DNA of 64,000 nucleotides from Zychaea mexicana (Eukaryota > Mucoromycota > Mucoromycetes > Mucorales > Lichtheimiaceae). A program made the position numbers and the translations under genes. The stretch spans positions 1 through 64,000 of the forward strand of contig NW_026516760.1 of NCBI RefSeq assembly GCF_025766255.1, in the 5' to 3' direction. Each line of letters opens with the position of its first letter. Position 1 is the first letter of the stretch. The notes beneath the pieces are model-generated. The model searched no databases. It had not been told where the DNA came from and was given only the letters and a program-made list of their open reading frames with translations. Of the stretch, positions 1 through 64,000 are shown in pieces.

Positions 1-1478
1 AAAAAAATTGTTCTGAGGCTACGAGCCCACCATCCTGTTTTTTTTTGTTTTCTTTTTTTCTCATACTTGATACTTGATTAAGAGTGCGTCTTTTGTTTGT
101 TACACACGCCACCACATCGCACCATGGTTAATCCAACAACGGCCGAGACTTTCTACAATGGCTCACTTATCCCATCAGGAAGCTGGATACGACATTCAGC
201 ACATACTTACTCCAAACCAAAAATGATGAATATTTCGCCAACACCTTGCGCGAATATATCGTTATCATCCGAAGCTATTGTTCACCGGCCAATATCGACG
301 CGGTATAAATCCAAAAATAATCTCGTATTCAACATAAGCAACATTGACGGTAGACACTGTACCGAGACCCTTTGATCCCTGGCTTGAGCTTGGCGCTAAC
401 CAAAACTAGTACACGCCCAATCATTCTGATCATAAGTATTTTTTTTATGGTCTGGAGGCAAAACTTATTCCCTAACAGAGTGTCCAGAGGAGTGACGGAC
501 TATTGGATGTGAATACATGTATGAGAAAATGAGGAACAGAGAAGTGACGGAAAAGAGAAACCTATTTATATGTGCGGTGATAGATGGCAGTGGCATGAGC
601 AGCTACTGCCTGCGGAATGAAAGGGTGGCCTTCGAATATGAAAAACCAATGTGCTGACCAGATCGCTTGAACGATGGCGATGCATAGAAGAGTGGTTTTG
701 GGTTGGGAGCAAAAGCGACGTGCGAAGACAGCAGTCTTCATCGCATGTGCGATAGCCGGCAGGCGTGGATCGGCACAGTGAAACGGTGCCCGAACCAGCT
801 GATGATAAGTATTGATTAGCTTGCATAACACTATCCGCTATCATCGCCCATCCGCTCGTTTCCACCTGCCACTGCCAGGTGCTTTTTTTTTTGTGACAAG
901 ACATTAATTCCAAGTGCATCATAAGCAGACCTTCTCTTTCTAAATTATCGTAAAGGATATCAAGAGATCACTAACGACATACGCCTATGCATCATATTGC
1001 GTCAGTCCATACAGTATCGGCTTATAGCCGCCCCTCGTTGTACAGGTGTAAGATCTTCCACATTCATGATATAATGGCAATCGTACTGCTACTGCTTACA
1101 TAAGCTGGATAATCCGAGTATAGTGTTTCCGTGCTTTACAATTGTGTCTATGCTACAATGCTTAGCTGGTTGCCGTGGTAGTTGTCTGTATATACTTTTG
1201 ATGTTAACCAAATATCTTATCTGATGATGTCTTTGGACAGTGTATTAGTGTGTTTGCGCTCTGTATTCTCTTTTGAAAAACTAGCAACGAAGGTATTCTA
1301 GCGAAATGCATGCACACCATAGCTAGTGCTTATACAGTATGTAGTTAATAGGACTTGACGTATACGTATTGTAACAGTGCATATTTTATTCGGTGTAAGT
1401 AGTTTCAATCAATTGCTCCATAGTGTTGGGATACAGTAGTAGGGTGATAAACGTAGGTTGAAAGAAGTTGAAGATTTA

Positions 1479-1479
<1 letters not shown>

Positions 1480-1511
<32 letters not shown>
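1480..1511. repeat. TA dinucleotide microsatellite
   Basis: A run of alternating T and A of about 30 bases, visible directly. Confidence 0.9.
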
Positions 1512-3965
1512 CAAAGTATACTGTTATTGAGGAGCCTTTTCATACTTTATTGAAATTACTGCGCATAAACACATCCGTGTAGAGACATCCTAGAAAGTTT
1601 GAAAAGCATTAAGGGATGTTTTTCATGTACCCTTTAAGGTTCTCTTCTGTTGATATATCGACTGATCTGTAGTAGCAATAACAAGTGAACATCCTTGCGG
1701 ACAACCCCCACAAGTATATATTTATAGGATGAGTGTAACCTGATGAGGATCAAAAATAGAAGAGAGTGTCCGTATCAAAAGCCAATGTGAAAACAGAAAT
1801 TTAGGAATAGCCAACACCACATACGACTGTTCGAGTGGGACAACACCAAGATTCACATTATTGTATTGTAAGGCGGAAAACAGAGTGTTTGGAAACGAAT
1901 CTATGCGTACGCCTCTCACTTACGCTTAAAGTACTGATGTGTATAGACTTAATTGTCTCAGAATAACCGTCTGTTTTATTGTGTCAGTGGTAGAATTGGG
2001 GCCGAAACAACAGATATAATATGCACCAATGCTACTGATTGACGCTTTACAGTGTAAAAAGTAGACAAACGAAATACACAGGGAAGAAAGATATCATAGG
2101 AGATTCCTCTAATAGAGGTATAGCGATGGGTACACAAAAGCACCAAAGTACTAAGTTGATCTAGTGACTACTATGATAATGCCAAATTCGCTGTCAACTC
2201 ATCAGTATGCACTAACGAGGAGATGATGGTTAATCGTGCAAGAAGTGAATTGAAGTTTACACTCAGAGGGCGCACAAGAAGGTGGAGGTACTACTAGCCA
2301 GGGGAGGTGTGTTTTGATAACAAATACATAGAGAAAGCTATATGAGCTACGCATGGGGGTTCTGCAGCAGCATGTGAGGTAAAGTAACGATGGCAACGAT
2401 TGCTATGTTATGTTGTAAGGAGGTGATTATGACACATCCGGTCCTTCAGTTTATCCGTGCGAGTATAGCGGTACCTGCAAAGCGCTTCCTTGTCGACCAT
2501 GAGTCTTTGACGTGTGATCACATTACAGTAGGTCTCTCAACACCTTCCCGCTCACGGTCAAACCAGAGTTCATATGTATCATCGCCACTACCATACTCCA
2601 CATATGGGACTCCCATTGGCATCAAGTGTTTCAAGGATCAACCTTCTGGCCCGACGGTGTAGCAGCCCGCATTACATTGAAATCAGTACTTTTTCATAGT
2701 GCGTTTGTCAACCCTCTTTTCTGACATTATAAATACCGACAACAACGGTATTTCAATAAATCATCGTCTACACAAAAAAGGTACCTGCAAAAGGTGCGGA
2801 GCTCAGGGTGTAATGCAGACGAGGCACGAACCGGGAGACATGGAGATACTCGGTGTATGTCTAAACCTCCTCTTTTCTCTCTTAATGATATCCCATGCAG
2901 AAAAAAGCAGCGAAGCAGCGAGGCTTAGGCAGTGCGCCATGGTTGTGTCGTTGTTTCAATAATTTGACAGTCAAGTAAAGGTTTTTTCCATCACCACTCT
3001 TGTCTCTTTCAACAAGAACCGTGATGGCAACAAACCTGGGCGTGTAAGTAGAGCAATGCGCGAACGAGTTACTTCAATCAGTTCCTCACTCGCTCTTTCA
3101 AAAGAGTTCTTTTTTCTAACACATACTCCATTGGCAATTCGCTTTCTTTATGAATCCTTATCAGCGAATCTGCTTTTGGCACACGCGGTGTACTATGGGA
3201 CCTTTACAGTGTAAGTTTTTCCTCCTACTTTAAAACACCTTTCAAATTTCAATGATCTCCAACTTGTTTTTTTTTTCCAATGCGTCACCAACGTTTCTTT
3301 TAATCGTTGTCGTTGATTTTGCGTGTGTAGTAGTAGTAGTAGCGGCGGCGGACGGATATGCGTGACGACTACAGGGTAACTATTCTTTTTCTGTACTTCT
3401 TCAACTAGGGTAGCATTCTTCTGGTATTTACGTCTTAATAACTTGATTTTCTACGTGCCTTCGTTGCTGTAGTTGTTAAGATTTATCAGGATTGGTTCGC
3501 GGATTGGGCGATGCCTAACCTTTTTCTCTTTTGTCGGAAGGCCTGAAAGAAATTTTGGTTTACCTTGCGAGTGGAAGAGCGAAAGCATGGTAAGTTCGAT
3601 TGCGCATGCACCTCTCCAGTAAATCGTGACCTGCGCCCACCTCTTGATCCTGTACTCCCTGTGACCGCTTGCTGAGTCCTGGAAATGACTCGATAAACTG
3701 ACCACCGGCCGCGCATAGACGTTAGGTTCGGGGCACGGGTCGGCAACACGTAGAGACTATGCAGTGGAGCGCGGCCACAACTAAACGCGATGACTGTCAG
3801 GGTCATGCCGCCGTAGCAGGCAGCCATACGGGATTGGGCAGTATGGTGAGGTCACGTACACGGATAAGAGGAGGCGTCACAGAGAACGGTTAGTGGCAAA
3901 ATATACACAAGAAAACGTCTGAAGAGCGAGCGAGGGGATAATTGCATCTATGATAGGTTCTGGAG

Positions 3966-4010
3966 CCCAGACGAAAGTGGAGGTTCGCCCAGACGAAAGT
4001 GGAGGTTCTC
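3966..4010. repeat. Short tandem duplication (about 22 bp, two copies)
   Basis: The unit beginning CCCAGACGAAAGTGGAGGTT occurs twice head to tail, with one or two changes at the second copy's end. Confidence 0.8.
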
Positions 4011-5095
4011 CCAGCAATGGGAGGGTAGGGTAGGGGCCGCGACGATCTGTTCTGGAAATACGTGGTGAGTGATTGATTCAATTGTTGTTTGCTTTTACTA
4101 TATACTCCAAGTATGGCTTTCTCTAACTTCTTTCTTTGATAGTCCTTTCGCTTGTCTGCAAATAATGCTTGTACCAACTATATATTGACGGGATGTTCTA
4201 TTACCTGATGATATATTCATACAAAATAAAAGACCAAGAGTCATCCTCGTATCATAATGATGTCTTTAAGTTAATTTTCTAAATCGTCTCAATGAAAGTG
4301 TATACTTATACTAGCCACGCGAACACGATATCCTGCCGCCAGCACACGACATCGTCTCTCTGAAGGAGTCGTAAGAATTCTTTGCCAAGTACGACATGTC
4401 TTCTTCTCCTACATGGATTAGGATTAAGGAAGTAGATGTCGTTGGGTGAAGCGTACACTATATACAACATATAGGTAATTTCATCACGCAGCAATATTAT
4501 GAGCCATAAAAATTATGTACATCAATGGAAAATAAAACAGACGACCACTTCCATGGTGTGATCACTACGAAAAGGCTTTACGGAAGGCAGATGGGAGGGT
4601 AGTTTGCATTTGGAGTGTTGTGTCGAATATGATAAATAACACATATCATATCCTTTGAGCCGTCATTAAAGATTGCTGTGATTTCCCTTATATCCTCACA
4701 TGTGCGGACATCTCCTCATCCAGACAGATCTTGATGCTACACGGATTAGCTATGCTCAGGAAGAAGCTGTCATAATATAGATCATGTAATTCACATTAGC
4801 TACTATCTGAGACGTTTACTCGGATGAGCTCAATGAATATGTTCAATGCACATGCTGGTGAGTACTTTTGTTATCATGATAACCCGGTTTTAGATCCCAT
4901 CGGGTCTCGTTGACTTATTCTTTCTCTTTTGCTTTGTTTGATGTTACACTCACCATATCGCGTTCACAAATCTTAACTGCTGAGCAATTGTTTAGACCTA
5001 CGCAATGTCTATTTCGAGTATATAGAAAACATGGACTTTATAGCGCCGGATTGACCAAGGCGGACATACACACGAGAAAAAACGTGGGATACATA

Positions 5096-5215
5096 CAGTG
5101 CTTCCAACAAGTAATGTCACAGCCAATCAAAATCAATGTCACTGGTCAATTAAAAATGATGTCATTGGCTAGCCACAATTGATGTCACAGGCCAATCAAA
5201 ATTAATTTCATATTT
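5096..5215. repeat. Probable left terminus and subterminal repeats of a Tc1-like element
   Basis: A TA followed by CAGTGCTTCC at 5094-5105 has the form of a Tc1/mariner end. It is followed by four degenerate tandem copies (about 23 bp each) of a unit resembling ATGTCACAGGCCAATCAAAA between about 5113 and 5210, as expected for transposase-binding subterminal repeats. I could not find a matching right terminus, so the element's right boundary is open. Confidence 0.5.
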
Positions 5216-5320
5216 TTAGAAATAAAGTCATTTGCTTAGAAATCACACCGCGATTCTTGACATCCAAAAAATATAATAGACAGTGAGTATTTTTTCTTTT
5301 TCAATACTCTACAATTTAAC

Positions 5321-6586
5321 ATGAGTACAATATTTCTATATGAAGACGGACACGGGAATGTTATTAATGAGAATGGTGGTCCTGAGCCCATGGACTACAT
5401 TGTTGATGAGAATGAATTCATTGTTGAGACTATTGCTACTCATACAGAGTACTTGGGAAAAGTAGTCCCCAGTGAATCTTCTCTGACATCTCCAATGTTG
5501 TTAGAAAAGCCAAAAGATGACGATGTTCATATGAAGGAGGCAAAACCAAAACGAGAGTATGTGCGTTATACAGTCCAGGATAAAGCTAGGTTATTTGATC
5601 TGAAGATTGAAAAGTGTATGACTGCAGCAGCTGCAGCAAAGCAGTTGGGCATTCATGTTCGAACGGCATACAGATGGGCTCAACAATACGAGAGAGATCC
5701 TGATAGCATTTTTGATAATTGAAAAAAAGTAGGCCGTAAGTGCATCTTAACTGAAGAGCATAAAACGACTGTTATCAACTTCATTGATACTAATCCCTCT
5801 GCTACTGTTGTTGAAGTGACCGAGCATTTATTGGAGCGATTTCATGATCTTAAAGTATCACGCAGCACTGTTAATAATTTTATGAGACGTGAGTGCAACC
5901 TTTCGTTGAAAAAGCAGACTTTCATTCTATTGAGAGAAACAGTCCAGCAAAGATTGAGGAGAGGTACAATTGGGTTTGTAAATGGGAAAAGACAGACATG
6001 GACTTTCTGACGAATTGCGTGTTTCTAGACGAGTCTGCTTTTGATATAAATATTGAAACGCCAAAGGGCTTGGTCTACAAAAGGTACTCGTGCTATTGTT
6101 ACCCGACCTACAACGAGAGCAAACACAACGTCTATATTGGGTGCTATCTCTGCTGCAGGTTTGATTACAGTCGGTGTAAAAAAACCGAGACCTACGAAGA
6201 AGAGAAAGGCTGAAGGGTACATAAGCTCAGGTACAGTAACAGGCCACTATATCAGTTTCTTAAAAATGACTCTCGATGAAATGGACAAGTATCTGCATAT
6301 GAAAGGCCATTATATAGTCATGGATAATGCACCCATTCATACGCATGAAAACATAAGGAAGTATATTGAGTATCGAGGATATAAATGTGTGTATCTTCCC
6401 ACTTACTCTCCTGAGCTCAACCCAATAGAACAATTCTGGGCAGTCGCAAAGAGTAAAGTTAAACGTCATCGGTTTTTACAGGAAGATACTTTGTCAAAAA
6501 GAATCACGGAAGCCTGTAACAGAGTAGAGAAAAGTCATTTCAGAGGCTTCGTTTCGCATTCTGACAAGTGCTGGGATAGATGTTGA
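5321..6586 (+). pseudogene. Tc1/mariner-type transposase, decayed
   Basis: This is a cut-and-paste DDE transposase of the IS630-Tc1-mariner superfamily. The N-terminal part has a helix-turn-helix rich in alanine (TAAAAAKQLGIHVRTAYRWA) that would bind the termini. The catalytic triad is visible as FLDESAFD, IVMDNAPIHT and SPELNPIEQFW. The frame is broken: a conserved Trp codon is TGA at 5720-5722, the frame shifts near 5930, and it shifts back near 6070. Length (about 420 codons) fits the family. It cannot make an active protein as it stands. Repeats upstream at 5096-5215 are probably part of the same element. Confidence 0.85.
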
Positions 6587-6939
6587 TATAAAGAATTCAT
6601 ATAATAATCTCCATTGACTTCAACTCCAAAAGAATTCAGGTAAGTAACATGCAATGTTTTGTGTTTGAAAATATAAACAACTGGAGTGTATGTTTAAAAA
6701 AAAGTTTATTTCATTAACTAACATGAACTTTAGACAGTGTCTTTTGTGAGCCATTTTCAAATTTGAAGTATCGCCTGGTTTAAGCTCGAGTGTCATTCAA
6801 AACTGGGCTTTCTAAGTCCTTGATCTACGAATTGATGCTCAAAATATATGACTCTTTGCAATCAAATCCAAAACACTAGAAATTCTGATCGCTAGGTCTT
6901 TTAGAGTGTTACCATAGTCTAAAACATTCCGTTTTTATA

Positions 6940-7004
6940 TTTTGGCATAATATATATATATATATTATTATTATATTATATTATATTATTTTATTTTATT
7001 TCAG
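6940..7004. repeat. AT-rich simple repeat
   Basis: TA, TTA, TTATA and TTTTA runs are visible directly. The run abuts the 3' end of the decayed gene on the minus strand. Confidence 0.8.
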
Positions 7005-7973
7005 GTCGCACGTAGCATGGTGATTCACTTGTTGCCTCTTGAAAGCTCAGACACATCATTGACACGAAATGAATTGCTGACAGCATCAGGTTCTTGGCGT
7101 GTGGGAATGTATACGAAGGAATCCATATAATCAAAGCGTAGGGCGCACAAGCGGTGGTGATTTTGGGTTGAATCAATCAAAGAGCAAATGGAGGGATGAG
7201 TAGGACCCCGTTTATCTTGCCTGAGTGGGTGTCACGGACAGGTCGGCACAAGTGCTAAAAGATATCAGAGAGGATCATCAATGTGCGCATATTTTTCAAG
7301 GACACGAATGTTGTTAGTTCTTTCAAAGATAGAGGAAATGTAAGCTGTGCAAGTTGTTGCATCATATACAGTGCCCGCTCGATAATTCGATCACTTTGGT
7401 CACGGCCATAAGTGATCGAATTATCGAAATATCGAGTTATGAAATTAGGACTCCGTTAATAAAAGGAATATTCATTGGGAATACATGTTAACTCTAGACT
7501 CTGATGTATGATCCGACACTGATCGCTGGTTGAATTCCGCGTCACTAAGCATTTCTATTGGTTTATACTTGTCGATATGTCACAGCCAAGCGATCGATGA
7601 TCGAATTATCGATTTGTCGATATTTTACTGCTTACCAGCCTGGTCATTTGAGAAAGTGATCGAATTATCGAAAATATCGGGTTATCGAGTATCGAATTAT
7701 CGAGCGGGCACTGTAGATTCCATCGTGGCGGAGGCGCATCAGAAAGAAGGTGATATGAAAACCATGCATCTGGAAGGTCAGAAAGGTTTCCAATAAATTG
7801 GTATCAATGGTATCTTTTGTTAGCATTGCCAAACGCAAAAGATCGTGACATAGCGCGTGGTTATCGATGGTGGGGCCTGTAATTTTGACCTCTCTATATC
7901 CAAGACTGGATGTCGCAGTGCCGTAGCTTGGAGATTGCGGCATCAAGACACATCTCACCATTTTTGCATTCAT
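6991..7973 (-). pseudogene. Decayed lineage-specific gene, split by a MITE
   Basis: The minus strand reads from 7973 to 7714, is interrupted by a MITE at 7369-7713, and continues in frame from 7368 to 6991 once the MITE and one copy of its TA duplication are removed. The resumed frame contains a leucine-rich stretch (MMQQLAQLTFPLSLKELTTF). It resembles, from memory, large multicopy proteins of unknown function in Mucoromycota; I assign no function. One in-frame TAG lies just after the segment MILSDIF, where the remembered family has Trp, so this is another G-to-A type change. The frame surviving across the insertion shows the gene was intact or nearly so when the MITE landed. Confidence 0.6.
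7369..7713. mobile_element. Pogo/Tigger-type MITE with TA duplication
   Basis: Perfect terminal inverted repeats of at least 23 bp begin CAGTGCCCGCTCGATAATTC and are flanked by TA at 7367-7368 and 7714-7715. The 345-bp interior has several copies of ATCGAATTATCG but no coding potential. The CAGT start and TA target duplication place it with Tc1/mariner/pogo elements; it would need a transposase supplied in trans. Confidence 0.9.
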
Positions 7974-8027
7974 ACGAATATCACAAGGTCTATGATTGAA
8001 ATGAAAACCACGAAATAGTTTGCGTGT

Positions 8028-8165
8028 TTACCAAAGCATACATTTGACAAGAGAAAGAAGGTCACTTTCCACTCCCAGCTGGAGCGCAATTGCTATAGCA
8101 AATGCTATCAAGGCTAGGATATTTCTCTGGCGAAGGGCAGGGTTCATATGTAGACTTGTCATCAT
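8028..8165 (-). CDS. Small membrane-type ORF in repeat R (copy 1)
   Basis: A 45-codon frame starts MMTSLHMNPALRQRNILALI and continues with a hydrophobic stretch rich in Ala and Ile, suggesting one membrane segment. A related 53-codon frame occurs at 40249-40410 within the inverted copy of the same repeat. The two differ at about a quarter of positions yet both stay open over the shared part. I do not recognise the family. Copy 1 differs after the hydrophobic segment and ends earlier, so it may be a truncated version of copy 2. Confidence 0.4.
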   Translation of the reverse strand: MMTSLHMNPALRQRNILALIAFAIAIALQLGVESDLLSLVKCMLW

Positions 8166-8310
8166 GCTTTTCTTACAAGATTATAGAACCAATAATATGA
8201 CTAATCTTTTGGGAAAAGAACGATTTTGCAATAAAAAAAAAAGAAACCTCCCCAGCTTTTTAGGGAGGTTGAAAGATATTTCCATCCAATCAGCATTAAA
8301 CAGCTAGGGC
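8040..8310 (-). repeat. Repeat R, copy 1 (inverted relative to 40130-40410)
   Basis: About 230 bp match the minus strand of 40130-40410 at roughly 85 percent by eye. The shared region includes a CCTCC/GGGAGG stem-loop near 8250-8275 and the small ORF. In the right copy the match ends where an X element begins, so R was probably the target into which X inserted. A short piece of R (CCAATCAGCATTAAAC) also follows the other X copy at about 15424. Confidence 0.7.
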
Positions 8311-8707
8311 ATTCCTACCTTTCCACTTTTTTATTTTTTACTATCGATTACATTCATTGCGAAATGACAAAAGAATATTTTCAAAGCTCTTTTGACTACA
8401 AAGTAAAAAATAAACTTTATGTGAAAGGTAAAACTCTTATATCTTCTTGAGTGCTTGATTGTGTACATTTACTTTTTTCCCTAATTGATAGATTTTTGGG
8501 CCACCGATCCATGCAGTTGGACTATCACAAATTATCTATCGAAACTGGTTGCCCTGGATCCTACAGTTTCCAGGCGTAACGCATCCATTTGACTCATTAA
8601 TGAATCGACAATAGTAAAAAACCACGTGGTAGTAGGCACCATTGCTGAGACAATGTCAAGTGCTATGTTATCTTTCAAGCAGGTCAGTTAAATTCATTTT
8701 TTCAGCT

Positions 8708-9237
8708 ATGACTATTATTGGCAGTAACCAGTCGTCTTCACAGAATTCTAGGGCTAAAGAAGCATTTAATACATTTTTTGTCAGCCATACTAGTCAAGTA
8801 TCTCAAGAGTCGCTGAAGTATGGAGTTCAAAAGGTAATATGAATACTACATTTTTACGTATGCTTTCAGTACGTTATACATGGAACTCACCACTGTACCT
8901 AACGATCTTGTAGACCAGGCTGAAAAGCGTTATGGCGGAGCAAGTCGTTAATGAAGAAGAAAAGGAAAATGATAGAAAACGACAAGTTGAAAGCATGTAC
9001 GAAGATAATTCCGATCACAATGTTAGGACAAGCAAAAGGAAGGAAATCACGATAATCGATGACAATCAATCCGGTGAACAAGACTATGATGGTGACGATG
9101 ATGATGACAGTGGTGATGATCAAAAGGTCGGCATTTGGGAAGAATGGAAACAATTCCTCAACAATCAAGAAAATAAAAAATATTGGTGTCCTGTTATTAC
9201 TTGTCTAGCTGTTAGTTGTTTATTGATTTTGTTATAG
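8708..9237 (+). CDS. Small acidic tail-anchored protein, two exons
   Basis: Exon 1 is 8708-8833 and exon 2 is 8914-9237. The 80-bp intron starts GTAATA, ends TAG and has a CTAAC branch-point-like sequence just upstream of its end. The joined frame gives about 149 residues: a Ser/Gln-rich start, a charged middle with an Asp run (DGDDDDDSGDD), then a C-terminal hydrophobic tail ending VITCLAVSCLLILL that suggests a tail anchor. No domain is recognised. An upstream in-frame ATG at 8642 is an alternative start. The gene ends 20 bp before the left edge of element X. Confidence 0.45.
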
Positions 9238-9256
9238 AAAATAAGCCTGTCCTAAA

Positions 9257-9277
9257 CGGTATAGCCATTAATGGCCA
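9257..9277. other. Candidate left boundary site of element X
   Basis: This 21-bp sequence contains the perfect dyad GCCATTAATGGC. It is close to the reverse complement of the sites at 40038-40058 and (interrupted) 36391-36404 and 10446-10455, all of form GGCCACTAATGGTTATACC. It lies just beyond the 3' end of the coiled-coil gene. It may be a transposase-binding or terminal site of X. Confidence 0.4.
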
Positions 9278-9285
9278 ATACAAGT

Positions 9286-10149
9286 TTAATCAGAATCATC
9301 ACTATATTCATCATCACTATATTCATCTTCACTTTCAAATTCATGTGTATATATCTGACTATATTCAATAATTAACTTCTGCATTTGCTCTTGACACATT
9401 TGCATAATATCATCCCTATTTGTTTCTTTTGCTTTTATTAAATCAATATAATATCTAAAGTATAAATTGAAAAACCTTTTATACTTATATTTTTCCTTTT
9501 CAAGTTTTAAAATAAGTTCATCAATAAAACTACAATCATAAGTATCATTTAATTTATCCATACAGGGCTTATATGCAATCATACACATATATTCACCCCC
9601 ACCGGATTCATATTCATCGTTATCTGAATCACCCTGTGAGGAATCTGCACTAGAGGTGTCATCTAACATTGCATCGGAAATACGAGGATTTGAGGATTGC
9701 TGAGAATTTAAATTTTCAGCGTATGTTTCTTTTATTTGTATATTTGAAATATGAGGAATTTCAATTTGCTGAGAATTTAAATCTTCAGCAACTATTTCTT
9801 TTGGAGGTAATGTATCGGGATTTTCATAGTATTTCTCATATTTATGTAATTTTTCCTTTAGTTTTACATTCTCCTTTAATATTTTCTCTTTACTTTTTTT
9901 AACAGAAATAATATCTCTTTCATTATTCGCTTTACTTAAATTATTTTTAGATGACTCTTTTTGTTTTTTTGATGCTTTACATTTTATTAATAATTTATTC
10001 TTTCTAATATTATAATTTATATCATATTTTTCATAAATCGTTTTTTCAGCAAATTCTTTGATGTTTATATTATTATTATTTAAAAATATACTTAATTTAT
10101 TGGTATCAAGGACAATTTTGTCATTGTTGAATGTGATTGTGTTGTTCAT
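9286..10149 (-). CDS. Coiled-coil acidic protein of element X
   Basis: An intact frame of 287 residues. Residues 1-100 are Asn/Lys-rich, with a heptad-like helix around the segment KEKILKENVKLKEKLHKYEK. A linker at about 150-175 (SSNPRISDAMLDDTSSADSS) is nearly the same, at DNA level too, as the linker in both Rep proteins. The C-terminal half is helical and ends in an acidic tail (EDEYSDDEYSDDSD). The start is chosen as the first Met, with an AAAATTGA box 46 bp upstream. No enzymatic domain is seen; a structural or DNA-binding partner role is a guess. It is transcribed divergently from the DDE gene of the element. Confidence 0.6.
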   Translation of the reverse strand: MNNTITFNNDKIVLDTNKLSIFLNNNNINIKEFAEKTIYEKYDINYNIRKNKLLIKCKASKKQKESSKNNLSKANNERDIISVKKSKEKILKENVKLKEKLHKYEKYYENPDTLPPKEIVAEDLNSQQIEIPHISNIQIKETYAENLNSQQSSNPRISDAMLDDTSSADSSQGDSDNDEYESGGGEYMCMIAYKPCMDKLNDTYDCSFIDELILKLEKEKYKYKRFFNLYFRYYIDLIKAKETNRDDIMQMCQEQMQKLIIEYSQIYTHEFESEDEYSDDEYSDDSD

Positions 10150-10194
10150 GTTTAATATTATGAGGTGTTATTTTTTACCTAAGAAAAAAAATTC

Positions 10195-10202
10195 AATTTT
10201 TA
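10195..10202 (-). promoter_or_regulatory. AAAATTGA promoter-like box, coiled-coil gene
   Basis: On the minus strand the sequence reads AAAATTGAATTTTTTT and lies 46 bp upstream of the ATG at 10149. It matches the Mimivirus-type early promoter motif in sequence and spacing. Confidence 0.6.
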
Positions 10203-10225
10203 TTTTTTCAAAATTTTTAAATATA

Positions 10226-10455
10226 TGCATGCCAAGACATACATACATAATTAAATTTTATAAAAATTATTGTAGTTACACCAACTTATTGTGGCTATTC
10301 ATCTAATTAGTACCAATAAACCAGAGCATAGTCATTGTAACCTCGACTGGTCCTCTGGATTTTTAAAATTGGCGTCCTACTATTAGTTGTCTAACCAATT
10401 ATAATCTACTAGCTGTAATATAGATAATAAAATTGCTATGACCGGTATAACCATC
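10226..10455. other. Element X intergenic module (upstream of coiled-coil and DDE genes)
   Basis: It begins with ATGCATGCCAAGACAT, a segment also found upstream of both Rep genes at 15289-15411 and 30095-30230, followed by a degenerate GGCTAT...AATAAACCAG block. The right part (10375-10455) matches the minus strand of 40048-40125. It is cut at 10455 by insertion of an LTR retrotransposon. Confidence 0.5.
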
Positions 10456-10787
10456 TGTAACGGTGCATACTATTACGACGATATCCAACCTGCATGGTTG
10501 ACGATCGACAACACATGGTTCAGACGATAGGATGACTTGCGGTCAACTGCATGGTTGAATATGGAGTAATAGGCGTGGATATTCTAGATAGAAGTTATGA
10601 TGTAGATCAATACTTAGACGATAGCTAGCCCCCTATTACTCGACGTATATATAAAGACGGGATCCTGAGTTATATGGATCCCTATCGTTTTATCCTTTGA
10701 TATATCCGAGTCTCACCTTATTCATTGATCCACACTGTCTACCCATTCACGTTCCCGATTGTAAGTATCTGGGCCGACACTGTTACA
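10456..10787 (+). repeat. 5' LTR of Ty3/gypsy element RE (left half)
   Basis: A 332-bp LTR with TGTAAC...GTTACA ends. It is about 97-98 percent identical by eye to the inverted LTR at 36405-36736. CCATC precedes it. A possible primer binding site (TGGTAGCGGAAGC) starts two bases after its end. The LTR has a TATATAAAG box near 10650, a likely Pol II core promoter. Confidence 0.85.
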
Positions 10788-11051
10788 TCTGGTAGCGGAA
10801 GCGGTTTCGTAAAACCGTGCTCGACGTTCTGAGCAGAGACTATATCAAGACGATATGCACACGACTTCTCTTGGTCGCACGATCATCAAGAATAAAATTT
10901 CTAACGAGTCTTCTCTTGGTCTCGGACGTATTAGAACTCTTTTTTCCAAACCCCAACAAAAAAACTCGTATTTGGAGATCACCCTGTAGAAAAGGCCGAG
11001 GATACTGGCTCAGACACTCAGGAAGCAACATCCTCAACCTCAGCCCATCTT

Positions 11052-12308
11052 GTGAATAAAGACGAGGCTGCTGGCGATAAGGCTTCAAAGGGTAAATCAG
11101 CAAGTGATAAGGCGTTCAACGACTTTCTCGAAGGTGTTGGTGAACTTGATGATAGCCAAAAAGCATTGTTGAAATCATTGTGGGAAATCAATGGTCAGGA
11201 TGCGTACTCGCCCGAGGCAGCCTCATCTGGCAGGATGGATAGAACAAAATGGCTTGCATTACCGACTGGCTGGAACTACCAGATTGTAGCTGCTGGTGAT
11301 GTTGGTACATATGCCGCAACATCTATAGTTGAAAGACCTCGCTGACGTGTACGTGCTTAACAAAGAGAGGTCGCCTGAGGCGGAAAACGCAGTTAAATTT
11401 GGAATGTTGAGAATGGATGGTTAGCAGCTCAGAAGGAGGTTGCCTATGTTGACCCACCAGCAGATTCGATTAAGACATTCTTACAAGATTTGGCTGAAGC
11501 CCAGGACTGGATAGCAACTGCTCGTTTGGCTTCATTTGTAGTGCCATTGGCTGCTGAGTATGTGTTCCGCACGATGGGCCACCATTACCTGACCTCTGAC
11601 GCTGCCACCTTTACTGCAAAGTACTCTCAAGTGTTCAGGGCTTCATTGGTGCCAGAGATCGAGAAATTTCTACCTGCACATATACTGTACCATGCAGCCC
11701 TGCACTGGATCTCACCGGCTAGAAGCTATCAGGTAGTTAAGGCGCAAGAGTTATCCTTGAACATCCCGGATGCTGTCAAGACCCGTCTCACATCAGCTCC
11801 ATCTGGTACAGCATTGGTAACTACTACAGCAGCTATTCTCGAGGCAATTGAAGCTTCTGGACGCGGTTTGGCCTACTTGAAACAACTCAAGATTAATTAT
11901 GCTTTAATCAAAACTGTGAATGCCAAGGTCAGGGCGACTCCTACGAAATACCACAAATCATATTTTGCTTACAACGTCGCGAAGCCTTCGGATGAAGAGC
12001 TTACCGAACTGGCTAATGCCAAGGACGAGGCAACACGATTTGCACCGATTGGGCAAGCTTTCCTTGAAACCTACCTAGCAGAGGCGGACCTATCCCGCGC
12101 AATGGCTCTCAGGAAAGCAGCTAACAACAACCCAGTGGTCTATCGTACTGCTAAGGCCGTGTTCCAGAAGTCAGTCAAAGATGTTCCCACAGGTGACAAT
12201 GCATTTGAAGAAATTGTCAAAGGTTCATCGCTTAGCTTGGACGATGATAGTGAAACATCAGCTACCATGGAGACCCCATCAGGCGCTGATGCTAACTTGG
12301 GCGGCTAA
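11052..12308 (+). pseudogene. Gag-like or capsid-like ORF of retrotransposon RE
   Basis: It lies where gag should be, directly after the LTR and putative primer site. The frame is open from upstream of 11052 to 11342, is disrupted by a frameshift and several stops to about 11420, then is open again to 12308 in the original frame. The second part (272 residues, starting MAEAQDWIATARLASFVVPL) is helical and Ala-rich with an acidic C-terminus. I see no zinc knuckle and cannot place it in a known gag family. No protease or reverse transcriptase follows: the sequence passes into a DDE transposase fragment at about 12421. Confidence 0.5.
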
Positions 12309-12423
12309 GACGACGATAGTGCAATAGTAAATACAACAAAAATGGATCTTCTAGCTTGAGCTGGTCAAATGTTTTCAGACAGCGAAAAGAGCAATGGAGT
12401 CTCCTCTAGGTGTACGGGAGTGT
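12309..12423. other. Junction segment between RE and DDE gene (inversion breakpoint 1)
   Basis: Non-coding sequence of unknown origin joins the end of the gag-like frame to the DDE transposase gene at a conserved Trp codon. The DDE sequence resumes at TATGGAAAAG (12423-12432). The partner breakpoint is at 38849. See the inversion finding. Confidence 0.6.
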
Positions 12424-12830
12424 ATGGAAAAGACTTTGAATTCCCAAGTAAGAAAAACAAACTTGACTTAGTATTTTCAAATGAGCAAAAAGTAAATATT
12501 GAATATAACGAAATGGTTGACATTCAGCAGAAATTTCTACAGCTTAACATTAATCAATCAATAGATATGGCTATAGATAGTGAGGACGAAACTGAAAATA
12601 ATACATCTAAATGCAAGAGAGAAAATCAAAGAGAACAGAGAAATAGAGAACATGGTAATTCATATGAAATTGAGAAGATTGTAGGACATGTGTATACTGA
12701 TAATAAGTACATATTTGAGGTTAAGTGGGTTGGATATAGTGTAAAGGATAATAGCTGGTTAACAGTTGATAAGTTTAATTCCCGGGAAATGCTACATGAA
12801 TATATGGCCACACATGGTATTCAGCTCTAA
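12424..12830 (+). pseudogene. 3' fragment of X-element DDE-chromodomain transposase
   Basis: The fragment encodes the last part of the transposase from YGKDFEFPSKKN through a Lys/Arg/Glu-rich linker to a C-terminal chromodomain (SYEIEKIVGHVYT, then FEVKWVGYSVKDNSW). It is almost identical to 34792-35199. The catalytic core is missing because the retrotransposon RE is joined to it at a broken Trp codon. Its 3' end converges on the Rep gene, with 34 bp between the stops. The missing 5' part is probably the fragment at 38849-39922. Confidence 0.85.
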
Positions 12831-12864
12831 ATTAATTTCTTATTTCTTTGTTTATTAAAAAATC

Positions 12865-14931
12865 TCATATTGCATCAACCTCTCGTTTACTTGCCCAATT
12901 ATATTTATTTTTTATGCATTCATTAGTTATACTTGTACTTATATTAGTACCTGTTGATTTATTTTTGACGTCAGTTTCTTTTGTTATATCTATATCATCT
13001 ATTATAGCCTGTTTTATATCCTTATGCTTTTTAAAATATTCTTTTGGTTTTATTTCTTCTACTACCTTCTTGTTTCTCCATTTATTTTTATTTTGTCTTT
13101 TTTTCTTTTTACGTTTTGGTATAGTATTAGGTATATTACAGTCACTGCTTTGCTCTGATTCGGATGTACTGACATCTATATATTTATGTTTCTCTGTATC
13201 TTGTGGTAGGTTTTCCCAATCGATGTTATCAGTTATAACTTCATCACATTTAATATCATTTAATACATCCTCCCAATGTCTACAATCTTCTGGTAGGGGT
13301 GCCTTTACAGTTGACCATCCTCTATTATTTTGTTGAGGTGTTTTATGCTGTTTATTGTTCTGTGTATTATTACTATTATGTTTTTTTTCTTGTTCCTTCA
13401 TATATTCTTCTGTATCAGCTAATTCTTGCAGTTCCTCTACTGTTTTATCCATCGGTGTATATTTTTTGATACCATCCTGACCACTATTATGTGCATAACG
13501 GATAAATGTATGCTGATCTTGGTATTCGTTTTCGAATTCATCTTTGTATAAGTCTTCATACATATACATGTTTTCATAATACATGAATTTATTTTCATAA
13601 TCCTTCACCTTCATTGTGTATGGATTCCATATTATATAACCTTTACGGTTCTTATCAACATAGATAATATATAAACGATTGAGCGTTGGTTCTAACTCAT
13701 ATACTGATTTATTTTTGTATAACATGTGCGGCATATAGTTACTATTCAGTATTATTGGCATATTTTTCTTTTTAGTTATTGACTTTGTGAATTTGCCATT
13801 AAGTTTTAACCGTGTTCCTTCTAACATTTGGTTTAAAAATGTTAATTTGAAATCAGAACCTGTTTCTTCATTATACATAAAATCATAATCATCATCCTTA
13901 TAATCTGACCAATCATTTTCTTTATTCATTAGATATGCTCGATGGCCACCTTGTTCTAATACATCAATGTTATATGTCTTACCTACATTTGATGGACCTA
14001 CAATCCAGTATTGTGGTATCTTATTTTTACCACCAAACATTGTTTCAATCCCAGACATAGACCACATATGTAATTTATTTCCAGGGTTATTTTCCATATC
14101 GGCATCATGAAAGTAAGAATTTAAATTTGATTTTACAGTATCATATTTCCATAGCAATTCTGGATATATTTTGGTAGCTTTCCGCATATTAAGCTGCTTA
14201 GTAATTAATTGATATCCAAGTAACTGTTGGTGCATTTCTCTGATCTTAACTTCGTAATTTGGATCCATATTATAACAAATATAATCTTTTCCTTTCATAC
14301 AATAGCTAATAGACTTTTGTGGATTACCACCTGGTTTGATATTTGGAGTAACACCATCAATAGTAAAGAATTTACGTGCTGTTTTTGTGTCGAATCGCTC
14401 ATCCATTTGTATCCATATGTGTACATGTTTCTCATTGGTTTCTGGTGCAATTTCATCACATGCAATTGCCTTTTCAATTCGATAACCAATACGTTCATGT
14501 TTTATAAACCATTCCATGATTTGTTCTTTTGTTAAATGGAAGTCCTTACAAATATATGTGAACAGCCCTTTAGTGTTTTGGAATCGGAATTCTTTGACGC
14601 CCTGTGAGGAATCTGCACCAGAGGTGTTACCCTCTAACATTGCATCGGAAAATTGAGGATTTGAGGATTTGAGGAATCTCACATATGCCCTAATTCTACC
14701 CATGATCTTAGAACGGCTTTGGTCCTTTGTTTTTTTGTCAATTTTTGTATTTTTCAAGTTTTTTATTAGTTCATCCTTTAGTTGGTCAATGATAATGTTA
14801 ACATCATTAATATGTTTGTGATGTTCAGCAAGATATTTAGCTCTTTTAATCAGGAGCATCAAAGTTATTCCTAAAATAGGAACGAACTCAGCCATTATGG
14901 CAAGAAATGTTAGTAAGTTAATCTGATCCAT
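12865..14931 (-). CDS. CRESS-type Rep: HUH endonuclease plus SF3 helicase (copy 1)
   Basis: An intact frame of 688 residues. An N-terminal hydrophobic helix (about 6-28) is followed by a charged helix and a linker at 88-110. The HUH nuclease has motif I FTYICKDF (124-131), motif II HVHIW (169-173) and motif III YCMK (Y210, K213). The superfamily 3 helicase has Walker A GPSNVGKT (312-319), a Walker B region near 346-355 and motif C PIILNSN (392-398). Residues from about 480 are Asn/Lys-rich and acidic, without a domain. Rep proteins of this type nick an origin and start rolling-circle replication of ssDNA viruses, plasmids or transposons. The order and spacing of motifs fit, but the protein is about twice usual viral length and the membrane helix is unusual. 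It is convergent with the DDE gene. Confidence 0.85.
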   Translation of the reverse strand: MDQINLLTFLAIMAEFVPILGITLMLLIKRAKYLAEHHKHINDVNIIIDQLKDELIKNLKNTKIDKKTKDQSRSKIMGRIRAYVRFLKSSNPQFSDAMLEGNTSGADSSQGVKEFRFQNTKGLFTYICKDFHLTKEQIMEWFIKHERIGYRIEKAIACDEIAPETNEKHVHIWIQMDERFDTKTARKFFTIDGVTPNIKPGGNPQKSISYCMKGKDYICYNMDPNYEVKIREMHQQLLGYQLITKQLNMRKATKIYPELLWKYDTVKSNLNSYFHDADMENNPGNKLHMWSMSGIETMFGGKNKIPQYWIVGPSNVGKTYNIDVLEQGGHRAYLMNKENDWSDYKDDDYDFMYNEETGSDFKLTFLNQMLEGTRLKLNGKFTKSITKKKNMPIILNSNYMPHMLYKNKSVYELEPTLNRLYIIYVDKNRKGYIIWNPYTMKVKDYENKFMYYENMYMYEDLYKDEFENEYQDQHTFIRYAHNSGQDGIKKYTPMDKTVEELQELADTEEYMKEQEKKHNSNNTQNNKQHKTPQQNNRGWSTVKAPLPEDCRHWEDVLNDIKCDEVITDNIDWENLPQDTEKHKYIDVSTSESEQSSDCNIPNTIPKRKKKKRQNKNKWRNKKVVEEIKPKEYFKKHKDIKQAIIDDIDITKETDVKNKSTGTNISTSITNECIKNKYNWASKREVDAI

Positions 14932-15021
14932 GTTGTGTTGAATGTTGTGAAAGTGTTGTATATATAACAGATAAAATTCGCTTGATATCTTGAGGTATTA
15001 TTTTATATAATAAATAAAAAT

Positions 15022-15029
15022 TCAATTTT
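15022..15029 (-). promoter_or_regulatory. AAAATTGA promoter-like box, Rep copy 1
   Basis: The minus strand reads AAAATTGAATTTTTAT, 90 bp upstream of the Rep ATG. The second Rep copy has the box at the same distance (88 bp). Confidence 0.65.
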
Positions 15030-15056
15030 TATTTATTTTGAAAATTTAAATGTATG

Positions 15057-15288
15057 AAGATTGTTTAATAAGTTTTTGATTATAACATTTTTTATTTTTA
15101 AAATATAATTTAATTTTTAAATTTCATTTTTAAATAAAAGATAATGATCATTATGTGAAGGGGTGGTCTGAGAAAAAATCTTTGATTTTTTTGAAGACGT
15201 AGCTGGTCATCGAGACGGTAGTCGAGACCCTAGAATAACGGTAGTTATTCTAAACACTTGTCTACAAGTGTCCTCATGAACAGTGTCC
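15057..15288. mobile_element. Hairpin-rich insertion (delta) with TATG duplication
   Basis: This 232-bp segment interrupts sequence that is continuous in the coiled-coil unit (10205-10235) and in Rep copy 2. TATG is present on both sides (15053-15056 and 15289-15292). It contains adjacent hairpins: GAAAAAATC/GATTTTTT, AGAATAAC-GGTA-GTTATTCT and ACACTTGT-CT-ACAAGTGT. Its right half aligns with the hairpin repeats at 27806, 28362 and 50691 through the shared core AGCTGGTC and the GGTA loop. Confidence 0.65.
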
Positions 15289-15411
15289 TATGCATGCCAA
15301 GATATATGTACATGAATTATTTAAATAAAAATTAATTTGGCTATCCTGATATATCTTAGCTAATAAACCAGCTAGGGTTACTAAATCGCATTAAAATCAT
15401 CATAACTATAG
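15289..15411. other. Right-end module of element X, copy 1
   Basis: About 120 bp from ATGCATGCCAAGATAT to the region around 15411 match the minus strand of 30095-30230 at roughly 85 percent. After it, host repeat R sequence resumes (CCAATCAGCATTAAAC), so the true end of X is near 15395-15420. Confidence 0.55.
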
Positions 15412-15439
15412 CCTTTCCTCTATCCAATCAGCATTAAAC

Positions 15440-15858
15440 AACCTCACCTAGGATTGAGCAAGGGAATTCAGGTCATGCATTTTAAGCACGCTCTTGAAGA
15501 AGGGATCTCAAAATACAGAATGCTTGTTGCATTTCCTGGAGATGTCCCCTAATATACTCAACAAGTAGGTCACGATAATAATATAGATCAATATGTTTGT
15601 TATTGTCATAGAATTTAGGAATCAAGCTGTGGGATAGAGTAATCATTGATGGGAGTTACTTGTATATTGGGCTGCTGGGTACACTCGTTGGGCCATGTTC
15701 TGCTACAATACTGGCATGTTTTCCTTCATTCAGGCGAATAATGACTAGATCTACGATTCTGCAAAGGTTTTTTCATTCCTTGTCCTTTGATCGCAAGATG
15801 GTTTTATGTTCTTTCTTGAGTTCCTTCAGCACAGATAAAGTTTCTTCACAAGCAGCCT
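15440..15858 (-). pseudogene. Decayed coding remnant, unknown
   Basis: One minus-strand frame reads mostly through this interval with a few stops and carries plausible protein segments (RIVDLVIIRLNEGKHASIVA and LIPKFYDNNKHIDLYYYRDL). I do not recognise it. It lies between element X and the chromovirus and may be host coding sequence or an old transposon. Confidence 0.3.
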
Positions 15859-15966
15859 AGAAAATATAACTCATAGTTAAAGAAAAACAAGAGATTTATA
15901 GATTATTAATAAATTATATTATTTTTTACAGTAATAAGTTCAAAAATTTTATATTTAAATACATAT

Positions 15967-16191
15967 TGTCGTGGCTGACTTACAGCGGTTTCGATTAGAA
16001 ACCAGCGTCAAGAAGTATTGGTCAGGTTGCTGAGCGGATCTATCATTTATCTGGTTTTTCTTTTCATCGTCACAGACCCTGGTCGTGTATAAATAGCTGT
16101 AGAAAACAAGTGAAGGATAGAGGATTCATTCTTTTTGAATTAAACAGCAATCTCGAAGACTTCTAGTCCCTTTCTATTGTTGAACACCACA
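15967..16191 (+). repeat. 5' LTR of chromovirus
   Basis: A 225-bp LTR starting TGTCGTGGCTGACTTAC and ending GAACACCACA. It has a TATAAATAG box near 16088, likely the start of the genomic transcript. Confidence 0.95.
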
Positions 16192-16232
16192 TTTTTTTCT
16201 TCGAATTTTGACTACCAATCTATCCTACCACT

Positions 16233-19200
16233 ATGAACAGCCAAGCCACTTTCGATTTCAAGAAGGCTCAAGCCACTGAAGACCTTACCATGGAGGAAGT
16301 TGTTGGCGAGTCGTCCCGTTCCCCAGGCATCTCCAGTGTCGAGAAGGACATCTATGCCCAGCCTGTAGCAGACGGTAGCACCACCGCCATGTTATCGAGC
16401 TTGGAGTCCAAGCATGCTGACCCGCAGGTAATTGCTTCGAGACTTTTTGAGGTCTATAAGGCCCAATTAGAGCAACTTTTGTTGGAAGCACTTCGCCTCG
16501 AGGATGCGCAAGCACCCGCTGAGCAGAAGGCATACCATCAACGCCTTGTTGCTGCTGCCACTGAGCGAGCCCGTGTGTATAAAGACGCCGGTGCCATTGT
16601 GAAGTGTGTCAAGCAGGAGAATGGACCCAAGATTCCTTTGAAGGATCTGCCCGTTTTCCAAATCAAAAACAGTGTCAGAGACAAGACCAAAGAGGTTTTT
16701 TCATCTGTCAACGACTTTTTGACCAAGTTTGAGGTCGTGGTTCGCCACCACAATGCTTCGCCAGAAGATTGCTGGGAAACCACCATGCTGCCAACATTGT
16801 CGACCGAGCAATTGTCTTGGTTCCAACGTCACTTGGCGGACAAACGTCTGTCTTGGTCGCAAGCCAAGAAAGCATTCAACCTGAAATATGGTGGTGCTTC
16901 GCAAGCAGTTGCCATCTCAGACCAGTTGCATGCAATGAAACTTAGACCAAGAGAGAACTTGATCAAGTACACTGACAAGTACAACAAGCTCATGCACGAT
17001 GCCGAGGAGGAGGACAGCAAGACTTGGGGTCAAATCTTTGTCCGGTCACTCACTCCAGAGCTGCAGATGGCTGTGAAGGTGGCTTACGCTGCCTCTGCCA
17101 AGGATCAGCCTCTCAATGTTGCAAAGGCGACCGAACTGCTGAGCATTGTGTACGACGGGTACAAAGATGCTGGCCAAGACGTCAACAATTGGTCACTATC
17201 TGATGATGATGGTGAAGAACATGACCGCAGACCTGCTAAGAAAGCAAGAAAGCAAGAGTCGCGAGTCGACCAGTGTCGTCGCCACCCCACATCCAACCAC
17301 ACCAATGGCCAATGTTTCTCGAGCAAGCCCGAGTCCTCTTCTCAAAAGAGAGACAAAGGTAAGGAACGAGCCGGAACCAAAGTCAATGAAGAACGCTGCT
17401 GGTTTTGCGGCCGCATTCGTGTCGATGGTCACAAGTGCAAAGAGTATCTCGAGCACAAGCAAGCAAGAGAAAAACAATATGAACTTAAACAACGACGTGC
17501 CCAATTGGAACAGGAAAGGGCTCAGTCCGCAACCTCGGCCGCCACCCATAGCGAACCCAACCAGCAGGACCTCCTTCCGGTCACTGACATGGATTTGGAT
17601 TTCGACGCTGTCATTGACAAGGCAAATCAAGGTATGCAGCAGCCGATCCTTTATATGAGATCTGGCGCAAAAGGAAATGAGCGTTCACAGAACAACACTA
17701 ACGATTCTATTTTCGTTCCTATCACGGTACAGAATAGTAGAACCTTGGGACTCTGTGACAGCGGCGCAAATTTTTCTAGTCTGAGCAATAAATTTTGCCA
17801 ACAAAATAAAATACATTTTACAAAGCAAACTGTTCCTATCCATGAGGCAGCGAAAGGCCATATCGCTATGAGCAATGGCATCACTGACCCTTTGACAATC
17901 ATTCACAATGGTATTCAGACAACACATCGATTCTATGTGCTTGATATGACAGATGACACAGAGGTTTCACTCGGTCTTGACATCATGAACAAAATTGGAA
18001 TTTTCCTCGGAGGTTTGGCCCGGTCATGGGACACCCCAACACAGGTAGTTGAAAACACCGATGAGTATCAAACTCCGGATGAAACGCCTGCTGGAACCCC
18101 AGAAGAAAGAGACGCCTTTTTCTCTACTGTTTCTCCCATTCTCGAAGCCAACAAACGGATACCACCTGGAGCATTTTGCAATATCCCAGAAGCCGTTGTG
18201 CGCATCAAAACAATTCCTGGAAAGACAGTCTACACGTGACAATATGATCTTCCACCGAAACTTAATTCTCTTCTGGATGAGACCATATCAAAATGGCTCG
18301 CCGATGGTCTTATACAAGAAGCACTAAGTAACACGGAGTTTAACAACCCAATTATCTTTGTGCCCAAGAAAGACGCTGCTGGTAACCTCGTTGACAGAAG
18401 GCCCTGCCTAGACTTGCGCGCCCTTAACAGGATTCTCATTGAAGATGATCGCTTCCCATTACCATTGGTGAAAGACGTACTTCAGACTCTTAACGGAGCT
18501 AAAGTGGTGACACGACTCGATGTCAAGTCGGCATTTCACAAACTGCCTATTCCAGACCCGGTTGACCAGTCCAAACTAGCCTTCACTCATCGAGGGAAGC
18601 AATGGGTCTATAAAGGTGGGGCTTTTGGCCTAAAATTTTTGAGCAACCAATTTTGTCGGTGCCTTGCTACTATCACAAACGGAATGCGTTGTATTTCCTT
18701 TGTGGACGATGTATACGTTTATGATACAGATTTGGCTTCACATAGCGCCAATGTCGCAGCTGTGGTATCCAAACTGACCGAATGCAATTTGCTACTGAAT
18801 CACGAGAAATCCGGCTTTGCACTATCACGCACCAATGTTTTGGGTTTTGTAGTAGGCGAATCAGGGATATTCTTGGATCCAAAAAAGACATCCAATATAC
18901 AATCGATTGACAGACCTCAAACAGGCAAAGAGGTGATGCGTTTCTTGGGCATTGCAAATTATATGCGCACCCACCTGCCACGATTTTCGGATCTGACAGC
19001 ACCTTTGGACAAGCTACGCAATGTACAAAAGATCGGCGATCTATGGACTCATGAGTGCCAGCGGAGCTTTGAAAACATCAAGCTAGCCCTTACTCGAGCA
19101 CCTACTTTGAGCCAATTTCGACCAGACTTGAAATGCTACCTTGGTACCGACGCGAGCAATGTTGGAATTTCCGCAATCTTATTCCAAAAGCATCCGCGCA

Positions 19201-21026
19201 CAGACAAAGATGGTAACACACAATACGTCATCAAGTACATTGGCTTTATGGCGCGATCTCTTTCTCCATCCGAGACCCGCTGGAGTGTAACTCGACGCGA
19301 GTTGCTCGCTGTGGTATTTGGCTTACAGAAGTTTCATAAGTATCTCTGGGGCACAGATATTCCATTCGAGATCCAAACTGATCATCGCGCACTTGTCTAT
19401 CTCAACTCCCAAAAGTATGCCAACAGCATGATGATGAATTGGTGGGACACACTGCTTGATTACTCTTTTACCGTTGTACACATCCCAGGAGTTACAAACG
19501 TTATTCCCGATGCCTTGTCTCACTTATTCCCGCCTAACGAAGAGCTGGTGGGGGGTACTGACGTGAACACATCGAACTCGAGGACAAAAGACGCTCTTGT
19601 TACACGTGCTGCAAAGACAACGGTACCTGAAGATGCTATGTCACCACCTGATACTGAATCACGTAACCAAGTTATTAGTGATCTACACAACCACATCCAC
19701 GAGCTATTTGATCCAGAATACAAAAGCTTGCCTGGTAATGAGCGAAAGGATTTGCTGTTGAAGAAACACTTATTTGGTCACTTTGGCGCAGATGCTATCG
19801 TGCGAGCTGTTCATGCTGACGGTCTCCACTGGAAGAACCTGAAACAAGATGCTATTGAAACAGTCAAGCAATGTAAGCAATGCATGCAGCACAATGTAGT
19901 CCAAAAAGGTTATCATCCACTACAATCCATCGAGAGCAATTTACCTGGTGATCATTGGGCAATTGACTTTGCGGGACCCTATGACCTCTCACATGATGGA
20001 AATTTATACCTCATGGTGATGATCGACATTTTCAGCAAGTTTTGTTTATTACGCGCTGTACCAGACAAAACTTCCCCGACTGTTGCTACACAACTTATCA
20101 AAATAATAGCTGACTTCGGACCAATGCAAATATTACAAAGTGACAATGGCCGCGAGTTCGTTAATGAATTGATGAACTTGGTATGCAAACAAGCTGGTAT
20201 TGATAGACGTTTGATATCACCATATCATGCACGTGCTAACGGTGCGGCAGAGCGGATGGTACAAACAGCTAAACGAGCCATACACAAGATGATTGACGGC
20301 CAAGTCAAAGACTGGGATCGACATGTACCTTTTGTTCAGTTGGCCTATAATGCACGAATCGCGCCCATACACAATTCAGCTCCATTCTCACTTATGTTTG
20401 GAAGAAGGATGAACGCGTTCAAGGACTATCGGAGTGATATACCCAGTCCTGAGGAGCCACTTGCCCCATATGATGACACAGACCTGAGGAAAAGAATTGA
20501 TGCCATGGCAAAAATTGTTGTGCCAGCCATCAGCCAACGCATCCGCAACGTTCGACAAGCTGCTCAAGATAAATTCAACAAGACCCATCGACTCATCGAA
20601 TTCCCCATCGGTTCCCTGGTTGCAATTGAAGACAAAATACGCACACGTAAAACGGATCCAAAATATGAAGGACCTTTTGTGGTACATTACAAAACAGACA
20701 CAGGAGCATACATCCTCAAGGATAAGACCGGTGACATTATCAGGCCGAGCTTCCCTCCAAGTGCGTTAAAGAGCGTATCTGAGGATCCACTCCTGAGAGA
20801 TGATAAGCATTATGTGATCGATTGTATTATAAACCACCGTGGCAAACCAGGAGAATACGAGTACAAGGTTCGATGGAAGGGCTATGATTCATCTGAGGAT
20901 ACTTGGGAACCACCAGAGAGCTTCGACTCCCCGTTCCTCATCCAGCAGTACTGGCGGAGACGTAATGATCCCACCAGAAATTCTATTGCCGAACGAGTTG
21001 CAGGACGCAAACGAAGACGCCCGTAA
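16233..21026 (+). CDS. Chromovirus Gag-Pol polyprotein with one in-frame TGA
   Basis: One frame of 1,598 codons is broken only by TGA at 18237-18239. Gag runs to about residue 430 and ends in a CCHC-like knuckle (CWFCGRIRVDGHKC). Protease has DSGA near residue 508. Reverse transcriptase begins after the TGA and has FVDD near 822. RNase H has GTDAS. Integrase has an HHCC zinc domain and the catalytic segments AIDFAGP, SDNGREF and NGAAERM. The C-terminus is a chromodomain (KVRWKGYDSSEDTWEPP), which guides integration to marked chromatin. The TGA falls at the start of RT where related elements have Arg, so CGA to TGA mutation is likelier than programmed readthrough, which normally lies between Gag and Pol. 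Everything else looks functional. Confidence 0.9.
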
Positions 21027-21086
21027 TCGACCTACTTTCAGATCACCACTTCTTCTTTCCAGTTGCAACAACCTGGAGGGGGGTTA

Positions 21087-21311
21087 TGTCGTGGCTGACT
21101 TACAGCGGTTTCGATTAGAAACCAGCGTCAAGAAGTATTGGTCAGGTTGCTGAGCGGATCTATCATTTATCTGGTTTTTCTTTTCATCGTCACAGACCCT
21201 GGTCGTGTATAAATAGCTGTAGAAAACAAGTGAAGGATAGAGGATTCATTCTTTTTGAATTAAACAGCAATCTCGAAGACTTCTAGTCCCTTTCTATTGT
21301 TGAACACCACA
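21087..21311 (+). repeat. 3' LTR of chromovirus
   Basis: 225 bp, with no difference from the 5' LTR found by eye. It is preceded by a polypurine tract GGAGGGGGG. Confidence 0.95.
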
Positions 21312-21486
21312 CATACACCGTAGGAAAAAAAACCTTAAAAAACCTAAATAAACCTGAATAAACCTGAATTTTCATAGTATTTGAACTTCCGACACACCTG
21401 GGCACTTAATGTATTTTTATTTTTACTTTGATTGTGACAAACTTTAGTCTGTTTCTTCTTCTACGTCCCCATTAACTCGTTCAGCA

Positions 21487-24400
21487 ATGACAGTGTCTAA
21501 TGACAACAAACCCTTTACGTGTCTTAACTGTAACGTACGCTTCAACGAGTTCTCGAACAGCACGAGCAAAAAAGAACATTTTGCAAACTGCCAAAGTGAC
21601 AATGCCACTTCACAGGTAATTGATTGTACTTAGACAGCTAAATTTCAGTACCATTGCTGATTGTTTTAGCAGGTGGATCCAGGTATGGAACTTGATGATG
21701 AAAGTAGCGCCGTTCAGGGCTGCGACGATTTCGCAGAGACAATCGACGACTTCGACGTGGACGTGGAATCTATCATGGATTCTATTGGAGATAACGAAAG
21801 TGGCGAAGCGATGGATTATGATTCCATCGGCGGTTATGATTCGCCACATGCAACGGAACTTCTGACAGAAGCAGATGATATGGGGTACAGCACATCAGAC
21901 TTGGCGCTGGTTTCATCGGCTAGCGCGTCGGACAATCAAGAACGAGAATTGCTGCCGCGTGACATATACTTCAGTACTGAAGACGACCAGTTGCCACCAA
22001 ACGTCCAGGCGTCACTAGACATCTTTGCTGAAGCCAAAAAGGGCGGGCTAGCAAGAGACAGTTTTGACAGTATTATTAAGATTTTCAATAGTTACGTCGA
22101 AACTACCCAAGCGCAAAACGAGCAAGTACGTCCACTATTAAGTCATTACAGGTGTAAGTTCAACATGATACGCCGCTTTCCAGTGCAGCCTTCCACATAT
22201 CGTGCTTGTCCCGGTGGGTGCAAAATGTTTCTTGACGACAATCACGAAGAAACATGTGGTGTATGCAAGAGGGATTTATATGAAGAAGATGCTGGATCTA
22301 TCACCCGCAAAAAGTCTTTGGCATCCAGTGTAAAGCAATTGTCTATACGAGATCAGCTCGCGTTACTCGTGTATGACCGGAAAACTCGGGAGCTCTTGCG
22401 CCATCGAGCTAAGCGTGATGAGTACGTTCGGCAAACTGACACAGATGATGATAGTGATGATGATGAAACGGATGACGAAAGTGCGATGACAGACATATTC
22501 GACGGAAAAATCTACAAAAAAGCAGTCGATACCTTTTTCCGCGGCGAGCTCGATATTGCAGTCAGCTTGTACACGGACGGTTTTCAAAAGTTTGATGCTA
22601 TGACAATCGTTCATTTCCAGGTGCTCAATTTTCCATTGTCTTGTCGCACCGAGCAAAAGTATATGCTGCAGTCATGCATCATTCCTGGACCTCGAGCTCC
22701 TGTGGACTTGTTCAGTTTTTTGCAACCGGCAATAGACGAATTTCAAGAATTGGAAAGCCGTGGAATGAGGGTTTGGACCCAGGATGGACCTATTGTCGTA
22801 AGAGCAAGTCTCTTCTACTGTGGAGGTAATGAACACTATGATCGAATCGGACAATGGATTGAGAGTAGTGATGGTTATTGTAGATAAATGAACTGACTTG
22901 CTTTTACCTGACTTTTTCATCAATCGGTTGCTGTTCGTACATGGGCGGTTCGTGGATACGATCAGGGGATATACCAGCAGTTGCTAAGATGTGTAATCAT
23001 GCGTCACATAATCATCAATTCGGCTGTCGTGTTTGTTTTGTTGATAAGTTTGACGTGTCAACCAGAAACTACGCACCTCGTGACCGAACAGCAGCATATC
23101 GCGCGCCCGAGCATTATGGACAAGATGGTAGCTTCCAAAACCAACATTTTAGAGAGGCAATGAAAAAACTGGGTCAAAATGGACCTACCCCTTTCGCCGC
23201 GCTGCGTATTTTCCATGGGCCATCAATGTTTCCTTTGGACTATATGCATCTTTTTGGATACGGATGTGGCAAAGTAAGGGCAGCATAAAGACGAATCAAG
23301 AGAGAGAGGCACACACGTGGGAGAATCGAGGAAATGTGTGGTTTGCGTTTTTGCGATACTAAAAGCAGTGTTTAGCAAATCGTTCACCTGTTGCTTGGGT
23401 CAGACTATACCGTCGATAGTGCTAAGGCACCTATCCGCCTCAACACACAGCAACTCCGTTCCATCGACGCCGTGATGGGTTCATCGATGAAAAACCTACC
23501 GTCTACATTTTCCAGCAATTGCTCGGACATTACCAAACAGTCTAAATATTTTCGTGCAATCGATTATCTACACTTCATGCGCTTTGTTCTTCCCACTATC
23601 ATCGTCGAAGTTTTAACCGATACGCATCGTCAAGCAGTTCTAGCTTTGGCAGACATTGTGCAGAGGGCATCATCACGAACAATAACCGAGTCTGATATAC
23701 AGTCATATCAGGAATCGCTGAAGACGTGGCACAAGTGGTTATCGAAACAAGTTGACGACAAAGCGATTGCTCCCAATATTTTCACGGTTTCACAGCATTA
23801 CCTCACTCATATCCCGTACATGCTACGGCGTATGGGACCCTTGGTGATCTATAGCGCATTTGCAATGGAAAGGGCAATAGGTGCAACTAAAAAGCGTATC
23901 AGGTCGAGGAAGCTTCCTGGTGTAAATGCTGGTATGTTATCTGTGCGATTGCTCTTATTCTCTTCCTATCTTATGCTCAAACCAAGAAACATGGATCCTA
24001 GGAAATATTATGTTAGAGCTGGCGATGGAACGACGACTCGAAAGAATTGGTGATAGGAGTGTCTGTTGTAATCAAATGGAAACAGAAAATGAACAAATGA
24101 ATGTACTGAGTGAAGACGATGCTGACGTAGAAGCTCCTGAACTGTGGGCTCCCTTCACGACCATCTCCCTACAGGCACTGGGTAGTGTATACGAGGTCAA
24201 TTTGATCAAGAAGGTTAGTCCCAAAGCACAAGACAGGTAAGTTAAATTGAGCTGTTGAAGTAATGTAAAAGCTGTTCCGTAGATCACGGATTATTACATG
24301 GTTTTTGAGGGGAGAAATATTAGTGTCTCGCCTAATGACGAAGTAAAGACGGCGAAACGCATGTGGAAAAAGAATGGGATTGTTTTCGGCTCATCGTCAC

Positions 24401-24777
24401 CCTACGGTGGATCGACACGGAAGAATAATTTTGTACGCCTGCGGTTGACCATTAACACCAACAGGCAGCGTAACAATCGCGTTCAGCAGTCCAGGCTTAT
24501 ATTTTATGGTGAAGTTATGGTGTACTTTCAGCATTATGATGGAGACGCCGCCAAATTACTTGCCTTGGTGAAAGTATACGAGGCTAAAAAGTCTAATGAC
24601 AGTGGCACGTGGCCGTATCGCACAGACGGAGCAGCCTGGAAATATACGGTGGCTAATGTAAAGCGTATTAAACAGTTGGTGTGGAGTGTTGAAAGTACAT
24701 CGAAGCGTCACTACTTTTGTTGGGCAGGTCGCAAACGAGACAACGAACTTCTTGGGGAACTGCGGTATCTATGGTGA
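21487..24777 (+). CDS. CACTA Tnp2-type transposase, multi-exon
   Basis: Exon 1 (21487-21615) encodes a C2HC finger (CLNCNVRF...HFANC), and a GT-AG intron (21616-21672) follows. Later exons carry a zinc motif (CPGGCKMFLDDNHEETCGVC), then segments typical of the Tnp2 family: a DGFQKF aspartate motif near 22577, a GDIPAVAKMCNHASHNHQFG motif near 22966-23030, and DYMHLFGYG near 23240. The rest runs through about 23391-24240 and 24298-24777. Introns are inferred where the frame changes; I could not fix every boundary, and a few changes could be decay. The family excises and reinserts CACTA elements by recognising the subterminal repeats. Confidence 0.75.
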
Positions 24778-24946
24778 TTTCCATTTTAGGCAGTATCAAA
24801 GCATAGTTCATCCTTTTTTCCTTATATGCTTCACCTTGCCTCCTTGTTTGCTTCACCTTGCCGTTTGAAAAAAAAATTTTCGTTCCTTTTCTTATTCCTT
24901 CTCCTCTTTCTTCAATAAAAAAATATCACACTGAAACAACTCAAAC

Positions 24947-26209
24947 ATGGATCCTCAAATTCAAGCAATTCTTAACGCTATCAAGGATAGTAACGATTCA
25001 ATGCTTGCTCTTGCGCGATCGGTCGGCTCCTTGGCGAGAGAAGTTGATGACATTGGTAAGGCCCTTGATGATCTCTCAACATCAGTAAACCTCATAGGAG
25101 GGGATGTTGAAAGTATCAGAAATGCTGTCCTTTCAGGTCCCTCTGTGGAATCCTCCAGCTCCGGGTCACTAGCATCTCTTTCTGGACTGTTCGACGGCAT
25201 TGTCTTGAGACGCTCATACAGACGCAAAGTCAGCTCACAGACGAAGTTCGTGATGGAGGAGCTCATTGGTCTGTGCTACGACGTTGCCAGGGAGCATCAA
25301 CTCGATGTCACCCGTATCGACGAGGTTAACATCAGGGACAACGTCTGGGGACGCGCCGGGATTATTGTTGAGGGCATTCTCAGCAACCCTGATGTCGATC
25401 CGCTCCGAACGACCTGGTCAGCGATGCCAGAGACGACCTTAAAGGCACGGGAAGACTTGGAGAGCACATGCCAAGGATTTGCACCCTTGGCTGCGTGCGT
25501 GAACAGTTGGGCTGCAAACAAGATCCTGCAGCTTCGTTGGGACCGGGCAATAACTTACAAAAGACGTGTTGCTCAGGGCGGCGTCTCCAAAAAGAATAGT
25601 AAGTACATACTAGGAGTATTAGCATTTCCGGTATATTTACCTATATATAATGCTTGCCTTTGGACATTTATAGTTTTGACACGCCATAACTCATCAACAT
25701 CATCGAGCGCTGCACAAGAGGAAACATCTGTTTCTTCAGAAGAAAGGTATATATACTCTACCATTGCTAATGTATTTGGCATACTTCATAGCAAGTACAT
25801 ACTCACACATTGGTTGTATTCAAGCAGTGCTCGTCAGCACCGCGAGGTCGCAGCATTGCCGTCAACACCAACTACAGACGTCGTTCCACGGCTCATGGTG
25901 TCAGAGTCGGAAGATGAAGAAACGGCACAACTGCCAAGTTTGTTGCTGTCTCTACACCAAGGTAAACAATAGATCAACGATCCATATTGCATAGCATGAA
26001 ACGAGCATCCACGATATGCTAACACGATTGAAACAGAGACCACATCGCGCAAACGCGCCCGTTCGTGTGATGGCTCTGCTGATGACGTATCTGAGAGCAC
26101 CAGTGGTCCTCGTGGCCCCCGTGCTCGTGGTGGTGGTCCCCGTGCTCGCGGTCGTGGTGGTCGTGGTCGTGGTGGTCGTGCTCGCGGTCGTGGTCGTGGT
26201 GGCAACTAA
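24947..26209 (+). CDS. CACTA accessory protein with RGG tail (TnpA-like role)
   Basis: The start MDPQIQAILNAIKDSNDSML leads into a coiled-coil region (20-60), then a globular middle without a recognised domain. Introns fit at 25599-25673, around 25748-25826, and at 25960-26034, where the branch sequence GCTAAC is clear. The last exon (26035-26209) encodes a basic stretch (SRKRARS) and a glycine-arginine tail (RGRGGRGRGGRARGRGRGG). In plant CACTA elements a second gene encodes a TnpA protein that binds the subterminal repeats; position suggests the same here, and an RGG tail could bind nucleic acid. Homology was not tested. About 330 residues after splicing. Confidence 0.65.
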
Positions 26210-26624
26210 TCATAGCAGAATGCCAACCACACTTTTGACCTACGAATAAAATACAGTCATCTCCTATCAAATAATTTTTTCGTATATCAGTGGTCGCAAT
26301 TAATTAAAAATGAACACTTATTTTGCGTGTATACTGCACAATGCAAATATGATTTGTCAAAGTTTTATAATAGAAAGCAAAATTTAATAATAAGCATATT
26401 TTTATCATCCAATCATGATCAGTTTTTTGCATATATAATATGAAAGAAGGCCAATGGAGAAATGTGAATAGCTGATGAAGTATCCAATGATGCTCCCAAA
26501 CGGATACAGCTATACGTACAACGACCAATAAGACACGATGTATGTACCCAATCATAAACACAGTTGAACGCATTTCACGCTTCAACCGACCAATAAGACG
26601 AATCAGAGAAACCACGCATATTAA

Positions 26625-26764
26625 GGTATATTAAGGTTTTTTCAGGTTTTTTCAGGTTTAAAAAAAACCTGAATATACCTTAATTTGCCCGTTTCAGGTT
26701 TTTTCAGGTTTTAGGTTTTTTCAGGTTTATTAAGGTATATTAAGGTTTTTTCTTTCCTATAGTG
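26625..26764. repeat. CACTA right subterminal repeats and terminal inverted repeat
   Basis: Repeated AGGTTTTTTCAGGTTT and TATTAAGGTATATTAAGG units lie in both orientations inside the right end. The left end (21325-21370) has the complementary AAACCTGAATAAACC units. These are probable transposase-binding sites. Confidence 0.85.
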
Positions 26765-26852
26765 ATATAGTTGTTTCAATTTTGTAATCCTTAATGAAAT
26801 TTGTAATCACCAAATATTTTTGTAATCTTTATAAATATAAAAATTTCATAAA

Positions 26853-26965
26853 CTGGCGGAATGGTAATGAGCATACCCTCTTCTAAGCTAGACCAACTAG
26901 ATCGATGCTTAGCTTGACAGAATAGAATTATATACAATTTTGTTATTTATAACAAATATTAATAA
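26853..26965 (+). repeat. tRNA-like (Arg-UCU-like) SINE candidate
   Basis: TGGCGGAATGGTAATGAGC fits a Pol III A box and tRNA D arm and is followed by CTTCTAA, like the anticodon loop of an Arg-UCU tRNA. No good acceptor stem is seen, so it is not a working tRNA gene. The tail AATTTTGTTATTTATAAC also ends the insertion at 59336-59663, and the tRNA-like core recurs there and at 56341-56392. The boundaries of this copy are uncertain; the chromovirus sits about 80 bp to its left. Confidence 0.45.
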
Positions 26966-27048
26966 TATGATTCATTCTCCTACATTTCCAAACATAATTC
27001 TGTGAGATAACATGTTCTTTCACTATTTAAATCATGCTCTTATACAAT

Positions 27049-27805
27049 TCAGCTTACAGCAAGTGTTTTAAAGAAGCAGATAAATGGCAGGAGAGTAATA
27101 TCCTTTTCAGAAAATCCAATAGCAACATCGACTCTCTGCTCTTTGTTCATCACATAGATACTAGGCGCCTGTGTTGACATGGACCAATGTCTGATGGAAT
27201 GGCCTGCGTAAAGAAAAATTCAATTGCTCACACATTGTACCATACATAATTAAACGTGATATATCCTGACTCACTTACCATGAGCATGAAGAAAATGGAT
27301 CTTGACATATGAGAAAGTCTTGAACGAAGCTTTATCATATAACTGCGCCAGGGTTCGCATCATTGGCAGCATTCCAAACATAGCTTTATAATGGTCAAAG
27401 CTTATTTCACTAGCATCATTGGAGCCATAGCCAGAGGAAACTTCAGTCAAAAGAATTTCAGACGAAGACAGATCATTAGCTCTGAGTGTTCCATCAGCAT
27501 TGTACTTATAACGGCGGTCATTCATTCCTTTCTGCTTGAGTTGGATGGTCATGGCATCGAGTTCAATTTCTCCAGGAAAAAAAGTAACTTTGTGGTTGTT
27601 GTTGTGCAAACATTTGGTAGTGGCCTTCATACAGTTGTCAAACAAGTATGATCGATAGCATGATTCAGACTTTTGAAGCACGTCGGTACCACAATTGTCA
27701 TATATATAGTAATTACTAAACAAGCAATGTCAATTGAGTATATATTCAAGTCTTTTACTTACAACGTGCCACAAATATCGACAATCAGCTTTTTCTCTGC
27801 AGCAA
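27049..27805 (-). pseudogene. Truncated lineage-specific gene, unknown function
   Basis: Minus-strand exons at 27723-27279 and 27203-27049 are joined by a good GT-AG intron and read on through HAHGHSIRHWSMSTQAPSI to a stop. A further upstream exon (about 27805-27765) appears to precede another intron. From memory this resembles the C-terminal part of large multicopy proteins in Mucorales; no function is known to me. The 5' part is lost where the hairpin array begins at about 27806. It may belong to the same broad family as the decayed gene at 6991-7973. Confidence 0.5.
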
Positions 27806-28072
27806 GGGAGAGTAAATGGAATCTTTCAGATTCTCATTTTACTCTTAATAACTAACTACCGTTAGTTTAGGTTTGCTTCGCAAAGACCAGCTAGTGCTTC
27901 GAAAAATCAAAGATTTTTCTTACACTACCACCCCCAATATAAGAAAGGGAGCAACTGATTCGGTTGCTTACAACCGAGATAATTAATATTTTAATTTCAT
28001 TAAAATATTATATTATCAAACATTTAAAAAACAATAATTCTTATTGATTTTTAATGTTTTCAGTTAGCACCC
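27806..28072 (+). repeat. Hairpin repeat, copy alpha
   Basis: Adjacent hairpins include GAATCT-TTC-AGATTC inside a GAGTAAA...TTTACTC stem, AACTAAC-TACC-GTTAGTT, TTTGC-TTC-GCAAA, GAAAAATC-AAA-GATTTTTC, CGGTTG-CTTA-CAACCG, AATATTTTAAT-TTC-ATTAAAATATT and CAATAA-TTC-TTATTG. Copy beta at 28362 is almost identical. Confidence 0.85.
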
Positions 28073-28361
28073 TTCCTTAACCCCCTAAAAAAAGATAAAT
28101 CTTTTTTGCACCCCTATCTTAATGGCTCATTTCATTCGCCACCATATATAAAGTTACCCTTCGGGTTAAAAGCCTCCAGTGGGGGGCTAACTTTATATAT
28201 TTTTCTAATATAATAATAATAATTTTAAGTTTCACTTAAATTATTTTATTATAAGAAAAAAGGAACTTAAGTTCCTTAAAGAAACAAGAACTTTGAAAAA
28301 AAAAAAAATTTTTTTCTTGTTCTATAAGAATGATGGAGGCACACCTCCATCTATTCTTAGA
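28073..28361 (+). repeat. Hairpin cluster between the two repeat copies
   Basis: Contains a three-way-junction candidate: outer stem TATATAAAGTTA/TAACTTTATATA enclosing ACCC-TTC-GGGT and AGCCTCC-AGT-GGGGGCT. It also has AATTTTAAGT-TTC-ACTTAAATT, the 18-bp palindrome AAGGAACTTAAGTTCCTT, and a long stem TAAGAAT.ATGGAGG-CACA-CCTCCAT..ATTCTTA. No coding potential. Confidence 0.7.
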
Positions 28362-28628
28362 AGGAGAGTAAATGGAATCTTTCAGATTCTCATTTTACTC
28401 TTAATAACTAACTACCATTAGTTTAGGTTTGCTTCGCAAAGACCAGCTAGTGCTTCGAAAAATCAAAGATTTTTCTTACACTACCACCCCTAACATAAGA
28501 AAGGGAGCAACTGATTCGGTTGCTTACAACCGAGATAATTAATATTTTAATTTCATTAAAATATTATATTATCAAACATTTAAAAAACAATAATTCTTAT
28601 TGATTTTTAATGTTTTCAGTTAGCACCC
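28362..28628 (+). repeat. Hairpin repeat, copy beta
   Basis: Near-identical direct repeat of 27806-28072 (a few substitutions, such as CCATTAG for CCGTTAG). The two copies flank the cluster at 28073-28361. Confidence 0.85.
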
Positions 28629-28925
28629 AAGGATTGGATCGTCTAGCACAACGTGGTTCAATTGCTCAACACAGCTTTGCATTTCAATGTTGGATTCCTA
28701 TGATACTAGTGGTGTTAGTTTTTCGATTTCCTAATTACATTGCAAAAACGGCATACTGCATCAAATATGGTTATGCACATCTCGGCAAGGCATGGGCTTA
28801 TATCCTGTATCGTGACTGACGACACTTCCTGGTTTAGCTTGGTATATAGGCCAGGAGGTAAACAGGCTCTACGTCGCACTAGCTTCCCACACCAGATCAC
28901 ATTATGCATTTCAGGACTAACATAA
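28629..28925 (+). pseudogene. Possible gene fragment, unknown
   Basis: Two overlapping plus-strand frames (to 28819 and from 28740 to 28925) give protein-like sequence, for example LAQRGSIAQHSFAFQCWIPM and TSWFSLVYRPGGKQALRRTS. One frameshift would join them. The segment is bounded on the left by the hairpin repeat. I cannot assign it. Confidence 0.3.
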
Positions 28926-29096
28926 TAAGTGTAAGCATGGGTAATTGTTATATTTCAATATTTTGTTTTTACCTCAGTTGCATGAAATATTCTGGTTACA
29001 AGCTTTCTTTAGTAAGTTACACAAATTATATAAAGTTATATAAATATTTTTTTTTGATTTTTCATAAAACACTTTTTTTCTTTTTTCTTTATCAAA

Positions 29097-29865
29097 ATGT
29101 TTAAATCAAATGAAACACTATTTCGAACACTTTACGACGATGAACAAGCTATAATCTATTCACAAAAGCAAGGACTTATAAAACCTTTTATTTGTAAAAA
29201 ATGTGAAAACCCATTATCCATTGGAAAATATTATCAAAGATATCGATTTTATTATTATCCAGATAATATTAGAAAAGGTGTATTTGCCGAAACATTATTT
29301 GAAAAAACAAATCTACGACCAATACAAATAGCAGAACTATTACGTCAATGGATGATTGGTGTGTATCTTTTATTATATAACATATCATATTGGATCAATT
29401 TGTTTTTTGTATAGATCCTTCTCCTATAAAAGTGTCTCTACAAATAGGAATTGATGATGAAACAGTTACACGATTATTTCAAAAATACGCTTTACGATAA
29501 AAACATGGATCCTTAACAATCAAGAGTTATGGAAAAATGTAATTGGTGGACAAGATGAAATTGTTGAAATCGGCAAATGCTGTTTTGGCAAAACAAAAAT
29601 TACTACTGCAAAGCATAAACAATACAGAAAACATATGTGGATATTAGGCGGTTATCAAAAAAAATCTGTTCTTTTTGGTGCCTGTTCAAAATCGAAAAAT
29701 GTCAACATTGTTACCAATAATCAAGGATCAAGTTTATCAAGGAACAACTCTAATCACTGATGGTTTACGATCTTATACAAGCTTAAATAAGATGGGATAC
29801 ATTCATAAAGCAGTTGATCATTCAAAATATTTTGTGGATCCAAAAGATTCAACAATACATACTAA
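29097..29865 (+). pseudogene. Merlin (IS1016/ISXO2-like) transposase remnant
   Basis: The N-terminal 105-codon frame has a zinc-ribbon-like ICKKC and reaches a probable intron near 29360-29413. Downstream, broken frames encode IGGQDEIVEIGKCCFGKTKI, then MWILGGYQKKSVLFG, and in another frame TTLITDGLRSYTSLNKMGYI and AVDHSKYFVDP, which are typical of the ISXO2-like DDE domain. The expected first catalytic Asp/Glu pair (VEIDE) reads VEIGK. There are several frameshifts, and the C-terminus is lost after HTKSIS. It is a dead element; termini were not found. Confidence 0.7.
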
Positions 29866-30094
29866 GAGCATCTCCAACGGTCGTTCTAAGTTCCATTTTA
29901 GGATTCCGAAATAGAAAATATCGAGTTCCAACGGTCGTCCTATTTCTACTCTATTCTAGAAAAGGGTCAAACTTTTTAGAATAGGCGTCCCAAAATTAGG
30001 GCATGTTTTCTAAAATAAAATCGTGTTGTTGTACACAGTAAAATAAAGCTCTCTCTTCTTTATAAATCACTTCCTTTTCCAACAACAATGGGGA

Positions 30095-30237
30095 CCGGCC
30101 ATGGTTATGATGATTTTAATGCGGTCTAGTAACCCTAGATGACTAATTAGCTAAGATATGTCAGGATAGCCAAACTAATTTTTATTGAAATAATTCATGC
30201 ACGAATGTCTTGGCATGCATACATTTACAGTTGACCC
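30095..30237. other. Right-end module of element X, copy 2 (inverted)
   Basis: The minus strand of this segment matches 15289-15411 at roughly 85 percent. It starts with CCGGCCATGGTTATGATGAT and ends with the GCATGCAT block, where a Tigger element is inserted at TA 30236-30237. Confidence 0.55.
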
Positions 30238-32568
30238 CCACTTTTTGCACCTCCGCTTTTTGCAGATCCTCAGTTTTTGCAGCTTTTTTTAGAGGAATCC
30301 CGCTCATCACTTAGTAAAATTGCAGTTTCCTCACTTTTTGCATTTTGCAGCCCAAAACCAGGACCTGCAATTTCCCGCTAGTGGTTTTCATTCTCCCCAG
30401 AGAGCGGCGACACTGAGAATCGAACCACTGATACTTCCTAGTTTTAAATATAAAGCTTTATATTTATTACATAAAGGTTTAATTACTGAAAATAATTGGT
30501 GATTCTAGATTGTTTGTTCTGGCTTTTCTTGCGGAAATCATCCCGGACTTTTCTGAGCTCATTCCAAATGTTTTGATGTTCCGCGGCATCTAAAATAGCA
30601 ATTGTTTTTTCTAGTATTCTTGTTTTTTCTTGCAAACTATATACTGGTGTAACAGGTTCAGATGAAACAACAGTCATGCTAGTATCTTCATTGCCATTGT
30701 CAACAACATCATCAGCTACTTTTTCATTATGAATAGCACTAACAATTTCTTCATCGGAAAGCAGTGGATGAACAGCTACAATTTCCTCAGGTGGATCTGC
30801 ATCAAAAGTGAAATTTGCAAGGTTGTTGGCACCATAAATAAGACTGAGATGATCATCAATCTGGCCAAGTGCAACTTCGTCTGCATTGTCTGACCCACTA
30901 TCAGTGCTGCTAGTCATGACTGCATCTATTACCCTCGTTTTTATGTAGCAGTTTACAATTGTCAGCACTGGAACACTTTGCCATGCCTCATGACACCATT
31001 GTATTGCTGTCAAAACATTAATACGAAACGTATTTCCGTCATTAACAGGCAGGCCTTTTTCCAAGCGCTCCTGAATTCTGCTATATGCATGCTCATATTG
31101 CAAATTCCTAATACAATAGAGAAAATAGTTACTTTCAAATTTCCATATACATATAAAATAAGCCTATCTAATAATTATAACAACAACGTACTTGAAATGC
31201 ACCTTGAGACTGCGGATAATACCAGCATCTAAAGGCTGCATGAGCGATGTTGTATTTGGCGGCAAATATACTAGCTCAACATTCTTTGGCTCGTAATCGC
31301 AAAAATGGCCCGAAAAGTTGTCTAAGAGCAATGCAATTTTTCTTTGCTGATACACCATCGATTTATCCAGCATAGTAAGGTACTTCTTAAAGATATCGCG
31401 CGTCATCCAGGCATTGGCATTTGCATGGTACTTCGAGATGTCAACCTTTCTCTGCTGTGCCTGTTGTTATATAGAAAATATAATAAGCAGTTGATCATCA
31501 TCTTTTACTTTATCGTATAGCATACTTTGCTGAAACAGGTTGGGCGCTGTGCCTTGCCAATGAACCAGGGGTGCCACTTATCAGATCCATCAGCATTCGT
31601 CGTCAATACAAGAGTCAACCGTGACTTGTCCTGCTTGACCCCTTTAAACGGTCCAGGTGCAATTGTAGACACAGGAGCACTGGAGTAGAAGACAGCTGTC
31701 TCGTCCATGTTGTAAATGTCCTTTAACGCATATTTTTCTAGCATCCATTGGATTTCAGGCAACTTGACTTCTGCGAGTGTGACATCAGCAGAGCTAGCTT
31801 CACCACTTATTTTTTAGACCTTGAGGTTATATCGTTTTTGGAAGCGGTTTTGCCAGCCATTGGAGAATGTGAAGTCCTCAGTAGAGATTTGCAGCTTAGT
31901 TGCAAAGTTTTCACCAGCTTTCTTGATAATATCCCAATTGATTGGGATCTTCTCATGGAATCTTTGTTCTATCCATGTATATAAAGCGTATTCTAGTTCC
32001 TATTGTATTATTTTTGCTTTCTTATTAGTAAAGTGAGTAGCAAGCAGTACTCAATAAGCTTAAACATACGGGAAACTTTGCTCGAGCTTTTTGTCTTTTA
32101 TTTCTCTCGATGCCGTTTCTTCTTCATGTTTTCTCTTAGCAATCATTCGTGAAATTGTTGTTGTATTCGGAACACTCTCAAGGTTGTATGTTGTTTTTAT
32201 CCAGTCGAGTAAATCCTTGTATGTAAACTTGCGCAGCGCTTTCTCTTTGGCGATGTAGTACTGATACGCTGCTTCACTTATTTCGTCAGTAAGCCTTTCA
32301 TATTTTCCTTTCGACATGATGTGTAGTTTGAGTAGTGTGTATAAGACAATTGCAAAAATTCAAGTCTTTTTATATAGACTTTGCAATGTGAAAGTAACCT
32401 CAACAAAGTACCGATATTCTTTAATTGGTTCATATAATTGACACTTAGTAAGCTAAGCTATACTCAGCCTGTGTAACACCCTTATACCCATCCTCACTTT
32501 TTGCAGTTCCCCTCTTTTTGCAGTTTTTTTCATGAAAAACCGCTACTGCAAAAAGCGGGGGTCAACTG
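30238..32568 (-). mobile_element. Pogo/Tigger element with TA duplication
   Basis: Terminal inverted repeats CAGTTGACCCCCACTTTTTG (left) and CAGTTGACCCCCGCTTTTTG (right, minus strand) are flanked by TA at 30236-30237 and 32569-32570. Length is 2,331 bp. Near-terminal runs of CTCACTTTTTGCA lie inside both ends. It lies between the right-end module of X and the Rep promoter and explains why they are apart in this copy. Confidence 0.92.
30483..32317 (-). pseudogene. Pogo/Tigger transposase, spliced or decayed
   Basis: The start (32317) encodes a CENP-B-type helix-turn-helix (TYKDLLDWIKTTYNLESVPN). Further pieces encode the DDE_1 domain: YNMDETAVFYSSAP (31762-31505), IALLLDNFSGH and LVYLPPNTTSLMQPLDAGII (31406-31164), giving a DD-D/E triad. 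The tail (31103-30483) is acidic and ends QSRITNYFQ. The gap between 32060 and 31762 may be an intron, but the frame there is disturbed, so I call the gene likely inactive. Size and domain order fit pogo elements. Confidence 0.7.
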
Positions 32569-32587
32569 TAAATTTTTGAAAAAAAAT

Positions 32588-32595
32588 AAAATTGA
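32588..32595 (+). promoter_or_regulatory. AAAATTGA promoter-like box, Rep copy 2
   Basis: AAAATTGAATTTTC lies 88 bp upstream of the Rep ATG at 32684. The Tigger end lies 20 bp further upstream, so the insertion spared the box. Confidence 0.65.
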
Positions 32596-32683
32596 ATTTT
32601 CTTTTAATATAAAAATAATACCACAGAATATAAAGCAAAATATATTTGTTATATTTTTTATTTTTATTACTTCAACAATCGAC

Positions 32684-34795
32684 ATGAACCAACTCAACCT
32701 TCTCGCATTCTTAGCCATTATGGCTGAATTTGTTCCTATTTTAGGAGTTACATTGACGCTCTTAATTGAAAGAGCAAAACACCTTGCTGAAAACCATCAG
32801 TATATTGAGTATGAACCTCTTGTCACACAACTGAGGTCAGAACTCGAAAAAGACCTTACACAGGCTAAAGTTGATAAAAAAACTAAAAATAATACACGCA
32901 ATAAAATAATTGGAAGAATTCGAGAATATGTGAGATTCCTTAAATCCTCAAATCCTCAATTTTCCGATGCAATGTTAGAGGGTAACACCTCTGGTGCAGG
33001 TTCCTCGCAGGGCGGTAAAGAATTCCGATTCCAAAATACTAAAGGGCTGTTCACATATATTTGTAAGGACTTCCATTTAACAAAAGAGCAAATCATGGAA
33101 TGGTTTATAAAACATGAACGTATTAGTTATCGAATTGAAAAGGCAATTGCATGTGATGAAACTACACCAGAAACCAATGAGAAACATGTACACATATGGA
33201 TACAAATGGATGAGCGATTTGACACAAAAACAGCACGTAAATTCTTTACTATTGATGGTGTTACTCCAAATATCAAACCAGGTGGTAATCCACAAAAGTC
33301 TATTAGCTATTGTATGAAAGGAAAAGATTATATTTGTTATAATATGGATCCAATTTATGAAATTAAAACCAGAAAAATGCACCAACAGCTACTTAGATAT
33401 CAATTAATTACTAAGCAGCTTAATATGCGGAAGGCTACCGAAATATATCCAGAATTGCTATGGAAATATGATACTGTAAAATCAAATTTAAATTCTTACT
33501 TTCATGATGCAGATATGGAAAATAACCCTGGAAATAAATTACATATGTGGTCTATGTTTAGTATTGAAACAATGTTTGGTGGCAAAAATAAGATACCACA
33601 ATACTGGATTGTAGGTCCATCAAATGTAGGTAAGACATATAACATTGATGTATTAGAACTAGGTGGTCATCGAGCATATTTAATGAATAAAGAAAATGAT
33701 TGGTCAGATTATAAGGATGATGATTATGATTTTATGTATAATGAAGAAACAGGTTCTGATTTCAAATTAACATTTTTAAACCAAATGTTAGAAGGAACAC
33801 GGTTAAAACTTAATGGCAAATTCACAAAGTCAATAACTAAAAAGAAAAATATGCCAATAATACTGAATAGTAACTATATGCCGCACATGTTATACAAGAA
33901 TAAATCAGTATATGAGTTAGAACCAACGCTCAATCGTTTATATATTATCTATGTTGATAAGAACTGTAAAGGTCATATAATATGGAATCCATACACAATG
34001 AAGGTGAAGGATTATGAAAATAAATTCATGTATTATGAAAACATGGATATGTATGAAGACTTATACAAAGATGAATTCGAAAACGAATACCAAGATCAGC
34101 ATACATTTATCCGTTATGCACATAATAGTGGTCAGGATGGTATCAAAAAATATACACCGATGGATAAAACAGTAGAGGAACTGCAAGAATTAGCTGATAC
34201 AGAAGAATATATGAAGGAACAAGAAAAAAAACATAATAGTAATAATACACAGAACAATAAACAGCATAAACCACCTCAACAAAATAATAGAGGATGGTCA
34301 ACTGTAAAGGCACTCCTACCAGAAGATTGTAGACATTGGGAGGATGTATTAAATGATATAAAATGTGATGAAGTTATAACTGATAACATCGATTGGGAAA
34401 ACCTACCACAAGATACAGAGAAACATAAATATATAGATGTCAGTACATCCGAATCAGAGCAAAGCAGTGACTGTAATATACCTAATACTATACCAAAACG
34501 TAAAAAGAAAAAAAGACAAAATAAAAATAAATGGAGAAACAAGAAGGTAGTAGAAGAAATAAAACCAAAAGAATATTTTAAAAAGCATAAGGATATAAAA
34601 CAGGCTATAATAGATGATATAGATATAACAAAAGAAACTGACGTCAAAAATAAGTCAACAGATACTAATATAAGTACAAGTATAACTAATGAATGCATAA
34701 AACATAAATATAATTGGGCAAGTAAACGAGAGGTTAATGCGGTCAGTTTCAATATGAGATTTTTTAATAAACAAAGAAATAAGAAATTAATTTAG
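32684..34795 (+). CDS. CRESS-type Rep: HUH endonuclease plus SF3 helicase (copy 2)
   Basis: An intact frame of 703 residues from the ATG at 32684. The frame is open upstream to 32501 only because of Tigger terminal sequence, so I do not use the earlier Met. All motifs of copy 1 are conserved: FTYICKDF, HVHIW, YCMK, GPSNVGKT and PIILNSN. From the linker onward the two proteins are about 97 percent identical, but residues 1-88 are only about 60 percent identical, although the membrane helix (FLAIMAEFVPILGVTLTLLI) is kept. A roughly 10-bp insertion near the 3' end extends the frame so that it overlaps the stop of the convergent DDE gene. Confidence 0.85.
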   Translation: MNQLNLLAFLAIMAEFVPILGVTLTLLIERAKHLAENHQYIEYEPLVTQLRSELEKDLTQAKVDKKTKNNTRNKIIGRIREYVRFLKSSNPQFSDAMLEGNTSGAGSSQGGKEFRFQNTKGLFTYICKDFHLTKEQIMEWFIKHERISYRIEKAIACDETTPETNEKHVHIWIQMDERFDTKTARKFFTIDGVTPNIKPGGNPQKSISYCMKGKDYICYNMDPIYEIKTRKMHQQLLRYQLITKQLNMRKATEIYPELLWKYDTVKSNLNSYFHDADMENNPGNKLHMWSMFSIETMFGGKNKIPQYWIVGPSNVGKTYNIDVLELGGHRAYLMNKENDWSDYKDDDYDFMYNEETGSDFKLTFLNQMLEGTRLKLNGKFTKSITKKKNMPIILNSNYMPHMLYKNKSVYELEPTLNRLYIIYVDKNCKGHIIWNPYTMKVKDYENKFMYYENMDMYEDLYKDEFENEYQDQHTFIRYAHNSGQDGIKKYTPMDKTVEELQELADTEEYMKEQEKKHNSNNTQNNKQHKPPQQNNRGWSTVKALLPEDCRHWEDVLNDIKCDEVITDNIDWENLPQDTEKHKYIDVSTSESEQSSDCNIPNTIPKRKKKKRQNKNKWRNKKVVEEIKPKEYFKKHKDIKQAIIDDIDITKETDVKNKSTDTNISTSITNECIKHKYNWASKREVNAVSFNMRFFNKQRNKKLI

Positions 34796-36276
34796 AGCTG
34801 AATACTATGTGTGGCCATATATTTATGTAGCATTTCCCGGGAATTAAACTTATCAACTGTTAACCAGCTATTATCCTTTACACTATATCCAACCCACTTA
34901 ACCTCAAATATGTACTTATTATCAGTATACACATGTCCTACAATCTTCTCAATTTCATATGAATTACCATGTTCTCTATTTCTCTGTTCTCTTTGATTTT
35001 CTCTCTTGCATTTAGATGTATTATTTTCAGTTTCTTCCTCACTATCTATAGCCATATCTATTGATTGATTAATATTAAGCTGTAGAAATTTCTGCTGCAT
35101 GTCAACCATTTCGTGATATTCAGTATTTACTTTTTGCTCATTTGAAAATACTAAGTCAAGTTTGTTTTTCTTACTTGGGAATTCAAAATCTTTTCCATAC
35201 TATAATTTATGATGTGGTTGTACCTCTATATTATACTTCTTTACAAATCGCCATATATTAGTAAGAATACAAGCAACACGAAACTGAATATTATAATATC
35301 TTATCTCGGTTATTTGCAATGCTGCACGATTATTATTAAATCGTTCAAATTTAGAGCCTAACATAGAGAACTGTGCTTCTATTACTGAACGAAATGATCC
35401 AAACTTGTTATTAAAGTATGTCTCATTGATTGTTAACTTTTGTCCCGGTTCTTTTCTTATGGGATGTAAAAAATTACAGTCATAAAAACTATATCCAGCA
35501 TCTGTCGCATTATCTTTAAACTTTTGTATAAATAAGTTATATCCACCATCCATTCCTAAACAATCTGCCTCACTTATTTTATTATATAGTGTTATATTAA
35601 TAAACATAGTACCATCATTTCCGATAGCACATTTTTCAGATACTGAAACATGTGTAATTATTTCACTCATATCCTGTATAACCTGTGTACGTACAGCTGG
35701 CCCTTTTAATTTATATGAATATAACTGTGATTGTGACTCATTTGGTTTATAATACTTTATTTTACTATCATGTCCATCAATAAATAGTGTAACATTCTTA
35801 AAACCATCTGGATTGTTTATTATTGCTGATAGAATGCGAATATGTGGTGATGAGAACATACTATCTAAATCTTGTTTTACCTTTTTATTCACTTCATTAT
35901 AGTTAGTAATCTAGAACCGCTTATATAAATCATAAAATGTTGCATATGGCATAACAGTATGCATATCCTTTCCTGATACACCTGATACCATATGATATAA
36001 TAATGCAAGTCCTTTTTCAATCTCGTGGTATAGCCCTGGATATTCAATATTCTCATATGAAACTGTAAGAAAATAAAATAGAGGTATAAATCCAAATCTA
36101 TGAAGTAATACATCCTTTATATCATTTATTGTATTATTCTTCATATCTTTAATAGCTGTTCTATGATTAAATCTATGTTGCATTTCAGGCCAAGATTTAT
36201 CAAGAAAAGTCCATTTATTATCAATTAAATTTTTAATTTCAATATCGAGTTGTTCAGTGTGTTGTGTTGTGTTCAT
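34792..36276 (-). pseudogene. X-element DDE-chromodomain transposase, full length with two TAG stops
   Basis: A single minus-strand frame of 494 codons, including both internal stops. The N-terminal helical domain (1-120) has RFNHRTAIKD and EKGLALLYHMVSG. The DDE core has FIDGHDSKI (first Asp), CLGMDGGYNL (second Asp) and FGSFRSVIEAQFSMLGSKF (Glu), like the DDE_Tnp_4/Harbinger-IS5 group. The chromodomain is C-terminal (VKWVGYSVKDNSW). Conserved Trp codons are TAG at 35911-35913 and 35200-35202. The copy at 39557 shares the first stop but not the second. The chromodomain probably targets the transposase to marked nucleosomes. Superfamily placement is inference. Confidence 0.85.
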
Positions 36277-36352
36277 TTTTATTTGTTGTTATGTACTTTA
36301 AACAATCGCTCTTTTTTTTCTCATAGGAGGCTACCAATATAAATAAAAAAAT

Positions 36353-36360
36353 TCAATTTT
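36353..36360 (-). promoter_or_regulatory. AAAATTGA promoter-like box, DDE gene of X copy 2
   Basis: The minus strand reads AAAATTGAATTTTTTT, 76 bp upstream of the ATG at 36276. It is identical in position in the second DDE fragment (39999-40006). Confidence 0.65.
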
Positions 36361-36404
36361 TATTATTTTTATTGTAAATCAATAATTATTTCGGCCACTG
36401 ATGT

Positions 36405-36736
36405 TGTAACAGTGTCGGCCCAGATACTTACAATCAGGAACGTGAATGGGTAGACAGTGTGGATCAATGAATAAGGTGAGACTCGGATATATCAAAGGAT
36501 AAAACGATAGGGATCCATATAACTCAGGATCCCGTCTTTATATATACGTCGAGTAATAGGGGGCTAGCTATTGTCTAAGTATTGATCTACATCATAACTT
36601 CTATCTAGAATATCCACGCCTATTACTCCATATTCAACCATGCGGTTGACCGCAAGTCATCCTATCATCTGAACCATGCGTTGTCGATCGTCAACCATGC
36701 AGGTTGGATATCGTCATAACGGTATGCACCGTTACA
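36405..36736 (-). repeat. 3' LTR of Ty3/gypsy element RE (right half)
   Basis: A 332-bp LTR in minus orientation, about 97-98 percent identical to 10456-10787. On the minus strand it is preceded by the polypurine tract GGGGGAGGA and followed by ACATC. ACATC differs by one base from the CCATC that precedes the left LTR, consistent with one 5-bp target duplication in the GGCCACTAATGG site of X. Confidence 0.88.
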
Positions 36737-37112
36737 TCCTCCCCCGTCTACTTCAAGAGGTCGACTCGAAGTAAAACGTCAGGTGCTCGCCGTCGATCCG
36801 TCGACTCGTCCAAAGTAATTCTTGATTTGCGTCGTTTCGATCGCCGTCCTTTGTAGCTCGTTAATGTCTGTGCGTCGATCTGCGAGTAGTATGCACCGTC
36901 CTTGTGTGCGTCCAAGTGGGTTCGTATGCTGGAACTCTTCTACAGCAGTGACGGATCGTTTTGTGCGTCGACTGGATAGAAATCGTCCCGGTCTAGGGTT
37001 CTCCCCCCGCAAATTAAAACGTCGTGAGAGATCCCAAAAGGTGGTCGTCGTGGTGAAATAGACCCAGAGGAACTATAAAAAAAATAAACACCACAACCCA
37101 TTGCACATACAG

Positions 37113-38849
37113 TTACCTGTTTCGTCTGTGTTTGGGCGGACGACCACGGCGTCGAGGAAGTAAATTCGTATCCGAAGCTTTTGATGGCGTCGCTTCCTTG
37201 GATTGTTTGAAGTCTTGAAGAGCCTCGGGCGCATTGGAAAGGTGTTCGGCGGGTTCCCACGTCGCCTCGTGTAAGGGATAACCTTTCCACTTAACCAAAT
37301 ATTGTAGCTTGTTTCGTCGCTTGCGCTCGTCGAGAATGGCTTCAACTTCCCATTCGTCTTCGTCGTCAGAAACATTGGTGATCACTGGTGGTGGCCGTTC
37401 TGGCTTGCGTCCCACATCGTCAGGTTCCAAATATTTCTTGAGGGCGCTCACATGGAAAACGTTGTGAGCCCTGATCGAAGCCGGCAAATCAAGCTTGTAT
37501 GCCATGGATCCAATACGTTCAAGGATTTTGTAAGGACCCGCCCACCGTGGAAGTAACTTTCTGGCGGGAGCGTTGGAATAAACATCAGGATTCAAGTGGG
37601 TCGTCTTGACTAATACGTCGTCATCCACGTCGAATTCCAGATTACGTCGCTTCATATTGGCATACTTGGCTTGGCGATCCGTTGCTTCCTTGATTGCCTC
37701 AGTGACTTGAAGGCGGATAGACTCCAAACGTGTAGCGAGAACGTCTGCTGAATCAACATCAGAGGAGGCAGATCCCGTGGTCAAAGCGAGTGACACCTGT
37801 CGTCCCAAGTCAGCGTAAAAGGGTGTTACCCCTGTAGAAGCGTGCTTGGCGTCGTTGTAGGTGTGCTCGAGGACCGGCAGCCATTCGTCCCAATCCGATT
37901 GATTATATACAACGTAATGACGAAGCATATCTTCAAGCGTTCGATTCGTGCGTTCCGTCTGTCCGTCTGATTCTGGGTGTAGACTGCTGGACAAATTTCT
38001 TTGTACCCCAAGCATCGTCGTCAAGGCCTTCCAGAATCTAGAAGTAAAGCGGACATCTCGATCCGAGACTACGTCTGATGGTAAGCCGTGCTGTCAGTAT
38101 ATCTCACGCAAAAACAGATGAGCAAAATCCTCTGCTGTATCAGTCGTCTTGCATGGAGCAAAATGTGCGCGCTTTGAAAACCGATCCACAAAAACGGCAA
38201 TTGCATCGAACTTATGTAGCGTCTTCGGCAAGTGTGTGATAAAATCAACCGAAATTGAGGTCCATCGTCCAGAAGCTAGTTGCAATGGCTGCAACAAGCC
38301 TGCTTTTTTGGCATTTGGCAACTTGGTACGCTGGCACATGTCACACGTCGCAATATAACGTCGCACTGTTTTGTTCATATGTGGCTAGTAGTAAGTTCGT
38401 CCAAGTCGTTCGACCGTTGCATCGATGCCGCGATGACCGGCGATTGGTGCGTCGTGTGCGTCATGCAAGAGGGTGTTGAGAAGCGTTGGCATGCGCGGCA
38501 CACAGATTTGGCGTCGTCCATCTTTTTTGCGATAGATGATGCCGTCGGCTAGTTCGAACTCTTCGTCGTCGTCGTTCGTCCGAAGCCGAGTCAAAACGTC
38601 TGCCCAAAAAGAATCGTCCTTGTAGTGCTGAGTGCATTCCTTGCCAAGCGTCTCCCCCCTCACTGTGAGGACCACAGCACAAAGTTCCATTGAGACGTCG
38701 GGGTTGACATGAGCACTTAGTTTGCAAACAATATGGAAGATGGTAATTTGTATGAAGTTTTTGTTTGAGAGAAAATTATGCGCACAATAGCTTGTACAAC
38801 AAACAATGGTTTCTTGGCCGTTGCTGTTGCTACTAGGAATTATAACCAT
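37113..38849 (-). pseudogene. Ty3/gypsy Pol 3' part: integrase and chromodomain (RE right half)
   Basis: One minus-strand frame contains, in order: an HHCC integrase zinc domain (HDAPIAGHRGIDATVERLGR, then CDMCQRTKLP), catalytic segments SVDFITHLP, a second Asp in the DVVSDRDVRF region, HPESDGQTERTNRTL (Glu), a C-terminal integrase domain (AGPYKILERIG), a chromodomain (LVKWKGYPLHEATWEP) and a basic AT-hook-like tail (RRRGRPPKHRR). Conserved Trp codons are TAG at 38385-38387 and TGA at 38094-38096. No reverse transcriptase is present. The frame begins at a junction with DDE transposase sequence at 38849. Confidence 0.85.
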
Positions 38850-39922
38850 AATTTATGATGTGGTTGTACCTCTATATTATACTTCTTTACAAATCGCCAT
38901 ATATTAGTAAGAATACAAGCAACACGAAACTGAATATTATAATATCTTATATCAGTTATTTGCAATGCTGCACGATTATTATTAAATCGTTCAAATTTAG
39001 AGCCTAACATAGAGAACTGTGCTTCTATTACTGAACGAAATGATCCAAACTTGTTATTAAAGTATGTCTCATTGATTGTTAACTTTTGTCCCGGTTCTTT
39101 TCTTATGGGATGTAAAAAATTACAGTCATAAAAACTATATCCAGCATCTGTCGCATTATCTTTAAACTTTTGTATAAATAAGTTATATCCACGATCCATT
39201 CCTAAACAATCTGCCTCACTTATTTTATTATATAGTGTTATATTAATAAACATAGTACCATCATTTCCGATAGCACATTTTTCAGATACTGAAACATGTG
39301 TAATTATTTCATTCATATCCTGTATAACCTGTGTACGTACAGCTAGCCCTTTTAATTTATATGAATATAACTGTGATTGTGACTCATTTGGTTTATAATA
39401 CTTTATTTTACTATCATGTCCATCAATAAATAGTGTAACATTCTTAAAACCATCTGGATTGTTTATTATTGCTAATAGAATGCGAATATGTGGTGATGAG
39501 AACATACTATCTAAATCTTGTTTTACCTTTTTATTCACTTCATTATAGTTAGTAATCTAGAACCGCTTATATAAATCATAAAATGTTGCATATGGCATAA
39601 CAGTATGCATATCCTTTCCTGATACACCTGATACCATATGATATAATAATGCAAGTCCTTTTTCAATCTCGTGGTATAGCCCTGGATATTCAATATTCTC
39701 ATATGAAACTGTAAGAAAATAAAATAGAGGTATAAATCCAAATCTATGAAGTAATACATCCTTTATATCATTTATTGTATTATTCTTCATATCTTTAATA
39801 GCTGTTCTATGATTAAATCTATGTTGCATTTCAGGCCAAGATTTATCAAGAAAAGTCCATTTATTATCAATTAAATTTTTAATTTCAATATCGAGTTGTT
39901 CAATGTGTTGTGTTGTGTTCAT
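38849..39922 (-). pseudogene. 5' fragment of X-element DDE transposase (inversion breakpoint 2)
   Basis: The fragment encodes the N-terminal domain and whole DDE core, almost identical to 36276-35200, with the same TAG at 39557-39559. It ends exactly after the Trp codon of the HHKLW segment, where RE sequence begins. The 3' remainder, starting at the next codon, is the fragment at 12424-12830. Confidence 0.85.
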
Positions 39923-39998
39923 TTTTATTTGTTGTTATGTACTTTTAACGATTGCTCTTTTTTTTCTCGTAGGGGGCTACCAATATAAATAAAAAAAT

Positions 39999-40006
39999 TC
40001 AATTTT
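39999..40006 (-). promoter_or_regulatory. AAAATTGA promoter-like box, DDE 5' fragment
   Basis: 76 bp upstream of the ATG at 39922, in the same context as 36353-36360. Confidence 0.6.
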
Positions 40007-40037
40007 TATTATTTTTATTGTAAATAAATAAATAATT

Positions 40038-40058
40038 CGGCCACTAATGGTTATACCG
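40038..40058. other. Uninterrupted X boundary/intergenic site
   Basis: GGCCACTAATGGTTATACC is intact here. In the other two copies the retrotransposon RE begins in the middle of it. The related dyad at 9257-9277 marks the far side of the coiled-coil gene. Confidence 0.45.
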
Positions 40059-40129
40059 ATCATAGCAATTTTATTATTTATATTACAGCTAGTAGATTAT
40101 AATTGGTTAGACAACTAATAGCAGGAAGT

Positions 40130-40410
40130 CATAGAAATATCCTTCAACCTCCTTAAATACTAGGGGGTTTCTTTTTTTTTCATTGCAAAATCGTTCTTTT
40201 CCCAAAAGATAAGTCATATTATTGGTTTTATAATCTTGCAAGAAAAGCATGATAACAAGTCTACCTATGAACCCTGCCCTTCGCTGGAGAAGTATCCTAG
40301 CCTTGATAGCATTTGCTATAGCAATTGCGTCCCAGCTGGGAGTGGGAGCCGTAGTTTATCATTATGCTATTCATGTTGGCAGCACATATGTCAATGAAGG
40401 TATCAGGTAA
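40130..40410 (+). repeat. Repeat R, copy 2
   Basis: Inverted counterpart of 8040-8310. It starts where X sequence ends (around 40125-40135), so it marks the right-hand insertion border of X copy 2. Confidence 0.65.
40249..40410 (+). CDS. Small membrane-type ORF in repeat R (copy 2)
   Basis: A 53-residue frame: MITSLPMNPALRWRSILALI followed by a hydrophobic Ala/Ile stretch and the tail VVYHYAIHVGSTYVNEGIR. One membrane segment is likely. The stop follows a GGTAA that could be a splice donor, so this may be a first exon. No family recognised. Confidence 0.4.
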   Translation: MITSLPMNPALRWRSILALIAFAIAIASQLGVGAVVYHYAIHVGSTYVNEGIR

Positions 40411-40693
40411 AAACGTTGCCGGCATATGGCAGGTATATCAGTAACAATAGATTTGCTATATTTTATAATTTTTTTTGAAAATAACTAATTTATAAAGATT
40501 TCTGAGTTTAAAATCATATGTACTATTTATTTTCATTTAAAAAAACTTAAAATTTTTAATATATACATTTATATATAAAATAAATGATATTTTTTAAAAA
40601 TTAAAATTGACTGTTTTTATTGCTTAAACAAATATAAATTCTAATAATTTTGAAAATAAAAATAAATGGTAAGTATAAAAACTAATTTGTTTA
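40411..40693. other. AT-rich non-coding stretch
   Basis: Nothing recognisable; runs of A and T only. It ends at the TA target duplication of the IS630-like element. Confidence 0.5.
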
Positions 40694-41116
40694 TGGTGCC
40701 CGTCACCTAGAAACGTAAATTTTTGGACCAATTTTTGATGTTTTATTTCAACTTTTTTCACTTATATAACCCACTTTTTTGGCTTCATAGAACGATAGAG
40801 AGAGGCTCAAAGAGCAATTCTATGAAGCATTTATACTTACTTACAGGCAAAAAAATTGAGAAATAAAGCGCCAAAGTTGCAGTAGATTCGAAAATTTAGC
40901 AGAGGATTTTGTCAGAATGTCTACCCCACCATACACTAGTGTATGACATTGAATCGGCGATCTTCATATTAGGAAGGTAGTGTAACATTAGTGATAAGCG
41001 CCGGTGTAATATATACCTCAGCCTTCCAATCAACATTGACTGTAATAGTGCCATGTAAATTATAAGTAGGATGACAAAGTTTTATTGTTCCTTCTTCTTC
41101 CAAAACATTCTATACA

Positions 41117-43585
41117 ATGGGGAGACTCAACAAGCGCCAGAAGCACCTTAAAAGCATGCAAGAGTCAAAGAACACACTCAAGTAAATTTCTTGTGCATTC
41201 AAAGAGAACTGTCAGGCTTTAAGAATCATTTGAGAGTAGTTTGTTTACATTAAGTCATCCTACCCCTCATTACTAGCGTTAATGAGCCTACTTGGGTACC
41301 ACTTGTGGATAACGTGAACGAAAGTGAATACAATGAGCTTTTCGATTTCGACGATGAAATGTGGGAGGATACTGCCGAAAGTACCAATCAAGACGCTGCT
41401 GATGCAGAGGACTGGCAGCTGCTTGGAGTTTCTGCAACAACCTTAGTAGATTCTGCCACCAATTTGAGTCTTGAGTGGTGAGATGGTGCTGATGACTACC
41501 TTCCAGACTATAGAGGTGTGATTGACTTATTTCTTCTAGTTTGTTTGTTGACTGTTTCATCTTCTTACTGCAGTCGTTTCCAAATACAGGAAATGGCAAA
41601 AAAACTGCACAGCGCCGTCATAGAAATGCAAGAGAGCTCGCTGCATCGGGTAAAAAGCATCGAAAAATAACAGAGTTCTTTGCTGCGTCATTGACCACCG
41701 ATCCATCATCATTGTCAGCTGCAGATGAAGCCTTGATCGTTCTCGAAGATCAATCGCTAATGAAGGAGAGATATGCGGCTTTGCAACAACTGATGCAGAC
41801 CAGCAGTCGCCATCAGGCCAAATAAAGCCATACGATGTCCTACGGTACAATTGTGTCTTGCAATTCCTGGGATATCTAATCGAGCACCAAGGCCAAAAGA
41901 AACAGAAAATCGTCGAATCTGAAAGAATTGCGAAACAATTAGGTGGTGGTTCCATACAGTATTTGGGTCAGGCAATCAGATCGTGGACCAAATCATATGT
42001 CTCACTAGCAAAGTAACTGCTCATCGCCAAGGCAAGCATTCTAAGCGAATTTCTCTGCTTGCCGATGAGGATATCAAGCTTGCAATTTGCAAGTATATCA
42101 AAGAGCAGCCCCCACAGCAAAGAAAAGTGGAGCTGATCAGAAAAAAAATTGCAAGAAGATATCATCCCACGAAAGCTCGGTGTGCCGGTGTCGATTGGTG
42201 AAAGAACAGTTGCGAGAGCTTTGCACTTGTGGGGATACAAATTCCAAAGAAATATGAAGAATGTACGTATGAATGCTTTTTACCATTTGACTATCTATAT
42301 GCATTGAGTGGATATATTGGTTGAACGGATTTATAAGTTGAGTGGATGTACAGATCGAGCAGATATTGTAGGCTGAGCTTAGATTCTTTTATAGGTTTTT
42401 TACGATGGCCACGAAAGAGATGATGTGGTGAAATATAGAAAGGAATGTACCAAGAGAATGCTGACATACGCCAAAAATATGGTCACATACACCGGCGAGA
42501 GTATGGAAATCGAGTGTGTTCCGGACACTGTACGTAATGGCGAAACCCGTTATGTGCTAGTTACACACGACGAATGCATTTATCTACTCGAACGACGGTG
42601 TCAAATCTGCATGGTTCACTGAGGAAGAAACCGTTTTGACACCTAAAAGTCAAGGTCAATCAATAATGATTTCTGATTTTATGTGCTCCTGCCATGGATC
42701 GTTGAAGATTGATCCAGATGATGAAAGATTTGGTGATCTCCAATTCAAGGAATCCAGAGCAATCTTCTATCCTGGCGCAAATAGGGACGGCTACTGGACT
42801 AGCATGAATATGGTGAAGCAGTTACGCGAGCGAGCCATCCCGATCTTCAATGCACTACATGGAGACGATTGCATTGGTATGTGCACATGAAGGGAGAATA
42901 TCATATATTACTTGATTTTGAGTTTTTAACGATCGTAAGTAGCTGTTTTCTGCTTCGACCAGAGTAGCAATCATAACGCGTTTGCACCAGATGCGTTATG
43001 CGTTAATAGAATGAGTCTGCATCCCACAGACGCGGATGCTGATCCTGGCAACCATTTTAAGTCCGGATGGTTTTATACCGAGCTCTCTGGGTATGGGAGG
43101 GTACCAAAGCCGCAAAACATGTATTTCAAAGATGATAATGAACAACTGAAGACCAAAGGCATCAAAAGAGTAAGTGATCATACTTTTTTTAGCTTGAAGC
43201 TAAAGCCAATATATATGTTTTCTGTGCACCAAGATCTTGTCCTGTATCTATCATTTATATAATGGTTTAGATCTTGCAAGAGCGTGGCGCATGGATTCCT
43301 GGTCTATTGTTGACATGTAAGAACAGCCCTGGTACATCTGATAACTGCTGTTGCGCTCGTCATCTTCTTGGGTCCCATCCTGATTTTCGGAGACAGGTGA
43401 CAGCTCTTGCAGAAACTGTTGAAAATGCTGGCCATGTATTCGATCTGTATCCCAAGTTTCATTGCGAATGCAACTTTATTGAAAGATACTGGGTTGCTGT
43501 AAAGAGAATTGCCAGGGAAGAATGTGATTATAGCTTCAGATCCCTCTCCCAAAACATTACACAATATTTAGATAGCATTCCTTTA
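41117..43585 (+). pseudogene. IS630/Tc1-like DDE transposase (outer element), 5' part
   Basis: Pieces of one gene run along this strand. They start MGRLNKRQKHLKSMQESKNT at 41117, continue through a Lys-rich second exon (41575-41825), and include GHERDDVVKYRKECTKRM, then THDECIY (first Asp), FDQSSNHNAF (second Asp near 42955) and FHCECNFIERYW (Glu near 43460). Some gaps are clear introns, for example 43168-43270; others contain frameshifts, so the copy is decayed. It matches the intact 720-residue protein at 46947-49109 along its length. The gene is cut at TTA (43583-43585) by the Harbinger and resumes at 49738. Confidence 0.8.
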
Positions 43586-43991
43586 GGGTGCTCTCAAAAA
43601 GGGCGAACGGCCGTTCGCCCCACCCACGAATAGAAATAATTTTAAAATGCCGAAAAATTGTATCCATATGAAGGTGGGTCGAAGCTTCCAAATTGAGCGA
43701 ATCGTCGTCTCAACAAATTGTTGAGACGACGCCTCGGTCCGAACTCGAAAAGGAAAGTAGCTGTGTCACATCCATGCAACGGCAATCGACTTGAATTTGG
43801 GAAAGCAGAAAAGGTATCATTTTTCCTATACCTGTCAATAGTACATCATCATTGCAGTACCAATAGTACAGCTAGGTATCGCTGATATGAATGTTTTTAG
43901 AAATACAAGTTTATTCTGATCGTGCTTAAAAGATACGAAGAAACACAAAATAAATAAAGAAACCGCTCTTTTCCAATTTTCTTTTTTTTCA

Positions 43992-45587
43992 ATGGACAAC
44001 AACCCCCGTTTATCACTCATTCAAGTTAATCGCGAGCAGGCTACTCAACGCCGTCGCCGTATCAGTGAACGAAGACGTCGACTGTTTTGGCTTCTTATGA
44101 CAACTATGGCTGAAGCATCGCTCCAAACATTAGGCTTCCTTCCAGAAATGTATGCTTACATTGGTTCCCCTCTCCATTTTCGCCAAGTTCGTGGTCCCTA
44201 TCAAGCAAAACGATCCATGGACTACTGGAGAATCGAGCACAAGAACTTGACGGATGACGATAACCAACGAAACAGCTACAAGGCTCATTACCGTATGAAC
44301 AAGGCTACGTTCAATTGGTTAGTGGATATGCTGTCGCAAGATCCAGCTTTTCAGCGTAACTCTCCTCGTGCCACTCCACCGTACATTCAAATTGCTTGTG
44401 TTCTATGGCGCTATGCAAACACGCATCTTGGATACCGTTTGTTTAGTACTCGTTTTGGTTTCTCGCAAGGTTCATACAGGAACTTCAGCCGGAACTTTAT
44501 GCAAGCAATGGTGAACACACTCGGAAGGATGATCCAATGGCCGCAAACCCTGGAAGAAGTTCAGAGAAATGCAGACGACTTTGCAAAAGTAGTTTTCGAG
44601 TCGGATCGAACACGAGCGGTAGCAAGACCCAAATTGCTCAATGTTATTGGGGCTATGGATGGGAAGCTAGTGATTATCCACAAGCCAAGTCATAGTGGGA
44701 TAAGTTGGATGGATCGCAAAAACCACCATTCAATGAATCTCCTAGCTGTATGCGATGCACAGCAGCGGTTTTTGACGGTTTATGTTGGTGAATCAGGTAA
44801 CGTTCACAAATCACAATTTCCTTTCGTAATTGTATGATATCCTTGCTAGTTTATTGTCATGATACAAGGTCGTGCACACGATTCTCGGGTGTTTGCCAAT
44901 TCGGATCTAGCAAGAGATTTAAAAAATGATCCAGATACCAAATGTCCAAATGGCTCATACATTATTGCAGGTATGTAAAGGCGATTCATGAATTATGTCT
45001 ACATAGCAAGTTTATGCTAATTATAGTTTTTGCATTTAACAGATTCCGCTTATCCTCAACGCCCGTACATTATGACACCTTATCCAAAAAACACACGAGA
45101 TCGCGCCAAGAAAGACTTTAATTATGCTTTATCGTCGCAGCGTATGGCAATTGAACATGCATTTGGTGCGCTTACTTCGCGTTGGCGATTCCTTAAGCAT
45201 TACTTGTACCAGCTGAATCCGGTCGATCTCGCCACCACCATCTATGTCTGCTGTATCCTTCACAATATCTGCATCGACCGACCTGGCAACGAACTTCCGG
45301 ATAACATTGATGATTTTGACCAGGAGCTCAATGCTGATCATCTTGTGAGCATTGCCGAAGTCGACGCGCGTCGTGGAACAGCCGAAGAAAATGAAGATAG
45401 TGGAAATGCCGAAACCGCAACAGTAAGCTCGGAATCGAATACTTCCAGCATGCCGTCTATTTCTGTCGAACAAGACGACATCCTAACCGACGCTGAAGTA
45501 CGGCGGCTACGTCAAGCAGGGAACGCCAAACGCGACACACTTAAGGATGAGTTACAAGCACGTCATTCTGGCCGGCGTCAAGCATAA
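43992..45587 (+). CDS. Harbinger transposase (DDE_Tnp_4), three exons
   Basis: Exons 43992-44796, 44869-44970 and 45043-45587 join in frame to 483 residues with GT-AG introns. The DDE triad is at GAMDGKLVIIHKP, DSAYPQRPY and QRMAIEHAFGALTSRWRFLK, followed by LATTIYVCCILHNICI, all family hallmarks. An Arg-rich N-terminus (QRRRRISERRRR) may hold a nuclear localisation signal. No defects were seen, so it could be active. It would need the Myb-like partner, whose gene here has a stop. Confidence 0.9.
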
Positions 45588-45842
45588 TTGATTAGAATAA
45601 GCACAATAAAAAAAGTCTTTGAAAACCCAATTTGTTTTAAGCATATCACTTATTCGAAATGGTCTGTTGAAGTTAATTCTTGATTTCTAATGCATGAACT
45701 TATTGCGATGTATTGTTTTGTTTTTCTAGAATCAACAACCCTCGCATCGGTACCGCAAGATATTTAGAGATAAGTCCTTATAGTCTCTACAAGTGTCAAA
45801 TAATTTGTGATATGATATGATAAGCAATACAAATAAATCCAT

Positions 45843-46781
45843 TTATTGTTCAGTGTTATTTTGCTCTCTATTATTTTGACTACGGGTGAGTCCTACAAGT
45901 GCTGCAATTACATCTGCAATCCGCTCCTCTGCTCTAACCCTTCTTTCTTCTAACTGCTGTTGGCTTTCAACTCTTCTGTTTTCAAGATCAACCATCGCCT
46001 GAAGCTGCTGCTGAAAACGTCGCTCATCAGCTGCTTCGCGCTCTGCGTCGAGTGTACGTTCTTGTTGAGTGAATTGTTCGAAAATGCTGTCAAGTTTTTC
46101 AAACAGCTGTTCCCGGCCCCGCTCATGCGCCTCCAAAAGCTCACTGCCCAAGTCGTTGTTAACTCGTCGCCGCTGGGCTGGTGGCTATTCTGCATGATCC
46201 GTGACAGAATTTCCATCATTTGCTTCATCACAGGTTCGAACCAGGTTGCCTTGGCGATTTGAATCGATCGTTACCGGCGCTATCACACTCGCATCATCTT
46301 GAAGAAACGCCATCATCGCATCGTAGTGAGAGAACCTCTCTTGGTTAGGTCCTCCCCCATTTCCAGTCTGATTCGTTTCCCTAGTGAGTCTTTGGAAGCG
46401 TCGAAGGAGCTTATCCCATTTCTTCTTGCAAGCACTTCTGCTGCATCGAAGTCCAGAATTGGTATCCTCAATGAACTTATTGTAGATCTTGTCCCACCAT
46501 TCACCTTTTTCTTGGTTGCTTCTACCGTTCTTCCAGCGAGCATAGTATTCTTCCACAGCGCGGATCAACTCTGATTCTTCTTCTTCCATCCAGTCAGCAG
46601 TCGATTCTTCTTCCCTATCATCACCAGAGTCAACCAGATCGAGGTCAGAACCTTCGCTGGCTTCAACCGTTTCTGATTCTTGCTGTTGGGTGGCAGGAGG
46701 TGTTGGTAGGACAGGCTGGCTACCGTTTCTTCTGTTAAAACCTTGCGTAGCAGGAGACCAAATAATAAAATTGTCGCACAT
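45843..46781 (-). pseudogene. Harbinger Myb/SANT-like protein with one TAG
   Basis: A single frame of 313 codons with one stop, TAG at 46185-46187 (CAG to TAG type). The N-terminal half has an acidic segment, then a trihelix Myb-like domain with the spaced Trp/aromatic pattern (ELIRAVEEYYARWKNGRSN, KGEWWDKIYNKF, CSRSACKKKWDKL). The C-terminal half is a long coiled coil rich in Glu, Arg and Gln. In known Harbinger elements this second protein brings the transposase to the nucleus and DNA ends. The stop separates the DNA-binding domain from the coiled coil. Confidence 0.85.
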
Positions 46782-46849
46782 GATAAGAGAAGAAGATAAA
46801 CGAAGTTGATGTATAGGGATAAAATAAAAAGGGTTAAATTTCGATGATA

Positions 46850-49443
46850 TGGTGCATTTCGTCTGTAATCGCCAAAACTTTATTTTGTTTCAATTTTCAA
46901 TTTTAAAATTCCGCTTCTTTATTTGGTAATACATGTAATAGTGCTTCTAATCATTCTGACCAACGCGACGATGGGAAGTTAATATTCTGGAAGAGTATCT
47001 TGTAACAATTTCTAATGCTTCTTGCGTTGGTTTCTCTTGAGAGTAAGCATCAATAAAACGCCAAGCTCTGTTATAAAACCGGCGAATGAGAACAGGCTCT
47101 TGATCAGCTGGAGATAATCCATCGAGGATTGTTGGTAGATTTGCCTTCAGGCCTTTAAAAGTGTAGTCGCACTTTATTCTCGCTTCCCTTTTGGCAGCAC
47201 CCCAGTATCGTTCAATCCAGTTACATTCGCAGTGAAATTTTGGATAGAGTTCGAAGATATGACCTGCTTCTTCTACTGCTTCATGAAGTGCTGTCTTTTG
47301 CTGCTGAAAATCAGGTTGCACTGCGAGGAAGTGTCTAGCGCAACATCTTCTATCCATCTCGGGCTCCATTTTGCAATCCATACGCCAAGATTTTTCGGGT
47401 CGGTATGGATCCTCATCGCACCAAAGTCCACGCTCCTTCAATATCTTTTCCACGCCTTTAAACTGACAGACCCATTGCTTGGTAGCAGTTTTAATTTCTA
47501 CTCCTCGTTTTCGCTTGATGACATTTTCCTGGAACTTTTCGTACATATCCTGCTCAACTTCTTTACTAGATTTCTTGCAAATGTATGCGCCAGAACGAAA
47601 TTCGTGATTTGCCGGATCGTGTTTGTCATCAATTACACCGCAGCGTTTAGGAGTTTTACACATGTTTTGAGCAAGCAATGCGTTGCGAGGATACGCTTTA
47701 TGATTGCTGCTTTGGTCAAAAATAAAAACAGCTTGAGCGTCTGGATGTATCAGCTCAAATAAAGGGATAGCATCCTCTGTAAGCTGTTTGATCATATCCT
47801 TGCTTGTCCAATAGCCCTCTCTGTTGCTTCCAGCATAGAAATAGGTTCGAGATGTCCAAGCTGCGGATCGCATCGTTCCATGGCATGCACATTGGAATTC
47901 AGACACCATGATAGACTGTCCCGGGGTTTTGTTGCGCAAGATCGTTTCTCCTTTCCCCAGCCAAAGAGTCTGCTTTCCGTCGTTAGCATAAAACGTTGCC
48001 TCATCATGCGTTACAAGAACAAGTTTCTTTTGGCCAGACTCCAACGTAGGTGGGATCACGTTCTCAACAGTGTCGACTTGATAGGTATCCATGCGCTTTT
48101 GATATTCCATCATTCTCTTAGCCCATTCTAGACGATATTTGACTACATCATCTCGTTCGTGTCCGTCATAATAAACATCCTTGTTGTTCTTGCGATACAC
48201 ATAGCCCCATTCACGCATAAATCGCCATAAAGTGGTATGGGACACCGACCCAGGAACACCGAGCACGTCAGGTAGTACTACTTCATTGACAAACTTCAAT
48301 AGGTCTGGGAGGTTACGCTGCTCGACCTTTTCTTTGCTGATCCATGTACGGATTCGCTCCTTGATCGTCTCATCGCTCAAAATCGATTCGCGCTTTGAAT
48401 TTTTTCCTTGCTGATGTTTGGAAATAAAACCGAAATCGAGGTACTCGTTTGCCCAGCATCGAATTGCTTTTGGCCTGTAGTCTTTCGATGCATCGGTCCA
48501 GATGTCAGTAGCAGCAAGCTCAGAGCTCTTGATCTTCTTGTTTCCCTTTAGCTGATAGTAGAAATATCGGTGCACAGCCTTTAGCTTGCATATATGAAAC
48601 GCGCCAGCTTCATTAAAAGCATTTTGAGCATTAGCATTGGGTGTAACGAGTGTAGTTAGGCTCTTATGAGCTTCGAGTATAGCTTCATGTTTCTTTTGCT
48701 GGGCTGCTTCTTTGTTTGCTTCTTCTTCTGCCCGAGACAAAGCCTGCTGATCAGTGCTTTTATCGGTTGTAAAGCCGTGGTCAGTCAACTTGGATGACAT
48801 TTTAACAGCAGCGTCGGATTCTTTCCCTTTCCTCCACTTTGTCGTTGGCGAGTCCTTCGTATAAACGCCTCTCAGACCGCTTCCCGCGTTTTGGGTCCAA
48901 ACGAGGGGTAGCTGGGTAGCAGCGCGCCCAACCATTCCGCTACTTAATTCCAAGAGCTCCCAATCAGCAGGAACAGCTTCAGAATCTGGTGTTTCTTCAG
49001 CTAAAACAGAGACTTCTTCGCTTCTCTCAAATGCCTCAACGGTAATACGTCCAAATTCGTCACGTTGTCTCGCTCGTGCAGCTTTCTGGCGCTTGCTTAC
49101 GTAGGGCATAATATCAAGATAAAAGGGTAAAAGAGGCAAAGTAGATCTGATTCGCTATTTCGTTTGCACGTGATTACTAATAACTCCGATGGCTCTTGTG
49201 CTACCATTTCAATTTTCACCCTCCACCTGCTAAAATCCTTGAAATTTGCCCTTGACCGACCAACTTTGACAGGCTTCAACTTTCTTTTCAAGTGGTTTTT
49301 CAAATTTCTACACTTTAATAATTATTTATAATAGGTCTAAAAAGCATTCTTAAAGTATAGTTTTGTAATATCTTGAGATGGTGAGTCCCTGAAGCTTTTC
49401 AAAGTTCGTCTAAATTATCGGCGATTACAGACGAAATGCACTA
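46850..49443 (-). mobile_element. IS630-like DNA transposon (inner), nested in the Harbinger
   Basis: Terminal inverted repeats GTGCATTTCGTCTGTAATCG are preceded by TG or TA at the very ends and flanked by TA at 46848-46849 and 49444-49445. The 2.6-kb element has one intact gene. Its ends share the GTGC core with the outer element but differ further in. Confidence 0.88.
46947..49109 (-). CDS. IS630/Tc1-like DDE transposase (inner element), intact
   Basis: A single frame of 720 residues from MPYVSKRQKAARARQRDEFG; an upstream in-frame Met at 49139 lies close to the element end and is less likely. The middle holds a helix-turn-helix-like region (SVSHTTLWRFMREWGYVYRK), then LVTHDEATFYANDG (first Asp), VFIFDQSSNHKAYP (second Asp) and KFHCECNWIERYWGAAKR (Glu), an arrangement like the NPIE..W end of IS630/Tc1 transposases. 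No stops or frameshifts, so it may be active. It is the intact relative of the broken outer gene. Confidence 0.82.
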   Translation of the reverse strand: MPYVSKRQKAARARQRDEFGRITVEAFERSEEVSVLAEETPDSEAVPADWELLELSSGMVGRAATQLPLVWTQNAGSGLRGVYTKDSPTTKWRKGKESDAAVKMSSKLTDHGFTTDKSTDQQALSRAEEEANKEAAQQKKHEAILEAHKSLTTLVTPNANAQNAFNEAGAFHICKLKAVHRYFYYQLKGNKKIKSSELAATDIWTDASKDYRPKAIRCWANEYLDFGFISKHQQGKNSKRESILSDETIKERIRTWISKEKVEQRNLPDLLKFVNEVVLPDVLGVPGSVSHTTLWRFMREWGYVYRKNNKDVYYDGHERDDVVKYRLEWAKRMMEYQKRMDTYQVDTVENVIPPTLESGQKKLVLVTHDEATFYANDGKQTLWLGKGETILRNKTPGQSIMVSEFQCACHGTMRSAAWTSRTYFYAGSNREGYWTSKDMIKQLTEDAIPLFELIHPDAQAVFIFDQSSNHKAYPRNALLAQNMCKTPKRCGVIDDKHDPANHEFRSGAYICKKSSKEVEQDMYEKFQENVIKRKRGVEIKTATKQWVCQFKGVEKILKERGLWCDEDPYRPEKSWRMDCKMEPEMDRRCCARHFLAVQPDFQQQKTALHEAVEEAGHIFELYPKFHCECNWIERYWGAAKREARIKCDYTFKGLKANLPTILDGLSPADQEPVLIRRFYNRAWRFIDAYSQEKPTQEALEIVTRYSSRILTSHRRVGQND

Positions 49444-49737
49444 TAGCTAACATTTATTTTTTCTTTTTTCTGCCTATTTATATAGCCTGACTTTCGGTAG
49501 GCAATTATAATAAGGAAAGAATTCATTCTATACTGTTTTGACGGTCAATCGTCTTTTTTTGTTCGATATCTTTTACTACTTCTTGCAGATGTGGACAAAA
49601 ATAGTAATAGCATGGTCCAAACGCCCGCAAAATTGCTCTCAAAATGTCTGTACGGACCACGACAGTTTTGGTAATACATTACTTCTAAATTAGGACCCCC
49701 GTCTGGACAGGCTTCGCCCTTTTTGAGAGCACCCTTA

Positions 49738-49887
49738 GCTATGATACGTCGCTTTGAGCGAAAAGCATAGCGTTATATTGACACATATGAGAAAGGACTC
49801 ACTGGACGAAAAGCAGAAAAAGCCGTGAAGAAATATAAATCCCACCGGCGAATTTTTGACATTGGTGATCTCACAGACGAAGAATAA
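49738..49887 (+). pseudogene. 3' end of outer IS630-like transposase gene
   Basis: Continues the gene cut at 43585: the frame reads MIRRFERKA, a stop, then RYIDTYEKGLTGRKAEKAVK to a stop at 49885. It matches the C-terminus of the inner protein (VLIRRFYNRAWRFIDAYSQE). The internal TAG replaces Trp. Confidence 0.75.
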
Positions 49888-49976
49888 ATATCGCTAGCTA
49901 AAAATAGAAGTTTATAGAGGTGGAAATTAAAAATTTTGAAATATCCACTTGTCGTTTCTAGGTGGCGGGCACCATA

Positions 49977-50690
49977 ATATTTAAATTTGAATGGAAGTTG
50001 GATGACAAACCAGATGAAGGCCAAGTGGATATATTGTGTGATAGCAAAAGATTCATGGAAAGAATATAAATCTACTAATGGATAAATAATTATCCATATT
50101 TATATATATTTCCTTAAAACAATTTATGTTTATGAACATAATCAGATAAAATCTGAATTATAAACTTTTATTTAAGGTTCAAATCAGTGAAAATAAAATA
50201 ATTATTTTATTTCCTTTTCTCTTCTGGCAAAGAGTGAATTTAAAAAATAAATAAAAATGTCAATCCACCGGATTTATATTTTTGACATATTATTCTTATA
50301 AATATTATTTTTCATTAAAATGAATATTTTCAATATCTATTTTTTTAAACCTAAAAGAGCATTTTCTTTCAATAATAATAATTAAATATATTCAAACATC
50401 GATAATTAAATGACTGTTTAATCATTTCTGAAATAATTTAAAAGTTCCTACTTTATGTAATCTTGTTTGATATCTTTTAGGGGTACTCAGAAAATCTGGA
50501 TTGGCTGATCCGTTTCGTTTCGAATTAAAATGAAACGGATTAAGATTGCATTTTTTACGGAACGAAACGGATTCGGATTCGAGATTGCTGATCCAGATCA
50601 AAAACGGTTCAAAAGTTTGCAATCCGTTTGATCTGTTTGATCCGTTTTCCCATGTCGAATGCACAGCATGCTAATTCTAGGGGGGTTGCC
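49977..50690. other. AT-rich stretch with clustered GAAACGGAT motifs
   Basis: No gene seen. Between about 50505 and 50655 the word ATCCGTTT or its complement AAACGGAT occurs at least seven times in both orientations, giving an inverted-repeat-rich block of unknown nature. Confidence 0.5.
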
Positions 50691-50946
50691 GAAAACAATA
50701 AAAATCAATAAGAATTATTGTTTTTTATATGTTTGATAATATAATATTTTAATGAAATTAAAATATTAATTATCTCGGTTGTATTCAACCGAATCGGTTG
50801 CCCCCTTCCTTATGTGGGGTGTGGTAGTGCGAGAAAAATCTTTGATTTTTTGAAGCACTAGCTGGTCTTTGCGAAGCAAACCTAAACAACCGGTAGGTTG
50901 TTATTAAGAGTATTTTGAGAATCTTTTAGATTCCAAATACTCTCCC
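50691..50946 (-). repeat. Hairpin repeat, copy gamma (inverted, diverged)
   Basis: Aligns on the minus strand with 27806-28072. Stem sequences differ in a compensated way: GAGTATT...AATACTC replaces GAGTAAA...TTTACTC, and AACAACC-TACC-GGTTGTT replaces AACTAAC-TACC-GTTAGTT. The loops and the core AGCTGGTC (plus strand) are unchanged. Confidence 0.8.
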
Positions 50947-51478
50947 TAGTACAATGCACCTCAACTCACAACTCCATTTATAGAAAACAAAAACGAGTTT
51001 TTATTTGCGCTAAGTTAGTAAAGTTGTAAATGGTGCAGAAATAAAAGTAGCAGCAGTATCCATATTGTTGCAGCATCAAAGTACCGACTCTGCAAACACC
51101 AAAATATATGATGATAGATCCTCTATTTTTTCAACTTACACATGATATTGAGGTATGCTTGCGTTATATAGCCATCCATCTACTATCGTGTATCAAAATA
51201 AAGCAGAATGGCCTCGCTGTTCTTCTGCCATACACTATATAACGGAAAGAAACATGGCTGTCCAATACCATTTCCATTATTTGATGTGATCATAAGATTT
51301 TGAGCTTGTTTATTGCCTAGAAGAGAACTGTATACCCATCAGTTAGCTTAATTAACCAAAGTTGTATTATAGAATATAGGAGGATGTTTACTAGTTGAAG
51401 TTTTTCATCTAAACTAAGCTCAACAAAATATTTAAGGTTCACAAAAATTCCTCATGTTTACAAAATTATTATATTTTT

Positions 51479-51502
51479 AAAATTGAATATAAAAAAAATT
51501 GA
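51479..51502 (+). promoter_or_regulatory. Two AAAATTGA promoter-like boxes, intact DDE-chromo gene
   Basis: Boxes at 51479-51486 and 51495-51502, the second followed by ATTTT, lie 46 and 30 bp upstream of the ATG at 51532. Confidence 0.6.
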
Positions 51503-51531
51503 ATTTTAATTAAATATAAAAATATATTACA

Positions 51532-53085
51532 ATGGATAACCAACAAATAGATGAAAAGATTAATAATGAAGTTAACAAAATTATTGTTAATAAGTGGGAA
51601 TTTTTGGAATATAACTGGCCAATTGTTAATTATAATTACAAGCATCGTACAGAATTAAAACATATTAAAGGTATTGATGATATTAAAAAGATTTTAGTAG
51701 ATAAACTTGGTCATATAGCTGTCTTTTTCTTTTTGGTTGTTTTATATACTAGCTGTGAATATCCTGGCCCTTATTTTGAAGTTGAAAAAGGTTTATTTTT
51801 ATTATATCATTTAGTTTCTGGTGTTTCTGGTATTGAAATTAATAAGTTTATCCCGCAAACATCATTTTACAAATACTATAAAAAGTTTTGGATGGATGAA
51901 GATAACTATAAAAGGTTAAATAAAATTGTTAATGATTCTATGGAGAATATGTTTTCTTCTTTAACTTTAAGAATTTTATCTTCTTATAAATATAATCCAC
52001 CACTTTTTAAACACATAACTTTTATAATAGATGGTCATGATTCAAGAATTAACTATGTTAATACTGATATAAAACATGAAAGATTATGGTCATATAAATT
52101 TAAAAAAAATGGAGTTCGTACACAAATTGTTAGCGATATAAACGATATGATTTTATATGCTTCCAAAAGCGATTATTGTTCTGATAGTTCTGACGGAAGT
52201 ATGTTTTTGAACATGAAATTATATAAAAAAATATCTAAACAAGATGTATTGGCAACAGATGGTGGTTATACTTTATTTGTTAATCAGCTTATAGAACTTG
52301 GTACGGAAAAGGGATATGATTTATCCTTAAATAATTTTGTTTATCCTATACGCAAAGAAAAGAATGTAGATTTAACAGCCGAAGAAAGGCATTATAATGA
52401 TGTTTTTGGTAGCTTCCGTTCAAAAATAGAAGACCAATTTGCTGCAATAGGTAATAAATTTTATAGATTTAATAATAATAAATCTATTGTTAAGATGGAC
52501 AACGTAAAGTTTTATAATCTTCAATTTCGTGTTGCTTGTTTATTAAAAAATATAAAAATATTTAGTGAAAAGTTTAATATTAATACACAAGCACATCATA
52601 AATTGTGGGAATCAGATAATTTTGAATTTCCACACGAAGCTAAATTAATAGATATAGTTATTAGCAATTCATCTGAGGCAAAAAATAAATTAGATGAAAT
52701 GGTTAAATTACAGGAACAGTTTTTAAATAATTTAAGTATAGATAATACTGATATGATTATTGATGATGAATACAGCGATGAAAATTATAATGATAAAGAT
52801 GTTTCCAGTGAAGAAGATGTACCTAAATTCAATGAGAAGAAAAGAAAAAGAAAAGGTAAAGGCAAAGGAACATTAATGGATATAAATAAAATTAGAAATA
52901 ATTCAACTTCTAATATTTCTTATGAAATAGAATCCATAATAAATCATAAATTTGAAAATGATTCCTATACATTCCTAATTAAATGGAAAGGTTATAATGA
53001 ATCCCAAAATAGCTGGATATCAATGAAAGATTTTAATGAAACCAATATGTTAAATAACTATATGAAAGTTAATAAATTAACTTAG
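51532..53085 (+). CDS. DDE-chromodomain transposase, intact (X family)
   Basis: A 517-residue frame without defects. The N-terminal helical domain (1-120) contains FKYN-free segments such as YKHRTELKHIKGIDDIKKIL and EKGLFLLYHLVSGVSG. The catalytic core has IIDGHDSRI (D167), VLATDGGYTLF (D243) and FGSFRSKIEDQF (E300). A basic linker (KKRKRKGKGKG, 435-446) could be a nuclear signal. The chromodomain is at 463-514 (SYEIESIINHKF, FLIKWKGYNESQNSW). Codons are extremely AT-rich, unlike the chromovirus or Harbinger genes. It is convergent with the zinc-binding gene at 53697 (84 bp between stops). It is the best candidate for a functional transposase of this family in the window. Confidence 0.85.
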   Translation: MDNQQIDEKINNEVNKIIVNKWEFLEYNWPIVNYNYKHRTELKHIKGIDDIKKILVDKLGHIAVFFFLVVLYTSCEYPGPYFEVEKGLFLLYHLVSGVSGIEINKFIPQTSFYKYYKKFWMDEDNYKRLNKIVNDSMENMFSSLTLRILSSYKYNPPLFKHITFIIDGHDSRINYVNTDIKHERLWSYKFKKNGVRTQIVSDINDMILYASKSDYCSDSSDGSMFLNMKLYKKISKQDVLATDGGYTLFVNQLIELGTEKGYDLSLNNFVYPIRKEKNVDLTAEERHYNDVFGSFRSKIEDQFAAIGNKFYRFNNNKSIVKMDNVKFYNLQFRVACLLKNIKIFSEKFNINTQAHHKLWESDNFEFPHEAKLIDIVISNSSEAKNKLDEMVKLQEQFLNNLSIDNTDMIIDDEYSDENYNDKDVSSEEDVPKFNEKKRKRKGKGKGTLMDINKIRNNSTSNISYEIESIINHKFENDSYTFLIKWKGYNESQNSWISMKDFNETNMLNNYMKVNKLT

Positions 53086-53169
53086 ATAACTCGATACTCT
53101 ACCCTTCCCAATAAAATTTTATGTAAGATATATTATTTGAGTATATATAGTAGATAATGTTGGTTTCTA

Positions 53170-53697
53170 TTATTGTAATAATCCTTTAAGTACATTTGCT
53201 AGATTAAAACTTCCACTGTTGCATATATATATTTTTCTAGATTTTCTTTTTTTTATTCTTTTATTATTAGTTTTATATATAAAATCACCATCATTAACAA
53301 TTATGCATGGTAAATTAGGATTTTCTATTTTTTTTGTAGATTTTTTATTTTTTTTCTTTGGAACATGAAGTTTACTATGTATAGTACAAAGGTAATCAGG
53401 TTTATCTCCATTAAGATTCGTATTAACTTTTCTGTGACACATATGGCCATTTTTCTTACCTCTTTTATGTATGTAAGTGCACACATTATTGCTTGTATTA
53501 ACATACCAAAAATAATTATCTTTAACTTTATTAATTTCTTCATTTATTTTTTGATTCATAATCATCTTCTTACTTTCAATATCATTAACTAACATTTCAT
53601 TTTCAAAATAATTATGCATAACTTGCTCCATTAAATCTTTAATAGAACAAATCATACTATTCTTATTAATAAGAAGCTCAGTATTTAATATAGCCAT
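53170..53697 (-). CDS. Small zinc-binding protein (paralogue of 54032-54535)
   Basis: 175 residues. The N-terminal helical part (1-60) is followed by FWYVNTSNNVCTYIHKRGKK, GHMCHRK and DYLCTIHSK. Conserved ligands are C73, H77, C87, C104 and H107 at the same positions as in the paralogue, so one or two zinc sites are likely. The C..RG...G..C....C..H pattern is reminiscent of small zinc-binding motifs in giant-virus proteins (from memory). The C-terminus is Lys-rich. Function unknown. It is divergent from its paralogue, with separate AAAATTGA boxes between them. Confidence 0.65.
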   Translation of the reverse strand: MAILNTELLINKNSMICSIKDLMEQVMHNYFENEMLVNDIESKKMIMNQKINEEINKVKDNYFWYVNTSNNVCTYIHKRGKKNGHMCHRKVNTNLNGDKPDYLCTIHSKLHVPKKKNKKSTKKIENPNLPCIIVNDGDFIYKTNNKRIKKRKSRKIYICNSGSFNLANVLKGLLQ

Positions 53698-53754
53698 TTG
53701 AATTTTTTATACTAAATAATATGGGAAGTATTTATTTTTATATTAAAAAAAAAT

Positions 53755-53762
53755 TCAATTTT
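53755..53762 (-). promoter_or_regulatory. AAAATTGA promoter-like box, zinc-binding gene 1
   Basis: The minus strand reads AAAATTGAATTTTTTT, 58 bp upstream of the ATG at 53697. Confidence 0.6.
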
Positions 53763-53969
53763 TTTTTAAATAAAATTTAACAGTATGCACAATTTCAAAC
53801 TCCGAGAATAAAAAAAATTGTCAGTTAAGAAAAAATTTAAAGAAAATTTATTAACATTGTGTTAATGTTTATTCCTCATAGACATCTCCTAAAGGAGACT
53901 GGTTGCTATGTTAAAAAATATGAAAAAAGTAACAATTAAAAAAATTTATATCAACTTAAAAATGAAATA

Positions 53970-53977
53970 AAAATTGA
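53970..53977 (+). promoter_or_regulatory. AAAATTGA promoter-like box, zinc-binding gene 2
   Basis: AAAATTGAATTTTTAAT lies 54 bp upstream of the ATG at 54032. Confidence 0.6.
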
Positions 53978-54031
53978 ATTTTTAATTTAAAGAAAATATA
54001 AATCTTCCAATAGATTAACAATATTTTCAAT

Positions 54032-54535
54032 ATGGTCTTATTAAATAAAGAAATCCTTATATGTCAATCATCTATGACTAATTCTATTAAAAATATTATG
54101 AATCAAGTTTTTGAAAAATATTTTGAAGATGAATGTTTATATGAAACAAAAGAAAAAAAAGAAAAATTTATGAATAATATTATAAAAGATAAAATAGAAG
54201 AAACAAAAACAGATTATTTTTGGTACATAAATACATCACCAAATATATGTACATATATTCATAAGAGGGGAAAGAAAAATGGACATATGTGTCATAATAA
54301 AATAAAAACAAATCTTAATGGTAAGAGTCCAGATTATTTATGTTGTATTCATTCTAAAAAACATATTCCCAAAAAACGAATTATTGAAAATAAAATTATG
54401 AAAAAAGATAAATCAAAATATAAAAAAGAAATTGAAAAAGATTCATTTAAAACTTGTGAGGTTCAACAATACAATGATAAACCTTCAAATGAAAATAAAA
54501 AAATTAAAAAAAGAAACTTTAGAAAAAAAAATTAA
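54032..54535 (+). CDS. Small zinc-binding protein (paralogue of 53170-53697)
   Basis: 167 residues. About half are identical to the paralogue over residues 1-115, including FWYINTSPNICTYIHKRGKK, GHMCHNK, NLNGKSPDYLCCIHSKKHIP. The zinc ligands C73, H77, C87, C104 and H107 are kept, while the Lys-rich tails differ completely, so the N-terminal and zinc parts are under constraint. Two intact, diverged copies next to each other suggest an old duplication with both kept. Function unknown. Confidence 0.65.
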   Translation: MVLLNKEILICQSSMTNSIKNIMNQVFEKYFEDECLYETKEKKEKFMNNIIKDKIEETKTDYFWYINTSPNICTYIHKRGKKNGHMCHNKIKTNLNGKSPDYLCCIHSKKHIPKKRIIENKIMKKDKSKYKKEIEKDSFKTCEVQQYNDKPSNENKKIKKRNFRKKN

Positions 54536-54639
54536 TAAAAATAAATTTAGGAAACTGCTTTTATTTAAATTTTAATAAAATATTAATATAATATATTAAT
54601 AGTAAAATACCAAAATAAATATAATTTATTTTTGTCATT

Positions 54640-55125
54640 TCACTTTTTAATATTTTAATATTTAAAAAAAACAAATATTTTAAAAAAACATTTCTTTTTT
54701 CTTCTTTCCGTTTGGAAATATATTCAAAATTTTAATTTTGAAATATATTTAGATAAGTAAAATGTATCATTTTACGTAGGCAAGGGGGGTTACATTACCC
54801 CTTGCCATATAAGGGTGTTATACACCCGTCTGGTATACATATTAAGAATTTATAATTCTTATATATGTATCATATTATAATATTAAAATATATAAAAAAG
54901 AAATTATATTTCTTTTATTATATATGACCAGACGGGTCTTCGACCCTAGAAGAAATGGTAATGTAACCCCATTTCTTCAATAAATAGTAAAATGTATATT
55001 TTACTTTTTATTTATATATATTTGAAAAATTAAAATTTTTCTAAATATATATGACCAGACGGAAACAAAAAAAGAAAGAATTTTTTTAATTCTTTAAGGA
55101 TGATAAAATTATTATAATTTTATCA
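54640..55125. repeat. Dense hairpin array with TAT/TAA loops
   Basis: Consecutive stems share a three-base loop: TAAAATG-TAT-CATTTTA, AAGAATT-TAT-AATTCTT, AAAAGAAAT-TAT-ATTTCTTTT, ATAAAATTAT-TAT-AATTTTAT, and ATATTCAAAAT-TTTA-ATTTTGAA-type long stems. GC-rich members are GGCAAGGGG...CCCCTTGCC, GGGTCTTCGACCC and GAAGAAATG...CATTTCTTC. GTCTGG (54830) pairs with CCAGAC (54926). The loops GGTTACATTACC and GGTAATGTAACC are complementary over 12 bases. Confidence 0.75.
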
Positions 55126-55284
55126 ATTCAACTGAGTTTTATATTTAACAACCAGACACCAAAGGCTGAAAACAATAAACGAATGATATGATAGCGGCAA
55201 TAGATAAACTCAAAGATAGATGAAAGTTAACAATGGCATATACACTGTAGCGGAAAACAAAGCATTGATCCCGGAACCAAATAG

Positions 55285-55560
55285 GCAGTTATCAACAAAG
55301 TCAAGTAAAAATGTTTTGCTTATCAGTAGGATAGCAGTGTGAAAAAAGTCAAAGTAAATGCAACGATTTTCAACGGGCAGTTATCAGCAATGTCAAGCAA
55401 AGTATGTCTCGTATATCAGGAGCATATCAAAGCAAATGGCTCCGATGTCAACGGGATTTGTTATCAGCGGAATCAAGTTAACGGAATCGCGTAATTCAAT
55501 AGTGATGGGCATAAGCATACACAGGTGTGGAAAAGTAGAAAGCTTATCAGACATTATAAT
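55285..55560. repeat. Degenerate tandem repeat, about three units of 80-90 bp
   Basis: Units share AGTTATCA(A/G)C, a CAAGTCAAG-like segment and ATCAG...GCA; similarity is weak. No coding sequence convinces me between 55130 and 56270. Confidence 0.35.
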
Positions 55561-56269
55561 ACGGAGGCACCCACTGAATATCGATAGCTGTTTTATTTAG
55601 CAAAAAAGCAAACCCGGTTTGCACCAATAGCCTGATACCGTAGATCTCTTGAGTTGGGCCCAATTGTGGCGGAAATAAATTACGTTTAAGGAAATTACGT
55701 CCTATCCTATCAAGCGTCATCCCGGCGCTGTAGCGGATCGTTAATGCATGATGTAGAAGTGCTTCACTATCATGCTTGATAATCTATCATGCTTGAAAGT
55801 CTATCATGCTGCAAAAAGAGATGTAAAAGAACAAGGAAGCAACATATATAAAAGCAAGAAGAGAAGAACGATTCAAAGGCATATCCGCATATTTTTATTT
55901 TAATAACCGAGTAAGCTATACCACTTTTCACTTGCATTATTTTGTGATGTATCCTACCACTTTTCTTTACCATATATTAATACACTGCCATGCCTGTGTA
56001 GATACTTATAATGAACCAACCCAAGTTTTCAATTCTTGGTAAACGCTGTCTTTCCACCAGCAATCATGATGACTTGTCCGATCATGGCGAAGTATGTTTA
56101 TATCATAAACCCGATGCATCACAAATACGTACCTGACCATCTGTACTAATATAAGTCGTTACCGTTGGTTAGGAATCATCAACTCTTGCTCGGGCCCAAA
56201 GCTTTAGGAGGAGTATTAATCCATAGCAATTAAATCTACTGTAAACAGTGATTTAATTTTAGTTAAGGA

Positions 56270-56600
56270 TTATACTGTCAAGCGTTCTAGTAAATTAAAA
56301 TTTCATTTTAATTTATCTGAACTAGGGCGTCGTCGTACCTCCTAGCCTAGAAGGAGGGGATGCTCCCTACCAGTCCGCTACTTTTCAAATTAAAAGTTAA
56401 ACTTTAAAAGATATAACTCCTTAAAAGGTTTAAACATGTTTCTACGAAACATAAACCTTTCAAAGGATTAAAAAAAAAAGTTTTAAATAAAAAGTTAAAA
56501 GTTAAAAAAAAGATAAAACTTTTAAAAATAAAAAAATTATAATCTAATTTTTTATTTTTCCTAAACATGTTTGAACAATGATTTATCTTTAAACAATAAA
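56270..56600. repeat. Hairpin cluster with tRNA-like core
   Basis: The minus strand of 56341-56392 has TAGCGGACTGGTAGGGAGC (A-box-like) and a CTCC-TTCTAGGCTA-GGAG stem-loop, with ACGACGCC where a B box would be. Flanking hairpins include TAAATTAAAAT-TTC-ATTTTAATTTA and AAACATGTTTC-TAC-GAAACATAAACC. It resembles the insertion at 59336-59663. Confidence 0.5.
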
Positions 56601-56772
56601 ACCTTTTAAGGAATCAAGGTTAAGGATTAAACCCCGAGGCTAACCGGAAAGTCTTTATATTTATTTTATTTTATAAATCTTTATATTTTCATATTAATCA
56701 TTACAACCGAATTAATTTATTTTGTCCGAAAAATAAATTTAAACTCAATTACTTTAATATTTAAAAAAAACA

Positions 56773-56780
56773 AAAATTGA
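56773..56780 (+). promoter_or_regulatory. AAAATTGA promoter-like box, DDE gene Z
   Basis: AAAATTGAATTTATTTT lies 128 bp upstream of the ATG at 56908, the longest spacing of the set. Confidence 0.5.
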
Positions 56781-56907
56781 ATTTATTTTATATATATGTG
56801 TCCTCAATTATACATTACATTATTTTATATTTTTTATTTTTGACATTTGTCTAAGGTTATTAAGTTTCCCTGATTGCTTTATAAAGTTAAAAGACTGAAC
56901 AAAAAAA

Positions 56908-58402
56908 ATGAATTACACATCAATAAATATAGAAGATGAACTACAACAAGAAGTTTATAAATTAATTGAAAATAAATGGAAATTTCTTAATACTGAATGG
57001 CCATATATATATAACAAATATAATCATAGAACAGAAATAAAAGATACTAAAAACAATTCAATTTATAAAAGATACATTATTAAATCAACTTGGTTATTTA
57101 CCAGTATTCTATTTTTTAGTAATTTTATATGGAAATAAAGAGTACCCAGGTCCTTATCGTGAAGTAGATAAAGGATTACTTTTATTATATCATATTGTTT
57201 CAGGATATACAGGTAAAGATATGCATCAATTTATACCATCTTCAACATTTTATTACTTATATAAAAAATTTTGGATATCAAATTATTCTGATTTAAATAA
57301 AATTGTAAAAAATGACTTAAATAGTATGTTTTCAAATATTAAAATTAGGATACTTGCTGCAAAGAAAAATAATCCTAGTGGTTTTAAAAATGTAACTTTA
57401 TTTCTTGATGGTCATGATAGTAAAATCAAATATTATAATCCAACAGAATCAAAACATACATTATATTCTTATAAATTAAAAGGTACAGGAATACGTACAC
57501 AGATAATATCTGATATGAATAATATGATAACATATGTATCTGACAGTGAAAAATGTGCTATTGGGAATGATGGCACTATGTTTCTTAATATGAAACTATA
57601 TAAAAATAAAATTTATGAATATGATTGTATTGGTTTTGATGGTGGTTATGACCTATTCATAAAAAAATTTTTTAAAAATGCAGATGAATATAATAGTGAT
57701 AATAAATTTAATACACGAAATTTTGTATATCCTATAAGAAAAGGACAAAATGTTTCAAGAAAAGTAACTGAATTAGATTATAATAAAAAATTTGGTTCAT
57801 TCAGGTCATCAATTGAAAATCATTTTTCTGTTTTAGCATCTAAATTTGATAGATTTAATAACAATAGATCTGCTGTTCAAACATCTGATATTAAATATTA
57901 TAATATTCAATTTAGGGTTTCTTGTATTATAAAAAATATATGGAAAATGGTACAAGATTATAATATAGAAACGCAACCTCACCATATGTTATGGTATAAT
58001 GATAATTTTGAATTTCCTACTAAAGAAACTAAACTAAATTATATATTTAAAAATGAGCAATCTATTAATAAAGATTATAATGAAATGTTAGAAATGCAAG
58101 AACAACTTTTAAATTTAAACTTAAATGATATAGAAATGATAGAAGATATAAATGAAATAATTCAAGAAAATGAAGTAATTGAATCAGTAAAAAGAAGGAA
58201 AAGAAATTATAGAAAAGAAAATAAAAATGATAATTCATATGAAGTTGAAAAGATTTTAGATTATATGATAGATAGTGATAATAAATTGATATTTTATGTT
58301 AAATGGAAAGGATATGATAATAGCAATAATTCTTGGGCTAAAGAAACTAATTTTAATACTAAAAATATAATTAATGAATATAAAATAGTAAAAAATATAT
58401 AA
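56908..58402 (+). pseudogene. DDE-chromodomain transposase Z, one frameshift
   Basis: The gene starts MNYTSINIEDELQQEVYKLI and shifts frame once near 57060-57068; after that the frame is open to 58402. The core is complete: FLDGHDSKIKYY, CIGFDGGYDLF and FGSFRSSIENHFSVLASKF. The chromodomain is C-terminal (FYVKWKGYDNSNNSWAKET). It is closest to the X copies (shared NDGTMF and LYSYKLKGTGIRTQ-type segments) but clearly a separate subfamily. The Trp that is TAG in the X copies is TGG here (KKFWISN). The single frameshift is the only defect seen. Confidence 0.8.
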
Positions 58403-58438
58403 AAAGAATTATAATAATATATATATATTTGTTACTTA

Positions 58439-58668
58439 GAGGGATATCTATAACTATTACATCTTTTTTCTTTTTTGTATATATATTTACTTATCTTATA
58501 TATCCTCAATTTTTATATTTATGATATCTCCTTTGTAAATTAAAATCGCTATTATAATCAATGTTCATTAACATATATAAAAAACTTCCTTATCATTAAA
58601 AAAGCTGCATTATATTTAGGCTTTATACAAACATATATATAAAAACATATTATTATTAGATATCCGTC
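58439..58668. mobile_element. AT-rich MITE, copy 1
   Basis: Ends TAGAGGGATATCTA and (minus strand) TAGACGGATATCTA, with TA at each border. It is near-identical to 60669-60898 and in the same orientation. The two copies flank the DDE gene on the minus strand. Confidence 0.75.
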
Positions 58669-58813
58669 TAGATTCAATTTTTGTATAATAATCAATATAG
58701 TTATATATTATTCCATAAAAATAAAAAAACCTAAAAGGTTTTTATTTTGTATTTTTTATTAAATCAACCATTTAAAAATAATTTTTATTTATTTATATTT
58801 TTTAGGATAAATT

Positions 58814-60580
58814 TTATTTGCTACTCCAGTAATAATTAATACATTTGATACTATTAAATTTACTGTAATGTATCCAAGAATTCTCATTATTGTCATAGCC
58901 TTTCCATTTAACTAAATAATAGCTATCTTCAACTACCAATCCTTTATGATCTAAAATGATTTCAATTTCATAACTTGACTCATTATTTATATTAACTTCT
59001 AATTCCATAACTTCATTATCATTTTTATGACATGTATCTGATATTTGCATTCCTAAATATTATTGTTGCAATAATTTCATTTTATCTAAATTATTAATTC
59101 TATCATTTAGTTTTGGTAGAACTTTATTGACTGCATCATTATCTATAATATTATGTTTGTATGTGAAATCAAAATCCTCATTCAACCAATAAGCATGAAA
59201 ATCATAATATTTTATGTCATTCATAATGGTGTAATTCTTTATATTCAAAAGAACTGAAGCAATTTTTAATTGAATATTGTATATATCTTTATTTGTTGTT
59301 AAAAATGATTTTTCATTATGAAGAATAATCAATATCTATAATTTTTGTTATAAATAACAAAATTATGATATTTCTTTATTCCGTCAAGCTCCGTTCATTT
59401 CATTCACTCCGGGCGTCGAACTAAAGTTCTAGCCTAGAAGGGGGGATATGCTCACTACCGTTGCGCAACCTACACTGTTTGTTTCAAACATAATAGTTAA
59501 GTTTAACCCTAAGGGTTGAGAAACTTATAGTGTTTGAGAAATTATTTTTTTTCAAAAAATTAAAATTTCACCACTTATTATAAACATTTAAAAATTATAA
59601 TACTTATAATTTTTTACATATTTATAATTTCACTAAAAGTAAAACACTAATGGTTAACCCCCTATTTAATTTTTGGAAAATTGAACCTGAATCGGCAAAA
59701 GTTTTCTCCATTTTTGATCTAAAACTTCCAAATTGATTATTGTATTCTATTTCCATATCATTTAAGTTGATATTTTTATCTTTTCTAATAGGATACACGA
59801 AATTAAAATCATTTAAATCAGAATTATTAATAATAGGATCTACATATAAACTGTAACCACCATCTAATGCTATACAATCTATTGTATTAATTTTGTTTTC
59901 AATATTCATATTAATAAACATACTACCATCATTATTTATACCACAATGTTTACTGTCAGATATAAATATAATCATATTGTTATTATCAATTGCTACTTGT
60001 GTTCGAAATCCATTTTTTTTCAATTTATAACTATAATAAATAGATTTATCCTCTGCTCCATATATCATACCTCTTTTATCATGGCCATCTAAATGTATAG
60101 TTACTTGATTAAATAGTTCAGGATTTTTTAACATTCCATTTAAAACTCTAACTTTTATATTGGAGAACATATTTTTTAATGAATAATTTAAGATCTTATT
60201 TATTTTTAAAATTCTATTAGCATTATAAAATTGTCTATATATTTGATGGAATGTGCTTTTTGATATGTATTGATCCATTTCCCTATTGATTTATTTTCTA
60301 CAATAAAATATAATATTAATAATCCTTTCTCTACATTATTGTATGGTCCTCTATAATCTCGATCACCAAATAATATTACTAGAAAAAAGTATACAGGAAT
60401 TATCCCCAATTTCTTTAATAAAACCCTTTTTACTTCTTTAATTTTTTTAACAGAAATCATTTTTTTTGTATGAAATTTTTTTCTTTCTATTACTGGCCAT
60501 CCATAATTTAAGAAACTCCAATATTCATTTGTTAAATATTGATACTCTAAAATAATATTATCATTAATATTATTGCTCAT
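58814..60580 (-). pseudogene. DDE-chromodomain transposase W, broken by frameshift and insertion
   Basis: It begins MSNNINDNIILEYQYLTNEY at 60580 and shifts frame near 60206-60278. It continues through HLDGHDKRGMIYG, CIALDGGYSLY and FGSFRSKMEKTFADSGSIF to about 59664. A hairpin-rich segment (59336-59663) interrupts it. The gene resumes at about 59332 and ends with a separate-frame chromodomain (YYLVKWKGYDNNENSWIHY, 59050-58814). It is the most diverged member in the window. Confidence 0.8.
59336..59663 (-). mobile_element. Hairpin-rich, tRNA-like insertion inside DDE gene W
   Basis: About 330 bp interrupt the coding sequence between the catalytic Glu region and the C-terminal part. The minus strand carries TTGCGCAACGGTAGTGAGC (A-box-like), CTTCTAG in an anticodon-loop-like place and AGTTCGACGCC (B-box-like), and ends with AATTTTGTTATTTATAAC. 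Hairpins TGTTTG-AAA-CAAACA and AAAATTATAA-GTA-TTATAATTTT are present. I could not define a target duplication. Confidence 0.55.
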
Positions 60581-60620
60581 AATGCATAATATAATTTGTT
60601 ATTTTTGATTATAGAAAAAT

Positions 60621-60628
60621 TCAATTTT
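60621..60628 (-). promoter_or_regulatory. AAAATTGA promoter-like box, DDE gene W
   Basis: The minus strand reads AAAATTGAATTTTTCT, 40 bp upstream of the ATG at 60580. Confidence 0.6.
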
Positions 60629-60668
60629 TTTGAAAAAAAAATAATTGTAATATTTTGATAATCATGTA

Positions 60669-60898
60669 GAGGGATATCTATAACTATTACATCTTTTTTC
60701 TTTTTTGTATATATATTTATTTATCTTATATATCCTCAACTGATATATAAATGATATCTCCTTTATAAATTAAAATCGCTATTATAATCAATGTTCATTA
60801 ACATATATAAAAAACTTCCTTATCATTAAAAAAGGTGCATTATATTTAGGCTTTATACAAACATATATATAAAAACATATTATTATTAGATATCCGTC
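60669..60898. mobile_element. AT-rich MITE, copy 2
   Basis: Direct repeat of 58439-58668 with only a few changes. Its right border reads CCGTCTT instead of CCGTCTA. Confidence 0.75.
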
Positions 60899-61221
60899 TT
60901 AACAATAATGTTTCTTAAAAAAATTTCTAAAAAACTATTAAAAGCATCATTTATTTAAAATAAAGATAATCTATAATATAATTTATTGGACCTTTATTTT
61001 TATTACTTTATATAGTAATTTTTCTTGTTGTTATATAGAAAAAATCAAAAAATTTATTGCTAAGGTATTATGATTTTATTTTTCCTTAATTTTTATAAAG
61101 ATCATATTTTCATTAATTTTCATAGTGATTATTTTTTAATAAATAATATTAATACATTATATAATTGAAAGATACAAATAATAAATCCTAAAAAAATAAG
61201 ATAATCTAAATCAACTGCCTT
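60899..61221. other. AT-rich non-coding stretch
   Basis: Nothing recognisable. The composition changes sharply at about 61,215, where the hAT gene begins. Confidence 0.5.
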
Positions 61222-61534
61222 ATGTCAGTTGACCACCAATCGTCTGCCATGTCAACCGATGCTGACATCATTGAAATGGAGAGCACCAGCGATATCGAAA
61301 GCGTCATTTCAGGTACCAATAAGCGGCAAACCAAGGGAAAAACTGTCAAAGCGCGCAAAAGTTGGGTGTACAAATGGTTCAGAGAGGCCCACGAAAGCCA
61401 GAGTGGCGGCATCTTTTATTATTGCAATGTTCCGGTCGGCAACGGTTTCTGCAATAGAAAATACTAAGATCCCAAAGGTACTATGACGGGTCTATCCAAC
61501 CATTTGCTCAAGAACCACAATATTACCAAGAATA

Positions 61535-61784
61535 GAGGGATATCTATAATTCTTTTAATGACTACTAATATTTTGGATATATAGTTTTTACTTTTGGATA
61601 TATTTTTATTTTTTAATTAAAATAGATTCATTATATTTATTATATAGAAATAAAATTAAAATAAATAAATATATATAATATTTATAACAAGTAACCAATA
61701 CTATGTTTATGGATAAAAAACAACATTACATTTATGTTTTCTTCAAAGTAATAATTATATATAAAATATTTTTAGATATCCCTC
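61535..61784. mobile_element. AT-rich MITE inside hAT gene
   Basis: Perfect ends GAGGGATATCTA and TAGATATCCCTC, flanked by ATA on both sides (61532-61534 and 61785-61787). It is related to the MITEs at 58439 and 60669 by its ends, while the interior differs. Confidence 0.8.
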
Positions 61785-62169
61785 ATACTTCCGTTGATGC
61801 ACCACCACAGGGACAAACGCTCGCCGCCTTTCTTGCTCCTAGTTTTAGCGTTTCCAGGTTCAGCTCTGAAGCATTCCGTCACGCACTTTGTCTTTTTCTC
61901 GTGTCTGCTGCTTTGCCATTTGTGATCGTCGAGAATCCGCGGTTCCAGTCGCTGCTGAATCTTGCACAATCAGCACCAACAACTACGCATATCAAATTAC
62001 CAAGTGACAGCACTGCCGACCGCGATTTGTTTGACACATACCATATCTACCGCACTCGCATATTCGAGGTACTGAAAGACATGCCGTTCCTATCATACAG
62101 CGTCGATGCCTAGACAAGTGAGTGGAGGGCTTCTTTTCTTGGTATCACGGCCCACTGGATCGACAATGA

Positions 62170-62375
62170 TTGAGACACGCTTCACATTATAATAAAATTA
62201 TGATTATTTTAGAAATTAAAGACAAATAAGAAATCTTAAAATTATTATAATTTAATATAATAATATAATATTTATCAAGAAGACAACACCATGTTTATGT
62301 ATAAAAAACAACATTTCATTTATGTTTTCATTTTTTAAATTAAATTTAATTGTATATTTATATTTATTTTATAGA
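62170..62375. mobile_element. AT-rich insertion in hAT gene
   Basis: AT-rich DNA separates the segments WIDND and SHWNQQSIVLGLELL, which are contiguous in hAT proteins. It shares ATGTTTATGNATAAAAAACAA with the MITE at 61535-61784. Clear terminal repeats were not found. Confidence 0.5.
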
Positions 62376-64000
62376 AATAGAGACGATTCTCATTGGAACC
62401 AGCAATCAATCGTCCTTGGTCTGGAGCTTCTCACCGGTCCACATACAGGAGCCAACATGGCAGACGCATTCCTCAAGGTGCTGGGTGACTGGAGCCGTGC
62501 AACAAAACCATTCTTCTTGACGGCAGATAATGCTTCCAATATGAACACAATGGCGCAAAACTTGGAATTCTAGGTCGGCGCAGATATTTTTGACGCCACG
62601 CAGAACCGTATACCCTGCATAACCCATGTTTTGAATTTGGCAGTGCAGGCGATTCTCCACGACGGGTTGCATAGCGAGGCGTATAATGATGAGCAAGAAG
62701 CTTTAACTGGTAGCGACGATATAGCAGTGTTCAGTACAGGTACGAAAAACGCACAAGCTAACAGTACACACACCATGTTAATTATCATCGTCGTTTCTCT
62801 CTTACCTAGGCAAAACACTGCGTAAGCTTCGTAAAGGCATTGTCAGTATCCGCGCGACACCACAAAAAAACAATCAATATCTCGAGACATTCAGGTCCTT
62901 ACACCAGGCAAACCAAGGCGCCAGTGGAGAAGATGGAGGTGAAGATGTTGCTGGGTCTTCAGAGGAGCTTGAGCTGATCTTGGACGTGCGTACCTGCTGG
63001 AACTCCACCTTTGACATGCTGCAAAGGGCCTTGAAAGTGAAGCGTAACTACAATCGAGCATGCCACAATATAGCAGGTCTACAGAACTACCAGCTGACAG
63101 ACACTGAATGGGTTTGCCTGGAATGTATCTGTGAGTTGCTCCATGAATTCGCCAAGTTGACGCCGTTGCTATCAGGTTCCTCATATGCCACTATGAACCT
63201 CGTAATCCTCAGCTACAATCGATTGCTAGACAAACTTGAGCATTACCAAGAACAATGGAAAGAAGTAAGTAAATGTTTAATCAGCATAAATGTAGAAACA
63301 CTCCCGTATAGAAGCAGTGAAGTTCTAAAACTTTCCTTTGCAATTGTAGACGTGGCCGGAACTTGCAGCAGCTGCAAAATGCGGGTGGAATAAGTTGCAA
63401 GGATATTACTGCAAAGCAGAAGGACATGCGTACGCTATTGCGACGGCCATGGACCCGCGCCTAAAGTACGAATGGTGGGAAAGCGAGAACTGGGGTCTAT
63501 TTCGGACGGACGCAATCGAGCTGGTCGAAAAGGCGTGGGAGTCCTATAAGCCAAGCAGAAGCCAAGTCATGACTCCTACAAACCCCGATGCACTGATCAA
63601 GAAGGCGACCATCAACAAAGACCAGCTTGAGAAGTACATCCAGGCGGATACAGTGACTGATCCAAAGGGTGGGGCTGACAACGGCGTAGTGTTGGAATAT
63701 TGGCGATCGGAAATGAACGACTGGCCCGAGTTGAAAAGAATGGCACGAAGATACTTAGCAATTCCAGCCTCGTCGACAGGATCAGAGCGCACGTTTTCTC
63801 GTGCAAAGCAGTATTTTCCTAGCTCGCGGAACAGACTTGCTTCGAAGAAGCTAAAGGCAAGTGTGTTGATTGACTCGTGGAGCAGATTTTTTGGTGAGGA
63901 GTAGGCTGCAACAAAATTTGTCCCTTTTGGTTTTCTGAAGACTGCTTTTTTCTCTTTTCCCCTTTTCCCTTTTACCTACATCCCTTCTTTCCGTCATCCT

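What the first reader, a model, noticed from the sequence alone, without database searches (positions are those of the whole stretch)
9257..40135. Element X: CRESS-like Rep and chromodomain DDE transposase in one mobile unit
Two inverted copies show the same gene set: a DDE transposase with a C-terminal chromodomain, and, converging on it, a Rep with HUH nuclease (HVH, YCMK) and SF3 helicase (GPSNVGKT, PIILNSN). A coiled-coil gene diverges from the DDE gene in copy 1. Rep normally serves rolling-circle replication; DDE enzymes serve cut-and-paste. One element encoding both could replicate as ssDNA or dsDNA and integrate by DDE chemistry. I do not know of a described family with this pair. Both Rep frames are intact while the DDE genes carry stops.
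Basis: partly seen in the sequence, partly recalled or inferred. Interest (0 to 1): 0.88.

Follow-up and report, generated by a model that had tools for sequence, protein, structure and literature searches.

The report
Jumping gene carrying virus-type replication gene
A fungus-like genome holds dozens of copies of a 4-kilobase jumping element that pairs a cut-and-paste enzyme with a replication enzyme of the kind used by small circular DNA viruses, which offers a testable way for such virus genes to settle and multiply in chromosomes.

Summary
The pairing is real. The genome (50.3 Mb; Mucorales-type fungus by inference) gave 56 Rep loci and 55 loci of the matching DDE gene (80% identity or more); 34 of 55 face a convergent Rep within 6 kb, 6 a divergent and 4 a same-strand one. 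In 27 of 30 fetched Rep loci DDE sequence abuts the Rep end. The unit is about 4.05 kb with fixed ends; 17 of 31 copies have an exact 3-bp flank match (shuffled mean 1.6), the mark of DDE insertion. Rep is geminivirus-like HUH plus SF3; dN/dS falls from 0.87 between young copies to 0.17 between old ones, lowest in the enzyme domains, so Rep mattered while the element spread. The window's two elements are scrambled by an inversion (12422-38844). The coiled-coil gene belongs to a separate 1.17-kb element with similar ends. Rolling-circle replication is inferred, not shown: no origin was found, and elements with DDE but no Rep also jumped. A Rep-plus-transposase transposon was described in truffle in 2011, so the kind is known; the chromodomain DDE, 3-bp duplications, exchangeable partner gene and seven head-to-tail junctions sharing one 15-bp spacer are what this case adds.

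The parts
30090..30227 (+). Left end of element A (starts GGGGACCGGCCATGG); left flank AAT
   Evidence: The same kind of left end was found in 26 of the 30 fetched Rep loci; 64 matches in the genome within 3 mismatches
30228..32568 (.). Insertion in element A between left end and Rep (not part of the unit)
   Evidence: Other loci, e.g. L011, L012, L019, run directly from the 30227 to the 32569 equivalent
32684..34795 (+). Rep of element A, about 703 aa from the first Met of open frame 32477-34795; HUH endonuclease plus SF3 helicase
34792..36288 (-). DDE_Tnp_4 transposase with C-terminal chromodomain of element A, interrupted by TAG at 35911-35913 and 35200-35202
36404..38844 (-). Gypsy-type retroelement piece (pol side and LTR) inserted in the right end of element A, carried here by the inversion
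   Evidence: translations; repeat pair I3; matches ending at 36403 in L027 and L031
10456..12421 (+). Other piece of the same gypsy insertion (LTR and gag-like ORFs)
   Evidence: Repeat pair I3
10371..10455 (-). Right end of element A (ends ...TAGGACGCC), right flank AAT
12422..38844 (.). Inverted segment: breakpoints fall between the gag and pol pieces and inside a DDE gene
   Evidence: Flanking triplets match only when copies are crossed; breakpoints
15289..15420 (-). Left end of element B, left flank ATA
12865..14931 (-). Rep of element B, about 688 aa from first Met; open, about 16 residues short at the C-terminus
12423..12830 (+). Chromodomain end of the DDE gene of element B
   Evidence: 95.6% identical to the copy-2 DDE C-terminal piece
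38845..39934 (-). N-terminal and catalytic part of the DDE gene of element B (one TAG), separated from its end by the inversion
40047..40130 (+). Right end of element B, right flank ATA
9185..10355 (-). 1.17-kb related element: left end at 10355, right end at 9185, no DDE and no Rep; own flanks CCA and AAT do not match
9286..10167 (-). Coiled-coil gene of that element (293 aa), alternative partner gene; shares a linker with Rep
10356..10370 (-). 15-bp spacer of the head-to-tail junction between element A and the coiled-coil element
   Evidence: Same kind of spacer at 7 junctions genome-wide
51379..53877 (+). Sister element: open DDE/chromodomain gene 51520-53085 and a convergent 178-aa gene 53170-53706 in place of Rep; 3-bp flank ATA on both sides

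Best explanation
Element X is a two-gene DNA transposon of about 4.05 kb. SHOWN: fixed ends, 3-bp target duplications, a chromodomain DDE transposase related to PIF/Harbinger, and, converging on it with overlapping stops, a CRESS-type Rep (HUH plus SF3) whose enzyme domains were under strong selection while the element multiplied. INFERRED: the DDE enzyme excises and inserts the element, with the chromodomain steering it to marked chromatin, and Rep nicks the excised (probably circular) form near the joined ends and multiplies it before reinsertion. X would thus be a capsid-less virus-type replicon that enters chromosomes by DDE chemistry, with Rep as a useful but replaceable module of the partner-gene slot.
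For: Pairing: 27 of 30 fetched Rep loci (24 strong, 3 remnants); 34 of 55 DDE loci and 35 of 56 Rep loci convergent within 6 kb, 13 pairs with a gap of at most 10 bases, against 6 divergent and 4 same-strand pairs with none so close. Ends. Flanks: 17 of 31 exact 3-bp matches, permutation mean 1.6, largest 8 in 20000. Selection: Rep median dN/dS 0.87 to 0.17 with rising dS over 462 pairs of 31 sequences; pN/pS HUH 0.17, middle plus SF3 0.14, N-terminus 0.44, C-terminus 0.47. Motif-III tyrosine and lysine, Walker A lysine and the NSN motif invariant in 9 of 9 aligned proteins (window's own plus 8 from lgn and jgi records, 31-42% identical to it). HUH fold: TYLCV Rep 7vg8 TM 0.78 and Vientovirus Rep 9pqf TM 0.76, normalised to target. 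Chromodomain fold: HP1 1kna TM 0.87 normalised to target, E 0.0037. Pairing elsewhere: Rep P0002 and DDE P0034 both list a longest contig of 4459 nt, P0132 and P0127 both 3051 nt, all with JGI among their sources; the contigs themselves were not read.
Against: Elements with the same DDE but a coiled-coil gene instead of Rep jumped too (L099, flanks TTT/TTT), and so did the Rep-less sister family (4 of 6 copies with matched triplets by eye), so Rep is not needed for transposition as such. Thirteen of 30 Rep copies share an amber codon just after the HUH motif. P0002 reads HYY at motif II and 3 of 30 genomic copies have Y for the second H. The DDE gene shows no fall of dN/dS with age (0.40-0.61). 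No origin or stem-loop was found: the TATATTAC motif is not conserved in coiled-coil elements, and three junction folds gave z -0.02, -0.13 and -2.48. Rep and DDE distances agree only weakly (Spearman 0.25, 107 of 2000 permutations as high). No circular form was observed.
Confidence: 0.58

Rival explanations
1. Rep serves as the DNA-binding accessory of the transposase, like ORF1 of PIF/Harbinger: it binds the ends and brings in the transposase, and its nuclease and helicase do not replicate the element.
For: Rep sits in the same convergent partner slot as the coiled-coil gene of L099 and the 178-aa gene; that coiled-coil protein keeps a linker and a C-terminal segment similar to Rep but has no HUH or SF3 match. 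PIF/Harbinger needs a second, DNA-binding protein (PMC2836001, passages read).
Against: Selection is strongest on the enzyme domains, weaker on the N- and C-terminal parts; the motif-III tyrosine and Walker A lysine are invariant in 9 of 9 aligned proteins.
Confidence: 0.2
2. Rep is a captured passenger: the element moves by DDE alone, and selection on Rep reflects something else, such as a few source copies or a host benefit.
For: DDE elements without Rep jumped; 13 of 30 Rep copies carry the amber at codon 241, in three haplotype backgrounds.
Against: Median dN/dS of 0.17 across old lineages of a dispersed repeat and conservation of the motifs in proteins from other records are hard to keep without use by the element.
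Confidence: 0.17
3. Chance nesting of unrelated elements.
For: The window itself is full of nested elements and looks disordered.
Against: Common ends, 3-bp flank matches and 34 of 55 convergent pairs.
Confidence: 0.02

Closest known systems
Geminivirus-like transposon of Tuber melanosporum (Liu et al. 2011, PMC3198968)
   Same: Tens of genomic copies (42 Rep genes or remnants), one Rep ORF plus transposase ORFs in one repeat
   Different: There: two transposase ORFs whose type is not named in the section read, 37-bp inverted repeats, no obvious target duplication. Here: one chromodomain DDE_Tnp_4 gene, very short imperfect inverted ends, 3-bp duplications, exchangeable partner gene. Sequence kinship was not tested; no hit named for Tuber was listed
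PIF/Harbinger (PHIS) transposons
   Same: DDE_Tnp_4 transposase, 3-bp target duplication, two genes
   Different: Partner is Rep, coiled-coil or a 178-aa protein, not Myb/SANT; C-terminal chromodomain; target triplets not restricted to TWA
CRESS-DNA viruses (geminiviruses, redondoviruses)
   Same: HUH endonuclease with motif-III YxxK and SF3 helicase; convergent genes with 5' ends facing the putative circle junction; small size
   Different: No capsid gene; chromosomal with DDE-type target duplications; no known origin motif found
Teratorn (piggyBac-herpesvirus fusion, PMC10175614, passages read)
   Same: Virus-type replication genes moved by a cut-and-paste transposase
   Different: 180 kb, fused with a herpesvirus, in fish; different transposase and virus
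DDE-type integrative conjugative elements (TnGBS group; PMC3942029 seen in a search listing with the start of its abstract; rest recalled)
   Same: Integrated element in which a DDE transposase accompanies plasmid-type functions
   Different: Bacterial, conjugative, unrelated proteins (recalled)

Membership tests
PIF/Harbinger (PHIS) | DDE_Tnp_4 transposase | tested here: met
   E 2.1e-11 for the naturally open L021 frame
PIF/Harbinger (PHIS) | 3-bp target site duplication | tested here: met
   17 of 31 copies, permutation mean 1.6
PIF/Harbinger (PHIS) | Second gene with Myb/SANT domain | tested here: not met
   No Myb/SANT hit listed for Rep, coiled-coil or 178-aa protein
PIF/Harbinger (PHIS) | Terminal inverted repeats | tested here: inconclusive
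   Only GGGGACC against GGCGTCC, 5 of 7 bases by eye
PIF/Harbinger (PHIS) | TWA-type target preference (recalled) | tested here: not met
   The 17 matched triplets include AAT, CTA, ACA, ATG, CTC, TTG, CAT, CTT
CRESS-type Rep | HUH motifs I-III and fold | tested here: met
   motif II second H is H in 27 and Y in 3 of 30 genomic copies
CRESS-type Rep | SF3 helicase motifs | tested here: met
   GPSNVGKT, MYNEE and ILNSN conserved; motif names recalled; fold confidence there is moderate
CRESS-DNA virus | Capsid gene | tested here: not met
   Rep and DDE fill the 4.05-kb unit; no other long frame between the ends
CRESS-DNA virus | Nonanucleotide in a stem-loop | tested here: inconclusive
   TTATATTAC once in the window (chance mean 1.68); not conserved in coiled-coil elements; folds of the window's ends z -1.14 to 0.80; junction folds inconsistent
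CRESS-DNA virus | Circular genome form | not testable with these tools
   No reads available
Tuber geminivirus-like transposon | 37-bp inverted repeats, no target duplication | tested here: not met
Tuber geminivirus-like transposon | Homologous Rep and transposase | not tested
   No Tuber sequence compared; none named among listed hits
Helitron | Rep/helicase protein and insertion without target duplication (recalled) | tested here: not met
   SF3-type motifs; 3-bp matches

The most novel reading that the evidence does not exclude
X and its coiled-coil partner live part of their cycle as circles joined right end to left end through a fixed 15-bp junction, multiply there as concatemers by Rep, recombine with each other, and are put back into chromosomes by the DDE enzyme as single or tandem units: a capsid-less CRESS-type replicon with a DDE-based 'lysogenic' phase and a Rep-less satellite. 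This would explain why variants of one spacer join CC-X, X-CC and X-X pairs, why every right end found with this spacer runs into a left end (7 of 7), why two tandems have matching outer triplets, and why 28 of 30 sequences look mosaic. Spread of one chromosomal tandem junction by recombination is not excluded.
Probability: 0.25. Interest if true: 0.86.

Novelty: new variant of a known kind. Interest (0 to 1): 0.63.

Why it matters
Rep genes of small circular DNA viruses occur in diverse eukaryotic genomes (PMC3198968, passages and section 8 read); one review says multi-copy cases are thought to integrate via the Rep endonuclease, without experimental confirmation (PMC10175614, passages read). 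Here integration carries the 3-bp signature of a DDE transposase encoded beside Rep, while Rep stayed under selection. That gives a concrete, testable route from virus-type replicon to transposon, and a natural set of Rep-bearing and Rep-less elements sharing one kind of transposase in which the contribution of Rep can be measured.

Tried and rejected
Chance nesting: rejected. Terminal inverted repeat by BLAST of the window's left end against its right side: nothing convincing. Origin search: TATATTAC motif and DNA folds: no support. Viral contig scans with two Rep queries: no relatives. Rfam and tRNA scans of the window: nothing. Foldseek of the DDE model against the PDB: no match at E 0.001 or better; the best rows are chromodomains (E 1.5e-3 upward), the catalytic part resembles Mos1, Tn5 and a retroviral intasome only weakly. 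Congruent Rep and DDE histories as proof of joint transmission: only weak, with mosaic copies as the likely reason. The Rep model beyond the HUH domain has low confidence (mean pLDDT 50.8), so the N- and C-terminal parts were not interpreted. Literature: ten searches; by their listings none is on a chromodomain DDE element with a Rep. PMC12730594 shows no occurrence of 'rep protein', 'geminivirus' or 'chromodomain' (term search). Subscription papers and Repbase were not searchable.

Rows dropped before counts: one search uses 65 of the 92 rows (80% identity or more), an earlier count, used two further rows of 75% and 66% that lie beside Rep and left out one 29-residue row, giving 36 of 57 and 37 of 56. 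One search dropped L006 and L031, whose DDE is of another type; searches kept them. C13 and C141 (same site) were counted once.
Full report
WHAT IS THERE. The window lies in a 50.3-Mb genome of 305 contigs (G000, window = C303:1-64000). The best named hits are Circinella minor for the transposase (79% identity) and Rhizopus stolonifer and R. arrhizus for Rep; these are Mucorales (recalled), so a Mucorales-type fungus is inferred. Two Rep genes stand in inverted orientation at 12865-14997 (minus) and 32477-34795 (plus). Each has HVH, YCMK, GPSNVGKT and ILNSN. Alone, copy 2 scores only weakly with Gemini_AL1 (E 0.0068, below cut-off) and copy 1 gives no Pfam hit, but 8 of 9 aligned proteins match Gemini_AL1 at E up to 0.01, best 2.3e-8, the profile finds Rep domains in the PDB (best E 4.2e-9), and the predicted HUH domain (block pLDDT 70-85) matches TYLCV and Vientovirus Rep. 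The neighbour gene is a DDE_Tnp_4 transposase with a C-terminal chromodomain.

IS THE PAIR MORE THAN CHANCE. Rep gave 64 matches in the genome (a lower bound, not all candidates are scored), merging to 56 loci. Of 30 loci fetched (L009-L038, the window's two included), 27 have DDE sequence in convergent orientation at the Rep 3' end, 24 with strong matches and 3 with remnants (L025, L027, L028); L031 and L032 lack it and L038 runs off a contig. Conversely, of 55 loci with 80% or more identity to the X-type DDE, 34 have a convergent Rep within 6 kb, and 35 of 56 Rep loci have such a DDE; 13 pairs are at most 10 bases apart. Divergent pairs number 6 and same-strand pairs 4, none so close. So 21 of 55 DDE loci and 21 of 56 Rep loci lack a partner within 6 kb.

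ENDS. A left end G(G/A)GGAC... was found in 26 of the 30 loci; L016/L017 and L035/L036 share a flank, L013, L027 and L031 start at a tandem junction, the others have unrelated flanks. A right end ...ACTAATAGYAGGACGCC was found in 11 of 13 right-hand regions fetched, with 10 different flanks (L040 and L046 share one). The genome holds 64 such left ends within 3 mismatches and 91 right ends within 2, which include right ends of coiled-coil elements; reversed-pattern controls gave 0 in both. Uninterrupted copies are 4.04-4.05 kb (C179 281342-285380, C141 14194-18243, C79 253187-257237). Thirty-one copies with both flanks read were compared: 17 have an exact 3-bp match, against 1.6 on average and at most 8 in 20000 shuffles; no 4-bp match occurs. 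Of the 14 misses two begin at a tandem junction (one further junction copy, L031, is among the 17); by eye seven of the other twelve differ by one base. L013 and L019 share their right flank with another copy, which again suggests rearrangement.

THE WINDOW IS SCRAMBLED. As laid out, copy 2 has flanks AAT and ATA and copy 1 has ATA and AAT. Crossed, they read AAT/AAT and ATA/ATA. The breakpoints, 12421/12422 and 38844/38845, fall between the gag and pol pieces of one gypsy insertion and inside one DDE gene. A single inversion of 12422-38844 explains this. It could be biological or an assembly error.

THE COILED-COIL GENE. Its 293-aa frame lies in a separate element (9185-10355) with X-like ends; that element's own flanks do not match (CCA and AAT). 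Related coiled-coil genes give 76 matches, many of them fragments, and their type of left end gives 36. Elsewhere a coiled-coil gene occupies the Rep slot facing the same DDE: in L099 a 301-aa coiled-coil protein overlaps the DDE stop, its last 30 residues are 80% identical to the end of Rep, a linker is 67% identical, and flanks are TTT/TTT. At C115 the coordinates give the same arrangement. Of four short coiled-coil copies with both flanks read, two match (TCA, TAC; L053, L055) and two do not (window, L060). A sister family in the same window (51379-53877) has a DDE gene 42-46% identical to the window's X-type DDE, a convergent 178-aa gene with 150 scored matches in the genome, and matched triplets in 4 of 6 copies by eye. 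So a chromodomain DDE backbone carries one of several partner genes; Rep is one of them.

DID REP MATTER. Pairwise NG86 on 31 sequences: median dN/dS is 0.87 for pairs with dS 0.01-0.05 and falls steadily to 0.17 for dS 0.5-1 (462 pairs). This is the pattern of inactive young copies descending from selected lineages. By domain pN/pS is 0.17 (HUH) and 0.14 (middle plus SF3), against 0.44 and 0.47 for the N- and C-terminal parts. The DDE gene shows 0.40-0.61 in all bins with more than a few pairs and no fall with age (21 sequences, L006 and L031 with another DDE type included). In 9 of 9 aligned Rep proteins (the window's own and 8 from lgn and jgi records, 31-42% identical) the motif-III tyrosine, its lysine and the main helicase residues are invariant; the HUH second H is not, P0002 having Y. 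Against a strict need in cis: 13 of 30 copies carry TAG instead of TGG at codon 241, next to HVHI, in three different local haplotypes by eye, while the ten other TGG codons show at most 2.

RECOMBINATION AND TANDEMS. Compared with the window's copy 2, 28 of 30 sequences show a step in divergence along Rep and DDE that 300 permutations never reach. In L006 and L031 the step is trivial, since their DDE is of another type, and rate differences along the gene add to the signal, but steps such as 15-20% then 2-6% in L021 are plain. This fits the weak Rep/DDE distance correlation. Seven right ends are followed by variants of one 15-bp spacer, and all seven run straight into a left end: C53, C79, C115, C174, C303, C51, C194. 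C51 and C194 have the same left flank and are probably duplicates. The orders include coiled-coil-X, X-coiled-coil and X-X. Outer triplets match for C115 and C303, not for C194 or C51, where the partner right end is only assumed. In C115 and C303 the spacer itself also supplies the matching triplet to one inner element, so a single-element reading is not excluded.

HOW IT MOST LIKELY WORKS. Shown: DDE-type insertion of a two-gene unit, and use of Rep during spread. Inferred: excision as a circle, nicking near the joined ends by Rep, replication, reinsertion by the DDE enzyme. The arrangement, two convergent genes whose 5' ends face the joined ends, is that of an ambisense CRESS replicon opened beside its intergenic region (layout recalled). 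The inference lacks an origin and a circle. The main rival is that Rep acts only as the end-binding partner of the transposase, as ORF1 does in PIF/Harbinger (PMC2836001, passages read).

KNOWN OR NEW. A Rep-plus-transposase repeat in truffle was published in 2011 (PMC3198968, section 8 read). Teratorn shows a similar principle with a herpesvirus (PMC10175614, passages read). Canonical Harbinger elements have 3-bp duplications, some lineages a Myb/SANT partner, and fungal relatives carry other extra genes (PMC12730594, passages read). By their listings, the ten searches named in Tried and rejected show no paper on a chromodomain DDE with Rep. I therefore file it as a new variant of a known kind.

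OTHER ORGANISMS. P0002 (Rep) and P0034 (DDE) both list a longest contig of 4459 nt; P0132 and P0127 both list 3051 nt; all four have JGI among their sources. That is 2 of the 12 Rep proteins found; most of the others lie on contigs under 2.8 kb. In the second pair the DDE fragment starts without a Met and the Rep fragment starts inside the helicase domain, while both C-termini look complete, as expected if the genes converge. The contigs could not be read, so this rests on equal lengths.

Noticed in passing
Rep codon 241 (window 33197-33199 in copy 2, TGG there); TAG in L011, L012, L013, L016, L017, L024, L025, L029-L033, L038: Recurrent amber TAG instead of TGG right after the HUH motif in 13 of 30 copies and three haplotype backgrounds; unexplained.
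   Followed up: partly
window 12422-38844: Inversion (or misassembly) joining two Rep elements crosswise; flank triplets match only when crossed.
   Followed up: yes
window 10349-10391 and six other loci: Variants of one 15-bp spacer in seven head-to-tail right-end/left-end junctions.
   Followed up: partly
Rep and DDE copies examined: Stops at TGG codons are TAG, never TGA; C-to-T type differences between close Rep pairs are more frequent at CpG (0.18) and CpA (0.081) than at CpT (0.065) and CpC (0.045), which might reflect a repeat-directed mutation process.
   Followed up: partly
window 15967-21311: LTR retrotransposon with identical 225-bp direct repeats and long open gag and pol frames, pol with a chromodomain: apparently very recent.
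   Followed up: no
window 51379-53877, 54014-54535, 57041-58402, 58820-60598: AT-rich cluster of sister DDE/chromodomain elements and a 173-aa relative of the 178-aa partner gene.
   Followed up: partly
C13 / C141 and C51 / C194: Same insertion flanks on two contigs, suggesting haplotype duplicates or segmental copies in the assembly.
   Followed up: no
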